From positions 1 through 64,000 of the forward strand of contig NZ_JAJOMA010000018.1 in assembly GCF_021129235.1 (NCBI RefSeq): a DNA stretch of 64,000 nucleotides, given 5' to 3'. Made by a program: the position numbers and the translations under genes. The notes under the pieces are model-generated. The model searched no databases, had not been told where the DNA came from, and was given only the letters and a program-made list of their open reading frames with translations. Shown one piece after another: positions 1 to 64,000 of this stretch (position 1 is the first letter of the stretch; each line of letters opens with the position of its first letter). The DNA is from Kineosporia mesophila. GTDB lineage: Bacteria > Actinomycetota > Actinomycetes > Actinomycetales > Kineosporiaceae.

Positions 1-64
1 GTCCGGGGTCCGGGGTCCGGGGTCCGGGGTCCGGGGTCCGGGGTCCGGGGTCCGGGGTCCGGGG
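1..64. repeat. 7-bp tandem repeat (TCCGGGG)9 at the window edge
   Basis: Nine uninterrupted copies of the 7-bp unit TCCGGGG occupy bases 2-64. The array begins at the window edge, so its true length is unknown. It ends 5 bp before the stop codon of rsgA, which runs on the minus strand, so it lies in the 3' flank of that gene. A perfect 7-bp array can change copy number by replication slippage. No coding role is visible. Confidence 0.9.
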
Positions 65-69
65 AAGGG

Positions 70-1134
70 TTACCAGCGGCCGCGGTCCAGGGGTTTCCGG
101 TACTGCCTCCGCAGGGACTTGTGCATCACCTTGTGCCGGCGGATCTCCTCCTGACGCAGGCGGACGTCGTGGCGGAGTTCCTGGCGGAATCCCTCGGCCA
201 CGAGCTGGCGGTAGGAGTCGAGGCGGTCGGGGTGGAGGCCGCCGGCGCCGATCGCGGCGATGACGGCACAGCCGGGCTCGACGGCGTGGGTGCAGTCGGC
301 GAAGCGGCACTGCCCGGCCAGGGTGGTGAGGTCGGCGAAGGTGGTGAGGTCGGCGAAGGTGTCGTCCAGGCCGACGGCGGTGTTGATACCGGCGCTGCGC
401 AGTCCGGGGCCGTCGATGACCCAGCCCCCGGCCACGGGACGCAGTTCGCGGGTGACGGTGGTGGGGCGTCCCTGGCCGTCGCGACGCGGGGCGTCGAAGC
501 GCCTGACCTCGTCACCCGACAAGGCGTTGACCAGGCTGGACTTCCCCGCCCCGGGCGCACCGAGCAGGGCCACGGTGCGCCCGTCGGCGAACAGGGCGCG
601 CACCTGCTCCAGGCCGGTCCCCCGGGCCGAGGACACCGCGTGCACCGGACAGGAACTCAGGGCCTGCAGCTCGGCGGCGATGCGCGGGGCCTCGGGTTCC
701 AGGTCGGCCTTGGTCAGGATCACCACCGGCTGCGCGCCCCCGGCCCGGGCCGGCGCCAGGAGGCGGGCGATGCGGTTGCGGTCGGGGTCGGGCACCAGGC
801 CCTCGACCACGGCGACGACGTCGATGTTGGCCGCGAGGGTCTGCCGCCGGGAACTGCCGTCGGCGTCGGCACGGGTGAGCAGGGTGGTGCGCGGATCGAC
901 GCTCTCGACGGTGATCCGTTCGTCCGGCCAGAACCGCAGCCGCACGCGGTCACCGGTGGTCGGGGCGGCATCGGGATCGCGGTGGACGGCTCCCAGCAGG
1001 GCACCGCCCCAGCTCGCGCGGAACGTACCGCCGCCGGGCAACTCGACCGTGGACACCCCCCGGTCGACACGGACCACGACTCCCCGTCGCAGCTGGAAAC
1101 TGTTCATACCGATTTTCGGGCGCGCTGAAGACAT
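70..1134 (-). CDS. rsgA: Ribosome small-subunit-dependent GTPase RsgA (354 aa)
   Basis: RsgA is a circularly permuted GTPase that assists late 30S subunit maturation. The sequence shows an N-terminal OB-like region, then the G motifs in permuted order: LTKADL (G4), GAPGAGKSSLVNAL (P-loop, G1) and DGPGLRS (G3). A zinc-binding motif CRFADCTHAVEPGC follows. The start at 1134 is chosen because GAGAGG lies 8 bases before its ATG. The frame stays open to 1362, but the upstream codons are low-complexity and unlike the family. An in-frame 18-bp duplication (322-357) doubles the peptide FADLTT just before the zinc motif. The gene stands alone, downstream of a possible leader ORF. Confidence 0.93.
   Translation of the reverse strand: MSSARPKIGMNSFQLRRGVVVRVDRGVSTVELPGGGTFRASWGGALLGAVHRDPDAAPTTGDRVRLRFWPDERITVESVDPRTTLLTRADADGSSRRQTLAANIDVVAVVEGLVPDPDRNRIARLLAPARAGGAQPVVILTKADLEPEAPRIAAELQALSSCPVHAVSSARGTGLEQVRALFADGRTVALLGAPGAGKSSLVNALSGDEVRRFDAPRRDGQGRPTTVTRELRPVAGGWVIDGPGLRSAGINTAVGLDDTFADLTTFADLTTLAGQCRFADCTHAVEPGCAVIAAIGAGGLHPDRLDSYRQLVAEGFRQELRHDVRLRQEEIRRHKVMHKSLRRQYRKPLDRGRW
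322..357. repeat. 18-bp in-frame tandem duplication inside rsgA
   Basis: Two identical 18-bp copies (unit starts GGTGGTGAGG on the plus strand) lie end to end at 322-339 and 340-357. On the coding minus strand each encodes FADLTT, so the protein reads FADLTTFADLTT ahead of the zinc-binding cysteines. The copies are identical, which suggests a recent slippage event. Confidence 0.9.
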
Positions 1135-1482
1135 GGCTGGTACCTCTCGGATGAAGGTGCCCGACCGGTCAGGCGGGCGCGGGAGGAGCGGCGGGAGGGG
1201 TACGCACGCAGATCTGCGTGGGACGTCGCTCCCGAACGGGTATGGACATCTCGACCTCCTCCCCGCGCGCGGGCGCGCTTCGCTGCGACTCCCGCGCCAC
1301 GACCGGGTGGGGCCGGCGGTGGCTGGGACGGCTCCCGGGACCTCCCCGGGCGCACTCACCACAGTAAGAACCGCGTTGGGGGTTGTCGCCTGATTTACCG
1401 GCGAGGTGCGGGCCGATGACGGACGTCGTCGAGACCCGGTGCGTGGGCGCCGGTGAGCGGGTGTCCGGTCAGGGGGCGGACG
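1135..1482. other. Intergenic region between rsgA and the YihY gene
   Basis: This 348-bp stretch holds the rsgA ribosome-binding site, the possible leader ORF (1169-1249) and its 16-bp palindrome. In the rest (1250-1482) I see no gene, no clear promoter hexamers and no strong hairpin. Confidence 0.6.
1169..1249 (-). CDS. Possible 26-aa leader peptide upstream of rsgA
   Basis: On the minus strand GGAGGAGG lies 5 bases before an ATG (1249). The ATG opens a 26-codon frame that starts MSIPVRERRPTQICVRTP, ends in an Ala/Pro-rich tail, and stops with TGA at 1169-1171, 35 bp before the rsgA start. A perfect 16-bp palindrome (CACGCAGA/TCTGCGTG, 1205-1220) lies inside it. The ribosome-binding site is better than that of most genes nearby. 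I do not recognise the peptide. It may be a translated leader that tunes rsgA, or a chance ORF. Confidence 0.35.
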   Translation of the reverse strand: MSIPVRERRPTQICVRTPPAAPPAPA

Positions 1483-2790
1483 TCAGTGGGTGCGCTCACC
1501 GGGCTCGCCGGCCGGGTCCAGATCTATCCAGCCGGACCGGTCAGTGAGGCCGGTGCGGTTCGTGAGGTCGGTGCGGTTCGTGAGGTCGGTGCGGTTCGTG
1601 AGGCCGGACCGGTCAGTGAGGCCGGACCGGTCAGTGAGGTCGGGTCCGGCGATGAGGTCGGGCCGGGGTCCGGGCACGGCCGGCGGCAGGGCCACGAGGT
1701 CGGCGTCCAGATCCATCTCGTCGTGACGCGGGGCCAGCGGGGTGAGGGTGCTGGGCTTCTCGTCCTGCGGGACCCCCCGGGCGGCCCGCTCGGCGCGGTC
1801 GTCCGCCTGGCGCTCACGCACCAGGGCGCGGGCCTCGACGCGGGCCTGAATCGGCCAGCGCTCGTCGATGGCGGCGTTCAGCGCGGCCCCGATGAGCAGC
1901 GCGATGGCCAGGAAGTAGAGCCAGATCAGGATGACGATGGGGGTGGCCAGCGGGCCGTAGATCGAGGTGCCGCCGACCGACTCGTTCAGGGTCCAGCGCA
2001 GCACGAAGCTGGCGACCACCCAGATGATCAGCGCCAGCGCAGCCCCGGGCACGTCGCGGTAGAACCGCGAGCGGATCGGGGTGGACAGGTGGTAGAGCCC
2101 GGTGATGCCGGTGAGGGCGGCGATCGAGACCACGGGCCAGTACACCCAGTCCGAACCGCCGAGGTCACCGAGCAGGTCGAAGTGGGCGCCGTACATCACC
2201 TTCGACAGCCAGCCGGGACCGATCAGCACCAGCGGGATGAGCACGATGCCGACGACGAGCGCCAGGCAGTAGAGGGAGAAGGAGAGCACCCGGGCCCGGA
2301 CGATGCCGCGCAGGCCGCCGAGCCCGTACATGATCGAGACGGTGTCCAGGTACACGTTCAGCACGCGCGAGCCGGACCACAGCGAGAGCACGAACCCGAT
2401 GGAGACGATGTCGGCCCGCCCGGCCCCGATGACCTGGTCGAACGTGGGCAGGATGACCGAGCTGACACTGTCGGCGGTGAGGAAGGTCAGGGTCAGTTCA
2501 CGCAGCCGCTGACGCAGGTCGCCGACCGCCTCGTCCCCCATCAGGTCACCGACGAAACCGAGGCTGCCGACCATCCCCAGCACCAGCGGCGGCAGCGAAA
2601 GCAGGGCGAAGAAGCCCACCTCGGCCGCCAGGCCGGTCACCCGGTAGCGCAGGCAGATCCGGACCGTCTCGCCCGCCAGCCACCAGACCAGGGCCAGGAC
2701 CCGGCGGACGTACCCCCCGGCGGAGGGCCGAACTGCCCTCCCCGTGGCCGTCGGCCCACTGGTACCCGTCTCTGCGACCACGCCGGTCAC
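1483..2790 (-). CDS. YihY/virulence factor BrkB family membrane protein (435 aa)
   Basis: This is an inner-membrane protein of the YihY/BrkB family, with six or so hydrophobic segments (for example around PPLVLGMVGSLGFVG, LALVVGIVLIPLVLIGPGW, PIVILIWLYFLAIALLIGAA) and the family's central GSRVLNVYLDTVSIMYGL stretch. Its molecular function is not settled; the old RNase BN name is wrong. The GTG at 2790 is preferred because GAAAGG precedes it by 8 bases. The frame remains open to 2934, but that part looks non-coding. The cytoplasmic C-terminal tail carries six imperfect hexapeptide repeats (LTDRSG/LTNRTD types) encoded by an 18-bp tandem array. It is divergent from the AidB-like gene. Confidence 0.88.
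   Translation of the reverse strand: MTGVVAETGTSGPTATGRAVRPSAGGYVRRVLALVWWLAGETVRICLRYRVTGLAAEVGFFALLSLPPLVLGMVGSLGFVGDLMGDEAVGDLRQRLRELTLTFLTADSVSSVILPTFDQVIGAGRADIVSIGFVLSLWSGSRVLNVYLDTVSIMYGLGGLRGIVRARVLSFSLYCLALVVGIVLIPLVLIGPGWLSKVMYGAHFDLLGDLGGSDWVYWPVVSIAALTGITGLYHLSTPIRSRFYRDVPGAALALIIWVVASFVLRWTLNESVGGTSIYGPLATPIVILIWLYFLAIALLIGAALNAAIDERWPIQARVEARALVRERQADDRAERAARGVPQDEKPSTLTPLAPRHDEMDLDADLVALPPAVPGPRPDLIAGPDLTDRSGLTDRSGLTNRTDLTNRTDLTNRTGLTDRSGWIDLDPAGEPGERTH
1536..1643. repeat. Six-copy 18-bp coding minisatellite in the YihY gene
   Basis: Six consecutive 18-bp units fill 1536-1643. They come in two sequence types: ACCGGTCAGTGAGGCCGG (units 1, 5, 6) and TGCGGTTCGTGAGGTCGG (units 2-4), with C/T variation at one position. 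They encode hexapeptides LTDRSG and LTNRT(D/G) in the C-terminal tail. The block pattern of types suggests expansion of internal units by slippage or unequal exchange. Confidence 0.9.
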
Positions 2791-2972
2791 CGTACAGACC
2801 TTTCGACCTGCACTCGTAACGGATGGGACGAACACCGCCCGGCCTGGTGACGAGGAACACGAGGCGTGTTCCCCGGGCGACAGGAAGGCGACAGCACCGG
2901 GGACACGAAAGGTGGCACGACGCGCCGCCGACACGGCCCCGGCTACCGGCCTGTCGGAATAAGCGGGTGGTC

Positions 2973-4664
2973 ATGGGTACGGTGACGTCCGTGGCCGACT
3001 CCGACGATGCACTGAATCTGGTGCCCGCCCCGGTCGACCGCGACGTCTTCTCCGAGGACCTGGTGCTCGTCGAGGCGGTCGAGCGGCACGAGGGCAAGCT
3101 GCACCTGGCCAAGTTGCGCGACCTGGGCCGGCTGGCCGGGGCGCCGCGATCGCTGGGCTGGGCCGAGGCCGTCGACCGGTTCCCGCCGACGCTGCGCACC
3201 CACGACCCCTTCGGCCGCCGGGTGGACGAGGTCGACTACCACCCGGCCTGGCACCGCCTGATGCAGACCGGGGTGCGCACGGGCCTGACCGCCGCGGCCT
3301 GGGACACCGACGCCCCGCCGGCCGCACACACCGGCCGGGCCGCCGCGATGATCATCTGGTCACAGGTCGAGAGCGGGCACCTGTCCTCGCTGAGCACCAG
3401 CTACGCGGCGATCCCCTCGCTGCGGGCCGACGCCCAGCTGGACAGCATCTGGCGCCCCCGCCTGGCTGCCCGCTCGTACGACTCGGCGTTCCGCGCCCCC
3501 GGCGAGAAGCTGGGCTGTCTGGCCGGGCTGGCCGTGACCGAGCGACAGGGCGGTTCCGACCCCAAGGCCGGCACCACGGTCGCCAGCCCGCAGCCCGACC
3601 TGACCGGCAACGGCCCGGTCGAGGGCGAGCACATCTACCGGCTGACCGGGCAGAAGTGGTTCGTCTCCTCGCCCATGAGTGACATGTTCCTGGTGCTGGC
3701 GACGGCGCCCGGTGGGCTGACAGCGTTCGTCGTGCCCCGCGTCCTCCATGACGGATCACGCAACACCTGGCGACTGCTGCGCCTCAAGAACGCGGTCGGG
3801 ACCCGCTCCAACCTGCCCGCCGAGGTCGAGCTGGACGGCACCTGGGCCGCCCGGCTCGGTGAGGAGGGCCGGGGCCAGCACACGATCACCGGCATGCTCA
3901 CCGCCAGCCGTCTCGACGCCGTGCTGCGCTCGGCCGGGCAGATGCGCCAGGCCGTGGCCCGCGCGGTACACCACTGCCGGCACCGCGAGACGTTCGGCTC
4001 GCCACTGGCCGACAAGCCGCTCATGCAGAACGTGCTGGCCGACCTGGCGCTGGAGAGCGAGGCCGCGACCGTGCTGGCCATGCGGCTCGCGGCGGCGGTG
4101 GACGCCGGCGAGACCGAGCTGTTGCGCGCGGCGGTGCCGGTGGCCAAGTTCTGGATCTGCAAGCGCGCGACCGGGGTGGTGGCGGAGGCCCTGGAATGCC
4201 TCGGTGGCAACGGGTTCGTCGAGGAGCACGGCCTGGCCCGGGTGTTCCGCGACTCGCTGGTCGGGCCGCTGTGGGAGGGCCCGGGCAACATCAGCGCCCT
4301 CGACGTGCTGCGCGCCATGGCGATGCAGCCCCGGTCGATGGAGGTGCTGCTCGCCGAGATCGACCGCGGTCGCGGCGCCGACCCGCGTCTGGACCGGGCG
4401 ATGGACGAGGTGGCCGGGTTCCTGATGGCCGCCTCCCGCGAGGCCCGCCGCGACCCGGCGGCGGTGGAGGCCGGGGCGCGCTGGATGGTGGAGCGGCTCG
4501 GGGTGGTGCTCCAGGCGTCCCTGCTGGTGCGCAACGCCCCCGAACCGGTCTCGTCCACCTTCCTCACCACCCGGGTCGCCGGCAGCGGCGGCACCCTCTA
4601 CGGCACCCTGCCGGTGGGACGTAAGGCCACCCGGATGATCGTCGAGCGCTCACTGCCCGGATAG
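2973..4664 (+). CDS. AidB-like acyl-CoA dehydrogenase family protein (563 aa)
   Basis: This is an FAD-dependent acyl-CoA dehydrogenase superfamily member. The middle and C-terminal parts match the AidB/isovaleryl-CoA dehydrogenase-like branch: the FAD-binding TERQGGSDPKAGTT, the helical-domain stretch with HCRHRETFG, and LECLGGNGFVEEHGLARVFRDS followed by LWEGPGNISALDVLRAM. The length (563 aa) suits AidB (about 540) and exceeds ordinary acyl-CoA dehydrogenases (about 380). AidB in E. coli is induced by alkylation damage and binds DNA, but its substrate is uncertain. The ATG at 2973 is chosen; the open frame upstream to 2823 overlaps the divergent promoter. No beta-oxidation genes lie next to it. 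Confidence 0.85.
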   Translation: MGTVTSVADSDDALNLVPAPVDRDVFSEDLVLVEAVERHEGKLHLAKLRDLGRLAGAPRSLGWAEAVDRFPPTLRTHDPFGRRVDEVDYHPAWHRLMQTGVRTGLTAAAWDTDAPPAAHTGRAAAMIIWSQVESGHLSSLSTSYAAIPSLRADAQLDSIWRPRLAARSYDSAFRAPGEKLGCLAGLAVTERQGGSDPKAGTTVASPQPDLTGNGPVEGEHIYRLTGQKWFVSSPMSDMFLVLATAPGGLTAFVVPRVLHDGSRNTWRLLRLKNAVGTRSNLPAEVELDGTWAARLGEEGRGQHTITGMLTASRLDAVLRSAGQMRQAVARAVHHCRHRETFGSPLADKPLMQNVLADLALESEAATVLAMRLAAAVDAGETELLRAAVPVAKFWICKRATGVVAEALECLGGNGFVEEHGLARVFRDSLVGPLWEGPGNISALDVLRAMAMQPRSMEVLLAEIDRGRGADPRLDRAMDEVAGFLMAASREARRDPAAVEAGARWMVERLGVVLQASLLVRNAPEPVSSTFLTTRVAGSGGTLYGTLPVGRKATRMIVERSLPG

Positions 4665-4743
4665 GCAGAACGACGAACGGTCACCATCGGCTGGATACCC
4701 TGGACCGACGGCCCACCCGCAGGCCTGGACATATCGGCCGCTT

Positions 4744-4791
4744 CCGGTTCCAACCGGCGCGTCGGCACCCCCTCACTCCGCATCGGGGTGC
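4744..4791. terminator. Tandem hairpins after the AidB-like gene
   Basis: Two small inverted repeats follow the stop codon by about 80 bp: CCGGTT/AACCGG (4744-4757) and GCACCCC/GGGGTGC (4765-4791, 13-nt loop). They lie between the end of the acyl-CoA dehydrogenase gene and the glgX start. They could end transcription or form part of the glgX leader. There is no U-run, as is common in actinobacteria. Confidence 0.35.
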
Positions 4792-4898
4792 GGGAGCCGC
4801 AACAATGCACGTGTTCCCGGCGCCTCGCGCAGCGTGGCGGGACGTGCCGGTTCCGCACACCTGTTGATCGACGCACCAGACGCAGATTCGGGACGTAC

Positions 4899-7208
4899 AT
4901 GGAGATCTGGCCAGGCCATCCCTACCCTCTGGGTGCCACCTACGACGGCGCCGGGACCAACTTCGCGCTGTTCAGCGAGGTGGCCGACCGGGTGGAGCTC
5001 TGCCTGATCGACGACCACGGCACCGAGTCCCGGATCGAGCTGTCCGAGGTCGACGGCTTCGTCTGGCACGGTTACCTGCCCAGCGTCGGGCCGGGCCAGC
5101 GCTACGGCTACCGGGTGCACGGCCCCTTCGACCCCGATCGCGGGCATCGCTGCAACCCCTCCAAGCTGCTGCTCGACCCGTACGCCAAGGCGATCGAGGG
5201 GCAGATCGACGGCGACGAGTCGCTGTTCTCCTACCACTTCGACGCCAACACCGACGGCACCGGGGAACTCAACTCCGACGACAGCCTCGGCCACACCATG
5301 CTCTCGATCGTGGTGAACCCCTACTTCGACTGGGGCAGCGACCGACCGCCCCGTCGCGAGTACCACGAGACCCTGTTCTACGAGGCGCACGTCAAGGGCC
5401 TCACGATGACGCACCCGGGGGTTCCCGAGGAGATCCGCGGCACCTACGCCGCGATCGCCCACCCGGTGATCATCGACCACCTGGTGGAGCTGGGTGTGAC
5501 CGCGATCGAGCTGATGCCGGTGCATCAGTTCGTGCAGGACACCACGCTCGTCACCAAGGGCCTGTCGAACTACTGGGGCTACAACACCATCGGCTTCTTC
5601 GCCCCGCACAACGCCTACTCCGCCGCCGGCCAGCGTGGTCAGCAGGTGCAGGAGTTCAAGGTGATGGTGAAGGCGCTGCACGAGGCCGGCATCGAGGTCA
5701 TCCTCGACGTCGTCTACAACCACACCGCCGAGGGCAACCACCTCGGGCCGACCATCGCCTTCCGCGGCCTCGACAACAACGCCTACTACCGGCTGGTGGA
5801 CGACGACCGCTCGCACTACTACGACACCACCGGCACCGGGAACAGCCTGCTCATGCGCAGCCCGCACGTGCTGCAGCTGATCATGGACTCGCTGCGGTAC
5901 TGGGTGCTCGACATGCACGTCGACGGTTTCCGCTTCGACCTGGCGGCCACCCTGGCCCGGCAGTTCCACGAGGTCGACCGGCTCAGCGCGTTCTTCGACG
6001 TGGTGCAGCAAGACCCGGTGATCTCGCAGACCAAGCTGATCGCCGAGCCCTGGGACCTGGGCGACGGCGGCTACCAGGTCGGCAACTTCCCGCCCCTGTG
6101 GACCGAGTGGAACGGCCTGTACCGCGACACCGTGCGCGACTTCTGGCGCAGCGAGCCCTCGACGCTGGGCGAGTTCGCCTCCCGCCTGACCGGCTCGTCC
6201 GACCTCTACCAGGACGACGGCCGGCACCCGATCGCGAGCATCAACTTCGTGGTCGCCCACGACGGCTTCACGCTGCGGGACCTGGTGTCCTACAACGAGA
6301 AGCACAATGACGCGAACGGTGAGGGCGGCGCCGACGGCGAGAGCCACAACCGGTCCTGGAACTGCGGCGTCGAGGGTGAGACCAACGACGAGAACGTGCA
6401 GGCCCTGCGCGCCCGGCAGCAGCGCAACTTCATCCTCACGATGATGCTGTCGCAGGGCGTGCCGATGCTGGCCCACGGCGACGAGTTCGGCCGCACCCAG
6501 AACGGCAACAACAACGTCTACTGCCAGGACAACGAACTGGCCTGGATCGACTGGAAGATGGCCGGGCCGGACAACGACCTGCTGGCCTTCACCCGGCGCG
6601 CGGTGCGGCTGCGGCACGAGCACCCGGTGTTCCGCCGCCGCCGGTTCTTCAACGGCGCCGCCTCCCGCGGTGGCCAGAGCGAGGTCGGTGACATCGCCTG
6701 GTTCACGCCCGCCGGGCAGGCGATGGCCGACGACGACTGGCACCAGAGTTACGCCCGGGCCGTCGCCACGTTCCTCAACGGCGAGCGCATCATGGCCCCG
6801 GACAAGCGGGGCCGCAAGATCGTCGACGACTCGTTCCTCATCCTCTTCAACGCCCACTACGAAGACCTGCAGTTCACCGTGCCCTCGGTGGAGTACGGCA
6901 CGTGGTGGACGGTGCTGCTCGACACCGCGGTGGACGACGTGACCGCCGAGGACGGCGGGGACGCCTACGCGCCGGGTGAACTCGTGCACGTGGTGGCCCG
7001 GTCGGTGGTGGTGCTGAAGCGCCCGACGATCGACGCGAACACCCCTCCGCACCAGATGGCCACGTCGAAACGCGGTTCCGGCCCGGGCGGCCATACTGTG
7101 TCGGCGAACAGCGACCAGTCCGCCGGATTCGGGCAGCGACCGATCGACATGGTGCCAAGGGCGGCACCCCGGCTGACCCCGACCCCGGCTCCCCGCGTTG
7201 GAAGGTAG
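4899..7208 (+). CDS. glgX: Glycogen debranching enzyme GlgX/TreX (769 aa)
   Basis: GlgX is a GH13 enzyme that cleaves alpha-1,6 branches of limit dextrin or glycogen, giving linear maltodextrin for TreY. It has an N-terminal CBM48-like domain starting [19 protein letters not shown], then the (beta/alpha)8 catalytic domain with [19 protein letters not shown] (nucleophile about D347), [16 protein letters not shown] (acid/base about E383) and VAHDGFTL (about D455). The length is slightly above the usual 700 or so. The ATG at 4899 fits the conserved family N-terminus; the frame is open back to 4788. The gene is followed by treY after 9 bp, so the two are probably co-transcribed. Confidence 0.95.
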
Positions 7209-7217
7209 ACGACCCGA

Positions 7218-9626
7218 GTGAGCGTGCCCGTCAGCACTTATCGTTTCCAGGTCCGCGACTCGTTCGGGTTCGCGGACGTGGGTGACCGGGCGGCCTATCT
7301 GGAACGGCTCGGGGTGACCCACGCCTACCTGTCCCCGATCCTGCGGGCCACCCCCGGTTCGGCGCACGGGTACGACGTGGTGTCGCACGCCGAGCTGAGT
7401 GAGGACGCGGGTGGGCGACCGGCTTTCGACGCGATGGTCGCGTCGTTGCGGGCCGCGGGGCTGGCGGCCGTGGCCGACGTGGTGCCCAACCACATGGCCG
7501 TGCCCACGCCGGCCCGGCTGAACGCGCCGTACTGGTCGCTGCTGCAGCACGGGCCGGAGTCGGAGTTCGCCTCCTGGTTCGACGTGAACTGGGCGCCCGG
7601 CCGGATCATCGTGCCGGTGCTCGGCGACCGGCTGCCGACGGTGCTGGCCGCGGGTGAGATCGCGGTGGACGGTTCGGTGGTGCGCTACTTCGACCATGAG
7701 TTCCCGATCCGGCCCGGCACCGAGAACCTGCCGCTGGACGAGCTTCTCGAGGCGCAGTGGTACCGGCTGGCGTTCTGGCGCACGGCCGACGAGGAGCTGA
7801 ACTACCGGCGTTTCTTCGACGTCACCACGCTGATCGCGGTGCGGGTCGAAGACCGCTCGGTGTTCGACGCCACGCACGAGCTGATCGCCTCCCTGATCAA
7901 GGACGGCTCGCTGGCCGGCCTGCGCATCGACCACCCCGACGGCCTGGCCGACCCGCGCGGGTACCTGCGCGACCTGGCCGCCGCGACCGACGGTGCCTGG
8001 GTCGTCGTGGAGAAGATTCTCGAGGGCGACGAGACCCTGCCGACGGACTGGCCCTGCGCCGGCACCACCGGGTACGACGCCCTGAACCGGATCGGCGGCC
8101 TGTTCGTCGACCCGGCCGGCGCCGCCCCGCTGACCGACCTGCTGACCGAGTTCACCGGTGACGAGCGCACCCTCGAGGAGATCGTCGGGGCCTCCAAGCG
8201 CCAGATCACCGACTCCAGCCTGAACACCGAGGTGCGGCGCCTGGTCGACCTGCTCGAGGAGATCTGCGACGCCGACCGCGAGCTGGCCGACTTCACCCGC
8301 CGCGGGCTGCACGCGGCCGTGGTCGAGCTGCTCGTGGCGATGGACCGTTACCGGGCCTACGTGGTGCCGGGCGAGGCCGCGCCGGCCGAGGCCGTCGCGA
8401 CCATCGACCGGGCCTCCACGATCGCCGCGCAGCGGGTCGCCCCGGAACTCGTCCCCGCCCTGGACCTGGTGAAAGACCTTCTGCTGGATGGGGTCGCGGC
8501 CGGTCAGGACCCGGTCCGGGCCGAACTGGTGGCCCGGTTCCAGCAGACCTGCGGCCCGGTGATGGCCAAGGGCATCGAAGACACCACGTTCTACCGCTAC
8601 CACCGGCTGATCGCGCTGAACGAGGTCGGCGGTGAGCCCGCGCACTTCGGCGTGAGCACCGACGAGTTCCACGCCTTCAGCGCCCGCCTGGCCCGTGACT
8701 GGCCGGGCACCATGACGACGCTGTCGACGCACGACACCAAGCGCTCCGAAGACGCCCGGGCCACCCTGGCCCCGCTCAGCGAGATCCCGGCGGAATGGGC
8801 CGAGGCCGTGCGGGAATGGTCGGCGGCGGCCGCGCCGTACCGGTCGTCCGGCGGTTATCCCGACGCGTCCACCGAGTACCTCTTCTGGCAGACGCTGCTC
8901 GCGGTGCCGGGCATCTCGCCCGAGCGCCTGACCGACTACCTGTCCAAGGCCACCCGCGAGGCCAAGCAGCTCACCACCTGGACCAGCCCGAACACCGAGT
9001 TCGACGAGGCCGTGGCCTCCTATGCGCGCTCGGTGCTGGCCGACACCTCGATCCTGGAGTCGGTCGCGCGGTTCAGCGCCCGCACCGCCCCGGCCGTGCG
9101 GGCCACGGTGCTGGGCCAGAAGCTCGTGCAGCTGACCATGCCCGGCGTGCCCGACGTCTACCAGGGCACCGAGATCGTCGACCACTCCCTCGTCGACCCC
9201 GACAACCGCCGCCCCGTCGACTACACCTACCGGGAGCGGCTTCTCGACCTGGTCGAGTCCGGGTCACTGGGCCGGCTCACCGGCGAGGAACTGGCCGACG
9301 CGGAGAAGCTCCTCATCACCCGCGCCGCCCTGCACCTGCGCCGCGAGCACCCGGACTGGTTCACCGGCGGCTCGTACGCACCGATCCCCACCTCCTCGGC
9401 GCACGCCGTGGCCTTCGGCCGGGGCCCGGATTCGGGCTCGGTGAAGGCGGTCACCGTAGCCACCCGCCTGGCGCTGTCCCTGGGCGAATGGGGCGACGCG
9501 GTGGTGGTGCTCCCCGAGGGCACCTGGACGAACAAGCTGACCGGACAGGAGTTCCCGGGGGGCGCGGTCAAACTGGCCGACCTCCTGAGCACCTACCCGG
9601 TCGCCCTCCTCACCACCTCCTCCTAA
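7218..9626 (+). CDS. treY: Malto-oligosyltrehalose synthase TreY (802 aa)
   Basis: TreY turns the reducing-end alpha-1,4 bond of a maltodextrin into an alpha,alpha-1,1 bond, making maltooligosyl-trehalose, the substrate of TreZ. It is a GH13 protein starting STYRFQVRDSFGFADV, as is typical for TreY, with VVPNHMAV, GLRIDHPDGLADP (about D238), VVEKILEGDE (about E265) and STHDTKRSEDAR (about D506). The start is GTG, 9 bp after the glgX stop. The usual next gene, treZ, lies 1.8 kb further on, beyond two inverted genes. The 3' end abuts a family palindrome (9634-9711). Confidence 0.95.
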   Translation: MSVPVSTYRFQVRDSFGFADVGDRAAYLERLGVTHAYLSPILRATPGSAHGYDVVSHAELSEDAGGRPAFDAMVASLRAAGLAAVADVVPNHMAVPTPARLNAPYWSLLQHGPESEFASWFDVNWAPGRIIVPVLGDRLPTVLAAGEIAVDGSVVRYFDHEFPIRPGTENLPLDELLEAQWYRLAFWRTADEELNYRRFFDVTTLIAVRVEDRSVFDATHELIASLIKDGSLAGLRIDHPDGLADPRGYLRDLAAATDGAWVVVEKILEGDETLPTDWPCAGTTGYDALNRIGGLFVDPAGAAPLTDLLTEFTGDERTLEEIVGASKRQITDSSLNTEVRRLVDLLEEICDADRELADFTRRGLHAAVVELLVAMDRYRAYVVPGEAAPAEAVATIDRASTIAAQRVAPELVPALDLVKDLLLDGVAAGQDPVRAELVARFQQTCGPVMAKGIEDTTFYRYHRLIALNEVGGEPAHFGVSTDEFHAFSARLARDWPGTMTTLSTHDTKRSEDARATLAPLSEIPAEWAEAVREWSAAAAPYRSSGGYPDASTEYLFWQTLLAVPGISPERLTDYLSKATREAKQLTTWTSPNTEFDEAVASYARSVLADTSILESVARFSARTAPAVRATVLGQKLVQLTMPGVPDVYQGTEIVDHSLVDPDNRRPVDYTYRERLLDLVESGSLGRLTGEELADAEKLLITRAALHLRREHPDWFTGGSYAPIPTSSAHAVAFGRGPDSGSVKAVTVATRLALSLGEWGDAVVVLPEGTWTNKLTGQEFPGGAVKLADLLSTYPVALLTTSS

Positions 9627-9633
9627 AACCTTG

Positions 9634-9711
9634 GTGATCAGGCAAGGCATCCCCGGAGTTCTGGAACTGCCGAGCGAAGTTCTAGAGCCCGGGGACACCT
9701 TGCCTGATCAC
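9634..9711. repeat. Palindromic intergenic element A (78 bp)
   Basis: This is an imperfect inverted repeat lying between the convergent treY and PPK2 genes. The arms begin GTGATCAGGCAAGG and end CCTTGCCTGATCAC, so both arms carry the change from the family's usual CATGCA core to CAGGCA and pairing is kept. The interior has TTCTGGAA and TTCTAGAG, variants of the TTCTAGAA boxes seen in other copies. It probably acts as a bidirectional terminator or is a REP-like element. Confidence 0.85.
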
Positions 9712-9720
9712 GAACGAGGT

Positions 9721-10608
9721 TCAGCCGGCCGTCAGTAGCGCCTTCAGGCGCGCCCTCTCCGCCTCGACGTCGAACTTCGCGGCCGGCCACTGCGGGTCCA
9801 GCGTGGTCAGGGTGTTGAGCAGCAGGCTCTGAACAGCCCAGCGGGCGTACCACTTCCGGTCGGCGGGCACCACGTGCCAGGGCGCCACCGCCGTCGAGCA
9901 GCGGGTCAGGGCCGCCTGGTACGCCTCCTGGTAGGAGTCCCAGTACGCGTGCTCGTCCAGGTCGGCGGTGCTGTACTTCCAGTACTTGTCCGGCCGGTAC
10001 AGCCGCTTCTCCAGGCGCCGCAGCTGCTCGTCCGGGGAGATGTGCAGCATGACCTTGACGATCGCCGTGCCCTGGGCCGCCAGCTCGGCCTCGAACGCGT
10101 TGATCGTGTCGTAGCGGGCCTCCCACTCGTCCGCGGGCACCAGGTCGTGCACGCGCACGATCAGCACGTCCTCGTAGTGCGAGCGGTCGAAGACCCCGAT
10201 CAGGCCCGGTCCCGGTACCTGGGGCCGCACCCGCCAGAGGAAGTCGTGGGCCAGCTCTTCCGGGGTGGGCGCCTTGAACGCCGTGTGCCGCACACCCTGC
10301 GGGTCGACCGCCCCGACGACGTGGCGCACGATGCCGCCCTTGCCGGAGGTGTCCATGCCCTGGATGATCAGCAGCACCCGGTCGGCGCTGGTGCCGCTGA
10401 ATCCCCCGGCGAAGAGCCGCTCCTGTAGCTGGGACAGGGCGTCCGCCCCGGCCTCCAGGGCGGCTTCTCCCTCGGCCTTCGAGCCGGAGAACCCCGGCGT
10501 ACCCGACGAATCTGTCGCGGCAAGGTCGAAACCCTCCCCCACCCGAAGCAACTCGGAAAGATGAGCCGGGTCGTGCGTCCGTTGCTGGTTCTTCGCCTTC
10601 TTCGCCAT
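9721..10608 (-). CDS. PPK2 family polyphosphate kinase (295 aa)
   Basis: PPK2 enzymes transfer phosphate between polyphosphate and nucleotides. The sequence shows the Walker A-like GMDTSGKGG, the FDRSHYEDVLIVRVH stretch (Walker B/lid region) and the conserved RPDKYWKYS, as in single-domain PPK2. The length is normal for one domain. The ATG at 10608 is chosen: AGGA lies 8-11 bases upstream and MAKKAKNQQRTHDPAH is a plausible N-terminus; upstream codons overlap the SDR gene. It follows the SDR stop by 13 bp, so the two probably form an operon. Whether it prefers ADP or AMP cannot be read from the sequence. Confidence 0.9.
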   Translation of the reverse strand: MAKKAKNQQRTHDPAHLSELLRVGEGFDLAATDSSGTPGFSGSKAEGEAALEAGADALSQLQERLFAGGFSGTSADRVLLIIQGMDTSGKGGIVRHVVGAVDPQGVRHTAFKAPTPEELAHDFLWRVRPQVPGPGLIGVFDRSHYEDVLIVRVHDLVPADEWEARYDTINAFEAELAAQGTAIVKVMLHISPDEQLRRLEKRLYRPDKYWKYSTADLDEHAYWDSYQEAYQAALTRCSTAVAPWHVVPADRKWYARWAVQSLLLNTLTTLDPQWPAAKFDVEAERARLKALLTAG

Positions 10609-10621
10609 GGGACCGATCCTG

Positions 10622-11383
10622 TCAGTTGCGGGAGCGGCCACCCAGCCGGGCCGCGACGAAACGCGTGACGCCCCGCGGCACCAGCCGCGAGAAGGTGACC
10701 AGCGCCTGATAGCGCAGACTGGGGATCGAGACCACGGCGTCCCTCTGCAGATCACGCAACCCCTGGTCGACCACGTAGCCGGCGTCGAGCCAGAGCAGGT
10801 CGGGGGCCCAGGCCATGTCGATACCCGCGCGGGCGTGGAACTCGGTGTGGGTGAATCCCGGGCACAGGGCCAGCACCCGCACGCCGGTGCCCTGCAGACC
10901 GTTGGCCAGGCCCTCGCTCAGCGCGATCACCCACGCCTTGCTCGCGGTGTAGGTGGAACCTCTCCCGGGGGTCAGCCCGGCCACGCTGGCCACGTTGATC
11001 ACGCCACCCGCACCCCGCTGCTTCATGCCGGGCAGCACCGCGTGGGTCAGCTCCATCACCGCGGTGACGTTGAGCTCGAGCTGATGGTGCAGCTTCTCGA
11101 AGGGTGTGGTCCAGAACTCGCCCTGCCCGCCGATCCCCGCGTTGTTGACCAGCAGATCAACCGGGCGGGCCGCGTCCGTCAGTCTCTCCACCACGGACCG
11201 GCGCTGCTGCGGATCGCCGAGATCGGCCACGATCACCTCGGCGTCACCCAGTTCGGCGCGGAGGGTCTCCAGACGGGCGGCGTCGCGCGCGACCAGGACG
11301 AGGTGGTAGCCGTCCCGCGCGAGGCGACGGGCGAAGGCGGTACCGATTCCGGCGGTGGGGCCTGTCACGAGTGCGGTAGGCAT
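10622..11383 (-). CDS. Short-chain dehydrogenase/reductase (253 aa)
   Basis: This is a classical SDR with an N-terminal Rossmann motif TGPTAGIG, the NNAG motif ([10 protein letters not shown]), and the catalytic Tyr/Lys in STYTASKAW. The acidic residue after the second strand is not obvious ([10 protein letters not shown] has Arg after Ala), which favours NADP(H). Substrate is unknown. It is divergent from treZ across 56 bp and upstream of PPK2 on the same strand. Nothing ties it to trehalose synthesis. Confidence 0.88.
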
Positions 11384-11439
11384 GCGCCACCGTAACCCGT
11401 GAGCAGGTGTTTCAGCCGATCTTCTGAGAGGCTGGACCC

Positions 11440-13224
11440 GTGCACGAGTTCACCCTCTGGGCGCCTGGCGCCAGTCGCGTCATGCTTCATCTGCCCGGCC
11501 TCGACCGCCGTGAACCACTGAGGCCGGTTGCCGACCCGGCCCTGGGGCAGGAGGCCACTCCCGAGACGGCCGGTCTCTGGCACGTATCCGTGGCCGAGGC
11601 GGAGCACGGCACCGACTACGCGTTCGCCCTCGACGGCGGCGACCCCCGTCCCGACCCGCGCAGCGCCTGGCAGCCCGACGGTGTGCACCAGGCCAGCCGG
11701 GTGTTCGACGCCGCGCGGCACTCCTGGTCGGACGGTGCCTGGCCGGGTCTGGACAGCCGCGGGGCCGTGTTCTACGAGCTGCACATCGGCACCTTCACCC
11801 CCGAGGGCACCCTCGACGCCGCGGTCGGCCGGCTCGACCACCTCGTCGAGCTCGGCGTGCGGATGATCGAGCTGCTGCCGGTCGCCGAGTTCTCCGGAGT
11901 GCGGGGATGGGGGTACGACGGGGTCGGGCTCTACGCCGTGCACCACTCCTACGGCGGGCCCGAGGCACTGCAGCGGTTCGTCGACGCGGCGCACGGCAAG
12001 GGCCTGGGCGTCTGTCTCGACGTCGTCTACAACCACCTCGGCCCCGACGGCAACTACCTGAGCGAGTTCGGTCCGTACTTCACCGACGCCCACACCACGC
12101 CGTGGGGCGACGCCATCAACCTCGACGACGAGGGCTCGCACGGCGTGCGCTCCTGGATCGTCGACAACGTGCTGCGCTGGTTCCGCGACTTCCACATCGA
12201 CTGCCTGCGGCTCGACGCCGTGCACGCGCTGGTCGACTCCTCGCCCCGGCACATTCTGGCCGAGATCTCCGAGCGCACCGCCGGCCTGTCGAAAGAGCTC
12301 GGCCGCCCGCTGGGCCTGGTCGCCGAGAGCGACCTGAACGACCCCTTCATGGTCGAGCCGGTCGCCGAGGGCGGGCGGGGGCTGACCGGGCAGTGGGACG
12401 ACGACGTGCACCACTCGATCCACTCCTTCATCACCGGCGAGACCCAGGGCTACTACTCCGACTTCGGCACCGCGTCGGTGCTCGCCCGGGTCTTGAAAGA
12501 GGCGTTCCGGCACGCCGGCGACTACTCCACCTTCCGCGGGAAGCACTGGGGCAAGCCGATTTCCCCGGGAAAGCACCGCGGGCACCAGTTCGTGGTCGCC
12601 ACCCAGAACCACGACCAGGTCGGCAACCGCGCCACCGGCGACCGGCCCAGTGCCACGATCGCCCCCGGCCGGCTGGCCGCCTCGGCCGCCCTCATGCTGA
12701 CCAGCGTCTACACGCCGATGCTCTTCATGGGTGAGGAGTGGGGAGCGCTCACCCCCTGGCAGTTCTTCACCTCGTTCGAGAGCCCCGAACTGGCGGACGC
12801 GGTGCGCCAGGGCCGGCGCGCGGAGTTCGGCTCCCACGGGTGGGCACCCGAAGAGGTCCCCGACCCGCAGGCCCTCTCGACCCGCGACGCGTCCGTGCTC
12901 GACTGGTCCGAGATCGGCCGGGTGGACGGCGAACTCGACCACGGCGCGATGCTGCGCTGGTACCGCGACCTGATCGCCCTGCGGGCCTCCTCCCCCGACC
13001 TGCTGAACGACTCGTTCGATGCGGTCACGGTGACCCACGGCGAGAGCTGGATCGCCATGCGGCGCGGCTCGTTCACCACCGTGGTGAACATCGGCCCGGA
13101 GGCCGACATCGTGGTGGCGACCGGTTCGGTGCCGCGGCTCACCTGGGGTTCCATCCAGACAGTGGACGAGGAAACCGTGCGGCTCCAGCCGGATGCCGTG
13201 GCTGTGCTGCAGATCCAGGGCTGA
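11440..13224 (+). CDS. treZ: Malto-oligosyltrehalose trehalohydrolase TreZ (594 aa)
   Basis: TreZ hydrolyses maltooligosyl-trehalose to release trehalose. It has an N-terminal CBM48-like domain ([19 protein letters not shown]) and a GH13 barrel with [27 protein letters not shown] (nucleophile about D259), [10 protein letters not shown] (acid/base about E296) and [11 protein letters not shown] (about D392). The length is typical. The start is GTG at 11440, with no strong ribosome-binding site. It completes the TreX-TreY-TreZ route from glycogen, with GlgX and TreY encoded 1.8 kb upstream on the same strand. A DUF4231 gene follows after 2 bp. Confidence 0.95.
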
Positions 13225-13226
13225 CC

Positions 13227-13667
13227 GTGGAGGGCGCCTCCTACGCGGCCGCGCTCGCCGACGAGTCGTACGAGCGGTACCGGCGGCACGCCGACCGTTC
13301 CCGCAACCGGTACCGCCTGACCGAGGTCCTGTTCGTGGCGCTCTCGGCGGCGATCCCGGTGGCGGCCGTGATCGCGCCCGGGGTGCCGGTCGTGCCGGCG
13401 GTGCTCGGCGCCTGCCTGGTGGTGCTGACCGGACTGCGCAACCTGTTCCAGTGGCACGAGAACTACGTGCGCTTCAGCCGGGCGCGCGAGGCCGTGAACG
13501 CCGAACGCCGCCTCTACACCATCGGTTCCGAGCCGTACGACTACGACTCCACCCGCGACCGGGTGCTGGTCGAGACGATCAACCGCATCGAGCAGGAAGA
13601 GATGGGGCAGTGGGTGCGCGTGGTCACCCAGCGCACCCCCGACCCCGTCCGCGACAACCCGTCATGA
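13227..13667 (+). CDS. DUF4231-type small membrane protein (146 aa)
   Basis: This small protein has two adjacent hydrophobic segments (about residues 33-72, from LTEVLFVALSAAIPVAAVIA to AVLGACLVVLTG) followed by LRNLFQWHENYVRF and a soluble C-terminal half with acidic and basic residues. The YERYR...YR...TM-TM...QW..NW/Y pattern fits DUF4231. Function is unknown. It starts with GTG (AGGG 7 bases upstream), 2 bp after the treZ stop, so it is probably translated from the treZ message. It converges on the aldolase gene with only 14 bp between stops. Confidence 0.72.
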   Translation: MEGASYAAALADESYERYRRHADRSRNRYRLTEVLFVALSAAIPVAAVIAPGVPVVPAVLGACLVVLTGLRNLFQWHENYVRFSRAREAVNAERRLYTIGSEPYDYDSTRDRVLVETINRIEQEEMGQWVRVVTQRTPDPVRDNPS

Positions 13668-13681
13668 AGAGCGCCCCTGAT

Positions 13682-14515
13682 TCACCGGCCGGCCAGGAGC
13701 TTCACCAGGCGTTCCACCTCGTGGGCCACCGCGTCACGGCCCGGGGCGACGTACTTGCGCGGGTCGACCAGCTTCTCGTCGGCCTCCAGACGCTGCCGGA
13801 TCGCCCGGGTGAACAGGCCGTTCAGGTGCGTGGAGATGTTCACCTTCACCAGCCCGGCCCGCACCGCCCCGGCCAGCTGGTCGTCGGAGACCCCGGACGA
13901 GCCGTGCAGCACCAGCGGCACGGGCACGGCCCGGGCCAGGCCGGCGATCAGGTCGAGGTCGAGCCGGGCCGTGCGCTCGGTCATCGCGTGGGAGCTGCCG
14001 ACCGCCACGGCCAGGCTGTCCACGCCGGTCGCGGCGACGAACGACACCGCGTCGGCCGGGTCGGTGCGGACTCCGGGGGCGTGCACGCCGTCCTTGCCCC
14101 CGACCTCGCCGAGCTCCGCCTCGATGTGGACACCGGCCGCGTGGCAGAACTGCGCCATCGCGGCCGTGCGGCGCACGTTCACCTCGTAGTCGTCGCGCGA
14201 GGCGTCGAACATGACGCTGTGCACGCCCAGCTCGACGGCCTCCTTGACCAGGTCCTCGCTCTCGGCGTGGTCCAGGTGCACGACAGCGTCGACCCCGGCC
14301 CGGCGGGCCACCGCGAGGGTCCCGGCCAGGATCGGCTCGAGCGCGCCGTGATAGCTGACGCAGTTCTCGCTGATCTGCAGGATCACCGGAAGGTTCGCCG
14401 CCTGCGCCCCGGCCACGATCGCCTCGGCGTGCTCCAGCAGGATCACGTTGAAAGCACCGACACCGACGCCGTTCTTCCGGGCCTGCTCCAGCACCACGGG
14501 TTTGCGCGCGCTCAT
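13682..14515 (-). CDS. Class II fructose/tagatose-bisphosphate aldolase (277 aa)
   Basis: This is a zinc-dependent class II ketose-bisphosphate aldolase. Visible signatures are GVGAFNVILLEHAEAI at the N-terminus, the metal-site region VVHLDHAES, IEAELGEVGGKDG, and LVLHGSSGVSDDQL. The ATG at 14515 is preceded by AGAGG with 7-bp spacing. It is the last gene of the minus-strand sugar operon, 10 bp after pfkB. Next to NagA, a SIS isomerase and a PfkB kinase, a KbaY/GatY-like role on tagatose-1,6-bisphosphate is likely. Fructose-1,6-bisphosphate activity cannot be excluded. Confidence 0.85.
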   Translation of the reverse strand: MSARKPVVLEQARKNGVGVGAFNVILLEHAEAIVAGAQAANLPVILQISENCVSYHGALEPILAGTLAVARRAGVDAVVHLDHAESEDLVKEAVELGVHSVMFDASRDDYEVNVRRTAAMAQFCHAAGVHIEAELGEVGGKDGVHAPGVRTDPADAVSFVAATGVDSLAVAVGSSHAMTERTARLDLDLIAGLARAVPVPLVLHGSSGVSDDQLAGAVRAGLVKVNISTHLNGLFTRAIRQRLEADEKLVDPRKYVAPGRDAVAHEVERLVKLLAGR

Positions 14516-14525
14516 CTGAATTCCT

Positions 14526-15482
14526 CTATTCCGCTGACAGCTGCTGGTCGAACGCCCGCACATCGGCGAGATCGACCTCGCCCGCCGTGGGCTGCTTCAC
14601 GGCGGCCGCGCCGAGCCCGGCGGCCCGCCGCAACGCCGTTTCCGTCGATTCGCCCCGGGCCCAGGCCAGGGCCAGCCCGGCGGTGGCGGCATCGCCGGCA
14701 CCGGTGGGATTCCCGGTGACGCCCCGCACCGCTCGCTGGGTGATGGGGTCGGCGCCCGGGGGAAAGGCGATCAGGCCGTCGGCTCCCCGGGAGACGACAA
14801 CGGTTGAGGCGCCGAGACTCTGGAGGTACTGAACGGCCCGCACCAGGCGGTCGGCCTCACCGGCCGGTGCAAGCCCGTTATCGCCACCGCCATCCTGTGC
14901 GACCGCCTCGATTGCCTCTGCCGCATTGGGTTTCAGTAGATCAGCCCCGGCCCGGGCGGCTGCGATCAGCGCCGGGCCGGACGTGTCGACCAGCACCCGG
15001 GCGCCCGCCTCGCGCACGGCCCGGACCATTCGCCCGACCCAGTCCGCGCCCACACCGCGCGGCAGCGATCCGGAGACCACCACCACACAGCCCGGCTCGC
15101 AGTGCTTGACGGTGGCCTCGATCAGGCGGTCGCCCTCGGCCGGTGACAGCGCCGGGCCGGGTTCGCTGAACAGCGTGGGATGCCCGACCGGATCGACGAT
15201 CGCCACCGTGCTGCGGGTCTCCCCGTCCACGGTGACGACCTCGGAGGCGAGGTGTTCCGCGTCCGTCATCGACGCGACCCACCGCCCCGCCGACCCACCC
15301 AGCGGGAGTACCGCGACCGCCTCTTCGCCCAGCGTGCGCAGCACGCGCACCACGTTGAGACCCTTGCCGCCGGGACGCCGCTGCACCTGCGAGACCCGCA
15401 CGGTGGCACCGACGTCGAAGGCCGGAACGTCATAGGTCACGTCCACGGCCGGATTCGGCGTGAGCACGATCAGCCGAGCCAT
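14526..15482 (-). CDS. PfkB family sugar-phosphate kinase, 1-phosphofructokinase/tagatose-6-P kinase type (318 aa)
   Basis: This ribokinase-fold (PfkB) kinase has the 1-phosphofructokinase-like N-terminus VLTPNPAVDVTYDV, the PGGKGLNVVRVLRTLG sugar-binding motif, and the C-terminal anion-hole/catalytic motif NPTGAGDAATAG. The start overlaps the end of nagA by 13 bp, with GGAGGGG 3 bases before the ATG. In this operon the expected substrate is tagatose-6-phosphate made by the SIS protein. Fructose-1-phosphate or fructose-6-phosphate are alternatives that the sequence alone cannot rule out. Confidence 0.87.
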   Translation of the reverse strand: MARLIVLTPNPAVDVTYDVPAFDVGATVRVSQVQRRPGGKGLNVVRVLRTLGEEAVAVLPLGGSAGRWVASMTDAEHLASEVVTVDGETRSTVAIVDPVGHPTLFSEPGPALSPAEGDRLIEATVKHCEPGCVVVVSGSLPRGVGADWVGRMVRAVREAGARVLVDTSGPALIAAARAGADLLKPNAAEAIEAVAQDGGGDNGLAPAGEADRLVRAVQYLQSLGASTVVVSRGADGLIAFPPGADPITQRAVRGVTGNPTGAGDAATAGLALAWARGESTETALRRAAGLGAAAVKQPTAGEVDLADVRAFDQQLSAE

Positions 15483-16591
15483 GTACCCCTCCGGGCCACC
15501 CGGGCGACCTCCGCGACACCGTCGGGGAAGTGCAGTTCGATCAGATCGGCGGGATCGCCGGTCTGCAGGGAGTGCCCGCCGAGGCCGAAGACCCCGGCCG
15601 CGGTCGCGCTGGACACGGCGACCACCTCGGGCAGCGGCACACCACGGTTGAGCAGCGCGACCGCCGCCCGCACCAGCTCGGTCGTGCTGCCGGCCAGGGA
15701 GTTTCCTTCCTTCAGCACCGCGACGCCGCCCGCCACCACGACCTCGGAGCCGGCCAGGTCGTACGACCCGTCGCCGAGACCGGTCGCGGACATCGCGTCG
15801 GACACCAGCACCATGCGCCCGGTCGCGGCCCGGCGGGCCACGTCGATGACCTCGGGGCTGACGTGCTCACCGTCGGCGATCAGCTCGACGGTGACGCGGT
15901 CGTCGCTCAGGGAGACCCCGACCGTGCCGGCCCGGCGGTGGTGCATCGGCGCCATGCCGTTGAACAGGTGCGTGGTGACGCGGGCCCCGGCGTCGACGGC
16001 GCGGTGCACGGTGTCGGTGTCCGCGTCGGTGTGTCCGATCGCGACCACCACCCCGGCACGGACCAGTTCGTCGATGGCGTCGAAGGCACCGGGCAGCTCG
16101 GGCGCGATCGTCACCATGCGCACGGTGCCGTCGCCGGCGGTGAGCAGGTCGGCGACGTCGGCGCGGCTGGGTTCGCGCAGCAGTGAAGGGTTGTGGGCGC
16201 CCCGCCGGGCCGGGGAGATCCACGGCCCTTCCAGATGCAGCCCGGCGAGCCGACCTTGGCGCACCAGTGGAGCGAGTTCCTCGACCCGGGAACGAGTGTC
16301 GTCGATCTGCCCGGTCGCCAGCGAGGCGATGAGCGTGGTGCTGCCCGCCCGGTGATGGTGATCGAGGGCCGGCTGCGGATCGACGCCGGGCGTGGCCAGG
16401 TCGATACCGACGGCCCCGTGCACATGGGTGTCGACGGCGCCCGGGATGACGACGTCGAGCGTCTCCACCGGTGCCGACGGCGGCTCGCCGCCGCCGCGGG
16501 CGGTGACCACCCCGTCCTCAATGCGCAGCCAGCCCGGACCGTCGTGACTGACCGCGTCGACGAGCCGGCGGATCGCGAAAATGCCGTTCAC
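15470..16591 (-). CDS. nagA: N-acetylhexosamine-6-phosphate deacetylase (373 aa)
   Basis: NagA/AgaA removes the acetyl group from GlcNAc-6-P or GalNAc-6-P. The amidohydrolase fold is shown by DTHVHGAVGIDL (metal His pair), HLEGPWISPARRGAHNP (metal Glu), IGHTDAD, HLFNGMAPMHHR and the catalytic LVSDAMSATG. The length is typical. The start is GTG at 16591, overlapping the ROK stop by 4 bp (GTGA), which implies translational coupling. Beside a SIS isomerase, PfkB kinase and class II aldolase rather than NagB, N-acetylgalactosamine-6-phosphate is the likelier substrate. Confidence 0.9.
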   Translation of the reverse strand: MNGIFAIRRLVDAVSHDGPGWLRIEDGVVTARGGGEPPSAPVETLDVVIPGAVDTHVHGAVGIDLATPGVDPQPALDHHHRAGSTTLIASLATGQIDDTRSRVEELAPLVRQGRLAGLHLEGPWISPARRGAHNPSLLREPSRADVADLLTAGDGTVRMVTIAPELPGAFDAIDELVRAGVVVAIGHTDADTDTVHRAVDAGARVTTHLFNGMAPMHHRRAGTVGVSLSDDRVTVELIADGEHVSPEVIDVARRAATGRMVLVSDAMSATGLGDGSYDLAGSEVVVAGGVAVLKEGNSLAGSTTELVRAAVALLNRGVPLPEVVAVSSATAAGVFGLGGHSLQTGDPADLIELHFPDGVAEVARVARRGTWLG

Positions 16592-17481
16592 GCGGCCACC
16601 TCCAGACCCAGCAGGGCCGCACCGACGGCCGCGGCGGCATCGCCGTGAGCGGCCGCGACCAGCTCGGGCACCCGCAGACCGGGCAGCAGCCGGGCCAGTT
16701 CGTCGCCCAGCGGGCCGATCAGCTGACGACCGGCCAGGGCCAGGCCGCCCCCGACGACGATCACCGACGGCGCGACCGTGGCGCTCAGACCGGCCAGGGC
16801 GTGCGCGAGCACCTCGATCGTCTCGGTCCAGACCTGCTGCGACACCGCGCTTCCGCGGGCGGCGGCACTCGCCACCTCGCGAGCGCTGGCCACCCCGGCG
16901 CGCAGGGCCGTGGCCCGGGCCGAGGCGACCTCCTCCACTCGCCGGCCGGCGAAGTCGCCGTGGGTGATCAGCAGCTGGCCGATCTCCCCGGCCCAGCCGC
17001 CGGACACCACGGGACGGCCGTCGACCAGCACGGCCGCCGCGATGCCGGTACCGATCGGCACGAACGCCACCACCCCGGTGACGTCGCGCGCGGCCCCGGT
17101 GCGGGCCTCGGCGACCCCACCGGCGCGCACGTCGTGCGACAGCGCGACCGGGGTGCCGAGCCGCTTCACCAGCAGGTCGTGCATCGGCAGGTCCCGCCAG
17201 CCGAGGTTGACGCTGACCACGGCCAGACCGTGCTCCTCGTCCACCACCCCGGGCAGGGCGACACCCACCGGCACCCGCAGATCGCCGGTCAGGGCGTCAC
17301 GCACCTGCGCCACGGCCTCGACCACGCCCTCACCGGTGGGATCGGGGCTCGGGGTGGGCAGCCGGTGGACGGCGAGGATCGAGCCGTCCTTCCCCAGCAG
17401 CACCCCCTTGATCGAGGTGCCCCCGACATCGATGCCGACGGACTGCCCGTCACTACTGGCGTCACCGCTCATGCCATTCAT
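16588..17481 (-). CDS. ROK family sugar kinase, zinc motif missing (297 aa)
   Basis: This ROK-fold ATP-dependent kinase has the phosphate motif VGIDVGGTSIKGVLL, the substrate-binding PGVVDEE and NLGWRDLPM, DVRAGGVAEA in place of the usual ND-A-N-A-E, and a late glycine-rich VGGGLAL. The usual ROK signature GEIGH followed by CxCGxxGC is absent: here the sequence is WAGEIGQLLI, with Gln for His and no cysteine cluster. It probably phosphorylates the imported N-acetylhexosamine ahead of NagA. The start is taken at 17481; ATG at 17472 (MSGDAS) has a better-placed GGGG and is an alternative. It lies 48 bp downstream of the SIS gene. Confidence 0.83.
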   Translation of the reverse strand: MNGMSGDASSDGQSVGIDVGGTSIKGVLLGKDGSILAVHRLPTPSPDPTGEGVVEAVAQVRDALTGDLRVPVGVALPGVVDEEHGLAVVSVNLGWRDLPMHDLLVKRLGTPVALSHDVRAGGVAEARTGAARDVTGVVAFVPIGTGIAAAVLVDGRPVVSGGWAGEIGQLLITHGDFAGRRVEEVASARATALRAGVASAREVASAAARGSAVSQQVWTETIEVLAHALAGLSATVAPSVIVVGGGLALAGRQLIGPLGDELARLLPGLRVPELVAAAHGDAAAAVGAALLGLEVAA

Positions 17482-17529
17482 GCCCCTGATCGTTCCACCT
17501 GTACGCCGGACGCCCTCAGCCGATCCCGA

Positions 17530-18414
17530 TCAATCTCCGGTGAGGATCACCGAGCGGGTCAGAGAGCGCGGGTTGTCGGGGTCCAGACCCCGCGAGTGCG
17601 CCAGCCCGATCGCGAAACGCTGGGCCACCACCAGGGCGGCCAGGGGGTCGAGGTCGTGCTGCACGAAGGTCGCGCCGGTGGCGGCGACGTCGTCGGCCAG
17701 CCCCTCGGGCACCTCGCCGAACGCCCAGACCAGGCGGCCGGGCTGAGCGATCGCGATCGGGCCGTGCCGGTAGTCCATCGCCGGGTACGACTCGGCCCAG
17801 AACTGGGCGGCCTCACGGGTCTTCAGCGCCGCCTCGCTGGACAGGCCGACGGTCCAGCCCCGGCCCAGGAAGGTGACCTGGCTCGCGCCGAGCAGCTCGT
17901 CGATCGGCGCCTCCAGCGCCTTGGCCCCGTCCGCGGCCAGCGCCGTCAGGTCGGGGGCCGTGCTCAGCGAGCTGCGCAGCAGCACCAGCGCGCTGGTGGC
18001 GAACCGGGTCTGCACCACCGACTGCTCGTCGGCGAAGGGCATGCCGATCACGGCGTCGGCGTACTGTGCGGCGGGGGCGTCGGGCACGGCGGTGATCAGC
18101 GTGCTCGGGGTGCTGAGTCCCTGCAGCAGCTCGATGATCTCGGTCGTGGTGCCGGAGCGGGAGATCGCGATCACCCGGTCGTACCGGCGGCTCGCGGGGT
18201 ACTCGGAGCCGGCGAAGGCGTCAGTGACGCCCTCTCCCGCGCTCTCGCGCAGAACGGCGTAGCTCGCGGCGATGAACCAGCTGGTGCCGCACCCGACGAC
18301 AGCCACCCGCTCGCCGCTCTTCGGCAGGTCGTTCGTGACGGTGGAGGCGAGTGCGCCCGCGAGCTGCCAGACATCCGGCTGCGAGGCGATCTCGGCATCG
18401 ACGAAGGTGGTCAT
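17530..18414 (-). CDS. SIS-domain sugar isomerase/deaminase, AgaS-like role (294 aa)
   Basis: The protein has two sugar-isomerase (SIS) domains. The first contains VVGCGTSWFIA and AISRSGTTTEIIE; the second contains FLGRGWTVGLSSEAALKTREAA and AMDYRHGPIA. It is related to the isomerase half of GlmS, to FrlB and to AgaS. It is shorter than E. coli AgaS (about 380 aa). As first gene of an operon with ROK kinase, NagA, PfkB and class II aldolase, it most likely converts galactosamine-6-phosphate to tagatose-6-phosphate plus ammonia. It diverges from the DeoR gene across a region rich in half-palindromes. Confidence 0.82.
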   Translation of the reverse strand: MTTFVDAEIASQPDVWQLAGALASTVTNDLPKSGERVAVVGCGTSWFIAASYAVLRESAGEGVTDAFAGSEYPASRRYDRVIAISRSGTTTEIIELLQGLSTPSTLITAVPDAPAAQYADAVIGMPFADEQSVVQTRFATSALVLLRSSLSTAPDLTALAADGAKALEAPIDELLGASQVTFLGRGWTVGLSSEAALKTREAAQFWAESYPAMDYRHGPIAIAQPGRLVWAFGEVPEGLADDVAATGATFVQHDLDPLAALVVAQRFAIGLAHSRGLDPDNPRSLTRSVILTGD

Positions 18415-18443
18415 GCCCTCTTCCCAGGTGTCGGGGGATTGAT

Positions 18444-18484
18444 ATCAGACTAGTTCTGATCAATATTGAGCCATACGATCAGAA
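18444..18484. promoter_or_regulatory. Putative DeoR operator region with three ATCAGA half-sites
   Basis: The 132-bp divergent region between the SIS operon and deoR holds ATCAGA at 18444-18449, its inverse TCTGAT at 18455-18460, and ATCAGA again at 18478-18483. The outer pair extends to an 8-bp inverted repeat TTCTGATC (18454-18461)/GATCAGAA (18477-18484). The area is AT-rich compared with its surroundings, as expected for overlapping promoters. The neighbouring DeoR protein is the obvious candidate to bind here and control both directions. Confidence 0.55.
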
Positions 18485-18546
18485 TTGAACAGAGCGAGTC
18501 AACCCCTCTCCGCGTGAGAGCATGGACGACCCCCGGATGGAGAGAG

Positions 18547-19335
18547 ATGACGGCCCAGCAACGCCTCAACAAGGTTCTCGAGTTCGTCACCGAACGCGGC
18601 AACGTCTCGATCGCCGAGGTGGCCGACGCACTCGACGTCTCCCCCGCGACCGTGCGCCGCGACCTGAATCTCCTGGCGCAGCAACGACTTGTCACCCGTA
18701 CGCACGGTGGCGCGTCGGCGCTCGGCTCGGGCTACGAGCTGCCGCTGCAGTACAAGCTGGTGCGCCAGGCCGAGGGCAAGACGGCGATCGCGAGGGCGGT
18801 GGCGGCGCTGGTCTCGCCCGGTGACTCGGTGGGCCTCAACGGGGGCACCACCACCAGTGAGGTCGCCCGCGTGCTCGGTTCGAGCGAACGCCTGCTCGCC
18901 CGCGGGTCCACACCGGGCATCACGATCGTCACGAACGCCCTGAACATCGCCTACGAACTGAGCGTGCGCGAACACGTGAAGATCGTCGTGACCGGCGGTG
19001 TGCCCCGGGCCCAGTCGTACGAACTGGTCGGCCCCCTGGTCGCGGCGTCGCTGCGGGAATTCAGCCTGGACCTGGCCGTTCTCGGCGTCGACGGGCTGAC
19101 GGGCCGCTTCGGGGCCACCACCATCCACGAGGGCGAGGGCGAGGCCAGCCGGCAGATCGCCGCCGTCGCCCGCCGCGTGGTGGTAGCCGCCGACTCGACC
19201 AAGCTCGGCAAGACCACCTTCGCCCGCATCTGCCCCCTGGAGCAGATCGACACCCTGGTCACCGACCTCCCCCTGACCCCGGAACTCAACGCCGCGATGG
19301 AGACCGCCGGCGTGGAGGTGCTGGTAGCGGGCTGA
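18547..19335 (+). CDS. DeoR/GlpR family transcriptional regulator (262 aa)
   Basis: The N-terminal winged helix-turn-helix (about residues 5-58) includes RGNVSIAEVADALDVSPATVRRDLNLL, the DeoR signature. The C-terminal sensor has NGGTTTSEVAR and DSTKLGKTTFARI, which bind a sugar phosphate in the family. The ATG at 18547 gives the canonical N-terminus MTAQQRLNKVLEFV with GGAG just upstream. By position it probably represses the divergent amino-sugar operon and perhaps the downstream importer, responding to a pathway sugar phosphate (an AgaR-like role). Confidence 0.9.
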   Translation: MTAQQRLNKVLEFVTERGNVSIAEVADALDVSPATVRRDLNLLAQQRLVTRTHGGASALGSGYELPLQYKLVRQAEGKTAIARAVAALVSPGDSVGLNGGTTTSEVARVLGSSERLLARGSTPGITIVTNALNIAYELSVREHVKIVVTGGVPRAQSYELVGPLVAASLREFSLDLAVLGVDGLTGRFGATTIHEGEGEASRQIAAVARRVVVAADSTKLGKTTFARICPLEQIDTLVTDLPLTPELNAAMETAGVEVLVAG

Positions 19336-19439
19336 CCTGCGGTTTCATGGTCAGGCCAGGGCCGATGGTGGACGCCCACCACGGCGATGCCCGCCGGTCC
19401 CGTCCGCGGGGTGACACAAGGCCGCCCCCCAACCTTTCC

Positions 19440-19520
19440 GTGATCATGCAAAACCTCCCCAGTCTTCTAGAACTCTCGACCTCACAGTTCTAGAACTCCG
19501 GGGAGGTTTTGCATGATCAC
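19440..19520. repeat. Palindromic intergenic element B (81 bp)
   Basis: Perfect 21-bp terminal arms start GTGATCATGCAAAACCTCCC and end with the exact reverse complement. The interior holds two TTCTAGAA boxes around a short spacer. It is a member of the window's 81-bp class and lies about 105 bp downstream of deoR. The right arm includes an ATG that opens a meaningless frame. Confidence 0.92.
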
Positions 19521-19581
19521 GAGGGGGGCGGCGGCGATCGGGCGGACCCCAGGGGGTCAGGAGTCGCAGGGGTCTCGGGGG

Positions 19582-19626
19582 CTGCGGGGACTGCGAGGGC
19601 TGCGAGGGCTGCGAGGGCTGCGAGGC
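19582..19626. repeat. 9-bp tandem repeat (CTGCGAGGG), five copies
   Basis: Units of CTGCGAGGG run at 19591-19626 (three perfect copies plus a final CTGCGAGGC), preceded by the degenerate copy CTGCGGGGA at 19582. The array sits 61 bp after palindrome B. It is not in a credible gene. Confidence 0.88.
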
Positions 19627-19817
19627 ACCCCACGTGCCCCTTTCGTACTGCTTGCGCGCCCCCTTCGCCCCGTTCGAGCCCTCTTATGTTGCGTGCGCGT
19701 TACTTCTGTGGATCCAGCACCGGAACACCCCTAGGCGGACCCGGGATTCGCCGCTACTGTCTATTCACGCTCATTAGGAGCCACGATCAGTCAAAATCGC
19801 TCAGGAGCTTGCGCAGG

Positions 19818-21005
19818 ATGATCACATCAGGCCTCTCGGTAGCAGTTATCGGCTGCGGCGCTCGCTCGGTCATCGGGCTGCACGTGGCCGGCGTACGGCC
19901 CGGATCGCGGGTCACGGCCGTGGTGGACACCGAGCCGGAAGGGCGACGCCGGGGTGCGGAGATCTTCCCCGGGGCGCAGGTGCTCGACAGTGTCGAGGCC
20001 CTGATCGCGCTGGGGGTGGACGCGGCGGTCGTCACCACGCCGGACCACACGCACGCGGACATCGCGGTGCAGCTGCTGCGCGCGAAGATCGCCGTCTACC
20101 TCGAAAAGCCGCTCGCCACCACGCTGCCCGACGCCGACCGGGTGCTCGCGGCGGCCACCGAGACGAACACTCCGCTCTACGTGGGCCACAACTTCCGGCA
20201 CGCGGGCGTGGTCCAGGGGCTGCGCCAGGTGGTGGAGCGCGGCGAGATCGGCGAGGTGAAGGCCGTATGGGTGCGGCATTTCGTCGGTAACGGCGGCGAC
20301 TACTACTTCAAGGACTGGCACGCCGACCGCTCGAAGACCAACACCCTGCTGCTGCAGAAGGCCAGTCACGACATCGACGTGGTGCACTACCTGGCCGGCG
20401 GTTACACCCGCCAGGTGTCCGGGATGGGCGGACAGGTGATGTTCGCAGGTCTCACCGACCGCCGGGAACGGCCGGGAGAGACCATGCCCGACTGGTTCTC
20501 GTTCGACAACTGGCCGCCGGAGAGCCACACCGGGCTGAACCCGGTGGTCGACGTCGAGGACGTCTCGATGATGCTCATGACCCTGGACAACGGGGTGCTC
20601 GCGAGTTACCAGCAGTGTCACTTCACGCCGGACTACTGGCGCAACTACACGGTGATCGGCACGCACGGGCGGGTCGAGAACTTCGGCGACACGGGCGGCG
20701 GCGTGATCCGGGTCTGGAACCGCCGCCACCTGTACCAGCCGAACGGCGACGCCGAGTACCCGATCCCGGGCGTCGTCGAGGGCCACGAGGATGCCGACCG
20801 CCTGACCATGGCCGAGTTCCTCGAGCACGCCGCCACCGGCGCCCCCACTCTCGTCTCCCCGATCGCCGCCCGCGAGGCGGTGGCCGCGGGAGCCCTGGCC
20901 GCACAGTCCCTCCGCAACGGCTCCCGTCCGGAGACCGTCCCCGAACTGCCCCCGCACGTCTTCCAGCACTTCTCCGCCGGCGCAAGCGAAAGGTCCCCCC
21001 GATGA
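19818..21005 (+). CDS. Gfo/Idh/MocA family NAD(P)-dependent oxidoreductase (395 aa)
   Basis: The N-terminal Rossmann domain starts LSVAVIGCGARSVIGLH. The family motif LEKPLATTLPDADRVL follows about residue 90, then VGHNFRHAG and the KASHDIDVVHYLAGG segment with the conserved His/Asp. The ATG at 19818 has AGGAG 10 bases upstream. It overlaps the solute-binding protein gene by ATGA, so it opens the import operon. Members oxidise or epimerise sugars or sugar acids; here a galactose-type or amino-sugar substrate is plausible but unproven. GH109-specific features were not seen. Confidence 0.87.
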   Translation: MITSGLSVAVIGCGARSVIGLHVAGVRPGSRVTAVVDTEPEGRRRGAEIFPGAQVLDSVEALIALGVDAAVVTTPDHTHADIAVQLLRAKIAVYLEKPLATTLPDADRVLAAATETNTPLYVGHNFRHAGVVQGLRQVVERGEIGEVKAVWVRHFVGNGGDYYFKDWHADRSKTNTLLLQKASHDIDVVHYLAGGYTRQVSGMGGQVMFAGLTDRRERPGETMPDWFSFDNWPPESHTGLNPVVDVEDVSMMLMTLDNGVLASYQQCHFTPDYWRNYTVIGTHGRVENFGDTGGGVIRVWNRRHLYQPNGDAEYPIPGVVEGHEDADRLTMAEFLEHAATGAPTLVSPIAAREAVAAGALAAQSLRNGSRPETVPELPPHVFQHFSAGASERSPR

Positions 21006-22306
21006 CCACCCAACTCTCCCGCCGCAACATCCTGGCCGGTGCTCTCGGCCTCGGCGTCATGATCACCACCGCGGCCTGCGGCGGGGACAGCGACTCCGGC
21101 TCCGACACCGCCGGTGCGGGTTACACCGAGCCGAGCGCCGACCTCAAGGCCAAGCTCACCTACGGCGTCTGGGACCAGACCCAGGTCGACGCGATCCAGA
21201 AGAACATCGACGCGTTCAACCAGAAGTACCCGGGCATCGAGGTGGCCATCAGCGTCACCCCGTTCGCGCAGTACTGGACCAAGCTGCAGACCCAGGCCTC
21301 CAGCGACACGCTGCCCGACCTGTTCTGGATGAACGGCCCGAACTTCCAGCTCTACGCCGGCGGCAAGAAGATCGACCCGATCACCGGCCCGGTCAAGGCC
21401 GGCGCGATCGACCCCGCGAACTACCCCGAGGCGCTGACCAGCCTGTACAGCCTGGATGGCGTGCAGTACGGCGTGCCGAAGGACATGGACACCATCGGCG
21501 TGTGGATCAACACCGAGATCTTCAAGAAGGCCAAGGTGGACGTGCCCACCGCCGACTGGACCTGGGACGACTTCCAGACGGCGGCCACGGCCATCTCCAC
21601 GGCCCTCAAGAGCGACGGCATCTATGGCGGCGCGGGCGGCATGGACGGCCAGACCACCTACTACAACACCATCTTCGAAGCCGGCGGCAGCGTCGTGGCG
21701 GACGGCAAATCCGGCTACAACACCCCGCAGTCCCAGGCCGGCCTGCAGTTCTGGGCCGACCTGATCGCCTCCGGCGGCTCCCCGACCATCGCCCAGCTCA
21801 CCGACACCACCGCCGACCAGTGGTTCACCTCCGGCAAGCTGGGGATGTACTGGGGCGGAAGCTGGTTCCGGGCCGCGCTGGCCGGCACCGACCTGGAGAA
21901 GTCGATCCAGGCACTGCCGTTGCCGAAGGGCGCGCAGCAGGCCACGGTCATCCACGGCGTCGCCAACCTGGTCGCCGCGAACTCGCAGAACAAGCAGGCC
22001 GCCCACGCCCTCCAGGCCTACCTGGTCAGCCAGGAGGCGCAGCAGGCGCTCGGCGAGGCGGGCTCGGTGATCCCGGCGTTCACCGGCACCCAGGCCGCCT
22101 TCACCAAATCCATGCCGGACGCCGGGCTGCAGGTCTTCCTGGACGCGGTCGAGTACGCCAAACCGCTTCCGGTCAGCGCCAACACGGCCGCCTGGAACGC
22201 CTTCGAGACCAAGCTGCTGCCCGACGCGTTCTCCGGCTCCAAGCCGGTGGCGGACGTGACGGCCGACCTGGCCTCCCAGATGGACGCGGCCCTCGCGAAG
22301 GAGTAG
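21002..22306 (+). CDS. Sugar ABC transporter substrate-binding lipoprotein, CUT1 (434 aa)
   Basis: This is an extracellular sugar-binding protein of the family-1 type. The N-terminus QLSRRNILAGALGLG is twin-arginine-like, and the lipobox ITTAAC puts the lipidated cysteine at residue 26, followed by a Gly/Ser/Asp linker. The mature part has the typical DAFNQKYPGIEV and SSDTLPDLFWMNG stretches. The start overlaps the oxidoreductase stop (ATGA). Two permeases follow. It should bind the sugar feeding the adjacent catabolic operon, possibly an oligosaccharide cut by the neighbouring beta-galactosidase. Confidence 0.93.
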   Translation: MTTQLSRRNILAGALGLGVMITTAACGGDSDSGSDTAGAGYTEPSADLKAKLTYGVWDQTQVDAIQKNIDAFNQKYPGIEVAISVTPFAQYWTKLQTQASSDTLPDLFWMNGPNFQLYAGGKKIDPITGPVKAGAIDPANYPEALTSLYSLDGVQYGVPKDMDTIGVWINTEIFKKAKVDVPTADWTWDDFQTAATAISTALKSDGIYGGAGGMDGQTTYYNTIFEAGGSVVADGKSGYNTPQSQAGLQFWADLIASGGSPTIAQLTDTTADQWFTSGKLGMYWGGSWFRAALAGTDLEKSIQALPLPKGAQQATVIHGVANLVAANSQNKQAAHALQAYLVSQEAQQALGEAGSVIPAFTGTQAAFTKSMPDAGLQVFLDAVEYAKPLPVSANTAAWNAFETKLLPDAFSGSKPVADVTADLASQMDAALAKE

Positions 22307-22313
22307 TACCGGT

Positions 22314-23255
22314 ATGAGTTCCGTGACGTCACCCCCGCGTGGTGCCGCCCCCGCCACCACGGTCAGGAAACGCGGCCTGCGCCGCGACGGCTTCTGGCCC
22401 TGGCTCTTCGTGGCACCACTCGTGGGTGGCGTCGCGGTGTTCTTCCTCTGGCCGATCGTCCAGACCGCCTGGTTCTCCCTGACCGAGTTCGGCGTGTTCG
22501 GCGGCACCACCTTCACCGGGCTGGACAACTACAAGACGCTGTTCCAGAACGGCGACCTGTACAAGTCCATCGGCAACACCCTGATCTACACCGTGATCAC
22601 GCTGTTCAACGTGCCGATCGCGGTGGTCGTGGCCAGCCTGCTCAACACCCCCGGCCTGCGCGGCGCCGCGGTCTACCGGGTGCTGTACTTCCTGCCCTAC
22701 GTGGCGATGCCGACGGCCGTGGCGATGGTCTGGCGGATCATCTTCAACGGTGACTTCGGCGTGCTGAACTACGTTCTGGGCTGGTTCGGCATCGACGGCC
22801 CGTACTGGATCAGCACCCCGGGCGCGGCCATCGTGGCGGTCTCGATCGTCGGCCTCTGGTCGCTCATCGGGTTCTCGGTGATCGTGCTGGGTGCCGGCCT
22901 GAAGCAGATCCCGCCCGACCTGTACGAGGCCGCCGAGCTGGACGGGGCCTCGCGCCTGCGGCAGTTCCGCTCGATCACCGTGCCGCTCCTGACGCCGAGC
23001 ATCGCCTTCCTGTCGATCGTCAGCGTGATCCAGGGTTTCCAGATGTTCGACCTGCTCTACGCCGTGCTCGGCACCACGAACATGAACCCCACGGTGTTCG
23101 ACAGCATGTCCATCGTCTACCTGTTCTACCAGGCCGGTTTCGTCACCAACGAGAAGGGCATGGCCGCCGCGATCGCCATGGTCGTACTCGTCCTGGTGGC
23201 CCTGGCCACCGTGGTGCAGTTCCGGCTGCAGAAGAAGTGGGTGCACCTTGACTGA
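22314..23255 (+). CDS. Sugar ABC transporter permease, MalF type (313 aa)
   Basis: This is an integral membrane permease with about six transmembrane segments and a short basic cytoplasmic N-terminus. The ATPase-docking EAA loop is YEAAELDGASRLRQFRSITVPLL. It starts 7 bp after the binding-protein gene and overlaps the next permease by 8 bp. No ATP-binding gene is present in the cluster, so it probably shares an MsiK-type ATPase encoded elsewhere, as is common for actinobacterial CUT1 importers. Confidence 0.93.
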   Translation: MSSVTSPPRGAAPATTVRKRGLRRDGFWPWLFVAPLVGGVAVFFLWPIVQTAWFSLTEFGVFGGTTFTGLDNYKTLFQNGDLYKSIGNTLIYTVITLFNVPIAVVVASLLNTPGLRGAAVYRVLYFLPYVAMPTAVAMVWRIIFNGDFGVLNYVLGWFGIDGPYWISTPGAAIVAVSIVGLWSLIGFSVIVLGAGLKQIPPDLYEAAELDGASRLRQFRSITVPLLTPSIAFLSIVSVIQGFQMFDLLYAVLGTTNMNPTVFDSMSIVYLFYQAGFVTNEKGMAAAIAMVVLVLVALATVVQFRLQKKWVHLD

Positions 23256-24117
23256 GCTGACCACCACCCCGGCCCGGACCCCGAAGCGGCGCCGGCCGGC
23301 CGGCCCCCGCCGCAACAACGTCTGGATCCACCTGGTGCTCTCGATCGGCGCCGTGGTGATGATGTTCCCGTTCGTCTGGCAGATCCTGATGAGCCTGTCG
23401 ACGAACGCCGAGGTGCAGTCGGTGACGCCGCACCTGTGGCCGGCGAAGATCCAGTGGGGCAACTACGCCGAGGTGTTCCGCCAGCTGCCGTTCCTCGACC
23501 AGCTGCGCACCTCGGTCGTCATCACCGTGATCCGGGTGCTGGGCCAGATCGCGTTCTGCACGCTGGCCGGTTACGCGTTCGCACGCATGCATTTCCGCGG
23601 CAAGAACCTGGTGCTCGGCGCCGTGTTGTCGATCCTGATGGTGCCCTCGCAGGTCTACCTGCTGCCGCAGTACCAGATCATCAAAGACCTGGGCCTGCTC
23701 GGCACCATGACCGGCCTGCTGCTGCCGGGCCTGTTCAGCGCCTTCGGCACGTTCCTGATGCGCACCGCGTTCCTGGCCCTGCCGTCCGAGCTGGAAGAGG
23801 CCGCCCGCCTCGACGGTGCGAACCCGTTCCAGGTGTTCTGGCACGTGATGCTGCCGCTGATCCGGCCCAGTATCAGCGTTCTCGCGATCACCTCGACCCT
23901 GTGGTCGTGGAACGAGCTGCTCTGGCCCCTGGTGGTCACCACCAACAGCGACGACATGCCGCTGTCGGCGGGCCTGGCCACCCTGATCAACGACCGCACG
24001 GTGAACTACCCGATCGTGCTCGCGGCCAGCCTGCTCGCCACCGCCCCGGTGCTGATCCTCTTCATCGTGCTGCAGCGCCGGGTCATCGACGGGCTGGCGA
24101 CGTCGGGCATGAAGTAG
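23248..24117 (+). CDS. Carbohydrate ABC transporter permease, MalG type (289 aa)
   Basis: This is the second permease of the importer, with about six transmembrane segments and an EAA loop LEEAARLDGANPFQVFWHVMLPLI. The start is TTG at 23248, overlapping the upstream stop codon by 8 bp, which suggests translational coupling. It ends just before a strong hairpin shared with the convergent beta-galactosidase gene. Confidence 0.93.
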   Translation: MTELTTTPARTPKRRRPAGPRRNNVWIHLVLSIGAVVMMFPFVWQILMSLSTNAEVQSVTPHLWPAKIQWGNYAEVFRQLPFLDQLRTSVVITVIRVLGQIAFCTLAGYAFARMHFRGKNLVLGAVLSILMVPSQVYLLPQYQIIKDLGLLGTMTGLLLPGLFSAFGTFLMRTAFLALPSELEEAARLDGANPFQVFWHVMLPLIRPSISVLAITSTLWSWNELLWPLVVTTNSDDMPLSAGLATLINDRTVNYPIVLAASLLATAPVLILFIVLQRRVIDGLATSGMK

Positions 24118-24130
24118 CACCGGCCGGATC

Positions 24131-24176
24131 ACGGACGCGTCGGTGGACCGGTTGCCCGGTCCACCGACGCGTCCGT
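24131..24176. terminator. Bidirectional terminator hairpin, 21-bp perfect stem
   Basis: Arms ACGGACGCGTCGGTGGACCG(G) (24131-24151) and their exact complement (24156-24176) flank the 4-nt loop TTGC. It stands between the convergent permease and beta-galactosidase genes. There is no U-run. Its sequence is unrelated to the GTGATCATGC element family, so the two kinds of hairpin coexist. Confidence 0.85.
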
Positions 24177-24191
24177 TGCGTTCGGGAGCGA

Positions 24192-27608
<3,417 letters not shown>

Positions 27609-27612
<4 letters not shown>

Positions 27613-28394
27613 CCGTGCTGCAGCTCCTGCTGCCGGGGCGGGCCGAGGTCGGCAACCTCACCACCGATCCGGAACCCACGGTGCAGGCCCTGGCCGACCT
27701 GTACGCCTATCCCGAGCCGGTGTCCTCGCGCGGCTGGGTGCGAGCCAACATGGTCAGCACGCTGGACGGCTCGGCCAGCGGCCCGGACGGCGTGTCCGGT
27801 TCGCTCGGCGGAGCGGTCGACCGGGCGACCTTCAAGGTGCTGCGAGGTCTTTCCGACGTGGTCCTGGTCGGCGCCGGCACCGTGCGCGCCGAGGGGTACG
27901 GCGCCCCGCAGACCGACGCGGCCTTCGCCGACCGCCGCCGGGCACGGGGTCAGCGGCCCGCGCCCGCGCTGGCCGTGGTGACCCGCAGCGGCCGGATGCC
28001 GGGCGGGAACGGCCTGTTCGAGGGCTCCTCCCCCACCTTCGTGATCACCACCGCCCAGGCCGACCTGGCCCGGCTGCGTGATCTGGCCGGGCGCGACCAG
28101 GTGATCGTGGCCGGTGACGACGACGTGGACCTGGACGACGCGGTGCGGGTGCTCGCCGGGCGCGGTTTCCGGCGCATCCTGCTGGAGGGCGGCCCGTCGC
28201 TGCTCGGGCAGGCCCTGGCCCAGGGCCAGGTCGACGAGCTCTGCCTCACCTGGGCGCCGCTGATGGTGGCCGGTGACGGCCCGCGCATCGCGATCGGCCC
28301 GCCGGCCCTGGTCCGGGCGCGCCCCGCCCACCTGATCGCCGCCGAGGACGTCCTGCTGGGGCGCTGGCTGGTCCAGCACATTCCCAACAACTGA
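27609..28394 (+). CDS. RibD C-terminal-like pyrimidine reductase family protein (261 aa)
   Basis: This reductase has the dihydrofolate-reductase-like fold of the RibD C-terminal domain: WVRANMVSTLDGSASG near the N-terminus, VLVGAGTVRAEGYG for NADPH binding, and ILLEGGPSLLGQAL near the end. It lacks the RibD deaminase domain. In riboflavin synthesis such proteins reduce the 5-amino-6-ribosylamino-uracil phosphate intermediate, but stand-alone actinobacterial members have uncertain substrates. The start is GTG overlapping the sufE stop (GTGA). Confidence 0.82.
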
Positions 28395-28398
28395 TGGC

Positions 28399-28432
28399 GG
28401 ACGCGTACCCGCACCGGTGCGGGTACGCGTCC
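28399..28432. terminator. Loopless 34-bp perfect palindrome between convergent genes
   Basis: GGACGCGTACCCGCACC is followed directly by its reverse complement, with no spacer. It begins 5 bp after the reductase stop and ends 18 bp before the stop of the convergent hydrolase. A bidirectional terminator is the simplest reading. The GGACGCGT end is shared with the hairpin at 24131. Confidence 0.8.
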
Positions 28433-28450
28433 TCCATGTGGTTCCTGGGC

Positions 28451-29743
28451 TCACAACCGCAGCAGGAACCGGGCCACGGCCGCCTCCCAGGCGGTCTGGT
28501 CGACGTTCCACTCCTTGCAGTGCCGCGCCCCGTCGATCGACAGGTAGGTGGCCAGGTCGGGACGGGCCTGGGCGAACTTCTGCGAGGGACCCGCGGGCAC
28601 GTACTCGTCGTCCTTGCTGTGGATCAGCAGGATCGGGTGCCGCACCTCGGCCGCCCGCGTGACCCAGTCCAGCCGGTCCAGGTCGACGGGTGCCTCGGTG
28701 CCCGCCAGACGCCACACCGAGCGGTGCGACAGCACGCTCTGCCCGAGCCGGCCCACCACCGGCGGGAGCTTGTTCATCCGGGCCTGGTGGGCGAGCGTGT
28801 CGCGCCAGTCCATCACCGGCGCGTCCAGCACGATCCCCTTGATCCGGTCGGCGGTCCACGAGCGGGCCACCGTCTGCATGACGATCGCGCCACCCATCGA
28901 CCAGCCGGCCAGCACGATCTCCTGTGCCCCGTGCTCGGCGGCGTAGACGATCGCGGCCTCCACGTCGCGCCACTCGGTGTCGCCCAGGTGGTAGCGCGCG
29001 GTCTGCAGCGGCGCGGTCAGCGGCAGCCCGGCGGTCGAGCGGTAGCCCGCGACCAGCGAGGTCACGCCCAGCCGGTGCAGCACCGGCAGCGCCCGCAGGC
29101 ACTCCTCCCGGGTGGCTCCGCGGCCGTGCACGAGGATCGCCCAGGTGCTCCCGGTCGGCGGTAGCGACGCCAGGTCGGCCTTGCGCCCCTCGGTGACGGC
29201 CGCGCGGTCCACCACGGCCGTCGTACCCACCGTCGCGGACACCGAGGTGTTCAGCTGCGCCCCCGGCACCACCCAGCCGTGCAGCAGCGAGTCGCCCTCG
29301 ACGGTCACGTCGGCGAACGGCAGACCGAGCGCGGTGAACGGGTCACCGGCGTAGTAGTAGTGGTTCAGGCGGGCCCGCCCCGGACGCAGCCGTCCCGCGT
29401 CCACCCCGATCAGAGGACGCGTGACGGTGCCGGCCGTGGGATCACGGCGGGTCACCTCCCCCACGCGCACGTGGGTCTTCCCCCCGTCCTGCCAGACCCC
29501 GTACCGGCCCGGCATCGTGGTCTCGTCGTCGGCCCGGAACTTCACCGCCGTGTCCGTCACCGCGACGACCTCGACGTTGTCCGGCCGGTTGGCGTCGGGG
29601 GTGACCACCCGGCGGGCGAACACGGTGGCCGCCGTGGCCGCCGCGACCCCCGCCGCGACCGCGGACGAGGCACCCGCGACCGCCGCGGCCAGCGCGAGCC
29701 GGCGCACGCCGTCCGGCACCGGCTGCCCTCCGAGCGGGCTCAT
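28451..29743 (-). CDS. Membrane-anchored alpha/beta hydrolase (430 aa)
   Basis: A long alanine-rich hydrophobic segment near the N-terminus (RLALAAAVAGASSAVAAGVA) looks like a signal anchor. A non-conserved extracytoplasmic region follows, then an alpha/beta hydrolase domain with LVHGRGATREEC (oxyanion area), the nucleophile elbow GWSMGG, the acid in IHSKDDEYVP, and the catalytic His in GARHCKEW. The ATG at 29743 has GGAG 7 bases upstream. Substrate is unknown; dienelactone-hydrolase or peptidase-like activities are possible. It shares the palindrome-bearing intergenic region with the gene at 29936. Confidence 0.82.
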   Translation of the reverse strand: MSPLGGQPVPDGVRRLALAAAVAGASSAVAAGVAAATAATVFARRVVTPDANRPDNVEVVAVTDTAVKFRADDETTMPGRYGVWQDGGKTHVRVGEVTRRDPTAGTVTRPLIGVDAGRLRPGRARLNHYYYAGDPFTALGLPFADVTVEGDSLLHGWVVPGAQLNTSVSATVGTTAVVDRAAVTEGRKADLASLPPTGSTWAILVHGRGATREECLRALPVLHRLGVTSLVAGYRSTAGLPLTAPLQTARYHLGDTEWRDVEAAIVYAAEHGAQEIVLAGWSMGGAIVMQTVARSWTADRIKGIVLDAPVMDWRDTLAHQARMNKLPPVVGRLGQSVLSHRSVWRLAGTEAPVDLDRLDWVTRAAEVRHPILLIHSKDDEYVPAGPSQKFAQARPDLATYLSIDGARHCKEWNVDQTAWEAAVARFLLRL

Positions 29744-29840
29744 CGAGCAACTCCAGCCGTCTCCGCAACGCTCATGACACCCATACTGCCGACCTCCCGC
29801 CCACACAGCGATGCCGGGCACCCCCGCACCGTCCGGTGAC

Positions 29841-29898
29841 GGGGAGGTTTTGCATGATCACGGACAGGCTCTGGCCGGTGATCATGCGGAACCTCCCC
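29841..29898. repeat. Palindromic element C, inside-out arrangement (58 bp)
   Basis: The two family arms occur in reversed order. GGGGAGGTTTTGCATGATCA comes first, then an 11- to 13-nt spacer, then GTGATCATGCGGAACCTCCC. Elsewhere the GTGATCATGC arm is on the left. The unit still forms a hairpin of about 23 bp with a few mismatches. It is the only copy placed between divergent genes. Confidence 0.85.
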
Positions 29899-29923
29899 GT
29901 GATCAGCGATGGCGCGCGACCAT

Positions 29924-29929
29924 TAGGCT
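29924..29929 (+). promoter_or_regulatory. -10 box TAGGCT of a leaderless gene
   Basis: TAGGCT lies 6 nt before the GTG start at 29936, the spacing typical of leaderless actinobacterial transcripts (TANNNT 6-8 nt before the start). There is no Shine-Dalgarno sequence. No convincing -35 box is visible. Confidence 0.6.
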
Positions 29930-29935
29930 GGGACC

Positions 29936-30421
29936 GTGACCGAGACATCGTCGATCCTGGTTCTGACCGAAGAGGCACTGAGCGAGGAGGACGCGCTCCG
30001 CCTGACCTCGGTGCACGCGGACGAGCAGCTCGCCTACCACCTGCTGGTCCCGGCCGACGTCGAGCGCAACCTGCTCGCCGACGTGCTCGACCACCTGAGC
30101 CTGTTCCAGCTGCGCGAGGCCCTGGAGGCCGTGCGCCGCGACGACGAGCCCACCCGCACCGGGGCCGCCGCGGCGCTGGCCCAGTCGCTGACCGCGTTCG
30201 TCGCCGCCGGCACCCCCGCCACCGGCGAGGTCGTCGAGGGTGACCCGGTGGCCGTGCTGCAGAAGAAGGTCGGGGCCGGTGAGACCGTGCGCGAGGTGAT
30301 GGTCGTGACCCGCCCGCACGCGGTGGAAGACACGTTCCACACCGACTGGGCCTCCCGCGCCCGGGAGGCCCTCGGCGTACCCGTGCTCCACGTCTACGCC
30401 GGAAGCAGCTTCCTCGGCTGA
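29936..30421 (+). CDS. Conserved-looking hypothetical protein (161 aa)
   Basis: I do not recognise a specific family. The protein starts TETSSILVLTEEALSEEDALRL and alternates beta-like hydrophobic strands (YHLLVPAD, VMVVTRPH, VPVLHVY) with helices. This suggests a small Rossmann or universal-stress-like alpha/beta fold without the usual USP nucleotide motif. It begins with GTG on a leaderless-type promoter and ends before a clear terminator. It is a single-gene unit. Confidence 0.75.
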   Translation: MTETSSILVLTEEALSEEDALRLTSVHADEQLAYHLLVPADVERNLLADVLDHLSLFQLREALEAVRRDDEPTRTGAAAALAQSLTAFVAAGTPATGEVVEGDPVAVLQKKVGAGETVREVMVVTRPHAVEDTFHTDWASRAREALGVPVLHVYAGSSFLG

Positions 30422-30430
30422 TCCACTGCG

Positions 30431-30472
30431 TGAAAGGCCCGCCTCCCGGACCGGGACGGCGGGCCTTTTCAC
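30431..30472. terminator. Terminator hairpin between convergent genes
   Basis: TGAAAGGCCCGCC (30431-30443) pairs with GGCGGGCCTTTTCA, giving a stem of about 13 bp around a 14-nt loop, with A- and T-runs on both sides. It serves the gene ending at 30421 and the convergent one ending at 30485. It is the most classical intrinsic terminator in the window. Confidence 0.85.
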
Positions 30473-30484
30473 AGGACGGGCGAG

Positions 30485-31258
30485 TTACCGCTGACGCGGC
30501 GGGATCATCGTCCAGCCGAGCGCGAACAGCACGAACGCCGACAGCATCGACAGGCTGCTGAACGACGACGAGGCGTCGGTGACCCGCAGGTCGGCCAGGC
30601 CCAGCCAGACGGCCAGGACGATCACCAGGGCAGGCAGGCCCAGCGAACCGGGATCGGTGCGCAGGGCAGCCATCCCGGCCCAGGGGCGGGGGCGCACCGA
30701 GGTGTGGGCGTGCCCGGGGTCGGAGTCGTCCATCACCTCGACCACCTCGACCTCGGTCTCCCGCGGCAGCCCGCGCAGGATCAGCTGAATGCCCTGCGCC
30801 ACCATGATCAGCGCCGCGAGCAGCGCCGGGACACGCAGCATCATGCCGGCGTCGTCGGCCTGCTGGGCGGAGATGCCGAGCAGCACACCGAGCACGAGAA
30901 CCGCGACGCCGAAACCCATCCGGCCCGGCGAGGAGACGCTGGCGGTACGGGTCACGGGTGCGCCCGGCGACGGGGCGTCGGAGGCGTAACCGGCCTCGTA
31001 CCCGGGCTCCACGTAGTCCGGGTCCGCGTAGGCCGGAGCCGTGCGGGTGGGCGCGTCGTAGCCGCGCGGCGGGGCGGTGCGGGCCGTCGGGGCGGGCTGG
31101 GCCTGGGCGGTTCCGCCCGGGTCGGCCACGGCCGACGGGGCTTCCTGCTCGTGCCACGACTCCTCGATGGGCGCCCCCTTGACCGGCTGCTGGAGTGAAT
31201 CTCTGGTCGGCCGGTCGTTAGGGGGGATCGGCAGGCGGGAATTCGTGTCGCTGGTCAT
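30485..31258 (-). CDS. Hypothetical membrane protein with Pro/Ala-rich N-terminus (257 aa)
   Basis: The first half is low-complexity and rich in Pro, Ala and acidic residues. The second half has about four hydrophobic helices (GFGVAVLVLGVLLGIS, ALLAALIMVAQGIQLIL, LPALVIVLAVWLGLA, MLSAFVLFALGWTMI). No known domain is recognised. The ATG at 31258 has GGAG 9 bases upstream; an ATG 9 bp earlier has its GGAG too close. It is divergent from msrB. Confidence 0.72.
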   Translation of the reverse strand: MTSDTNSRLPIPPNDRPTRDSLQQPVKGAPIEESWHEQEAPSAVADPGGTAQAQPAPTARTAPPRGYDAPTRTAPAYADPDYVEPGYEAGYASDAPSPGAPVTRTASVSSPGRMGFGVAVLVLGVLLGISAQQADDAGMMLRVPALLAALIMVAQGIQLILRGLPRETEVEVVEVMDDSDPGHAHTSVRPRPWAGMAALRTDPGSLGLPALVIVLAVWLGLADLRVTDASSSFSSLSMLSAFVLFALGWTMIPPRQR

Positions 31259-31403
31259 GGGTGTCATCTCCCCGAAGCATGCGCACTGGGACGAGCGCTC
31301 TGTACTCGCTGTCACGGTACGTCCGAACGGGTGACCCCGAAACTTGAGAAGGCCTGCCCCTAGGCTGGGGAACTACCCGGCGGACAACCTTGTTGAGGCG
31401 GTC

Positions 31404-31832
31404 ATGGCAACCAACAGCACCCAGAAGATCTACCCGCTGCAGCTCACGAACGACCAGTGGCGCGAGAAGCTCACGGCGCAGGAGTACCAGGTGCTCCGTG
31501 AGGCCGGCACCGAGCGCGCCTTCACCGGCGAGTACTGGGACGACCACAGCGAGGGCGTCTACACCTGTCGCGCCTGCGGCGTGGAACTGTTCCGCAGCAC
31601 CGAGAAGTTCGACAGCAACTGCGGCTGGCCGTCGTTCTTCGCCCCCGCGGCCGAGGGCAAGGTGGAGTACATCGAAGACCGTTCCCTGGGCTCCGTGCGC
31701 ACCGAGGTGCGCTGCCTGAACTGTGGCTCGCACCTGGGTCACGTGTTCGAGGGTGAGGGCTTCGACACCCCGACCGACAAGCGGTACTGCATCAACTCGA
31801 TCAGCATCCGCCGCGAGCCGGCCCAGGGCTGA
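31404..31832 (+). CDS. msrB: Peptide-methionine (R)-S-oxide reductase MsrB (142 aa)
   Basis: MsrB repairs the R form of methionine sulfoxide in proteins. Two zinc-binding CxxC pairs (CRAC and CLNC in EVRCLNCGSHLGHVF) and the catalytic cysteine in RYCINSISI are present, as is CGWPSFF. The length is normal. The start at 31404 has GAGG upstream and gives MATNSTQKIYPLQL. A TAGGCT -10-like box lies about 40 bp upstream, so the transcript would carry a short leader. Confidence 0.95.
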   Translation: MATNSTQKIYPLQLTNDQWREKLTAQEYQVLREAGTERAFTGEYWDDHSEGVYTCRACGVELFRSTEKFDSNCGWPSFFAPAAEGKVEYIEDRSLGSVRTEVRCLNCGSHLGHVFEGEGFDTPTDKRYCINSISIRREPAQG

Positions 31833-31881
31833 CGGACGGCCGAATTACGCCGAAGGGGCGCCCGGGTGGCACCATCCGGGC

Positions 31882-32379
31882 GTGACCGAACCAGATACCG
31901 CAGCACCGCATCCCGCCCTGCACCGCTCCCGATGGACCGGTATCGACCCGCTTACGGCCTACGCCCTGATCAAGCTGCGGGTCGACGTGTTCGTGGTGGA
32001 GCAGGAATGCCCGTACCCCGAGCTCGACGGCCGTGACGTCGAGCCGGGCACGGAGCATCTGTGGCTGGACGACGAGACCGGGCCGACGGCGTACCTGCGG
32101 GTGCTCCGGGACCCGCAGGACACCCTGCGCATCGGCCGGGTCTGCACCCGGACCGATGCCCGGGGCCGGTCGCTGGCCGGGCGCCTGATGGCCGCGGCCC
32201 TCGACCGGGCGACGGGCCCCGTGGTGCTCGACGCCCAGGCCCACCTGGTCGGCTGGTACGCGCGGTTCGGGTTCGCCGCCGCCGGGCCGGAGTACCTCGA
32301 GGACGGCATCCCGCACATCCCGATGCACCGGCCCGCGGCAGCCGAATCGCAGCCGAAAGCCGTTACGGCAGAGCGTTGA
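31882..32379 (+). CDS. ElaA-type GNAT acetyltransferase (165 aa)
   Basis: The sequence [28 protein letters not shown] is the hallmark of the ElaA branch of GNAT N-acetyltransferases. The acetyl-CoA loop follows in [21 protein letters not shown]. Substrate is unknown. The start is GTG at 31882; an inverted repeat CGCCCGG/CCGGGCG (31859-31882) ends on the start codon. The 3' end overlaps the convergent hemQ gene by 17 bp. Confidence 0.88.
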
Positions 32380-33082
32380 CCAGGTCGCCGAGGCTCATCC
32401 GCAGGCCGGTGAAGAACGGGATCTCCTCGCGCACGTGCTTGCGGGCGTCGGTGGCCCGCAGGTCACGCATGAGGTCGACGATGCGGTGCAGCTCGTCGGC
32501 CTCGAAGGCGAGCAGCCACTCGTAGTCGCCCAGGGCGAACGAGGCCACCGTGTTCGCGCGCACGTCGGCGTAGCCGCGGGCGGCCTTGCCGTGCTCGATC
32601 AGCATGTCGCGGCGCTCCTGCTCGGGCAGGATGTACCACTCGTAGCTGCGCACGAACGGGTACACGCAGATGAAGGGCCTGGGGTCCTCGCCCGACATGA
32701 ACGCGGGCACGTGGCCGCGGTTGAACTCGGCCGGGCGGTGCAGGCCGGCGTTCGACCAGACACCCTCCAGGTACGAGCCCAGCTCGGTGCGCAGCAGGCC
32801 CTTGTAGGCGGCCTGGAGCGCGGTGATGTCGTCCGAGTGCCACCACACCATGATGTCGGCGTCGGCGCGCATGCCCGAGAGGTCGTAGATGCCGCGCACC
32901 TGCACGCCCTTGGCCTCCAGGCCGGCGAAGAAGGCCTCGGCCTCCTCGATCAGGAGGGTGCGGTCCTCGGCCTCGTCCGGCAGCCGGTTCGCGGCGAAGA
33001 CCGACCACATCGTGTAGCGGATGGTGTCGTTGATCTTGTCCGCGTCGGGTGCGGTGTGCGGTGCACTTTCAGTCTGGCTCAT
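32363..33082 (-). CDS. hemQ: Coproheme decarboxylase HemQ (chlorite dismutase family, 239 aa)
   Basis: HemQ performs the final step of the coproporphyrin-dependent heme pathway, decarboxylating coproheme with peroxide. The chlorite dismutase-like fold shows the conserved [13 protein letters not shown] segment (catalytic Tyr region) and the heme-ligating His in [20 protein letters not shown]. The length matches actinobacterial HemQ. It lies 17 bp after the oxidase gene, same strand, with hemE upstream: HemE, HemY/CgoX and HemQ form a unit. The ferrochelatase gene is not in the window. Confidence 0.94.
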
Positions 33083-33099
33083 TCTTCAATTCTCTCGTG

Positions 33100-34575
33100 T
33101 CAGACCCGTGGCCCGCTGGCCAGGGTGCGCAGATCGATCCGCACGGTGGTGCCCAGGTCGTGCACGGCCCGGTCGGCGGCGGCGATGCAGGCCGGGATGC
33201 CCACGCCGTCGAACACCGCGCCGCACACCGCCAGACCCCGTACGCCGGCCACAGCCTCGCGGATCCGATGCACCCGGTCCAGGTGCCCCACCTCGTACTG
33301 CGGCAGCGCGCCGCCCCAGCGCACCACCTTCGTGTCGGCCGGCCGCACCTCCCGGCGCAGCACGTCGCTCAGTTCGGCCACGGCCAGGTCGGAGAGCTCG
33401 GTGTCGTCGCGCTGCAGCACCGTCTCCTCGCGGGCACGGCCCAGCGACAGCCGCACGATCAGGTGCTCGGAGCGGTTCTCGTCACTGACCCAGCGCCACT
33501 TGTTCGAGGAGAAGGTGGCGGCCTTGATCAGCCGGTTCTCGATCGGCGGGATCAGCAGGCCGGTGCCGGTGACGCCCTCCAGCTGCTCGCGGGGCACGGC
33601 GGCGGCGACCACGGCCACGCTGGCCGTCTCCACCGCGCCCAGACCCTCCGCCGCGGCGGGCACCTCGGCCGCCAGCAGCCGGGCGGCCGCGGCCGGCGGG
33701 ACCGCCAGGATGACGCCGTCGGCGTCGAGGAAGTCCGGGGAGCCGGCCGGGCCGGTCTCCAGGCGCCAGCCCTGCCCGGTACGCGTCAGCCCGCGCACGG
33801 TGACCCCCGTGCGCACCTCGCCGCCCGCGTCCTCAATTCCGCGGGCCAGCACCAGCGGCAGCTGCCCGACGCCCCCGCGCAGTCCGGCGAACACGGGGCC
33901 ACCGGGGCCGGTCACCTCGGGCTGGGTGTAGGCGTCCAGCAGAGGACGACCCGCCCGGGCCCGCTGCCACAGTTGCGGAACCGTGGCGCGCAGGGACAAC
34001 CGGTCGGCGTTCCCGGCGTAGACGCCACCCAGCAGCGGCTCGACCAGACGGTCGACCACGGCCCGGCCCATCCGCCAGGTCACCCAGGACGCCACGTCGA
34101 TGTCCTCGGTGACCCGCAGGACCTCCCGCCGGCTCTCGTGCCCGACGCGGGCCACCTCCTCCTCGTCGAGGATCCCGGCCAGCCCGGACAGGCGGGTGCG
34201 GTCGACGGGGACACCCATCACCGTGCCGGGGGGAAGGGGGTAGAGGTTTCCGCGGGAGAGCACCGAGGCCGACGCGGCGCGCGGATGCACCACCTCGTCG
34301 TCGAGCCCGAGCTCGGCCAGCAGGCCGACGCCCTCGGGACGGCGCGCGAGCATCGACTCGGCGCCGACGTCCACGGTCACCCCGCCCACCTCGGCGACCG
34401 CGAGCTTCCCGCCGACCGTGGGCGACGACTCCAGCACCACGATCTCGGTGCGGCCCTCCGGCTGCGGCCCGGGATCCGCCGGACCCGCCTGGGTCGCCAG
34501 CCGATAGGCCGCGACCAGCCCCGAGATACCTCCACCGACCACGACTAACCGCCGCACCGCGGTTGTCTGCTCCAT
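33100..34575 (-). CDS. hemY: Coproporphyrinogen/protoporphyrinogen oxidase HemY/CgoX (491 aa)
   Basis: This FAD enzyme oxidises coproporphyrinogen III to coproporphyrin III in actinobacteria. The N-terminal dinucleotide fold VVVGGGISGLVAAYRLA and EIVVLESSPTVGGKL are clear, as is the C-terminal FAD closure GLAVCGAVFDGVGIPACIAAAD. The ATG at 34575 has AAGGGA 9 bases upstream; the frame stays open to 34662. It sits between hemE and hemQ. Old databases call this gene hemG or hemY; cgoX is the current name. Confidence 0.92.
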   Translation of the reverse strand: MEQTTAVRRLVVVGGGISGLVAAYRLATQAGPADPGPQPEGRTEIVVLESSPTVGGKLAVAEVGGVTVDVGAESMLARRPEGVGLLAELGLDDEVVHPRAASASVLSRGNLYPLPPGTVMGVPVDRTRLSGLAGILDEEEVARVGHESRREVLRVTEDIDVASWVTWRMGRAVVDRLVEPLLGGVYAGNADRLSLRATVPQLWQRARAGRPLLDAYTQPEVTGPGGPVFAGLRGGVGQLPLVLARGIEDAGGEVRTGVTVRGLTRTGQGWRLETGPAGSPDFLDADGVILAVPPAAAARLLAAEVPAAAEGLGAVETASVAVVAAAVPREQLEGVTGTGLLIPPIENRLIKAATFSSNKWRWVSDENRSEHLIVRLSLGRAREETVLQRDDTELSDLAVAELSDVLRREVRPADTKVVRWGGALPQYEVGHLDRVHRIREAVAGVRGLAVCGAVFDGVGIPACIAAADRAVHDLGTTVRIDLRTLASGPRV

Positions 34576-34705
34576 GGTGTCCAGTCCCTTCCTCATGCCT
34601 CGATCCTCCCCGGTCACCGGGTACACCGGGCCAGGGTCGAACGGCCCTTCCGGGGGGATCACTACGCCTGACGGTACGAGGTGTCCCGGAGCGCATCGAG
34701 GGCGG

Positions 34706-34724
34706 GTACTACACGAGGTAGTAC
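34706..34724. promoter_or_regulatory. Inverted repeat GTACTAC-5-GTAGTAC between hemE and hemY
   Basis: A perfect 7-bp inverted repeat with a 5-bp centre lies in the 160-bp gap between hemE and hemY, 11 bp after the hemE stop. A weak terminator, processing site or operator are all possible. No known heme-regulator motif was recognised. Confidence 0.4.
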
Positions 34725-34735
34725 ATGGGGGATTT

Positions 34736-35821
34736 CTACTCTTGCGCGGGCTTCCAGGCGTGCACGGTGTCGACGACGAACTTCACCGCGTCCGGGTCGG
34801 TACCGGGCATCACGCCGTGCCCCAGGTTGAAGATGTGCCCGGGCGCGGCGCGGCCGGCCTCCAGGATCGCGTGCACCCGCCCGCGCAGCACCTCCCGCGG
34901 GGCGAACAGCAGCGCCGGGTCGAGGTTCCCCTGCACGGCGCGGTCCGGGCCGATGCGCGTCACGGCCTCGTCGAGCGGCACCCGGAAGTCCACCCCGACC
35001 ACGTCGGCCCCGGCCTCGCCGATCGCGCCGAGCAGCTCGCCGGTCTGCACGCCGAAGTGGATACGGGGAACGCCGGGATCGAGCTCGCGCACGGCGGACA
35101 GCACGCTCGCCGACGCCGGCTGCACGAAGGCGAGGTAGTCGGCCAGCGGCAGGGCCCCCACCCAGGAGTCGAACAGCTGCACGGCGCTGACCCCGGCCGC
35201 GACCTGCACCCGCAGGAACTCGCCGGAGATCTGCGCGAGCCGGGCCAGCAGGTCGGCCCACAGCTGGGGGTCGGAGTACATCAGGGCCTTGGTCCTGGCC
35301 AGGTCGCGGCTCGGGCCGCCCTCGACCAGGTAGGAGGCCAGGGTGAACGGCGCCCCGGCGAACCCGATCAGGGGCGTGGCGCCGAGCTCGGCGGTGAGCA
35401 GCCGCACCGACTCGGCGATGTCGTCGATCATGCCCGGGTGCAGCTGCGGGATGCGCTCGAGGTCGGCGCGGGTACGGAACGGCTGCTCGATGACCGGGCC
35501 GACGCCCGGCTTGATGTCGAGCCCGACGCCGACGGCCTTCAGCGGCACCACGATGTCGGAGAAGAAGATCGCCGCGTCGACCCCGTACCGCCGCACCGGC
35601 TGGAGGGTGATCTCGGTGACCAGTTCCGGCCGCCGGCAGCTCTCGAGCATCGGGATGCCCTCGCGCACCTTCAGGTACTCCGGAAGGGAGCGCCCGGCCT
35701 GCCGCATGAACCACACCGGCGTGACCGGGGGCTGCCGGCGACGCGCCGCGGACAGCAGCGGTGCATCGTTCAGACGGGGATCACGGGCGGCGACGGAGAG
35801 GGCGGGGGACTCGGTGGGCAC
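34736..35821 (-). CDS. hemE: Uroporphyrinogen decarboxylase HemE (361 aa)
   Basis: HemE converts uroporphyrinogen III to coproporphyrinogen III by four decarboxylations. The signature [20 protein letters not shown] is near the N-terminus, with [42 protein letters not shown] and a final [16 protein letters not shown]. The length is typical. The start is GTG at 35821. It is the first gene of the minus-strand heme set and is divergent from the DUF3000 gene. Confidence 0.95.
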
Positions 35822-36001
35822 CGGCCGATTCTCTCAGGTCTTTCCCCCTGGTCCGTGCCGACGGGCGGGCACCGCAGCGCACACCCCCGGCGCCCGGCGA
35901 GGCGTTCGTCGTCACACGGTGTGCGCGAAAAGGGTGGGGCCGGCCCCGGGATTGGGCGCGTCGTCCCCGATAGTGGCGATCCGTCACCGTACGCTGCGAG
36001 C

Positions 36002-36580
36002 GTGGCTGCCATGAGGATGTCCGACGAAACCCCCGAGGATTTCCTTGACGTGGTCTCGCGGCTGCGCGCCGCCAAGCTGCGCCCGGAAGTAGTTCTGGAA
36101 GAGGTCCCCGCCCCCCAGCGGATCGCGCCCTTCGCCCTGGCGCTCTCGGCGGACGTGGTCTCCGAGGACGACGAGGACCTGGCCACCGGACGGTTCGTCC
36201 TGCTGCACGACCCGTCGTCGCCGGAACCCTGGGAGGGCCCCTACCGCGTCGTCAGCTTCATCCGCGCGGCGCTGGAGAGCGACCTGGCCACCGACCCGCT
36301 GATGGGCCAGGTCGGCTGGGCCTGGCTGCAGGAGTCGCTGTCCGCCGCCGGGGCACAGCACCGGGCCTCCGGCGGCACGATCACCCGCGTGGTGTCGGAG
36401 TCGTTCGGCGCCCTGGCCGGGCAGACCCCCACGGTCGACATCGAGCTGCGGGCCTCCTGGACCCCGGTCGACGACGCCGTGGTGCATCTCACCGCCTGGT
36501 CGGAGCTGCTCTGCACCGTGGGCGGCCTCCCACCCCTGGCCCCCGGCGTGACGACCCTCCCCCGCAAGCGCAAGGCCTAG
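36002..36580 (+). CDS. DUF3000 family protein (192 aa)
   Basis: This is a conserved actinobacterial protein of unknown function. It has an N-terminal ETPEDFLDVVSRLRAAKLRPEVVLEEVPAPQRIAP-like start (split here by length), a GRFVLLHDP segment and a C-terminal LTAWSELLCTVGGLPPL. The position between the heme genes and the RNase D homologue is conserved in actinobacteria. The GTG start at 36002 follows an AT-richer stretch; ATG at 36011 is an alternative. The end is followed by a 9-bp tandem repeat and palindrome D. Confidence 0.82.
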   Translation: MAAMRMSDETPEDFLDVVSRLRAAKLRPEVVLEEVPAPQRIAPFALALSADVVSEDDEDLATGRFVLLHDPSSPEPWEGPYRVVSFIRAALESDLATDPLMGQVGWAWLQESLSAAGAQHRASGGTITRVVSESFGALAGQTPTVDIELRASWTPVDDAVVHLTAWSELLCTVGGLPPLAPGVTTLPRKRKA

Positions 36581-36588
36581 CCAAACCC

Positions 36589-36624
36589 CGCCAACCCCGC
36601 CAGACCCGCCAGACCCGCCAGACC
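36589..36624. repeat. 9-bp tandem repeat (CGCCAGACC), four copies
   Basis: CGCCAACCC (36589) is followed by three perfect CGCCAGACC units to 36624. It begins 8 bp after the DUF3000 stop and ends 48 bp before palindrome D. Confidence 0.88.
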
Positions 36625-36672
36625 TCGGCGGCCCCGGCCCGCCCCCGCCGCGGGCGCCCCCTCACCTCCTCC

Positions 36673-36753
36673 GTGATCATGCAGAACCTCCCCGGCGTTC
36701 TAGAACTCTTGCCGCCAGAGTTCTAGAACGCTGGGGAGGTTCTGCATGATCAC
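36673..36753. repeat. Palindromic intergenic element D (81 bp)
   Basis: This is the best-paired 81-bp copy: about 37 bp of stem with one mismatch and a 7-nt loop (TGCCGCC). Arms begin GTGATCATGCAGAACCTCCC. Both arms have the A-to-G change relative to copy B (CAGAACC/GGTTCTG), a compensated difference. Two TTCTAGAA boxes lie in the stem. It lies between the DUF3000 and LuxR-type genes, both on the plus strand. Confidence 0.93.
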
Positions 36754-36924
36754 GGACAAGGGAGACCTCAACCGTGGCGAGAACTAGCCGTCCGGGCTCT
36801 GGACCGTGCCCACCGGCGGATCCCGCCGTTCTCAAGTCGACACCGGGCGGTGCCGACCCTCTTGGGGAGCAATCACTCCGGCAGCTGAGGTCCAGCCTGG
36901 CCGGGCCAACCCTGGGAGGCTGAG

Positions 36925-37524
36925 GTGACCACACTCGTGGAGCGAACTGGAGTGGCGGTGCCGCGGCCGGGCCGGTTCGCCGCGATGGTCGTGGTCAACA
37001 GTCCCGCCGTGCGCGAGACCGTGGCGCACACGTTGCGGGCCATGGGCGCCCGTCACGTGCTCGAGATCAACACCGTCGCGGAGGCCCGTCAGCGGGCCGC
37101 CGCCGGTATCGCCGACCTGGTGGTGGCCGAGGCCGGCCTGCCCGACGGCTCGGGCATCGCGCTGGTGCGGGAACTGCGTCAGGCCGGCTGGCAGCGCGGC
37201 ATGGTGGTCGCGACCAGCGACGACCCGTACAGCGTGCGGGCCGCCGTAGGGGCCGGCATCCGTTGCTACGTGGTCTCCGCCGCGGGCACGGGGACACCGC
37301 GTCCGTCGGCCGATCGCGGGGAGGGCGTCGACTCGCTCTCGGCCCGCGAGATCCAGGTGCTGCAGCTGGTCGCGGAGGGCAAGTCGAACAAGGACATCGG
37401 CGTGGCCCTGGGCCTGTCGGCGCTGACCGTGAAGAGCCACCTGGCCCGGATCGCCCGCAAGCTCGGCACCGGTGACCGCGCGGAGATGGTGGCGACCTCG
37501 TTGCGCTCCGGCGTCATCGCCTGA
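36925..37524 (+). CDS. LuxR/NarL-type regulator with degenerate receiver (199 aa)
   Basis: The C-terminal LuxR helix-turn-helix is clear: LSAREIQVLQLVAEGKSNKD, then GVALGLSALTVKSHLARI. The N-terminal half has a receiver-like layout, but the phosphorylation segment reads DLVVAEAGLPDGSG, with Glu where the phospho-accepting Asp normally sits, and the first acidic pair is absent (VVVNSPAVRE). It is therefore probably phosphorylation-independent. The GTG at 36925 has GGAGG 5 bases upstream. No histidine kinase is adjacent. Its place just before the RNase D homologue is common in actinobacteria. Confidence 0.86.
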   Translation: MTTLVERTGVAVPRPGRFAAMVVVNSPAVRETVAHTLRAMGARHVLEINTVAEARQRAAAGIADLVVAEAGLPDGSGIALVRELRQAGWQRGMVVATSDDPYSVRAAVGAGIRCYVVSAAGTGTPRPSADRGEGVDSLSAREIQVLQLVAEGKSNKDIGVALGLSALTVKSHLARIARKLGTGDRAEMVATSLRSGVIA

Positions 37525-37868
37525 CCCGGCCACCTCGTTCGGCGCCCCGGGCGCCGGGAGGGCAACCTCGTCCTTAATTGTGAGTCTCCCGAAGAAAAGG
37601 CTCGATTTCTGCGCCTTGATCGGGTGATATAGGGACAGCAACGCCGAACGGAGCGGGAGAGTGACGAGGGTCACGCTCTGGCAACGGCCCGGCGCTGCCC
37701 CGGACACGGACGCCGATCGGTGGCACCCTGACAACGTCGGCCGGACTCCCGTCCGGCTCTCGTGGCAGGGCCCATTGGCCCCATCCGCCACTGGCGAGTC
37801 GCATCGCACACTGCACGTGACGCAGTAGAACAGGCGACACCGGCAGGCGGCAGGCTACGGTGGGGTTT
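37525..37868. other. 344-bp intergenic region upstream of the RNase D gene
   Basis: It contains a small hairpin GGCGCC-CCG-GGCGCC (37541-37555) that may end the LuxR gene, an inverted repeat GCCGGAC-TCCC-GTCCGGC (37740-37757), ACTGC...GCAGT (37810-37826), and the -10 box of the next gene (37856). An AT-richer patch (TTGATCGGGTGATATAGGG, about 37616-37634) may be a second promoter. I see no gene. Confidence 0.5.
37856..37861 (+). promoter_or_regulatory. -10 box TACGGT of the leaderless RNase D gene
   Basis: TACGGT is followed by 7 nt and then GTG (37869). The same TACGGT-7-start layout recurs upstream of the gene at 42983. This placement argues for the start at 37869 rather than the in-frame GTG at 37860, which overlaps the box. 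Confidence 0.6.
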
Positions 37869-39185
37869 GTGTCGATTGACGAAGGGAGGAGCGATTCATT
37901 GACCCCGGACGGCGCCCCGGCAGCCGGTAGCCCCGACAGCGAGCGTGCGGCAGAGCGCGTGCTGGAGCGTCTCGACATGCCCCGGGACGGTGTTCCGCCG
38001 GTAGTCAGCGACATCGCGACCCTGAACCAGGTCATCGACGCCTTCGCGTCAGGTACCGGTCCGGTAGCGGTGGATGCCGAGCGAGCCTCCGGTCATCGGT
38101 ACGGCCAGCGCGCCTTCCTGGTGCAGCTGCGGCGCGAGGGTGCGGGAACCGCGCTCATCGACCCGGTGGCCCTGCCCGACCTGAGCGGGCTCAACGCCGC
38201 GATCGTCGACGCCGAGTGGGTGTTGCACGCGGCCTCCCAGGACCTGCCCTGCCTCTACGACGTGGGCCTGCGCCCCCGCCTGATCTTCGACACCGAGCTC
38301 GGTGCCCGCCTGGCCGGCTACCCCCGGGTGGGCCTGGCCGCGATGGTCGAGGAGATGCTCGGCCTGAGCCTGGCCAAGGAGCACTCGGCCGTCGACTGGA
38401 GCACCCGCCCGCTGCCCGAGCCCTGGCTGCGGTACGCCGCGCTCGACGTGGAGGTGCTCGTCGACCTGCGCGACGCGGTCTGCGCCGAGCTGACCCGCCA
38501 GAACAAGCTGGACTGGGCGATGGAGGAGTTCGCGGCCGTCGCCGCCACCCCGCCGCCGGCCCCGCGGGTCGACCCCTGGCGCCGCACCTCGGGCATGCAC
38601 CGGGTGCGCGACCGTCGTCGCCTGGCCGCCGTGCGCGAGCTCTGGCAGACCCGTGACGCGATCGCCCGCCAGCGCGACCTCTCCCCCGGCCGCGTGCTGG
38701 GCGACGCCGCGATCATCGAGGCCGCCCTGGCCATGCCCACGACGCAGAGCGGCCTGATCGCCCTGCCCGCCTTCAACGGCCGTGGCGCCCGCCGCTACGC
38801 CCGTCAGTGGACCGAGGCCGTGACCCACGCCAAGGCCCTCGCCGACTCCGACCTGCCGCCGCAGCACCTGCCCAGCGAGGGCCCGCCCCCGCCGCGGGTG
38901 TGGGCCGAGCGCGACGCCGCCGCGGCCGCGCGGCTGGCGGCCTGCCGGGCGTCGATGAGCGAGCTGGCCGGTGAGCTGGGCATGCCGGTGGAGAACCTGA
39001 TCTCCCCCGACACCGTGCGCCGGCTGAGCTGGACGCCGCCCCCGGAGATCACCGAGGGGGCCGTGCGCGCCCGCCTGGAGACCGCCGGCGCCCGGGCCTG
39101 GCAGATCGGCCTGATCACCGATCGCCTGGTCGAGGCCCTGCACACGCAGGCCCCGGAACCGACCGAGGACTCCCCCAGGGCGTAA
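37869..39185 (+). CDS. Ribonuclease D family protein with HRDC domain (438 aa)
   Basis: This is a DEDDy 3'-5' exoribonuclease homologue. The exonuclease domain shows VAVDAERASGHRYGQRAFLVQL (first motif has D and E), HAASQDLPCLYDVGL, and YAALDVEVLVDL (third motif). The HRDC domain follows (about residues 230-310), with a longer C-terminal extension usual in actinobacteria. It probably matures stable RNA. The start is chosen from the leaderless promoter spacing. It ends just before palindrome E. Confidence 0.88.
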   Translation: MSIDEGRSDSLTPDGAPAAGSPDSERAAERVLERLDMPRDGVPPVVSDIATLNQVIDAFASGTGPVAVDAERASGHRYGQRAFLVQLRREGAGTALIDPVALPDLSGLNAAIVDAEWVLHAASQDLPCLYDVGLRPRLIFDTELGARLAGYPRVGLAAMVEEMLGLSLAKEHSAVDWSTRPLPEPWLRYAALDVEVLVDLRDAVCAELTRQNKLDWAMEEFAAVAATPPPAPRVDPWRRTSGMHRVRDRRRLAAVRELWQTRDAIARQRDLSPGRVLGDAAIIEAALAMPTTQSGLIALPAFNGRGARRYARQWTEAVTHAKALADSDLPPQHLPSEGPPPPRVWAERDAAAAARLAACRASMSELAGELGMPVENLISPDTVRRLSWTPPPEITEGAVRARLETAGARAWQIGLITDRLVEALHTQAPEPTEDSPRA

Positions 39186-39222
39186 CCGCGTCGGTGCCCA
39201 CCTCGTCCTCAATTTTTCGTTC

Positions 39223-39282
39223 GTGATCCTGCGAAGTGTCCCCGGACCGACGATTCGGTCCGGGGACCTTTTGCATGATCAC
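39223..39282. repeat. Palindromic intergenic element E (60 bp)
   Basis: This intermediate-size copy has outer arms GTGATCCTGCGAAG.../...TTTTGCATGATCAC, with an inner stem TCCCCGGACCGA/TCGGTCCGGGGA and a 4-nt loop CGAT. The TTCTAGAA boxes are replaced by GGACCGA. The palindrome extends outward to GTTC/GAAC. It lies 37 bp after the RNase D homologue stop. Confidence 0.85.
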
Positions 39283-39361
39283 GAACAGGGGAACGCGTAA
39301 CGTCTCCTCCGACGGGGCAATCTCTTCACAACGGGTGACGGAGAGGTTTCACGCCTACTGT

Positions 39362-39373
39362 TACTAGCGAGTA
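39362..39373. promoter_or_regulatory. Candidate TetR-type operator TACT-AGCG-AGTA upstream of fadA
   Basis: The 12-bp palindrome TACTAGCGAGTA sits about 65 bp upstream of the thiolase start, next to a possible -10 box TAGCAT (39372-39377). TACTnnnnAGTA-type sites are, from memory, typical of TetR-family regulators of fatty-acid degradation in actinobacteria. No regulator gene is adjacent. Confidence 0.45.
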
Positions 39374-39437
39374 GCATTCAGGTGGTTACGCCAACGCCGG
39401 CGGCAGCTGAGCCGGCTCATGATTCTGGGGAGGTCAC

Positions 39438-40655
39438 GTGCCCGGCACTTCCAGAGATGTCGTCTTCGTCGACGGCGTCCGCACCCCTTTCGGCAAGGCC
39501 GGTGAAAAGGGGATCTACGCCCAGACCCGCGCCGACGACCTGGTCGTGCGCTGCATCCGGGAACTGCTCAGACGGCATCCCGAGCTACCCCCGGAGAAGG
39601 TCGACGAGGTGGCCGTCGCGGCCACCACGCAGACCGGCGACCAGGGGCTGACCATCGGCCGCACCGCGGCGCTGCTGTCCGGACTGCCCAGGAGCGTGCC
39701 CGGCTACGCGATCGACCGGATGTGCGCGGGGGCCATGACCGCCGTCACCACCTCCGCCTCGGGTATCGCCTTCGGTGCGTACGACGTGGTGATCGCGGGT
39801 GGGGTGGAGCACATGGGACACCACCCGATGGGCGAGGGCGTCGACCCGAACCCGCGTTTCCTGTCGGAGAAGATCGTCGACCCGGCGTCGCTGGTGATGG
39901 GCGAGACCGCGGAGAACCTGCACGACCGGTTCCCGCACCTGAGCAAGGAGCGGGCCGACGCGTTCGCCGCGGCCAGCCAGGCCAAGGTGCAGGCGGCGTA
40001 CCAGGCCGGGCGGATCCAGCGCGATCTGGTGCCGATGGCCACGCGCAGCGCCGAGCAGGGCTGGGGTCTGGCGGTGGCCGACGAGCCGCCGCGTCCCGGC
40101 ACCACCGTCGAGGGACTCGCGAGTCTCAAGACACCCTTCCGCCCGCACGGCCGCATCACCGCGGGCAACGCCGCCGGCCTGAACGACGGCGCCACGGCCT
40201 GTCTGCTGGCCGACGCGGAGACCGCGGCCGAGCTGGGCCTGCCGGTGAAAATGCGCCTGGTGAGCTACGGGTTCAAGGGCGTCGAGCCCGAGGTGATGGG
40301 TTACGGCCCGGTGCCGGCCACCGAAAGAGCCCTGAAGCTGGCCGGTCTCACGATCGACGACATCGGCCTGTTCGAGATCAACGAGGCCTTCGCCGTGCAG
40401 GTGCTGAGCTTCCTCGACTTCTACGGCCTCAAGGACGACGACCCGCGGGTCAACCCGGACGGCGGCGCGATCGCCCTGGGCCACCCGCTGGCGGCCTCCG
40501 GGGTGCGACTGATGACGCAGCTGGCGCGGCATTTCGAGGAACACCCGGAGGTGCGGTACGGCCTCACCACGATGTGCATCGGGATCGGCATGGGTGGTTC
40601 GGTGATCTGGGAGAACCCGCACCACTCCGATTACGGCAAGGGGGCCGCGGCGTGA
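39438..40655 (+). CDS. fadA: Acetyl-CoA acyltransferase, thiolase FadA (405 aa)
   Basis: Thiolase cleaves 3-ketoacyl-CoA to acetyl-CoA and a shorter acyl-CoA. The acyl-accepting cysteine is C96 in AIDRMCAGAMTAV. The histidine motif NEAFAVQ, GGAIALGHPLAASG and the second cysteine in TTMCIGIGMGGSV are present. The GTG start at 39438 follows GGGGAGG. It overlaps the next gene by GTGA, so the two form a beta-oxidation operon. Confidence 0.94.
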   Translation: MPGTSRDVVFVDGVRTPFGKAGEKGIYAQTRADDLVVRCIRELLRRHPELPPEKVDEVAVAATTQTGDQGLTIGRTAALLSGLPRSVPGYAIDRMCAGAMTAVTTSASGIAFGAYDVVIAGGVEHMGHHPMGEGVDPNPRFLSEKIVDPASLVMGETAENLHDRFPHLSKERADAFAAASQAKVQAAYQAGRIQRDLVPMATRSAEQGWGLAVADEPPRPGTTVEGLASLKTPFRPHGRITAGNAAGLNDGATACLLADAETAAELGLPVKMRLVSYGFKGVEPEVMGYGPVPATERALKLAGLTIDDIGLFEINEAFAVQVLSFLDFYGLKDDDPRVNPDGGAIALGHPLAASGVRLMTQLARHFEEHPEVRYGLTTMCIGIGMGGSVIWENPHHSDYGKGAAA

Positions 40656-42775
40656 CCACTCTTCGCGAAAAGGCCGAGGCCGCAACCCCGGACGAGGTGG
40701 TGACGCAGGCGCTGGCCCGCGACATCGCCCTGCCCGGCGACGCCGGCACCCTCGTCCTCATCACGCTCGACAACGGACTCGACCACACGCGTCCCACCTC
40801 GTTCGGGTTGCGGGGGCTGCGCAGCCTCGAAGAGGCGCTCACCGTGGTTCAGCGCAGGGCCGCGGACGGCGAGATCGTCGCCGTCGCCGTCACCGGCAAG
40901 CCGTTCTTCCTCGCCGCCGGCGCCGACCTGAACCTGATGAAGGGCTCCGGATCGCGCCAAGAGGCCCTGATGGTGGCCCGGCTGGGGCACGACGTGTTCC
41001 GCCGCCTGGGTGAGCTGCCGGTGCCCTCGTTCGCCTTCGTGAACGGCGCGGCACTGGGCGGTGGGCTGGAGATCGCCCTGCACTGCACCTACCGCACGAT
41101 CTCGGGCGGGGTACCGGCCGTGGCGCTGCCGGAGTGCTTCCTCGGGCTGATCCCGGGCTGGGGCGGCACCTACCTGCTGCCGAACCTGATCGGCCCGGCC
41201 GCCGCGTTCGAGGTGATCATCAAGAACCCGCTCAGCAACAACCGCATGCTGAACGGGCCCAAGGCGTACAAGGCCGGGATCGCCGACGCGATCTTCGAGC
41301 CGGCCGACTTCCTGGAGCAGTCGCTGTTCTGGGCGTCGGCCGTACTGCGGGGTGAGATCGCGGTGGCCCGGGAGCCCGGGGACCGCTCCGAGGCGACCTG
41401 GGCCGCGGCCTGCGCCGAGGCCAGGGCGTTCGCCGACTCCAAGATCGGTGGTGCCGCCCCCGCGCCGTACCGGGCGATCGAGCTGGTCGCCGGGGCCCGC
41501 ACCGCGAGCCGCGACGAGGCCTTCGCGGCCGAGGACGAGGCGCTGGCCGACATGGCCACCAGCCCGGAACTGCGGGCCGGGCTGTACGCCTTCGACCTGG
41601 TGAACAAGCGCGCCAAGCGGCCTTTCGGGGCTCCCGACAAGTCACTGGCCCGCAAGGTCGGGTCGGTCGGCGTGGTCGGCGCCGGGCTGATGGCCAGCCA
41701 GCTGGCGCTGCTGTTCGTGCGCCGGCTGAAGGTGCCCGTCACCCTCACCGACCTCGACCAGGCCCGTGTCGACAAGGGCGTGCAGTACGTCCACGACGAG
41801 ATCGACAAGCTGCTGCTCAAGGGCCGCCTCAGCCCCGATGCGGGCAACCGGCTGAAGGCCCTGGTGCGGGGCAGCACCGACAAGGCCGCGTTCGCCGGGG
41901 CCGACGTGGTGATCGAGGCGGTGTTCGAGGACCTCGCCGTGAAGAAGCAGGTGCTCGCCGAACTCGAGGCCGTGGTGCCCGAGACCTGTGTGCTGCTCAC
42001 CAACACCTCGTCCCTGTCGGTGTCGGACATGGCCGCCGACCTCGAGCACCCCGAGCGGGTAGCGGGTTTCCACTTCTTCAACCCGGTCTCGGTGCTGCCG
42101 CTGGTCGAGGTGGTGAAGGCGAGCAAGACCGACGACGCCACGCTGGCCACGGTGTTCCAGCTCGGCAAGGCCCTGAAGAAGACCTGCGTACTGGCCGAGG
42201 ACGCCCCCGCGTTCATCGTCAACCGGCTGCTCACCCGGATGATGGGCGAGGTGGTCACGGCCGTCGACGAGGGCAGCGACCTGCACGTGGCCGACGACGC
42301 GCTGGCCCCGCTCGGCCTGCCGATGTCGCCGTTCCTGCTGCTCAACCTGGTGGGCCCGGCGATCGCCCTGCACGTGTCGCAGACCCTGCACGGCGCCTTC
42401 CCCGACCGCTTCGGGGTGTCGGAGAACCTGGGCCGGCTGGTCGCGGCGGGCAAGCCGGCGATCTGGTCGTACGACTCTTCCGGCCGGCCATTTGTGGACG
42501 AGGAGACTGCCGCGCTGTTCGAGACCGGTTCGCGGGCCTCGAGCGGGGAGGAGATCCGCGAGCGCACCCTGGTCGCGATCACCCAGGAGATCGGGCTGAT
42601 GCTCGACGAGGGCGTGGTCCGGCACCCGCAGGACCTCGACCTGTGCATGATCATGGGCGCCGGCTGGCCGTTCCACCTGGGCGGCATCACGCCGTACCTG
42701 GACCGCGAGGGCTACAGCGAGCGCGTGCTGGGCCGGCGGTTCCTGCCGGCGGGTGAGTCGACGCTGCCTGTTTGA
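40652..42775 (+). CDS. fadB: FadB-like fatty-acid oxidation multifunctional protein (707 aa)
   Basis: This is a fusion of enoyl-CoA hydratase and 3-hydroxyacyl-CoA dehydrogenase. The N-terminal crotonase domain has FFLAAGADLNLMKG and FVNGAALGGGLEIALHCTYR, then the catalytic-Glu region LPECFLGLIPGWGGTYLLP. The NAD-binding domain has VGVVGAGLMASQLALLF and VIEAVFEDLAVKKQVLAELE. HFFNPVSVLPLVEVV and two C-terminal helical domains follow. It is translationally coupled to thiolase (GTGA). Together the two genes carry out the last three steps of beta-oxidation. A perfect palindrome (F) follows 15 bp after the stop. Confidence 0.93.
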   Translation: MTTLREKAEAATPDEVVTQALARDIALPGDAGTLVLITLDNGLDHTRPTSFGLRGLRSLEEALTVVQRRAADGEIVAVAVTGKPFFLAAGADLNLMKGSGSRQEALMVARLGHDVFRRLGELPVPSFAFVNGAALGGGLEIALHCTYRTISGGVPAVALPECFLGLIPGWGGTYLLPNLIGPAAAFEVIIKNPLSNNRMLNGPKAYKAGIADAIFEPADFLEQSLFWASAVLRGEIAVAREPGDRSEATWAAACAEARAFADSKIGGAAPAPYRAIELVAGARTASRDEAFAAEDEALADMATSPELRAGLYAFDLVNKRAKRPFGAPDKSLARKVGSVGVVGAGLMASQLALLFVRRLKVPVTLTDLDQARVDKGVQYVHDEIDKLLLKGRLSPDAGNRLKALVRGSTDKAAFAGADVVIEAVFEDLAVKKQVLAELEAVVPETCVLLTNTSSLSVSDMAADLEHPERVAGFHFFNPVSVLPLVEVVKASKTDDATLATVFQLGKALKKTCVLAEDAPAFIVNRLLTRMMGEVVTAVDEGSDLHVADDALAPLGLPMSPFLLLNLVGPAIALHVSQTLHGAFPDRFGVSENLGRLVAAGKPAIWSYDSSGRPFVDEETAALFETGSRASSGEEIRERTLVAITQEIGLMLDEGVVRHPQDLDLCMIMGAGWPFHLGGITPYLDREGYSERVLGRRFLPAGESTLPV

Positions 42776-42790
42776 GCCCGTCACCCAGTT

Positions 42791-42834
42791 CGTGATTATG
42801 CAAACCTTCCCCGGGGAAGGTTTGCATAATCACG
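42791..42834. repeat. Palindromic element F, minimal form, perfect 44-bp palindrome
   Basis: GTGATTATGCAAACCTTCCC(C) is followed directly by its exact reverse complement (42792-42833), with one more C/G pair outside. There is no loop. It equals the outer arms of the 81-bp class with the TTCTAGAA interior removed. The change GATC to GATT is mirrored by AATC on the other arm. It lies 15 bp after the fadB stop. Confidence 0.93.
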
Positions 42835-42969
42835 GCGGGTTCCATGAGGGACGCACGATCTGTCACCTTGGGTGCGCGGCTAGTAAGGATTTTCCGACGC
42901 ACGGGTACACAGCGTTTACGATTGGGCCTCAGACCGGCTTCTGGTGGCTTCGATGGCACTCTCCGCTAT

Positions 42970-42975
42970 TACGGT
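42970..42975 (+). promoter_or_regulatory. -10 box TACGGT of a leaderless gene
   Basis: TACGGT is followed by GGGCATC and the ATG at 42983, exactly the layout seen before the RNase D gene. This sets the start at 42983 rather than the in-frame upstream ATG at 42944 or 42953. Confidence 0.6.
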
Positions 42976-42982
42976 GGGCATC

Positions 42983-43801
42983 ATGCCCGACGTCATCGGA
43001 ACAGACGGAACCTCGCTGCGCCGCTGCGTACTCGCCGTGAGCGTCATCGACGACATCGACCTGACGCCCGGCGACGACGGGGTGTTCGTGCCCGACGCCG
43101 ACGGTGTGCTGATCACCTGGTCGATGATCCGCCAGGTCATCGGCGGCCAGGCGCCCGAGGGAGCGACCGCCCGGCACCGCGTGGCCACCCTGCTGCAGCT
43201 GCACCGGGTCGCCGTCGATCTGGGTGCCGACGCCCCGGCCACCTTCCGCGACGCCCTGCGGCTGATCGCCCTGCCGCCCGGCCATGTCGACCATCTAGGC
43301 CCGGACTGGGCGGTGCAGACGCTGCCCGGCGGGGCCCTGGAGCTCGGGTACGGCGTCTACGGCCTGCTCGACGAGCCCGACCGGTGCGTGCCGCTCGCGC
43401 CGTCCCTGGCCGAGCAGGTCGGGGTCACAGGACTCCAGACCTGGGCCTCCCTGCGCGAGTACACCGAGCGGATGGGGGCTCTCGCGGCGGCCCGGCTCTC
43501 GCGGGACGGTCGCCAGGGGGTGATCCGCCCGGTCGGCGGCTGTGACGTGCTGGCCCTGCTGACCTCTCGCACCCTGCGCCGGCACCTGGCCGAGGGCGAC
43601 GGGGTGGGCATGCGGGCCGTGGCCTCCCCCACCCGGCGGCGGGCCTGGTACGACCTGCGGCACATGGACCCGGGTTTCGTGCAGGCCGCCTGGCACCTCA
43701 CCGACGAGCCCGACCGGGGCCTGGAGATTCCCCTGCTGGTGACGGCCGACGAGGTGGCGGTGCCGAAACAGCACCGCCGAGGCCGGCACGCGTCCCGGTG
43801 A
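42983..43801 (+). CDS. Conserved-looking hypothetical protein (272 aa)
   Basis: I do not recognise a family. The protein begins MPDVIGTDGTSLRRCVLAVS and contains GVFVPDADGVLITWSMIRQVIGG, two segments rich in Leu/Ala helices and a basic C-terminus. It is soluble, with no signal or transmembrane segment. The start is set by the leaderless promoter. It stands alone between fadB and the convergent dxs, each separated from it by a family palindrome. Confidence 0.75.
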   Translation: MPDVIGTDGTSLRRCVLAVSVIDDIDLTPGDDGVFVPDADGVLITWSMIRQVIGGQAPEGATARHRVATLLQLHRVAVDLGADAPATFRDALRLIALPPGHVDHLGPDWAVQTLPGGALELGYGVYGLLDEPDRCVPLAPSLAEQVGVTGLQTWASLREYTERMGALAAARLSRDGRQGVIRPVGGCDVLALLTSRTLRRHLAEGDGVGMRAVASPTRRRAWYDLRHMDPGFVQAAWHLTDEPDRGLEIPLLVTADEVAVPKQHRRGRHASR

Positions 43802-43832
43802 GGGAGCCGCCTCCTCCGCGATTTTCCTCTCC

Positions 43833-43913
43833 GTGATCATGCAAAACCTCCCCGGCGTTCCAGAACTCTTGGCCTCACAGTTCTAGAACTCCGGGGAGAT
43901 TTTGCATGATCAC
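43833..43913. repeat. Palindromic intergenic element G (81 bp)
   Basis: Arms begin GTGATCATGCAAAACCTCCC and end GGGGAGATTTTGCATGATCA(C), with one mismatch. The interior has TTCCAGAA and TTCTAGAA boxes. It lies between convergent genes: 31 bp after the unknown gene and 18 bp after the dxs stop. Confidence 0.92.
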
Positions 43914-43931
43914 GAGGGATTCTGGGCGCGA

Positions 43932-45836
43932 TCAGGCGCGGGGGACGTCTGCCATCGCGTGCTCGGACTGCCGGGAGAAGTGCTCCACGACCTCGCGGGA
44001 GACCTCCTGCGCGGTGAGGCCGACCTGCTCCAGCACCTGGGTGCGGCTGGCGTGGTCGAGGAACTCCTGCGGGATGCCGAAACTGCGCACCGCGGTGGGC
44101 ACCCGGGCCTGGGCGAGCGCGGCGGCGACCTGGGCGCCGATACCGCCGGCCACCCCGTTGTCCTCCACCACGACCACCAGCTGGTGGCGCGCGGCGAGGG
44201 TGGGCAGGGCCTCGTTCACCGGCACCACCCAGCGCGGGTCGACCACGGTGACCCCGATGCCCTGCTGGTTCAGCCCCTCGGCCACGGACAGCGCGAGGGC
44301 GGTCATCGAGCCGACGGCCACGACCAGCACGTCCTCGTCGCCCTCCCGGTGCAGCAGATCCATGCCGCCGATCCGCTCGGTGGTGGGCACCTCGTTTACC
44401 ATCTGCCCCTTCTGGAACCGCAGCACCGTCGGGCCGTCCTCGACGGCGACGGCCTCGCGCAGCAGCTCGCGCAGCCGCACGGCGTCGCGCGGGGCGGCGA
44501 TCCGGATACCCGGCACCAGGCCCATCAGCGACAGGTCCCACATGCCGTTGTGACTGGCACCGTCGTCACCGGTGATGCCGGCCCGGTCGAGCACGAAGGT
44601 GACGCCCTCGCGGTGCAGCGCGACGTCCATCAGCACCTGGTCGAAGGCGCGGTTGAGGAACGTGGCGTAGACCGCGACGACCGGGTGCAGGCCGCCCCGG
44701 GCCATCCCGGCGGCGCTGGTGACGGCGTGCTGCTCGGCGATGCCGACGTCGAAGACGCGCTGGGGGTACTTCTCGGCGAAGCGGTGCAGGCCGACCGGGA
44801 TCAGCATGGCGGCCGTGATACCGACCACGTCGGGCCGCTCGTCGGCGATCTTCACGATCTCGTCGGCGAACACGCTGGTCCAGCTCTGGCCGGACTTGCT
44901 GCTGACCGGCTTACCGGTCTCCGGGTCGATGATGCCGATGGCGTGGAACTGGTCGGCCTCGTCGTTGCGCGCGGGGGCGTAGCCGCGGCCCTTCTCGGTG
45001 ATCGCGTGCACGATGACCGGGCCGCCGAAGCCCTTGGCCCGCTGCAGGGCGAACTCCATCGCCTCCAGGTCGTGGCCGTCGACCGGGCCGACGTACTTGA
45101 TGCCGAGATCCTCGAACAGGCCCTGCGGGGCCACGATGTCCTTGATCCCCTTCTTCATGCCGTGCAGGGTGCCGTAGGCCAGCCGGCCCGGCGTACCCCC
45201 GCGCTGCAGTACCGACTTGCCCAGGTCGAGGACCTTCTCGTAGCTGTTCAGGGTGCGCAGCGTGGCCAGCCGCTCGGACAGGCCGCCGATGGTCGGGGCG
45301 TAGGAACGCTCGTTGTCGTTCACCACGATCACCAGGTTGCGCTCCTGGCCGACGGCGATGTTGTTGAGCGCCTCCCAGGCCATGCCGCCCGTCAGCGCAC
45401 CGTCACCGATGATCGCGACCACGTGCCGGTCGCCGCGACCGGTCAGCTGGTTGGCCTTGGCCAGGCCGTCGGCCCAGGACAGGGACGAGGAGGCGTGGCT
45501 GCTCTCGACGATGTCATGCTCGGACTCGGCACGGGAGGGGTAGCCGGACAGGCCGCCCCGGCGCTTCAGCGCACTGAAGTCGTGCCGGCCGGTGATCAGC
45601 TTGTGCACGTACGACTGGTGCCCGGTGTCGAACACAATCGCATCGCTCGGGGAGTCGAACACCCGGTGCACGGCCAGGGTCAGCTCGACGACGCCCAGGT
45701 TCGGGCCCAGGTGGCCGCCGGTGCGGGAGACCTCGCGGATCAGGAACGCCCGGATCTGCTGGGCCAGATCGGTGAGCTGGGTCGCATCGAGCGCTCGCAG
45801 GTCGTCCGGGCCGTGGATGTCCGTGAGCGCCACCAT
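43932..45836 (-). CDS. dxs: 1-deoxy-D-xylulose-5-phosphate synthase Dxs (634 aa)
   Basis: Dxs condenses pyruvate and glyceraldehyde-3-phosphate with thiamine diphosphate, the first step of the MEP isoprenoid pathway. The ThDP-binding motif is [34 protein letters not shown] and [15 protein letters not shown] mark the N-terminal domain, and [18 protein letters not shown] the pyrimidine-binding domain. The length is typical. It may start at the ATG 45836 or the next GTG. No other MEP gene is in the window. Confidence 0.95.
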
Positions 45837-45980
45837 CGACTACGCATCTCCTCAGCTGCCAGGAATCCAGAACGTGCAGATGGACGGCGAAAACCGCTGA
45901 CGAGTTCGCCGCCCCGACCACGATTCTAGGGTCGCCCGGCGGGGCGTGCTGCGTACCCGTGCCCGTAATGGATTAGATCC

Positions 45981-45993
45981 ACGAAACTTTCGT
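45981..45993. promoter_or_regulatory. 13-bp palindrome ACGAAA-C-TTTCGT upstream of dxs
   Basis: This perfect odd palindrome lies in the 202-bp gap between the small unknown gene and dxs, about 145 bp before the dxs start. CGAAACTTTCG-like sequences are known from xylan/xylose-related operators in Streptomyces. A xylose-type transporter operon is just upstream on the same strand. A possible dxs -10 box TAGAAT (minus strand) is at 45923-45928. Confidence 0.45.
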
Positions 45994-46038
45994 AATTCAA
46001 CCGGATCACACCATCACCCTGTGCACCCGTCACGGCAC

Positions 46039-46419
46039 TCACAGGCGCGGGATGTACCTCTCCCCGCGGAGCGCCCGCGCGATCAGCTCGACCCCGCGCG
46101 AGGCCGCCATCAGCCGGGCCTGCTCGTGCTCGACGGCCTCGATCATGTCGTCCAGCGCGGCGGGCGGGAGGTCGCGGGAGAGGTCGGTGCGGATCCGGCC
46201 CAGCCCCCGGGCCAGGGCCTGCCGCTGCGCCCCCACGTGCTGGTAGGCCAGCCAGGCCAGGCCGAGGGGCTGGCGGCGCAGCACGCCGTACCCGCGGAAG
46301 TCGGCGGGGCACAGGTCGAGCAGCCAGGCCGAGGCGGTCTGCTCCCAGTCGGTCGTGTCCGGGGGCCGGACCGCGTCCGGCCAGCCCGGCGGAACCGGCC
46401 CATTTCGGTTCGTGATCAT
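46039..46419 (-). CDS. Small hypothetical protein, start inside palindrome H (126 aa)
   Basis: I do not recognise the family. The protein is helical and Arg/Ala/Leu-rich: WEQTASAWLLDLCPADFRGY, GLAWLAYQHVGAQRQALARGL, and a charged middle. Such small Actinobacteria-specific proteins are often annotated only as hypothetical. The only ATG available is at 46419 and lies inside palindromic element H; GGGGA in the same element sits about 9 bases upstream and could serve as ribosome-binding site. It follows the ROK regulator gene by 55 bp. Confidence 0.65.
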   Translation of the reverse strand: MITNRNGPVPPGWPDAVRPPDTTDWEQTASAWLLDLCPADFRGYGVLRRQPLGLAWLAYQHVGAQRQALARGLGRIRTDLSRDLPPAALDDMIEAVEHEQARLMAASRGVELIARALRGERYIPRL

Positions 46420-46453
46420 GCGAACTTTTCCCGGGGAAGGTTCGCACGATCAC
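46412..46453. repeat. Palindromic element H, minimal form (42 bp)
   Basis: GTGATCATGCGAACTTTTCC pairs with GGGGAAGGTTCGCACGATCA(C). It is loopless with three mismatches, at least some of which could be wobble pairs in RNA. It has the same size class as F. It overlaps the start codon of the gene at 46039-46419 and lies 21 bp after the ROK regulator stop. Confidence 0.88.
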
Positions 46454-46474
46454 GGACAGAGATCCCGGGGGGCC

Positions 46475-47680
46475 TCACGACAGGGCCGCCACCGGGTCGG
46501 CGAGGATCCCCTGCCAGGCGTACTCCCCCGCGCCGAGCAGCACCGCGTCCGGGCCGAGCTCGGGCAGCACCAGCCGCACCTGCTCCATCGGGGCCCGCAG
46601 CGCGGTCTCCCCGAGCACATCCCTCACCCGGTCCGCCACCAGCGGGTAGAGGTCCTGCAGCAGACCGCCGAGCACGACGAGCTGCGGGTTGAACACGTTC
46701 ACCACATTGCCCAGGCCGATGCCGAGGTAGTCGGCCACCTCGTCCAGCCGTGAGGCCAGCGCCGCGCCGCCGGACCGCAGCAGCACACCCACCTCGCCCT
46801 CGTCGGCGTCCTCCCGCAGACCGAGGGCGCGAGCCATCGAACCGGCCCCGATCTCGGTCTCCCAGCACCCCCGCGCACCGCAGCGGCACCGCCGGCCACC
46901 GCGCCGGACCGTGATGTGGCCGAGCTCACCGGCGTACCCGCCGGATCCGGCCAGCGGCAGACCGCCGCTGATCACACCGCAACCGACACCGGTCTCGCCC
47001 TCGACGAACACCACGTCGTCGTAGCCGCGGGCCACGCCGCGCTGGTGCTCGGCGAGCACACCCAGGTCACCGTCGTTGGCCAGGCCGACGCGCAGGTCGT
47101 CGACGCCCTTCTCGGCGAGTGCCTCGTCCAGCAGTTCACCCAGGGGCTGGTCCTCCCAGCCGAGGTTGGGCGCGAACCGCACGTTGCCGTCCCGTCCCCG
47201 CACCACCCCGGGCACCGCGACGCCCAGGGAGAGCACGTGCCGGCCCGCCCGGGGGCCGGACAGCAGCTCCCGGGCCAGGGAGGCGAGCAGCCGGGCCACC
47301 GTGCGGGCGGAACCGTCGGAGAACTGCCGGCTGCGCCGGGCCACCACCACACCGCCCAGACCGATGAGAGCCATCGAGACCCGGCCGATCGCGATGTCCG
47401 CGGCCAGCACCTGCACCGTCTCCGGGCGGGTGCGGACCACCGCGGACGGCCGGCCGGCCTTGCCCTTGCGGCCGTCGCCGGGTTCCTCCAGCACGGCGCC
47501 GAGGGTGGCCAGCTCGGCCACCAGCCCGGCCACCGTGCTGCGGTTGAGCCCGGTCAGGTCGGTGAGCCGGGCCCGTCGCATCGGGCCGCCCAGGTGCAGC
47601 AGCCGCAGCAACTGGGACAGGTTGTGCCGGCGGACGTCCGGGGCCTCCCCGGTCAGACCGACGGGAAGGCGGGTCGTCAC
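46475..47680 (-). CDS. ROK family transcriptional regulator, XylR/NagC type (401 aa)
   Basis: The N-terminal winged helix-turn-helix (about residues 18-70, RRHNLSQLLRLLHLGGPMRRARLTDLTGLNRSTVAGL-like region) is followed by a ROK sugar-binding domain. The zinc signature is intact: GELGHITVRRGGRRCRCGARGCWE. It is the last gene of the ABC operon and overlaps the permease stop by ATGA. It is the natural repressor of this transporter, presumably relieved by its sugar. Confidence 0.9.
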   Translation of the reverse strand: MTTRLPVGLTGEAPDVRRHNLSQLLRLLHLGGPMRRARLTDLTGLNRSTVAGLVAELATLGAVLEEPGDGRKGKAGRPSAVVRTRPETVQVLAADIAIGRVSMALIGLGGVVVARRSRQFSDGSARTVARLLASLARELLSGPRAGRHVLSLGVAVPGVVRGRDGNVRFAPNLGWEDQPLGELLDEALAEKGVDDLRVGLANDGDLGVLAEHQRGVARGYDDVVFVEGETGVGCGVISGGLPLAGSGGYAGELGHITVRRGGRRCRCGARGCWETEIGAGSMARALGLREDADEGEVGVLLRSGGAALASRLDEVADYLGIGLGNVVNVFNPQLVVLGGLLQDLYPLVADRVRDVLGETALRAPMEQVRLVLPELGPDAVLLGAGEYAWQGILADPVAALS

Positions 47681-48939
47681 CTGCCGGTCGCGGCTGACCG
47701 CCGTCGGGACAGGGCATCGACACTGGCGGCGAGAAGAAGAACGGCTCCGGTCACGATGAACTGAATACCAGACTTCTGGGTAATCAGTGGAAGGCCGTTC
47801 TGGATCACCGCGACCACCAGGCCACCGAGGATGGCGTCGATGATCCGGCCCTTGCCGCCGAACAGCGAGGTACCACCGATGACCGCGGCACCGACCGCGT
47901 ACAGCAGCGTCGAGGAACCACCGGTGGTGGGCGAGACACCGTTGTTGTACGAGGCGAACAGCACACCGCCGAAGGCGGCGAGCACCGAGCCGATGGCGAA
48001 GCAGACGATCTTGATCATCGGCACGTTGATACCCGCACGCCGGGCCGCCTCGGCGTTGCCGCCGACCGCGTAGACGTGCCGGCCGAACGCGGTGCGGCCC
48101 AGCAGGAAGGTCAGCACCAGCAGGAACACCAGGGTGACCGGGACGATCAGCGGCAGGCCCTTGAGCGACTTGATCGCCGGGTTCACCGCCCGCTCCTGGT
48201 TGAACAGGATCGTCACCGCGACCATGATCACCGCGAGCGCACCGACCTTCGCCGCGGTCACCGAGGTGCTGGTGACGGGCAGGTCGGCCTTACGGCGGGA
48301 GATCGAACCGAGCACCGCGATCGCGGCGTACCCGCCGACGACCAGCACGGTGAGCACCCAGCCGAGGGCCGGGCTGAGGTTCTTGTTCATGATCGCCAGG
48401 ATCGTCTCGTTGGTGAGGCTGATCGTGCCGCCCTCACCGACCACGAGCAGCAGCACACCCTGCAGGGCCAGGAAGAAGGCCAGGGTGACCACGAACGAGG
48501 GGATGTTGAGCTGGGCCACCAGGGCGCCCATCACCGAGCCGATGACCAGACCGGTCGCCACGCAGGCGATCACGGCGACCGGCCAGGCCACGCCGTGGTT
48601 GGTCATCAGCACCACGAGCACGGCGGCGCCGACGCCGGAGGTGAAACCGGCGGCCAGGTCGATCTCGCCCAGCAGCAGGACGAAGATCAGGCCCATCGCG
48701 ATGAAGATGACCGGGGCGGCCTGGTTGAGCAGGTTCGCGGCGTTCCGGGTGGAGGCGAAGCTGTCGGGCCGCATCGCGGAGAAGAAGATCACCAGCGCGA
48801 TGAACCCGAGAATGGCCGGGAGAGAACCGACGTCGCCACCACGAAGTTTGTCGACGTAGGCCTGGACGGTTCCGCCGATGCTGTCCTCCGGCCGCCGGGG
48901 CGCGGACGGCCGGCTCGGGGCTGCGGTTCCGGTGGTCAT
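47677..48939 (-). CDS. Sugar ABC transporter permease, XylH/CUT2 type (420 aa)
   Basis: This CUT2-type permease has about 10 or more hydrophobic helices and the motif LLGEIDLAAGFTSGVGAA typical of ribose/xylose permeases. AIGSVLAAFGGVLFASYNNGVSPTTG and GGTSLFGGKGRIIDAILGG match the conserved C-terminal half of XylH. It overlaps the ATPase gene and the regulator gene by 4 bp each (ATGA), so the operon is tightly coupled. Confidence 0.92.
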   Translation of the reverse strand: MTTGTAAPSRPSAPRRPEDSIGGTVQAYVDKLRGGDVGSLPAILGFIALVIFFSAMRPDSFASTRNAANLLNQAAPVIFIAMGLIFVLLLGEIDLAAGFTSGVGAAVLVVLMTNHGVAWPVAVIACVATGLVIGSVMGALVAQLNIPSFVVTLAFFLALQGVLLLVVGEGGTISLTNETILAIMNKNLSPALGWVLTVLVVGGYAAIAVLGSISRRKADLPVTSTSVTAAKVGALAVIMVAVTILFNQERAVNPAIKSLKGLPLIVPVTLVFLLVLTFLLGRTAFGRHVYAVGGNAEAARRAGINVPMIKIVCFAIGSVLAAFGGVLFASYNNGVSPTTGGSSTLLYAVGAAVIGGTSLFGGKGRIIDAILGGLVVAVIQNGLPLITQKSGIQFIVTGAVLLLAASVDALSRRRSAATGR

Positions 48940-49739
48940 GCGACAGCCTCCTGGGCGAGCGCGGGCGGCAGCCCGAGGTCGCCACTGCGACCGGATGTGA
49001 TGAGCTCGACGATCTGGGTGGTGCTCGTGGACCGGGCGTCGATCTGGGCGGCGGTGCGGCCCAGATACAGGGCGCAGACGCTGTCCGCGACGCGCAGCAC
49101 ATCATTCATGTTGTGCGAGATCAGGATCACGGCCAGGCCGTTGTCGGCCAGCCGCCGCACCAGCTGCAGCACCTGCTCGGTCTGCGCCACGCCGAGGGCC
49201 GCGGTGGGCTCGTCGAGGATCACCAGCTTGCTGTTCCACAGCACCGACTTGGCGATCGCGACGGTCTGCCGCTGACCTCCGGAGAGGCTGGAGACCTTCT
49301 GCCGCACCGACTTCAGCGTGCGCACGGACAGGCCGGCCAGGGTCTCCTGGGCCCGCCGTTCCATCGCCGTCTCGTTCAGGGTGAGCCCCGAGCGCATCTC
49401 CCGGCCGAGGAACATGTTCTGCACCACGTCCAGGTTGTCGCACAGCGCGAGGTCCTGGTACACGACCTCGATGCCCAGCGCCGCCGACTGTTTCGGGTGG
49501 TTGACCGTCACGGTCTTCCCCTCGAAACGGTATTCACCGGAGTCGAAGGCGTAGATGCCGGCGATGCCCTTGACAAAGGTCGACTTGCCCGCCCCGTTGT
49601 CACCGACCAGCGCGGTCACCTTGCCCGCCCAGGCGTCCAGGCCGACGTCCTTGAGCACGTGCACCGCACCGAAGCTCTTGTTGATTCCCCGCAGGCTGAG
49701 TATCGGCTCCCCGCCTGCGTTCTGGGTGTTCTCTGTCAT
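48936..49739 (-). CDS. Sugar ABC transporter ATPase with a single ABC domain (267 aa)
   Basis: One nucleotide-binding domain is present: Walker A GDNGAGKST, Q-loop YQDLALCDNL, signature LSGGQRQTVAIA, Walker B LVILDEPTAAL and H-loop ISHNMNDV. Classical CUT2 ATPases (XylG, RbsA) carry two such domains in about 500 aa; this is a half-size version that must dimerise, as in the FrcA-like group. It is complete at both ends, so not truncated. It lies between the permease and the binding-protein genes. Confidence 0.92.
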   Translation of the reverse strand: MTENTQNAGGEPILSLRGINKSFGAVHVLKDVGLDAWAGKVTALVGDNGAGKSTFVKGIAGIYAFDSGEYRFEGKTVTVNHPKQSAALGIEVVYQDLALCDNLDVVQNMFLGREMRSGLTLNETAMERRAQETLAGLSVRTLKSVRQKVSSLSGGQRQTVAIAKSVLWNSKLVILDEPTAALGVAQTEQVLQLVRRLADNGLAVILISHNMNDVLRVADSVCALYLGRTAAQIDARSTSTTQIVELITSGRSGDLGLPPALAQEAVA

Positions 49740-49774
49740 CTGGTCGCTCCTACCGCAGCCGGGTGATGAAGGCC

Positions 49775-49808
49775 GGGTTCCCGGGCCGGATACCCGGCCC
49801 GGGAACCC
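49775..49808. terminator. Hairpin between binding-protein and ATPase genes
   Basis: GGGTTCCCGGGCCGG pairs perfectly with CCGGCCCGGGAACCC around a 4-nt loop. It lies in the 84-bp gap after the substrate-binding protein gene. Such hairpins commonly stop part of the transcription and protect the upstream mRNA, so the binding protein is made in excess over the membrane parts. Confidence 0.8.
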
Positions 49809-49823
49809 GTGGAACCGAAGACG

Positions 49824-50942
49824 TCAGGAGACGCCGTTCTCCGTGCAGGCCTTCTTCAGCTCCGCGGTGGTGCAGAGCTTCGCGACGGTGGTCTGACCGG
49901 CCGAGATCACGTCCTTCACCTTGTCCGCGGTGATCGCCTCGGGCACCAGCAGAACCGACTTCACGTCCTTGTTCAGCTTGGTGTCCTTGGTGGTGCCGGT
50001 GGCCAGCGCGTCCGCGGCCGAGGTGTCACCCTTGGTCAGCGCCACGGCGAGGTCGGCGGCCGAGACGGCCTCCTTGTTCTTGATGTCCTTGAAGATCGTC
50101 ACGCACTGCGTGCCGAGCAGCACCCGCTGCAGGCCCTCGTCGGTGGCGTCCTGGCCGGTGACCGGGATCTTGCCGGCCTCACCGGCGGTGTCCAGACGGG
50201 CCACGACCGCACCCGCGAGACCGTCGTTGGCGGCCGCGACGCCGACGAAGTCACCCTTCTGCTGGGTGTAGATCTGCTCGAAGAGCGTGCCGGCCTTCTG
50301 GTTGTCCCAGTCCGGCACCGCCTGCGAGTCGGTGACCTTGTAACCGGCGTCGGTGACGACCTTGTCGTAACCCTGCTTGAACAGGGTGGCGTTGTTGTCG
50401 GTGGGCGCGCCGTTCAGCTCGACCACGTTGCCGGTCTTGTCGCCGTTGGCCTGCATGCACGAGACCAGGGCGGTGCCCATGGCCGTGCCGACCGCGACGT
50501 TGTCGAACGAGACGTAGTACGAGGCGCCGCCGCCCAGCGTGAGGCGGTCGTAGTCGATCACGGGAACGCCTGCGTCCGTAGCCTTCTTGATCGCCGCGGT
50601 GCCGCTGGCGTCGTCGAGGCTGTCGATGAGCAGGACGGTCACACCGCTGGAGAGCATGCCCTCGGCGATGGACTGGAACTTGTTCTTGTCGCCGCCGGCG
50701 TTCTGGATGTCGTAGTCGACACCGGCCTTCTCGAAGGCGGCCTTGAGAGCGGGGCGGTCGATGCTCTCGTAACGGGCCGAGGACGCGGCGTCCGGAAGGA
50801 TGACGCCGACCTTGCCCTTCGCCGTGCTGGTGCTGCCCGAACCACCGGAACCCGACGAGTCGGACGAACCGCCGCCACAGGCCGAGAGGGCCAGAATGCC
50901 GGCGGTACCGACCGAAAGGGCCGCAAAGAGGTGCTTGCGCAT
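49824..50942 (-). CDS. Sugar ABC transporter substrate-binding lipoprotein, XylF type (372 aa)
   Basis: This is a periplasmic-binding-protein family lipoprotein. The lipobox LSAC puts the lipidated cysteine at residue 22, followed by a Gly/Ser linker. The mature domain shows VGVILPDAASSARYESIDRP-like N-terminus, VPVIDYDRL, YVSFDNVAVG, GAPTDNNATLFKQGY, AAANDGLAG and GQDA, the pattern of XylF/ChvE D-xylose/aldose-binding proteins. It is the first gene of the operon. Xylose is the best guess; no xylose isomerase or xylulokinase gene is in the window. Confidence 0.92.
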   Translation of the reverse strand: MRKHLFAALSVGTAGILALSACGGGSSDSSGSGGSGSTSTAKGKVGVILPDAASSARYESIDRPALKAAFEKAGVDYDIQNAGGDKNKFQSIAEGMLSSGVTVLLIDSLDDASGTAAIKKATDAGVPVIDYDRLTLGGGASYYVSFDNVAVGTAMGTALVSCMQANGDKTGNVVELNGAPTDNNATLFKQGYDKVVTDAGYKVTDSQAVPDWDNQKAGTLFEQIYTQQKGDFVGVAAANDGLAGAVVARLDTAGEAGKIPVTGQDATDEGLQRVLLGTQCVTIFKDIKNKEAVSAADLAVALTKGDTSAADALATGTTKDTKLNKDVKSVLLVPEAITADKVKDVISAGQTTVAKLCTTAELKKACTENGVS

Positions 50943-51062
50943 GTGCTGTGGTCCTCCTCCGCACCGGCAACTCTGCCGGTGCTAGCTGGGGACCCCGCAG
51001 GTCAGCGGGATCCCGACGGCGACTCCTCACGCGTCAGAACCCCATCGTCGGCCCTGACGCGA

Positions 51063-51085
51063 ATATGTTGCCGCTCACAACATAT
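51063..51085. promoter_or_regulatory. Inverted repeat ATATGTTG-7-CAACATAT upstream of the XylF-type gene
   Basis: Perfect 8-bp arms with a 7-bp centre lie about 120 bp before the binding-protein start, in an AT-rich patch. On the minus strand it reads TTGTGAGCGG then CAACA. A second hairpin (GCACCGGCA...TGCCGGTGC, about 50960-50981) follows downstream. It is the likeliest operator for the ROK protein of the same operon. Confidence 0.5.
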
Positions 51086-51226
51086 GCACGTCGGTCCCCG
51101 ATGCGCCAGCGCCGGATGTGGCCTGCGTCATTACAGGTCGGTAACGCCAGAGCCACTGATCGCTCGAAGTCATCTGCGAACGCCACATCGGCAGGCCGGA
51201 CGCGGGACTTGCGGCCCAAACACACG

Positions 51227-51271
51227 GGGCCCGCCCGGGTTCCCCCACATGGAGGGAACCCGGGCGGGCCC
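51227..51271. terminator. Terminator of acnA, 18-bp perfect stem
   Basis: GGGCCCGCCCGGGTTCCC pairs exactly with GGGAACCCGGGCGGGCCC around a 9-nt loop. It starts 26 bp downstream of the acnA stop (minus strand) and also lies upstream of the xyl operon promoter, insulating it. Confidence 0.85.
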
Positions 51272-51296
51272 GGTAGCTCTGTGTGACGAGCGGGAG

Positions 51297-54077
51297 CTAC
51301 GCGACGAGTGACCGCAGCACGTACTGGAGGATGCCGCCGTTGCGGTAGTAGTCGGCCTCACCGGGCGTGTCGATGCGGACGACCGCGTCGAACTCGACCG
51401 TGGAGCCGTCCTCCCTGGTGGCGGTGACCTTCACGGTGGACGGGGTGGTGCCGTTGTTGAGCTCGGTCACCCCGGCGATCGCGAAGGTCTCGGTGCCGTC
51501 CAGGCCCAGTGACCCGGCGTTCTCGCCGGCCGGGAACTGCAGCGGCAGAACACCCATGCCGATCAGGTTCGAGCGGTGGATCCGCTCGAAGCTCTCGGTG
51601 ATGACGGCGCGGACGCCGAGCAGGCTGGTGCCCTTGGCGGCCCAGTCCCGGCTGGAACCCGAGCCGTACTCCTTGCCCGCCAGCACGACCAGCGGCACCC
51701 CGGCGGCCGCGTAGGCCTGGGCCGCGTCGTAGATCGTGGTCTGCTCGCCCCCGGCCAGGAAGTTCCGGGTGAAGCCGCCCTCGACGCCGTCCAGCAGCTG
51801 GTTGCGCAGCCGGATGTTCGCGAACGTGCCACGGATCATCACCTCGTGGTTACCGCGACGGGAACCGTAGGAGTTGAAGTCCTTCCGGGCCACACCGTGC
51901 TCGGCCAGGTAGATGCCCGCGGGCGAGTCCACCTTGATCGAGCTCGCCGGGCTGATGTGGTCGGTGGTCACCGAATCGCCCAGTTTGGCCAGCACCCGGG
52001 CGTTCTCGATGTCTGTCACGGGCGCGGGCGTGCTCTGCATACCCTCGAAGTACGGGGGCTTGCGCACGTACGTCGACTCGGCGTCCCAGGCGAACGTGCC
52101 GCCCTCGGGCGTGGGCAGCGACTTCCAGCGCTCGTCCCCGGCGAACACGTCGGCGTAGTCCCCGACGAACATGTCCTTGGTGATGGAGTTCTCGACCACG
52201 GCGGCGACGTCCTGCGCGCTCGGCCAGATGTCGGCCAGGAACACGTCCTCGCCGTTGCCGCCGGTGCCGATCGGGTCCGTCGCCGGGTCCCAGTCCATGG
52301 TGCCGGCCAGCGCGTACGCGATCACCAGGGGCGGCGAGGCGAGGTAGTTCATCTTGATGTCCGGGTTGATCCGGCCCTCGAAGTTCCGGTTGCCCGAGAG
52401 CACCGAGACCACCGAGAGGTCGTTCTCCTGCACCGCGGCCGAAACCTCTTCGGGCAGCGGGCCGGAGTTACCGATACAGGTCACGCAGCCGTAGCCGACC
52501 AGGTGGTAACCGAGCTTCTCCAGGTACGGCGTCAGGCCGGCCCTGGCGTAGTAGTCCATCACCACCTTGGAACCCGGCGCCATCGTGGTCTTCACCCACG
52601 GCTTCACCGAGAGACCGCGCTCCACGGCGTTCTTCGCCAGCAGCGCCGCCGCCACCATCACCGAGGGGTTCGAGGTGTTGGTACAGGAGGTGATGGCCGC
52701 GATGGCCACGTGGCCGTGGTCCAGCTCGGTCTTCGTGCCGTCGGCCATGGTGATCGGGACCCGCTGGTGCGGGCGGCCGTTCGACTCGTGCGGCGCGGCC
52801 GGCTCGTCGGCCGCGGTCGACTCCGAGGCCGTCGGCGAGTCACTGGCCGGGAACGACTCGACCAGGGCCTCGTCCTGCGGACCCTCCTGCGTCACGTAGT
52901 CGAGAATCGTTCCGCGGAAAGACTTCTTCGCGTGCGACAGCTCGATGCGGTCCTGCGGGCGCTTCGGCCCGGCGATGCTGGGGACCACCGTGGACAGGTC
53001 GAGCTCGAGGTACTCGGAGTACTTGGCCTCGGTCGAGGGGTCGTGCCACAGACCCTGCTCCTTGGTGTACGCCTCGACCAGCGCCACCTGCTGGTCGCTG
53101 CGGCCGGTCAGGCGCAGGTAGTCGAGCGTGACCTCGTCGATCGGGAAGATCGCGCAGGTGGAACCGAACTCGGGGCTCATGTTGCCGATCGTGGCCCGGT
53201 TGGCCAGCGGCACGGCGCCGACGCCCTCGCCGTAGAACTCGACGAACTTGCCCACCACACCGTGCTTGCGCAGCTGCTCGGTGATCGTCAGCACCACGTC
53301 GGTGGCGGTCACGCCGGCCGGGATCTCGCCACTCAGCCTGAAACCGACCACGCGCGGGATGAGCATGCTCACCGGCTGGCCCAGCATCGCGGCCTCGGCC
53401 TCGATACCGCCCACGCCCCAGCCCAGCACGCCGATGCCGTTGACCATCGTGGTGTGCGAGTCGGTGCCCACGCAGGTGTCGGGGTAGGCGATGCCGTCCC
53501 GCTCGAAGATGACCCGCGCCAGGTGCTCGATGTTGACCTGGTGCACGATGCCGGTACCCGGGGGCACCACCTTGAAGTCGTCGAAGGCCGTCTGCCCCCA
53601 GCGCAGGAACTGGTAGCGCTCACCGTTGCGCTGGTACTCCAGGTCGACGTTCTTCTCGAACGCGTCGGAGCGGCCGAACACGTCGGCGATCACCGAGTGG
53701 TCGATCACCATCTCGGCCGGGGCCAGCGGGTTGATCTTCGCCGGGTCGCCACCCAGGTCGGCGACGGCCTCACGCATCGTGGCCAGGTCGACGATGCAGG
53801 GCACACCGGTGAAGTCCTGCATGATCACGCGGGCCGGGGTGAACTGGATCTCGGTGTCCGGGTTCGCGTTCGGGTCCCAGCCGGCCAGGGCCCGGATGTG
53901 GTCCGCGGTGATGTTCGCGCCGTCCTCGGTCCGCAGGAGGTTCTCCAGCAGGACCTTGAGGCTGAACGGCAGCCCGGCGGCACCGGGCACGGCCGAGAGC
54001 CGGAAGATGTCGTAGCTCGCGTCCCCGGCCGAGAGCTCGCCGCGGGCGCCAAAGCTGTCGAGGCTGTCACTGCTCAA
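51297..54077 (-). CDS. acnA: Aconitate hydratase AcnA (926 aa)
   Basis: Aconitase interconverts citrate and isocitrate with a [4Fe-4S] cluster. Cluster cysteines lie in [13 protein letters not shown] (about residue 465) and [14 protein letters not shown] (about 530). [21 protein letters not shown] and [16 protein letters not shown] (swivel domain) are also clear. A Ser/Ala/Glu-rich insert of about 35 residues between the two halves is typical of actinobacterial AcnA. The start is TTG at 54077, with AAGGAG 6 bases upstream. The promoter holds an iron box and a second palindrome. A 10-bp direct repeat TAGATCGTCG (54089-54108) flanks the ribosome-binding site. Confidence 0.95.
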
Positions 54078-54131
54078 CGAGAGCTCCTTAGATCGTCGTA
54101 GATCGTCGTTTCCCCAGGCACCATACTAAAG

Positions 54132-54149
54132 TATCTCGACGTCAAGATA
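54132..54149. promoter_or_regulatory. 18-bp palindrome TATCTCGAC-GTCAAGATA in the acnA promoter
   Basis: Eight of nine base pairs match in this inverted repeat, 55 bp upstream of the TTG start. It resembles the TATCTTGA-type sites described for MarR-family TamR, which senses citrate/aconitate-type metabolites in Streptomyces and controls aconitase (recalled, not checked). It abuts and slightly overlaps the iron box. Confidence 0.55.
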
Positions 54150-54164
54150 GTTAGCCGAACCTAA
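54146..54164 (-). promoter_or_regulatory. Iron box (IdeR/DmdR type) upstream of acnA
   Basis: On the minus strand the site reads TTAGGTTCGGCTAACTATC. The first 15 bases match the IdeR/DmdR1 consensus TTAGGTTAGGCTAACCTAA at all but one position; the last four are weak. This suggests that aconitase, an iron-sulfur enzyme, is under control of a DtxR-family iron regulator. Confidence 0.6.
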
Positions 54165-54227
54165 CTCGAGGGTGCCCCGTCAAGAGCCGGGGTGCAGGTT
54201 GACGCGCGGGAGCTTCCGGGCCGCCCC

Positions 54228-54263
54228 GTGATCTCCGTGATCTCCGTGATCTCCGTGATCTCC
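54228..54263. repeat. 9-bp tandem repeat (GTGATCTCC), four copies
   Basis: Four perfect units of GTGATCTCC end 38 bp before palindrome I. The unit itself begins GTGATC, like the terminus of the palindrome family. Confidence 0.9.
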
Positions 54264-54301
54264 GCGGCCCCGCGAGCCGGGCGTCCCCGCGTCCTCTGTT
54301 C

Positions 54302-54382
54302 GTGATCATGCAAAAGTTCCCCGGCGTTCTAGAACTCTTACGCGCAGAGTTCTGGAACGCCGGGGAGACTTTGCCTGATCAC
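54302..54382. repeat. Palindromic intergenic element I (81 bp)
   Basis: Arms begin GTGATCATGCAAAAGTTCCC and end GGGGAGACTTTGCCTGATCA(C). The inner stem GGCGTTCTAGAACTCT/AGAGTTCTGGAACGCC is strong, with a 7-nt loop. It lies 26 bp after the stop of the TRAM methyltransferase gene (minus strand) and about 220 bp upstream of the acnA start. GTTC/GAAC extend the palindrome. Confidence 0.92.
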
Positions 54383-54408
54383 GAACAAAAATAAATGAGG
54401 GACGCGGG

Positions 54409-55926
54409 TCAGCCCCGGCGCTCGGGTCGCCGGCCCGGTCGTTCGGGTCGGCGGTTGGGGCGGTCGGGGCGGCCCGTGCGCACCGGGCGCTCGACCGCCA
54501 CCGGCAGGTCCTTCGCCACGGGACGCTCGCCCTTCGGCACCAGCACGGCCACGCACTCCACGTGATGGGTCATCGGGAACAGGTCGAACGCCCGGATGCC
54601 CTTCAGCTCGTACCCGGCGGCATCGGCCGTGGCCAGGTCACGGGCGAGCGCGGCCGGGTCGCAGGCCACGTAGACGACCACCCGCGGGGCCAGGGCCACG
54701 ATCTGGGCGATCACTTCCCTGCCCGCACCCGACCGGGGCGGGTCGAGCACCACGACGTCGGCTCCCCCACGCGTCCCCTGCTCCCCCTCGGGTGTCAGGG
54801 GACCACCCTGCGCGGCCAGGCGGGGCAGCACGCGGGACACCGAACCGGCCTCCACGCGCACCTGCCCGAGGTCGTGCAGCCCGCGGCGGGCGTCGGACGC
54901 GGCGCGGGTGTCCCCCTCGACGAGGATCACGCTGCCCGTGACGCCGACCTGGTCGGCCAGCCCGGCCGCGAACAGGCCGACACCGCCGTACAGGTCCAGC
55001 GTGCGCTCGCCCGGCTGAGCCTGCGCTGCTTCCAGCACGGCGTCGAGCAGGGTCTGCGCGGCGGCCGGATGCACCTGCCAGAAGCCGGTGCCGGTCACCC
55101 GGAACGGACGCACCTTGCCCCCGACCAGCACCTCCTCGGTGACCCAGGTGCGACCCTTGACCTGGTGCAGACCCTCGGTGTCACGGGTGGCGACGTTGGT
55201 GCCGGCCGGCAGCCGGGGCAGGCGCAGCTTGTCGCCGGCCCGCCCGGCCACCGCCTCGGCCACGACCAGCGGGGTGCCGGTGGTGGGGGCGATCACCTCG
55301 ACGGCCAGGGTGTTCGGCCAGCGGGCGCCGGTGACGCCGAGCTCCGCGGCGGCCGGGTGCGCGATCAGGCACTCCTTCACCGCGATCACGTCGTGCGAGC
55401 GGTGCCTGCGCAGGCCGGGACGGCCCTCGGTGTCGGAGGTGAAGCGCACCCGGGTGCGCCAGCCCAGGCCGTCACCCTCCGGACCCTCGACCACCACGGC
55501 GGGCGCCGGGTCGAGCTTGGCGATGCGGCGCAGCTGCTCGGCGACCACGTCACCCTTCATCCGGCGCTGGGCGTCCAGGTCGGCGTGCTGCCAGTCGCAG
55601 CCACCGCACAGGCCCGGCCCGGACACCGGGCACGGCGCCGTCACCCGGTCGGGCGAGGGCTCGATCGCCTCGACCGCGTCGGCGCGCCAGAACTTGGCGT
55701 CGGGGGCGGACTCGGTCAGCCGGGCCAGCACCACCTCACCGGGCAGCGCGTGGCGCACGAAGACCACCCGTCCGTCGTAGCGGGCCACGCAGTGGCCGCC
55801 GTGGGCGACCGGACCGATCTCGAGCTGGATGAGCTCGTCGGTGACCAGTCCGGGACCGTTCTGGTCCCGGGTGGTGTCCGGTGTGGCGGGGCGGCGTTCG
55901 CCGTCCCCCGTCGGGCCCTCAGGCAT
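54409..55926 (-). CDS. TRAM-domain RNA (uracil-5-)methyltransferase family protein (505 aa)
   Basis: This RlmD/TrmA-like enzyme methylates uridine C5 in RNA. An N-terminal TRAM domain (LIQLEIGPVAHGGHCVARYDGRVVFVRH) precedes an iron-sulfur site with CPVSGPGLCGGCDW and a fourth Cys in VKECLIAHP. The SAM-binding DLYGGVGLFAAGLA and the catalytic Cys in VYVACDPAALARDL follow. An Arg/Pro-rich tail (GRPDRPNRRPERPGRR) probably contacts RNA. The ATG at 55926 has AAGGAG upstream and overlaps the transporter stop by 8 bp. The gene between a potassium transporter and aconitase is a conserved actinobacterial arrangement. Confidence 0.9.
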   Translation of the reverse strand: MPEGPTGDGERRPATPDTTRDQNGPGLVTDELIQLEIGPVAHGGHCVARYDGRVVFVRHALPGEVVLARLTESAPDAKFWRADAVEAIEPSPDRVTAPCPVSGPGLCGGCDWQHADLDAQRRMKGDVVAEQLRRIAKLDPAPAVVVEGPEGDGLGWRTRVRFTSDTEGRPGLRRHRSHDVIAVKECLIAHPAAAELGVTGARWPNTLAVEVIAPTTGTPLVVAEAVAGRAGDKLRLPRLPAGTNVATRDTEGLHQVKGRTWVTEEVLVGGKVRPFRVTGTGFWQVHPAAAQTLLDAVLEAAQAQPGERTLDLYGGVGLFAAGLADQVGVTGSVILVEGDTRAASDARRGLHDLGQVRVEAGSVSRVLPRLAAQGGPLTPEGEQGTRGGADVVVLDPPRSGAGREVIAQIVALAPRVVVYVACDPAALARDLATADAAGYELKGIRAFDLFPMTHHVECVAVLVPKGERPVAKDLPVAVERPVRTGRPDRPNRRPERPGRRPERRG

Positions 55927-57973
55927 CCTGCTCCTTCGTGTTCGGTTCAAGCTGTTCCCCGTGCGGCGGCACCGCGCCCCGACGCGCGTCACCGGGTGCG
56001 CCCCGGCGCAGTTCTCCCAGCCGGTGCCGCGACGACCTCAGCTGCCACGGCACGCTGGCCACGATCACGCCGGGCATGAAGTGCAGCCCGCCCTTCAGCC
56101 GCAGCGCGCTCTGGTTGTGCAGCAACTGCTCCCACCAGCGTCCGACCACGTACTCGGGCACGTAGACGACCACCAGGTCGCGCGGGCTCTCCCGGCGCAC
56201 GCTGCGCACGTAATTCAGCACCGGGCGGGTGATCTCACGGTACGGGGAGTCCAGGGCCCGCAGCGGCACCGGGATGTCGCGGCGCTCCCACTCGTCCTGC
56301 AGACGCCGGGTCTCGTCCCCGTCGACGTTGACGGTCACGGCCTCCAGCAACGACGGCCGCGAGGCCCGGGCGTAGGCCAGGGCCCGCATCGTCGGCTTGT
56401 GCAGCTTGGAGACCAGCACGATGGCGTGCACCCGGGAGGGCAGCATGCGCCCGCGGGCGTCGTCCTCCTCGGCCAGTTCCGCGCTCACCGAACGGTAGTG
56501 CCGGCGGATGGCCAGCATCAGCACGAAGAGCAGGGCCATGAAGATCAGGGCCAGGTAGGCGCCGCGGGTGAACTTGGTGATGAGCACCACCACCAGCACG
56601 CTGCCGGTGATGGTCACGCCGATCGCGTTGATCACGCGGGACTGCTGCATCTTGCGCCGGGCGGCCGTCTCGGTCTCCTGCCGCAGCAGCCGGGTCCAGT
56701 GCCGCACCATGCCGGTCTGGCTGACGGTGAAGGAGATGAAGACGCCCACGATGTAGAGCTGGATCAGCCGGGTGACCTGCGCGTCGAAGGCCAGGATGAG
56801 CAGGCAGGCGCCGACCGCGAGCGCGACGATGCCGTTGCTGTAGGCCAGCCGGTCGCCGCGGGTGTGCAGCTGGCGCGGCAGCAGGTCGTCCTTGGCCAGG
56901 ATCGAGCCGAGTACCGGGAAGCCGTTGAAGGCGGTGTTCGCGGCGAGGATGAGGATCAGGCCGGTGGCGAACGTGACCAGGTAGAAGGCCGGCGGGAAGC
57001 CACCGAAGAGCGCGCCCGCGATCTGCCCGATCACCGGGTCCTGCACGTAGTCCTCGCCGACCGACCGGCCGTCGCGGAACAGCTGCTCGGCCGGGAACTC
57101 GGCGAAGCGCACGTGCATCAGCCGGGCCAGGACGATCGTGGACATCAGCATGGCCACCGCGATGCCGCCGAGCAGGGCCAGCGTGGTGGCGGCGTTGCGG
57201 CTCTTGGGCTTCTTGAACGCGGGCACCCCGTTGCTGATGGCCTCGACCCCGGTGAGCGCGGCGCAGCCCGAGGAGAAGGCCCGCAGCAGCAGGAAACCGC
57301 CGCCCAGGCCGACCAGACCCTGCTCGAACTGGGTCTCGGGCCGCAGCACCAGGTCGGCGCTCTCGGCCAGGGGCAGGTCGCCGAGGAAGTACCGGACGAA
57401 GCCCCAGGCGCTCATGCCGAGGATCGAGACCATGAACACGTAGGTGGGAATCGCGAAGGCGGTGCCGGACTCCCGCACCCCGCGCAGGTTGATGGTGGTC
57501 AGCAGCACGACCACCGCCACCGCGAGGAGGGCCTCGTGCCCCCGCAGGAAGGGCAGGGCCGAGGCGGCGTACTGGGCGCCGGAGGAGATCGACACGGCCA
57601 CGGTCAGCACGTAGTCGACCAGCAGGGCGCTGGCCACGGTGACGCCGGCCATCGGGCCGAGGTTGACCGTGGCCACCTCGTAGTCGCCGCCGCCGGAGGG
57701 GTAGGCGTGCACGTTCTGCCGGTACGAGGCCACCACGATCAGCATGACGAAGACCACGGAGACACCGACCCACGGCGAGAGCGCGTAGGACGTCAGGCCG
57801 GCGGCCGCGAGCGTGAGCAGGATTTCGTCAGGTGCGTAGGCGACGGACGACAGTGCGTCGGAGGCGAAGACCGGCAGCGCGATCCGTTTGGGCAGCAGGG
57901 TCTCGCCCAGACGTTCGCTGCGCACCGGCCGCCCGACGAGCAGCCGCTTGACGGCGCCGGGATAGTTGGGCAC
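55919..57973 (-). CDS. APC superfamily permease, KimA-like potassium transporter (684 aa)
   Basis: About 12 transmembrane helices are followed by a cytoplasmic C-terminal domain of about 170 residues. The N-terminal LPVFASDALSSVAYAPDEIL and YPSGGGDYEVA are typical of the KimA-like branch, which imports potassium with protons. The start is GTG at 57973. It is divergent from two TrkA-type potassium regulators and overlaps the RNA methyltransferase gene, as in many actinobacteria. Amino-acid transport is the main alternative. Confidence 0.85.
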   Translation of the reverse strand: MPNYPGAVKRLLVGRPVRSERLGETLLPKRIALPVFASDALSSVAYAPDEILLTLAAAGLTSYALSPWVGVSVVFVMLIVVASYRQNVHAYPSGGGDYEVATVNLGPMAGVTVASALLVDYVLTVAVSISSGAQYAASALPFLRGHEALLAVAVVVLLTTINLRGVRESGTAFAIPTYVFMVSILGMSAWGFVRYFLGDLPLAESADLVLRPETQFEQGLVGLGGGFLLLRAFSSGCAALTGVEAISNGVPAFKKPKSRNAATTLALLGGIAVAMLMSTIVLARLMHVRFAEFPAEQLFRDGRSVGEDYVQDPVIGQIAGALFGGFPPAFYLVTFATGLILILAANTAFNGFPVLGSILAKDDLLPRQLHTRGDRLAYSNGIVALAVGACLLILAFDAQVTRLIQLYIVGVFISFTVSQTGMVRHWTRLLRQETETAARRKMQQSRVINAIGVTITGSVLVVVLITKFTRGAYLALIFMALLFVLMLAIRRHYRSVSAELAEEDDARGRMLPSRVHAIVLVSKLHKPTMRALAYARASRPSLLEAVTVNVDGDETRRLQDEWERRDIPVPLRALDSPYREITRPVLNYVRSVRRESPRDLVVVYVPEYVVGRWWEQLLHNQSALRLKGGLHFMPGVIVASVPWQLRSSRHRLGELRRGAPGDARRGAVPPHGEQLEPNTKEQDA

Positions 57974-58142
57974 GACGGGTCATGGTAGGCCTGTTCGTGG
58001 TGGTGTCGTCACGGGGTGGTCACTTCTGCCCAGGCTTGACCCGCCCCTGGGCGAAGGCGGGCGCGGGAACGTGTACCTTCGCTGGCGGACAGCGCCGAGT
58101 GGGCTGACCACGGCGAAGGTCATCTGAGAGGGCCGGGCGAAC

Positions 58143-58811
58143 GTGCACTTCGTGATCATGGGTTGCGGCCGGACCGGTTCGACACTGGCCCAGATGGTCG
58201 AGGACCGGGGCCACACCGTCGCGGTGGTGGATCAGAACGCGAACGCCTTCCGCCGTCTCGGGCCGCACTTCGAGGGCCGGCGCGTGGTCGGGCCGGGTTT
58301 CGACCGGGACACGCTGACCGAGGCCGGCATCGAGGACGCGTACGCGTTCGCCGCCGTCAGCAACGGTGACAACTCCAACATCCTGGCGGCCCGGGTGGCC
58401 CGCGAGACGTTCGGCATCAGCAACGTGGTCGCCCGGATCTACGACCCGGGCCGCGCCGAGGTCTACCAGCGCCTGGGCATACCCACCGTCGCCACCGTGC
58501 GCTGGACCGCCGACCAGATGGCCCGCCGTCTGCTGCCGGCCGGCGCGATCTCCGAGTTCCGCGACCCTTCCGGGGCCGTGATCCTGGCCGAGGTGCAGGT
58601 GCACACCGGCTGGGTGGGCCGGCGGATGCCCGTGCTGGAAGCTGCCTCCGGCGCCCGCGTGGCCTTCCTCACCCGGCTCGGCGAGGGCATCGTGCCCGGC
58701 GCCGACACCGTTTACCAGGAGGGCGACCTGGTGCACTTCGTGCTCCGGCACGACCAGCTGACCTCGGTGGAGCAGCGCCTGTCCGTCCAGCCCTCGAAGG
58801 ATCAGCTCTGA
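58143..58811 (+). CDS. TrkA-family potassium regulatory protein, CeoB-like (222 aa)
   Basis: This is a cytoplasmic RCK-type regulatory subunit. The N-terminal nucleotide-binding domain starts HFVIMGCGRTGSTLAQMV with D-x-N at the end of the second strand (VVDQNANAF); a C-terminal TrkA_C-like domain follows. The start is GTG at 58143. It overlaps the next trkA by one base (TGATG). The pair lies opposite the KimA-like transporter, which it may control in response to NAD(H) or c-di-AMP. Confidence 0.88.
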   Translation: MHFVIMGCGRTGSTLAQMVEDRGHTVAVVDQNANAFRRLGPHFEGRRVVGPGFDRDTLTEAGIEDAYAFAAVSNGDNSNILAARVARETFGISNVVARIYDPGRAEVYQRLGIPTVATVRWTADQMARRLLPAGAISEFRDPSGAVILAEVQVHTGWVGRRMPVLEAASGARVAFLTRLGEGIVPGADTVYQEGDLVHFVLRHDQLTSVEQRLSVQPSKDQL

Positions 58812-59473
58812 TGCGGATCGTCATCGTCGGCGCCGGCAGCGTCGGCCGCTCCATCGCGCGGGAACTGCTCACCAACGGGCACCGCGTGCTCCTGATCGAC
58901 AAGGACCCGAACGCCATCCGGGTCACCAGCGTGCCCGAGGCCGAGTGGCTGCTCGCCGACGCCTGCGAGATCAGCTCGCTGGCCGACGCCGGGCTGGCCG
59001 ACTGCGACGTGGTGGTGGCCGCCAGCGGTGACGACAAGGCGAACCTGGTGGTCTCGCTGCTGTCGAAGACCGAGTACGGCGTGCCCCGCACCGTGGCCCG
59101 GGTCAACACCCCGGCCAACGAGTGGATGTTCGACGAGGCCTGGGGCGTCGACGTGGCCGTGTCCACCCCACGCATCATGACGGCGCTGGTCGAGGAGGCC
59201 GTGTCGATCGGTGAGCTGGTGCGGATCTTCACGTTCCAGCAGGGTCAGGCCGCGATGGTCGAGCTCACCCTGCCCGATGCGTCACCCCTGGCCGGCACCA
59301 CGGTCGGCGAGATCGCCTGGCCCGACGACACCGTGCTGGTCGGCATCATCCGCGGCGAGCGCCCCATCGCCCCGAGCCGGGACGACGCCCTCGAGGCCGG
59401 TGACGAACTGATGTTCATCACGGTGCCCGAGAGCGAGGACGCGCTCCAGGAGCTGCTGAACCCCCGCACGTGA
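58811..59473 (+). CDS. TrkA-family potassium regulatory protein, CeoC-like (220 aa)
   Basis: This is the second RCK protein: RIVIVGAGSVGRSIARELL and VLLIDKDPNAIRV in the nucleotide-binding half, and a C-terminal TrkA_C domain with ITVPESEDALQELL at the end. It is about the same length as its partner but diverged, so it probably forms a hetero-oligomer with it. Its stop overlaps the start of the decayed acetyltransferase (GTGA). Confidence 0.88.
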   Translation: MRIVIVGAGSVGRSIARELLTNGHRVLLIDKDPNAIRVTSVPEAEWLLADACEISSLADAGLADCDVVVAASGDDKANLVVSLLSKTEYGVPRTVARVNTPANEWMFDEAWGVDVAVSTPRIMTALVEEAVSIGELVRIFTFQQGQAAMVELTLPDASPLAGTTVGEIAWPDDTVLVGIIRGERPIAPSRDDALEAGDELMFITVPESEDALQELLNPRT

Positions 59474-60119
59474 TCCGCCCGCTCACCCCCGCCGGCATCC
59501 CGGCCGGCCAGGCCGTGGCCACCGCCCACGGCTGGCCGCCCCGGCCGGGGCGGGCAGGGCATCGGGGGTGCGCCGCGGACAGCGTCTTTCTCCACGCCCC
59601 GGCCGCGGGGCGGCCGATCCACGAGAATCTGGACTTCCGGTGCGTGGACGAACTGGTGACGCACGCGGGGCCCTGGCCCCCCGCCGGCTTGAGGACGACG
59701 GTCAGGGTGACGTCGAGGGACGAGGTGGTCACGGCCCTGGACGCCGAGGCCGTCGGCTACTCCCGTAGGGCTCTGCGGCGCCGTCCTCCAGCCTTCGCGG
59801 AGCAGATCCGGGTCGCGCACGACGACGCGGGCCGGCCCTCGGCCACGCCGCCGCGGGGGGCACCACCGTCCGGACGGCGATCGGCCCCGTGGTGGCACCG
59901 GACAGTGCCGTCGCCCGGGCCCTGGTGACCGATCCGGCGACCTCGGCCGAGGGACCGGTGCGCGTGGACCTCCTGGCGAGGGCCGACCCTCCGCTGCACA
60001 CGTGGCTGACCGCGAACGGCCTGACCGAGATCATGCGGGCGACCCTGATGGTACGCGGCGACGACCTGCCCCCGGGCAACGGAAGCGACCTGGCGCCCCT
60101 CATGCAGTCCCGGGGCTGA
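59470..60119 (+). pseudogene. Decayed GNAT acetyltransferase gene
   Basis: Pieces of a two-domain GNAT protein appear in order but in three frames. IRPLTPAGIPAGQAVATAHGWP starts at the GTG 59470 (frame 0). GQGIGGA, the acetyl-CoA loop, is at about 59552 in frame +1. SVFLHAPAAGRPIHENLDF to FAEQIRVAHDDAGRP (about 59578-59838) is back in frame 0. LGHAAAGGTTVRTAIGPVVA to the end (IMRATLMVRGDDLPPG) is in frame +2, stopping at 60119. About 50-60 codons expected between the first two pieces are missing. The intact gene would be coupled to ceoC through GTGA. Confidence 0.78.
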
Positions 60120-60139
60120 CCTGCCCCCAGACTTCTCCG

Positions 60140-60889
60140 TCAGTACGGGGTTTGGGGGGTCTCGTCCGGGTCGACCAGGATCACGGGTTCGGCCGGTTTG
60201 ACCACCGGCACCGAGCGCAGCACCAGCCACATCAGCCAGAGGGCCAGGGCGAAGAGGGGCAGGCCCAGCACGGTGGCGTTCAGGGTGCCCAGCAGCGCGG
60301 TCTCGTCGGCCAGCCACAGCGGGATCTGCACGGCCAGGCGCACCAGGAACAGGGCGGCGAAGATCCAGGTGGCCAGCACGTAGACCCGGCTGCGGGCCGG
60401 GTGCTTGCGCCACTCGAACATCTCACCGGTGATCGGCCCCACGAAGATGCCGACGATCGGCCAGCGCACCAGCGCCGAGATGATCGCACCGGCGGCGGAG
60501 GCGGCGTTCTTGAGAATGCTGGGCAGGAAGAAGTCCGAGGCCCGGCCGGTCTTGCTGGCCACGTAGGCACCGATCGCGATGCCGATGACCCCCGAGAAGA
60601 CCTGGGTGAGGGGCTCGCGGGCGATCAGCCGCCAGACGATCAGCACGGCCAGGGGCACACAGGCGGCGATGACCGACGGCCGCAGCTCGTTGGTGATCGC
60701 GAAGACCAGTGAGAAGACCGCGTACGGCAGCACCGACTCGATCACGCCGCGCGGGCCGCCGATGCTCTTCTTCAGGTCGAACTCGGCCGCCACGGCCGCG
60801 CCGAACTTGCCCTGGGCCACGGCCTCGGCCGCGTGCTCCGCCTGTTCGGCCACGTGGTGGTGCTCCCCCGGCATCCGCGACTCGGTCAT
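60140..60889 (-). CDS. DUF3159 membrane protein (249 aa)
   Basis: This actinobacterial membrane protein has about six transmembrane segments and an N-terminal KKSIGGPRGVIESVLPYAVF that is characteristic of DUF3159. ASDFFLPSILKNAASAAGAI and WPIVGIFVGPITGE are further conserved-looking stretches. Function is unknown. The start codon overlaps the stop of the OB-fold gene by one base, so the two are coupled. It converges on the decayed acetyltransferase. Confidence 0.87.
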   Translation of the reverse strand: MTESRMPGEHHHVAEQAEHAAEAVAQGKFGAAVAAEFDLKKSIGGPRGVIESVLPYAVFSLVFAITNELRPSVIAACVPLAVLIVWRLIAREPLTQVFSGVIGIAIGAYVASKTGRASDFFLPSILKNAASAAGAIISALVRWPIVGIFVGPITGEMFEWRKHPARSRVYVLATWIFAALFLVRLAVQIPLWLADETALLGTLNATVLGLPLFALALWLMWLVLRSVPVVKPAEPVILVDPDETPQTPY

Positions 60890-61338
60890 CAGCTTCCCGT
60901 ACCGGGGACGAGTTCGTACCGCGGGTTGAAGATGGTGGCGGTGCCGCTGGCCTCACAGACCACGCCCTGTACCCGGATGCGCCGGCCGGGCTCGACCCCG
61001 CCGATGTGGCGGCGCCCCAGCCAGATCACGGAGATGCTGCCGCTGCCGTCGTACAGCTCGGCCACCAGCGCCGGGACACCGGCCCGGGGCCGCAGCGTGA
61101 CCGCGCGCAGCGTGCCGCAGACCATGGCGGGCTGCCGCGACTTCAGCTGGGCGATCGGCGTACCACCCAGCCGCACCGCCTGCTCCCGCTCCTCGTCCGC
61201 GTGCACCACGTGCTGCGGTGCCGTGAACTTGGCCAAGGCCCGGCGGAGGCCGAAGCGCTCGGCCGCTCTGTTCTCTACCGACGCGATCGTCGCCTGATCA
61301 CCGGTGATCTGCTTACCCACAGTTTTCAGCGTACCCAT
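60889..61338 (-). CDS. OB-fold nucleic-acid-binding protein (149 aa)
   Basis: A short protein with a C-terminal OB-like domain: AMVCGTLRAVTLRPRAGVPALVAELYDGSGSISVIW-type strands, WLGRRHIGGVEPGRRIRVQG, then the last strand TIFNPRYELV. This resembles the RecG/RecQ-like OB domain found as a small protein beside DUF3159 in actinobacteria. The ATG at 61338 (MGTLKTVGKQI) is preferred although the frame opens further upstream. It probably has its own promoter, since a terminator precedes it. Confidence 0.8.
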   Translation of the reverse strand: MGTLKTVGKQITGDQATIASVENRAAERFGLRRALAKFTAPQHVVHADEEREQAVRLGGTPIAQLKSRQPAMVCGTLRAVTLRPRAGVPALVAELYDGSGSISVIWLGRRHIGGVEPGRRIRVQGVVCEASGTATIFNPRYELVPGTGS

Positions 61339-61488
61339 CCCGGACCCGCTCTCCGACCGTCCCCCGGGTATCGGAAGAGTGGCCAACAGCACTCTTTCCC
61401 TGTCTGGCGAACTCCTGCTCAACAAGGTAATTCAGATTTTATTCCCAGGCGCGGGAGGAACCTTGATCAAGTCTTGACCCGCACGAAA

Positions 61489-61533
61489 GAGCCGCCCGCC
61501 AGGCACCCGAGAGGGATGCCGGACGGACGGCTC
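61489..61533 (-). terminator. Terminator of the dut-DUF3710 operon
   Basis: GAGCCGCCCGCCAGGCA pairs with TGCCGGACGGACGGCTC (three mismatches, two of them possible G-U pairs in the transcript) around an 11-nt loop. It begins 36 bp past the DUF3710 stop codon. A CTTGATCAAG palindrome (61462-61471) follows. Confidence 0.65.
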
Positions 61534-61568
61534 ACGAGCGCGTCCGGGCCGTCGAGGGGCCCACGGAC

Positions 61569-62351
61569 TCAGCGCAGTTCGGTGATCTCCGGGCCGCGCT
61601 CCGGCGGGCGCAGGGAGTCGCCGGCCGGCTCGGCCGTGCCCTCCTCACCCTCCGACTGGGCGTTCTCGGGCAGGCGCAGCGGCAGCAGCTCGCGCGGGGC
61701 CATCGCCTCGGCACCGCGCACCACCACCACGTCACGCACCAGCCGCTCCAGCTCCTGCGCCTTCTCCTCGTCCAGCGCCGCGGCACCGTGGAAGACCGCC
61801 CGCAGGAACCAGCGCGGACCGTCGACACCGGAGAACCGGGCGGGCTGCAGCACGGTGCGGCCGTCGGGGGTGCGGGCCGGCACCTTGGCCAGGAGCTCCC
61901 GGCCGAACACCCCGGGGACGTCGTCCACCTCGCCGCCCTGACGGCTCACGCTGGCGGAGATCTCGCTGCGGATCTCGTCCCAGATGCCGGAGGTGCGCGG
62001 GGCCGCGAACGCCTGCAGCTGCACCGCGGAGTCCTCGAGCTGCACGGTCGCCGCGATCACCTTGCTGGTCTCCTCCTCGATCTCGAGGCGGATCTGGATC
62101 GTGCCCTCCTTGGCGGGCAGCCGGATCGCGCCGAGATCGATGTAGGTCTCCTCGGCGTCGGCCTCCGACTCGTCCCAGGGACCCTTCGACCGGTCGTAGA
62201 CGTCGGTGAGGGGCGACAGTTTCCTGCCTGCGCTCTCCTCACCCGGCGTCCCGTCCGCGTCGGCCACCGCGTCGTCCGTGAAGCCCGTGGACGCCGTGCC
62301 CTCGTCGACGCCGGAGGCGTCGTCCCCCTTGTTACGTCGGAACCAGCTCAT
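61569..62351 (-). CDS. DUF3710 family protein (260 aa)
   Basis: This conserved actinobacterial protein starts MSWFRRNKGDD and has an acidic linker, then GPWDESEADAEETYIDLGAIRLP and the long VQLQAFAAPRTSGIWDEIRSEI stretch typical of DUF3710. Function is unknown. It overlaps the dut stop by one base, so it is translationally coupled to dUTPase, an arrangement conserved across actinobacteria. Confidence 0.9.
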   Translation of the reverse strand: MSWFRRNKGDDASGVDEGTASTGFTDDAVADADGTPGEESAGRKLSPLTDVYDRSKGPWDESEADAEETYIDLGAIRLPAKEGTIQIRLEIEEETSKVIAATVQLEDSAVQLQAFAAPRTSGIWDEIRSEISASVSRQGGEVDDVPGVFGRELLAKVPARTPDGRTVLQPARFSGVDGPRWFLRAVFHGAAALDEEKAQELERLVRDVVVVRGAEAMAPRELLPLRLPENAQSEGEEGTAEPAGDSLRPPERGPEITELR

Positions 62352-62899
62352 CAGTGTTCTCCTCGTTGCGTTGCCTGCCCCGTCGCCTGCACCGTCGCCG
62401 TGCCCGTGGACCCGAACCCACCCTCACCGCGGGCCGAGCCCGGCAACCGACCGGCCTCGACGAAGTACGCCCGGCTCACCGGTTGCACCACCAGCTGGGC
62501 GATCCGGTCACCCCGCTTCAGCTCGACCGGCGTCTCGCGGTCGGTGTTCAGCAGCGTGACCCTGATCTCCCCGCGATATCCGGCGTCGACCGTGCCGGGG
62601 GCGTTGACCACCGTCAGACCGCACCGCGCGGCCAGACCGGACCGCGGGTGCACGAAGGCGGCGTACCCGTCGGGCAGCGCGATCGCGACACCGGTCGGGA
62701 CCGTCTGGCGCTCACCGGGCCCCAGGGTCACGTCGACGGTCGTGACGAGGTCGGCCCCGGCGTCACCGGGATGGGAGTAACCGGGCACGGGGATCTCGGG
62801 GTCGAGGCGCTGCAGCAGCACCTCGACCTGGCCGGGCGCGAAGCCAGACCGGCCGGGACCCTCGTCGATGGCGCCGGCGGGCGCGGAAGGCGTGCTCAC
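62351..62899 (-). CDS. dut: dUTP diphosphatase Dut (182 aa)
   Basis: Dut hydrolyses dUTP to dUMP, keeping uracil out of DNA and feeding dTMP synthesis. The trimeric dUTPase motifs are in order: HPGDAGADLVT, VHPRSGLAARCGLTVVNAPG and TVDAGYRGEI, RGDRIAQLVV, and the C-terminal P-loop-like ARGEGGFGSTG. The protein is a little longer than usual because of about 30 N-terminal residues. The GTG start at 62899 lies 8 nt after TAGGCT, so it is probably leaderless. Confidence 0.94.
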   Translation of the reverse strand: MSTPSAPAGAIDEGPGRSGFAPGQVEVLLQRLDPEIPVPGYSHPGDAGADLVTTVDVTLGPGERQTVPTGVAIALPDGYAAFVHPRSGLAARCGLTVVNAPGTVDAGYRGEIRVTLLNTDRETPVELKRGDRIAQLVVQPVSRAYFVEAGRLPGSARGEGGFGSTGTATVQATGQATQRGEH

Positions 62900-62907
62900 G
62901 GTGGAAC

Positions 62908-62913
62908 AGCCTA
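62908..62913 (-). promoter_or_regulatory. -10 box TAGGCT of the leaderless dut gene
   Basis: On the minus strand TAGGCT is followed by 8 nt and then the GTG at 62899, with no ribosome-binding site. The same hexamer precedes the gene at 29936. Confidence 0.6.
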
Positions 62914-62971
62914 GCCAGCGCTCGCCACCACCTGGCGCACACTCCGGATCCGGGCGTGGGAAGCTGATTTC

Positions 62972-63433
62972 ATGAGCTCGGATCAGCAGCGCAAGACCGG
63001 CGTCACGAACCTCGTGGAGTCCCTCCGCCCCTCCCCCGTGATGTGGCTGGTCCTCGTCGTGCTCGGTGCCTCGTTCGGGCTGATCCCCGGCCCCATCAAC
63101 ACCACGATCGCCGTGGTCACCGGGGTGGCCACGGCCGTGCTGGCGGTGGTGCTGGTGGTCGTCTTCACCCCGCGCCTGCAGCTGGCGAAGGGCGTCTTCT
63201 CGGCCGGCCGGGCCAAGGTGCCCGCATCGCTGGTCGCGAAGGTCGAGCCGCTGGACGCGGCTCAGATGAGGGCCGCGCACGGCGTCGATCTGGACGCGCG
63301 CGCGTACCTCTGCACCCGGGCCTGGGTGCACACGGGGATCAGGGTCACCCTGAACGACCCGCAGGACCCCACGCCCTACTGGCTGATCTCGACCCGCAGG
63401 CCGCAGGAATGGGTGCGGGCGCTGGGCTCGTGA
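62972..63433 (+). CDS. DUF3093 membrane protein (153 aa)
   Basis: Two adjacent transmembrane helices ([19 protein letters not shown] and [21 protein letters not shown]) are followed by a soluble domain ending [16 protein letters not shown], the DUF3093 pattern. Function is unknown. It is divergent from dut and converges on DUF4193; this trio is conserved in actinobacteria. Confidence 0.88.
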
Positions 63434-63477
63434 CCGAACCCGCGCGCCCCCCACTCAGTTCGTCCGCCGCCTGAACC

Positions 63478-63777
63478 TCAGGCCGCGCACTCCTTGCAGA
63501 TGAGCTGACCGTTCTTCTCGCCCGCCAGCTGGCTGCGGTGGTGTACCAGGAAGCAGCTCATGCAGGTGAACTCGTCGGCCTGGCGGGGCAGGACCCGGAC
63601 GGAGAGCTCCTCGTTGGAGAGGTCGGCGCCGGGGAGCTCAAAGCCCTCCGCCGCTTCGGTCTCGTCCTCGTCGACCGAGCCGGTCGACTTGTCGACCCGG
63701 CGGGCCTTGAGCTCTTCGAGCGAGTCCTCGTTGAGGTCGTCGTCGGTCTTGCGCGGCGCGTCGTAGTCGGTTGCCAT
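63478..63777 (-). CDS. DUF4193 zinc-ribbon protein (99 aa)
   Basis: A small acidic protein with MATDYDAPRKTDDDLNEDSLEEL at the start (split here by length) and a C-terminal zinc ribbon made of CMSC and CKEC. This is DUF4193, conserved and nearly invariant in actinobacteria. Function is unknown. It sits at the 3' end of the window; its promoter is in 63778-64000. Confidence 0.92.
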   Translation of the reverse strand: MATDYDAPRKTDDDLNEDSLEELKARRVDKSTGSVDEDETEAAEGFELPGADLSNEELSVRVLPRQADEFTCMSCFLVHHRSQLAGEKNGQLICKECAA

Positions 63778-64000
63778 GGTTGAGTCACGCTCCGGTGTGT
63801 GGAACCCAGGAGGACGGGCCCTCCCTCCGCGCCCGCACGTGCGGCAACGGTCGAGGTCGCGTTTGCCCCCTGGGAACGGGGATTGCTGATCGTTACTGGT
63901 GGTACTGGCCTTGCTGTCTTACGCCGAGGTGACGGTGCTCGCGCCCTGCACGTTCGAGGTCGTTGCTACCGGACTGTGGACCAACGCATCCGGAGCCTGA
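63778..64000. other. Upstream region of the DUF4193 gene, window end
   Basis: No gene, hairpin or repeat is convincing in these 223 bp. It should contain the minus-strand promoter of DUF4193 and perhaps the edge of the next gene beyond the window. Confidence 0.4.

What the first reader, a model, noticed from the sequence alone, without database searches (positions are those of the whole stretch)
9634..54382. A family of nine dispersed intergenic palindromes with GTGATCATGC termini
Seen directly: copies A 9634-9711, B 19440-19520, C 29841-29898, D 36673-36753, E 39223-39282, F 42791-42834, G 43833-43913, H 46412-46453, I 54302-54382. All share termini GTGATCATGC/GCATGATCAC followed by a CCTCCCC-type block. 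Differences between copies are often mirrored in both arms (CAAAACC in B, CAGAACC in D, CAGGCAAGG in A, GATTATGC in F), so pairing rather than sequence is kept. Eight of nine lie directly 3' of a gene, and none is inside a long coding region. About one copy per 5 kb from 9.6 to 54.4 kb is high. Possible roles: a dedicated class of bidirectional terminator, mRNA 3'-end stabiliser, REP-like element spread by a transposase elsewhere, or a nucleoid-protein or methylation site (each arm carries TGATCA).
Basis: seen in the sequence. Interest (0 to 1): 0.82.

Follow-up and report, generated by a model that had tools for sequence, protein, structure and literature searches.

The report
Palindromes tied to a nuclease gene
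The repeated hairpin sequences scattered through this bacterial chromosome also bracket the gene of one unusual predicted DNA-cutting protein, and related proteins in other actinobacteria mostly sit between repeats of their own, which points to a kind of selfish repeat family tied to a nuclease instead of the usual transposase.

Summary
The nine palindromes are real. Their arm motif occurs 693 times in the 7.8 Mb genome against 36 for the reversed pattern. Elsewhere in the genome the same arms enclose one gene, an AbiEi-like DNA-binding part fused to a Vsr-like nuclease. Relatives follow the pattern: 69 of 78 usable family loci have an inverted match of at least 12 bp across the gene, against 8 of 129 ordinary genes; the repeat differs from gene to gene and follows the protein. 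Genomes rich in palindromes usually have the gene: 8 of 12 and 6 of 6, against 31 of 396 overall. No Y1/RAYT transposase was found in 10 repeat-bearing genomes. Orthologous sites show gain, loss, and stem blocks swapped in both arms. Best reading: a REP-like selfish family whose partner is a homing-type nuclease. The association is shown; that the nuclease spreads or maintains the repeats is inferred. Main exception: one genome with 64 palindromes has no matching gene that I could find.

The parts
9634..9711 (.). palindrome A, 78 bp, variant tip GTGATCAGGC in both arms
   Evidence: orthologue in G005 keeps the loop and has another stem in both arms
19440..19520 (.). palindrome B, 81 bp
   Evidence: G005 locus holds an orthologue plus a second, longer unit
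29841..29898 (.). C, inside-out pair of arms, 58 bp
   Evidence: present in G005 with another block
36673..36753 (.). palindrome D, 81 bp
   Evidence: only a short tip-like remnant at the G005 site
39223..39282 (.). palindrome E, 60 bp
   Evidence: orthologue in G005
42791..42834 (.). palindrome F, 44 bp, perfect, tip GTGATTATGC
   Evidence: a different palindrome at the same site in G005
43833..43913 (.). palindrome G, 81 bp
   Evidence: orthologue in G005
46412..46453 (.). palindrome H, 42 bp
   Evidence: absent at the G005 site
54302..54382 (.). palindrome I, 81 bp
   Evidence: absent at the G005 site

Best explanation
The palindromes are short, gene-less members of a selfish repeat family. 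The gene-bearing member lies outside the window on contig C1 of the same genome (C1:144963-146085): the same arms in inverted orientation with one gene between them, for a 319-residue protein. Its N-terminal part resembles AbiEi, a winged-helix protein known to bind inverted repeats; its C-terminal part looks like a Vsr-like PD-(D/E)XK nuclease, a fold also used by an EDxHD homing endonuclease. Proposed mechanism: the N-terminal part recognises the conserved tip (here GTGATCATGC), the nuclease nicks or cuts, and repair copies a palindrome into the break or over another copy. That would place new palindromes in harmless gaps after stop codons and swap stems in concert. SHOWN: the gene between the arms; inverted private repeats around most family genes examined; co-variation of repeat and protein; matching distribution for two repeat classes; presence/absence of copies and of the gene unit between relatives; no Y1 transposase in the ten genomes searched. 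INFERRED: that the protein binds the tip and cuts, and that its cutting spreads or homogenises the repeats.
For: Gene between arms in G000; orthologue in G005 (92%) and homologues in G034 and G016 (45%) also between inverted GTGATCATGC arms. Family: 49 of 60 named loci with usable flanks have an inverted match of at least 12 bp, against 8 of 60 in direct orientation and 7% of cross-locus pairs. With refined gene ends 69 of 78 (at least 12 bp) and 52 of 78 (at least 15 bp), against 8 and 0 of 129 ordinary genes; direct orientation in the family 18 and 8 of 78. A 7-mer of the repeat is shared by 12 of 12 pairs of proteins 70-95% identical, 16 of 54 at 55-70%, 38 of 223 at 45-55%, 22 of 1512 below 45%. 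Distribution: 8 of 12 genomes with three or more GTGATCATGC palindromes have the gene, 31 of 396 overall (Fisher 2e-7). A second motif, read from gene flanks first: all 6 genomes with three or more GTGATCATGG palindromes are gene-positive. Mobility: gene unit missing in G003 with 16 bp between matching flanks; a clean 128-bp insertion right after a stop codon in G005. Fold of homologue L135: AbiEi 6y8q E 2.5e-6; Vsr 1cw0 0.07, I-Bth0305I 3r3p 0.12, 1vsr 0.18. MTES_1575 profile at E <= 0.01 in 36 of 36 members.
Against: G007 has 64 strict palindromes with tip GTGATCATGCACTTTCGA, but its five family hits carry other repeats or none. The palindrome on both sides of one of those genes (L228) occurs nowhere else in 398 kb of about 5 Mb sampled, so a gene's repeats need not be dispersed. 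G002, G003 and G075 have 3-4 palindromes and no strong gene hit. Most gene-positive genomes (23 of 31) have fewer than three palindromes of the first type. The six GTGATCATGG genomes are one genus; in two of them (G107, G146) the genes I read carry other repeats. One search scored only five candidates per genome. The nuclease matches by fold are not significant on their own, and two mitoribosome chains rank above them. Direct-orientation matches in the family are also above background (18 of 78 against 9 of 129). Repeats as autoregulatory operators are not excluded. No activity was measured.
Confidence: 0.66

Rival explanations
1. The repeats are operators. The AbiEi-like protein binds them to control its own gene, and the dispersed palindromes are further binding sites of a global regulator or nucleoid-type protein; the nuclease domain plays no part in their spread.
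For: AbiEi proteins bind inverted repeats in their own promoter (abstract of PMC7319586). Repeats co-vary with the protein.
Against: Repeats stand on both sides of the gene in inverted arrays, not only at the promoter side; the dispersed copies sit after genes more than before them; the copies and the gene unit come and go between relatives.
Confidence: 0.15
2. The palindromes are MITE-like elements moved by an ordinary transposase that I did not find; the nuclease gene is captured cargo.
For: Inverted arms around a gene and short gene-less copies are MITE-like; copies differ between relatives. I searched only for Y1 transposases.
Against: In 464 kb of G000 the only gene-sized inverted arm pair seen encloses this nuclease. 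The same nuclease type is bracketed by unrelated repeats again and again. The one clean insertion shows no duplication beyond a possible 2 bp.
Confidence: 0.12
3. Selection on a hairpin function, such as transcript ending or 3'-end protection, keeps palindromes after genes; they multiply by generic recombination and the link with the nuclease is incidental.
For: Position after stop codons and at convergent gaps; strong hairpins; 13 paired changes against 1.8 expected doubles.
Against: One of six scanned elements matches a terminator pattern; 12 one-arm changes are tolerated; copies are gained and lost; the association with the nuclease is strong.
Confidence: 0.05

Closest known systems
REP/BIME elements with RAYT (TnpA-REP) transposases
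   Same: Partner gene between inverted REPs, gene and repeat co-evolve, repeat abundance follows the gene, extragenic palindromes in high copy (abstract of PMC2817692).
   Different: The enzyme looks like a Vsr-like nuclease with an AbiEi-like part, not a Y1 HUH transposase; PF01797 in 0 of 10 genomes. The tip is GTGATCATGC or another motif, not GTAG.
EDxHD homing endonuclease I-Bth0305I and Vsr repair nuclease
   Same: C-terminal domain matches 3r3p, 1cw0 and 1vsr weakly by fold and 3r3p weakly by sequence, E 0.78; E210, D243, H261 invariant and D270 nearly so in 23 sequences (reading these as the EDxHD residues is recalled and mine).
   Different: No intron or intein was seen in the unit; the gene lies between short repeats that also occur alone as palindromes.
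AbiEi antitoxin of type IV AbiE systems
   Same: The N-terminal two thirds match AbiEi by profile and fold.
   Different: Fused to a nuclease-like domain and bracketed by repeats that begin at or soon after the stop codon in the loci printed; I did not look for an adjacent AbiEii toxin gene.
CGTC-tagged REPs, reported to lack a dedicated transposase
   Same: Palindromic REPs without a known enzyme (passages of PMC3733652).
   Different: Other tip; I did not search the genomes of that paper for this nuclease.

Membership tests
REP/RAYT system | Y1 (HUH) transposase gene in the genome | tested here: not met
   PF01797 in 0 of 10 repeat-bearing genomes; the control rings in 5 of 14 known genomes
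REP/RAYT system | partner gene flanked by its repeats in inverted orientation | tested here: met
   69 of 78 family loci against 8 of 129 ordinary genes
REP/RAYT system | repeat abundance follows the partner gene | tested here: met
   8 of 12 and 6 of 6 repeat-rich genomes have the gene, 31 of 396 overall; exceptions G007, G002, G003, G075, and six of the genomes are one genus
MITE of a transposase-encoding insertion sequence | target-site duplication | tested here: inconclusive
   one clean insertion, no duplication beyond a possible 2 bp; the other three sites aligned were not clean
MITE of a transposase-encoding insertion sequence | a transposase gene with the same terminal repeats | tested here: inconclusive
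   none seen between arms in 464 kb of G000; the rest of the genome was not read
Vsr-like / EDxHD nuclease | fold and conserved acidic and histidine residues | tested here: met
   E210, D243, D256, H261 invariant, D270 nearly so; MTES_1575, called a Vsr REase in PMC3710099 (passages), at E <= 0.01 in 36 of 36, below Pfam's cut-off in L135 and P0001; fold matches weak
Homing endonuclease | site-specific cutting that copies the gene into empty sites | not testable with these tools
   an empty and two occupied sites were seen; cutting not measured
AbiE type IV toxin-antitoxin | adjacent AbiEii nucleotidyltransferase gene | not tested
   genes outside the arms were not scanned for it
Intrinsic terminator | G+C-rich hairpin followed by a T run | tested here: not met
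   1 of the 6 elements in the scanned stretch matches
Rfam RNA family | gathering-score match | tested here: not met
   0 matches in the window

The most novel reading that the evidence does not exclude
An undescribed class of bacterial selfish element, widespread in actinobacteria: AbiEi-Vsr-type nucleases, each with a private short repeat that brackets its gene and, in some genomes, has multiplied into hundreds of palindromes. The nuclease spreads and homogenises the palindromes by break-and-copy repair without any transposase, which would supply an enzyme for REP-like families that lack a RAYT.
Probability: 0.55. Interest if true: 0.9.

Novelty: new variant of a known kind. Interest (0 to 1): 0.8.

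Why it matters
Some abundant palindromic repeat families are reported to lack a dedicated transposase (CGTC REPs, passages of PMC3733652). Here a repeat family comes with a partner gene of a different enzyme class, and the rule (a private repeat around each gene, repeat follows protein) makes predictions that can be tested in any actinobacterial genome. If the nuclease drives the repeats, it is a second solution to the RAYT-REP arrangement and a natural set of many protein-site pairs for studying how AbiEi-like domains and Vsr-like nucleases choose DNA.

Tried and rejected
Insertion into the loops of existing hairpins: suggested by element I, but flank complementarity is no greater within the 37 elements (mean 6.12) than between shuffled flanks (6.19). 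Dropped.

A gene for the G007 palindromes: none among five family hits there; 68+74 arms counted, 100 places listed, no gene-sized inverted pair among those by eye.

A gene remnant in the longer unit at the G005 locus of element B: no convincing match to the nuclease.

PF04480 (DUF559) as family marker: its one match in G000 is another locus, on C56.

RAYT rejected. Terminators and Rfam RNAs rejected as main explanation.

Literature: ten full-text searches listed nothing that I could see linking this nuclease type to palindromic repeats; I saw listings only, plus the abstracts or passages named in the report. The library lacks most subscription papers, so this is weak evidence of novelty.

Rows dropped: one search used 60 of 64 loci (4 short flanks). 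One search used 78 of 94: six left out by hand because the ORF was cut short or misplaced (L106, L136, L161, L179, L188, L195; L106 is in fact well flanked), ten for flanks under 260 bp; L104, L105 and L107 are discovery loci, and two pairs in the set are at least 95% identical. The repeat comparison used the 62 of 78 loci with a 9-mer seen three or more times; in direct orientation 21 of 78 pass that test. One search used ten orthologous pairs; B, C, D and the hybrid C1:24777 were left out.
Full report
WHAT IS THERE. They are built from a 21-bp arm, GTGATCATGC + 6 variable bases + TCCCC, in inverted orientation, with nothing between the arms (42 bp), a short inner hairpin (58-60 bp) or a second inverted pair around GTTCTAGAAC with a loop of about ten bases (81 bp); the loops printed differ from copy to copy. 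C is inside-out. In the whole genome (G000, 7.78 Mb, 61 contigs) the core arm with up to two mismatches occurs 336+357 times, against 14+22 for the reversed pattern.

WHO HAS THEM. With up to one mismatch G000 has 226+236 arms and one of five genus mates, G005, has 219+232; the other four have 1-6 per strand. A genome of another family, G016, has 39+35 with another inner sequence. The tip is shared while the rest of the stem differs between genomes.

THE GENE. At C1:144963-146085 the arms are 1.1 kb apart and enclose one gene, whose 319-residue product matches AbiEi_4 above its cut-off and MTES_1575 and AbiEi_1 below theirs. Over 12 genomes searched with it, the best homologues are in G005 (92% identity), G034 and G016 (45%), all repeat-bearing, and these genes too lie between inverted GTGATCATGC arms, single or in tandem arrays. 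G001-G004 have only weak hits (E 8e-6 to 3.5e-9).

THE FAMILY. A four-sequence profile finds strong homologues (E <= 1e-40) in 31 of 396 genomes of the order, with only the five best candidates per genome scored. A scan of named genomes gives 64 loci in Nocardioides, Gordonia, Cellulomonas, Williamsia, Rhodococcus, Mycolicibacterium and others. Most are bracketed by inverted repeats, and the repeat is private: GTGATCATGC, GTGATCATGG, GTGATCAAGC, CGAGAGAGC, CCGACAGCGC, TTGAGTTGGG and so on. Inverted matches of at least 12 bp occur at 69 of 78 loci against 8 of 129 ordinary genes of 700-1200 nt; at least 15 bp, 52 of 78 against 0 of 129. In direct orientation the family has 18 and 8 of 78, above the 9 of 129 background at 12 bp. 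Pairs of proteins 70-95% identical share a 7-mer of the repeat in 12 of 12 cases (two further pairs at 95% or more also do); below 45%, 22 of 1512. In G019 two genes 73% identical use GTGATCATGG and two others use GATCAAGGAA and GCGACGATCA; G222b, one of the 20 loci read in that call, has no shared 10-mer. Among 28 hits in nine genomes searched with a broader profile, 14 of 16 that span both parts have an inverted match of at least 12 bp, against 2 of 11 that reach only the AbiEi part and 0 of 1 with only the nuclease part (gene ends approximate there).

DISTRIBUTION. GTGATCATGCN{4,34}GCATGATCAC occurs in 16 of 396 genomes, with no reversed-control match seen; 12 have three or more copies and 8 of these have the gene (Fisher p 2e-7). 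In these 8 the fetched gene is flanked by the tip or, in G081, by the variant GTGATCTTGC. Without a strong gene hit: G007 (64 copies), G002, G003 and G075 (3-4). Of the 31 gene-positive genomes 23 have fewer than three such palindromes; several of their genes carry other repeats. I then read GTGATCATGG from gene flanks and searched its palindrome: three or more copies in six genomes, all gene-positive. They are one genus, and four of the six (G019, G094, G120, G159) have a fetched gene with that very repeat; the genes read in G107 and G146 have others.

MOVEMENT AND CHANGE. The gene unit is missing in G003, where the matching flanks are 16 bp apart; in G001, G002 and G004 the left flank ends at about the same base but the right side is rearranged. 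G005 has the unit with its interior inverted. Elements H and I are absent at the G005 sites, D and C1:154646 look like remnants there, and two G005 elements are absent in G000, one as a clean 128-bp insertion right after a stop codon. At ten orthologous elements the outer 20 stem positions show 13 paired and 12 one-arm changes, with 1.8 doubles expected under independence. The 13 lie in four elements, as blocks that resemble stem types of other copies (such as AACCTCCCC and GTGTCCCC), while in element A the loop stays recognisably the same. Conversion from other copies, then correction of one arm by the other, fits this better than base-by-base compensation; this is inference.

THE PROTEIN. 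A model of homologue L135 (mean pLDDT 88.6, pTM 0.86) matches AbiEi 6y8q (E 2.5e-6) and, not significantly by E-value, Vsr and the catalytic domain of the homing endonuclease I-Bth0305I. E210, D243, D256 and H261 are invariant in 23 aligned sequences and D270 nearly so. A 2013 survey calls the MTES_1575 domain a novel Vsr REase (passages of PMC3710099). AbiEi binds inverted repeats (abstract of PMC7319586), so recognition of the tip by this part is a natural guess. A Vsr-like DUF559 protein of Caulobacter is tied to a DNA damage response (passages of PMC12907096).

COMPARISON. The arrangement is that of RAYT and REP (abstract of PMC2817692), but the defining enzyme was not found: PF01797 in 0 of 10 repeat-bearing genomes. 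It works like a REP system and does not qualify as a member.

CAVEATS. Association is strong; causation is not shown. Genomes are related and some loci are duplicates. G007 is unexplained, and the palindrome beside its gene L228 is found only at that gene in 398 kb sampled. The organism of the window was not identified by name.

Noticed in passing
L065 (G005 gene unit); G000 C1:24777-24886: The G005 gene unit has the same extra ~30-bp hairpin in both arms 1.1 kb apart, while a G000 palindrome and its G005 orthologue have it in one arm only, as if arms can be copied onto each other.
   Followed up: partly
G000 C1:144963-146085 against G005 C1:1543690-1544783: The interior of the gene unit is inverted between the two genomes while the flanks are collinear, as recombination between the arms would give.
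   Followed up: partly
window 29841-29898; C1:315153-315217; C1:316636-316710: Inside-out arm pairs occur repeatedly; they may be junctions of neighbouring elements.
   Followed up: no
L228 (G007 C88:18505-19571): A family gene has an identical complete palindrome on each side, seen nowhere else in 398 kb sampled.
   Followed up: yes
G007, many contigs: 64 strict GTGATCATGCACTTTCGA palindromes, with no family gene found between such arms.
   Followed up: partly
L183 (Gordonia oryzae), L165 (Metallococcus carri), L167 (Gordonia otitidis): Flanking arrays with 12 to 19 copies of one 9-mer around a single family gene.
   Followed up: no
81-bp elements of G000 and G005: The ~10-base loop differs between the copies printed although the arms are nearly identical; how each copy gets its own loop is unexplained.
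   Followed up: partly
flanks of the palindromes in G000 and G005: C/T-rich tracts outside the arms, different in each copy; in the one clean insertion (G005 C1:1559783) they came in with the palindrome.
   Followed up: partly
G005 locus orthologous to window B: A second, longer unit with arms about 200 bp apart and no recognisable gene lies beside the B palindrome.
   Followed up: partly
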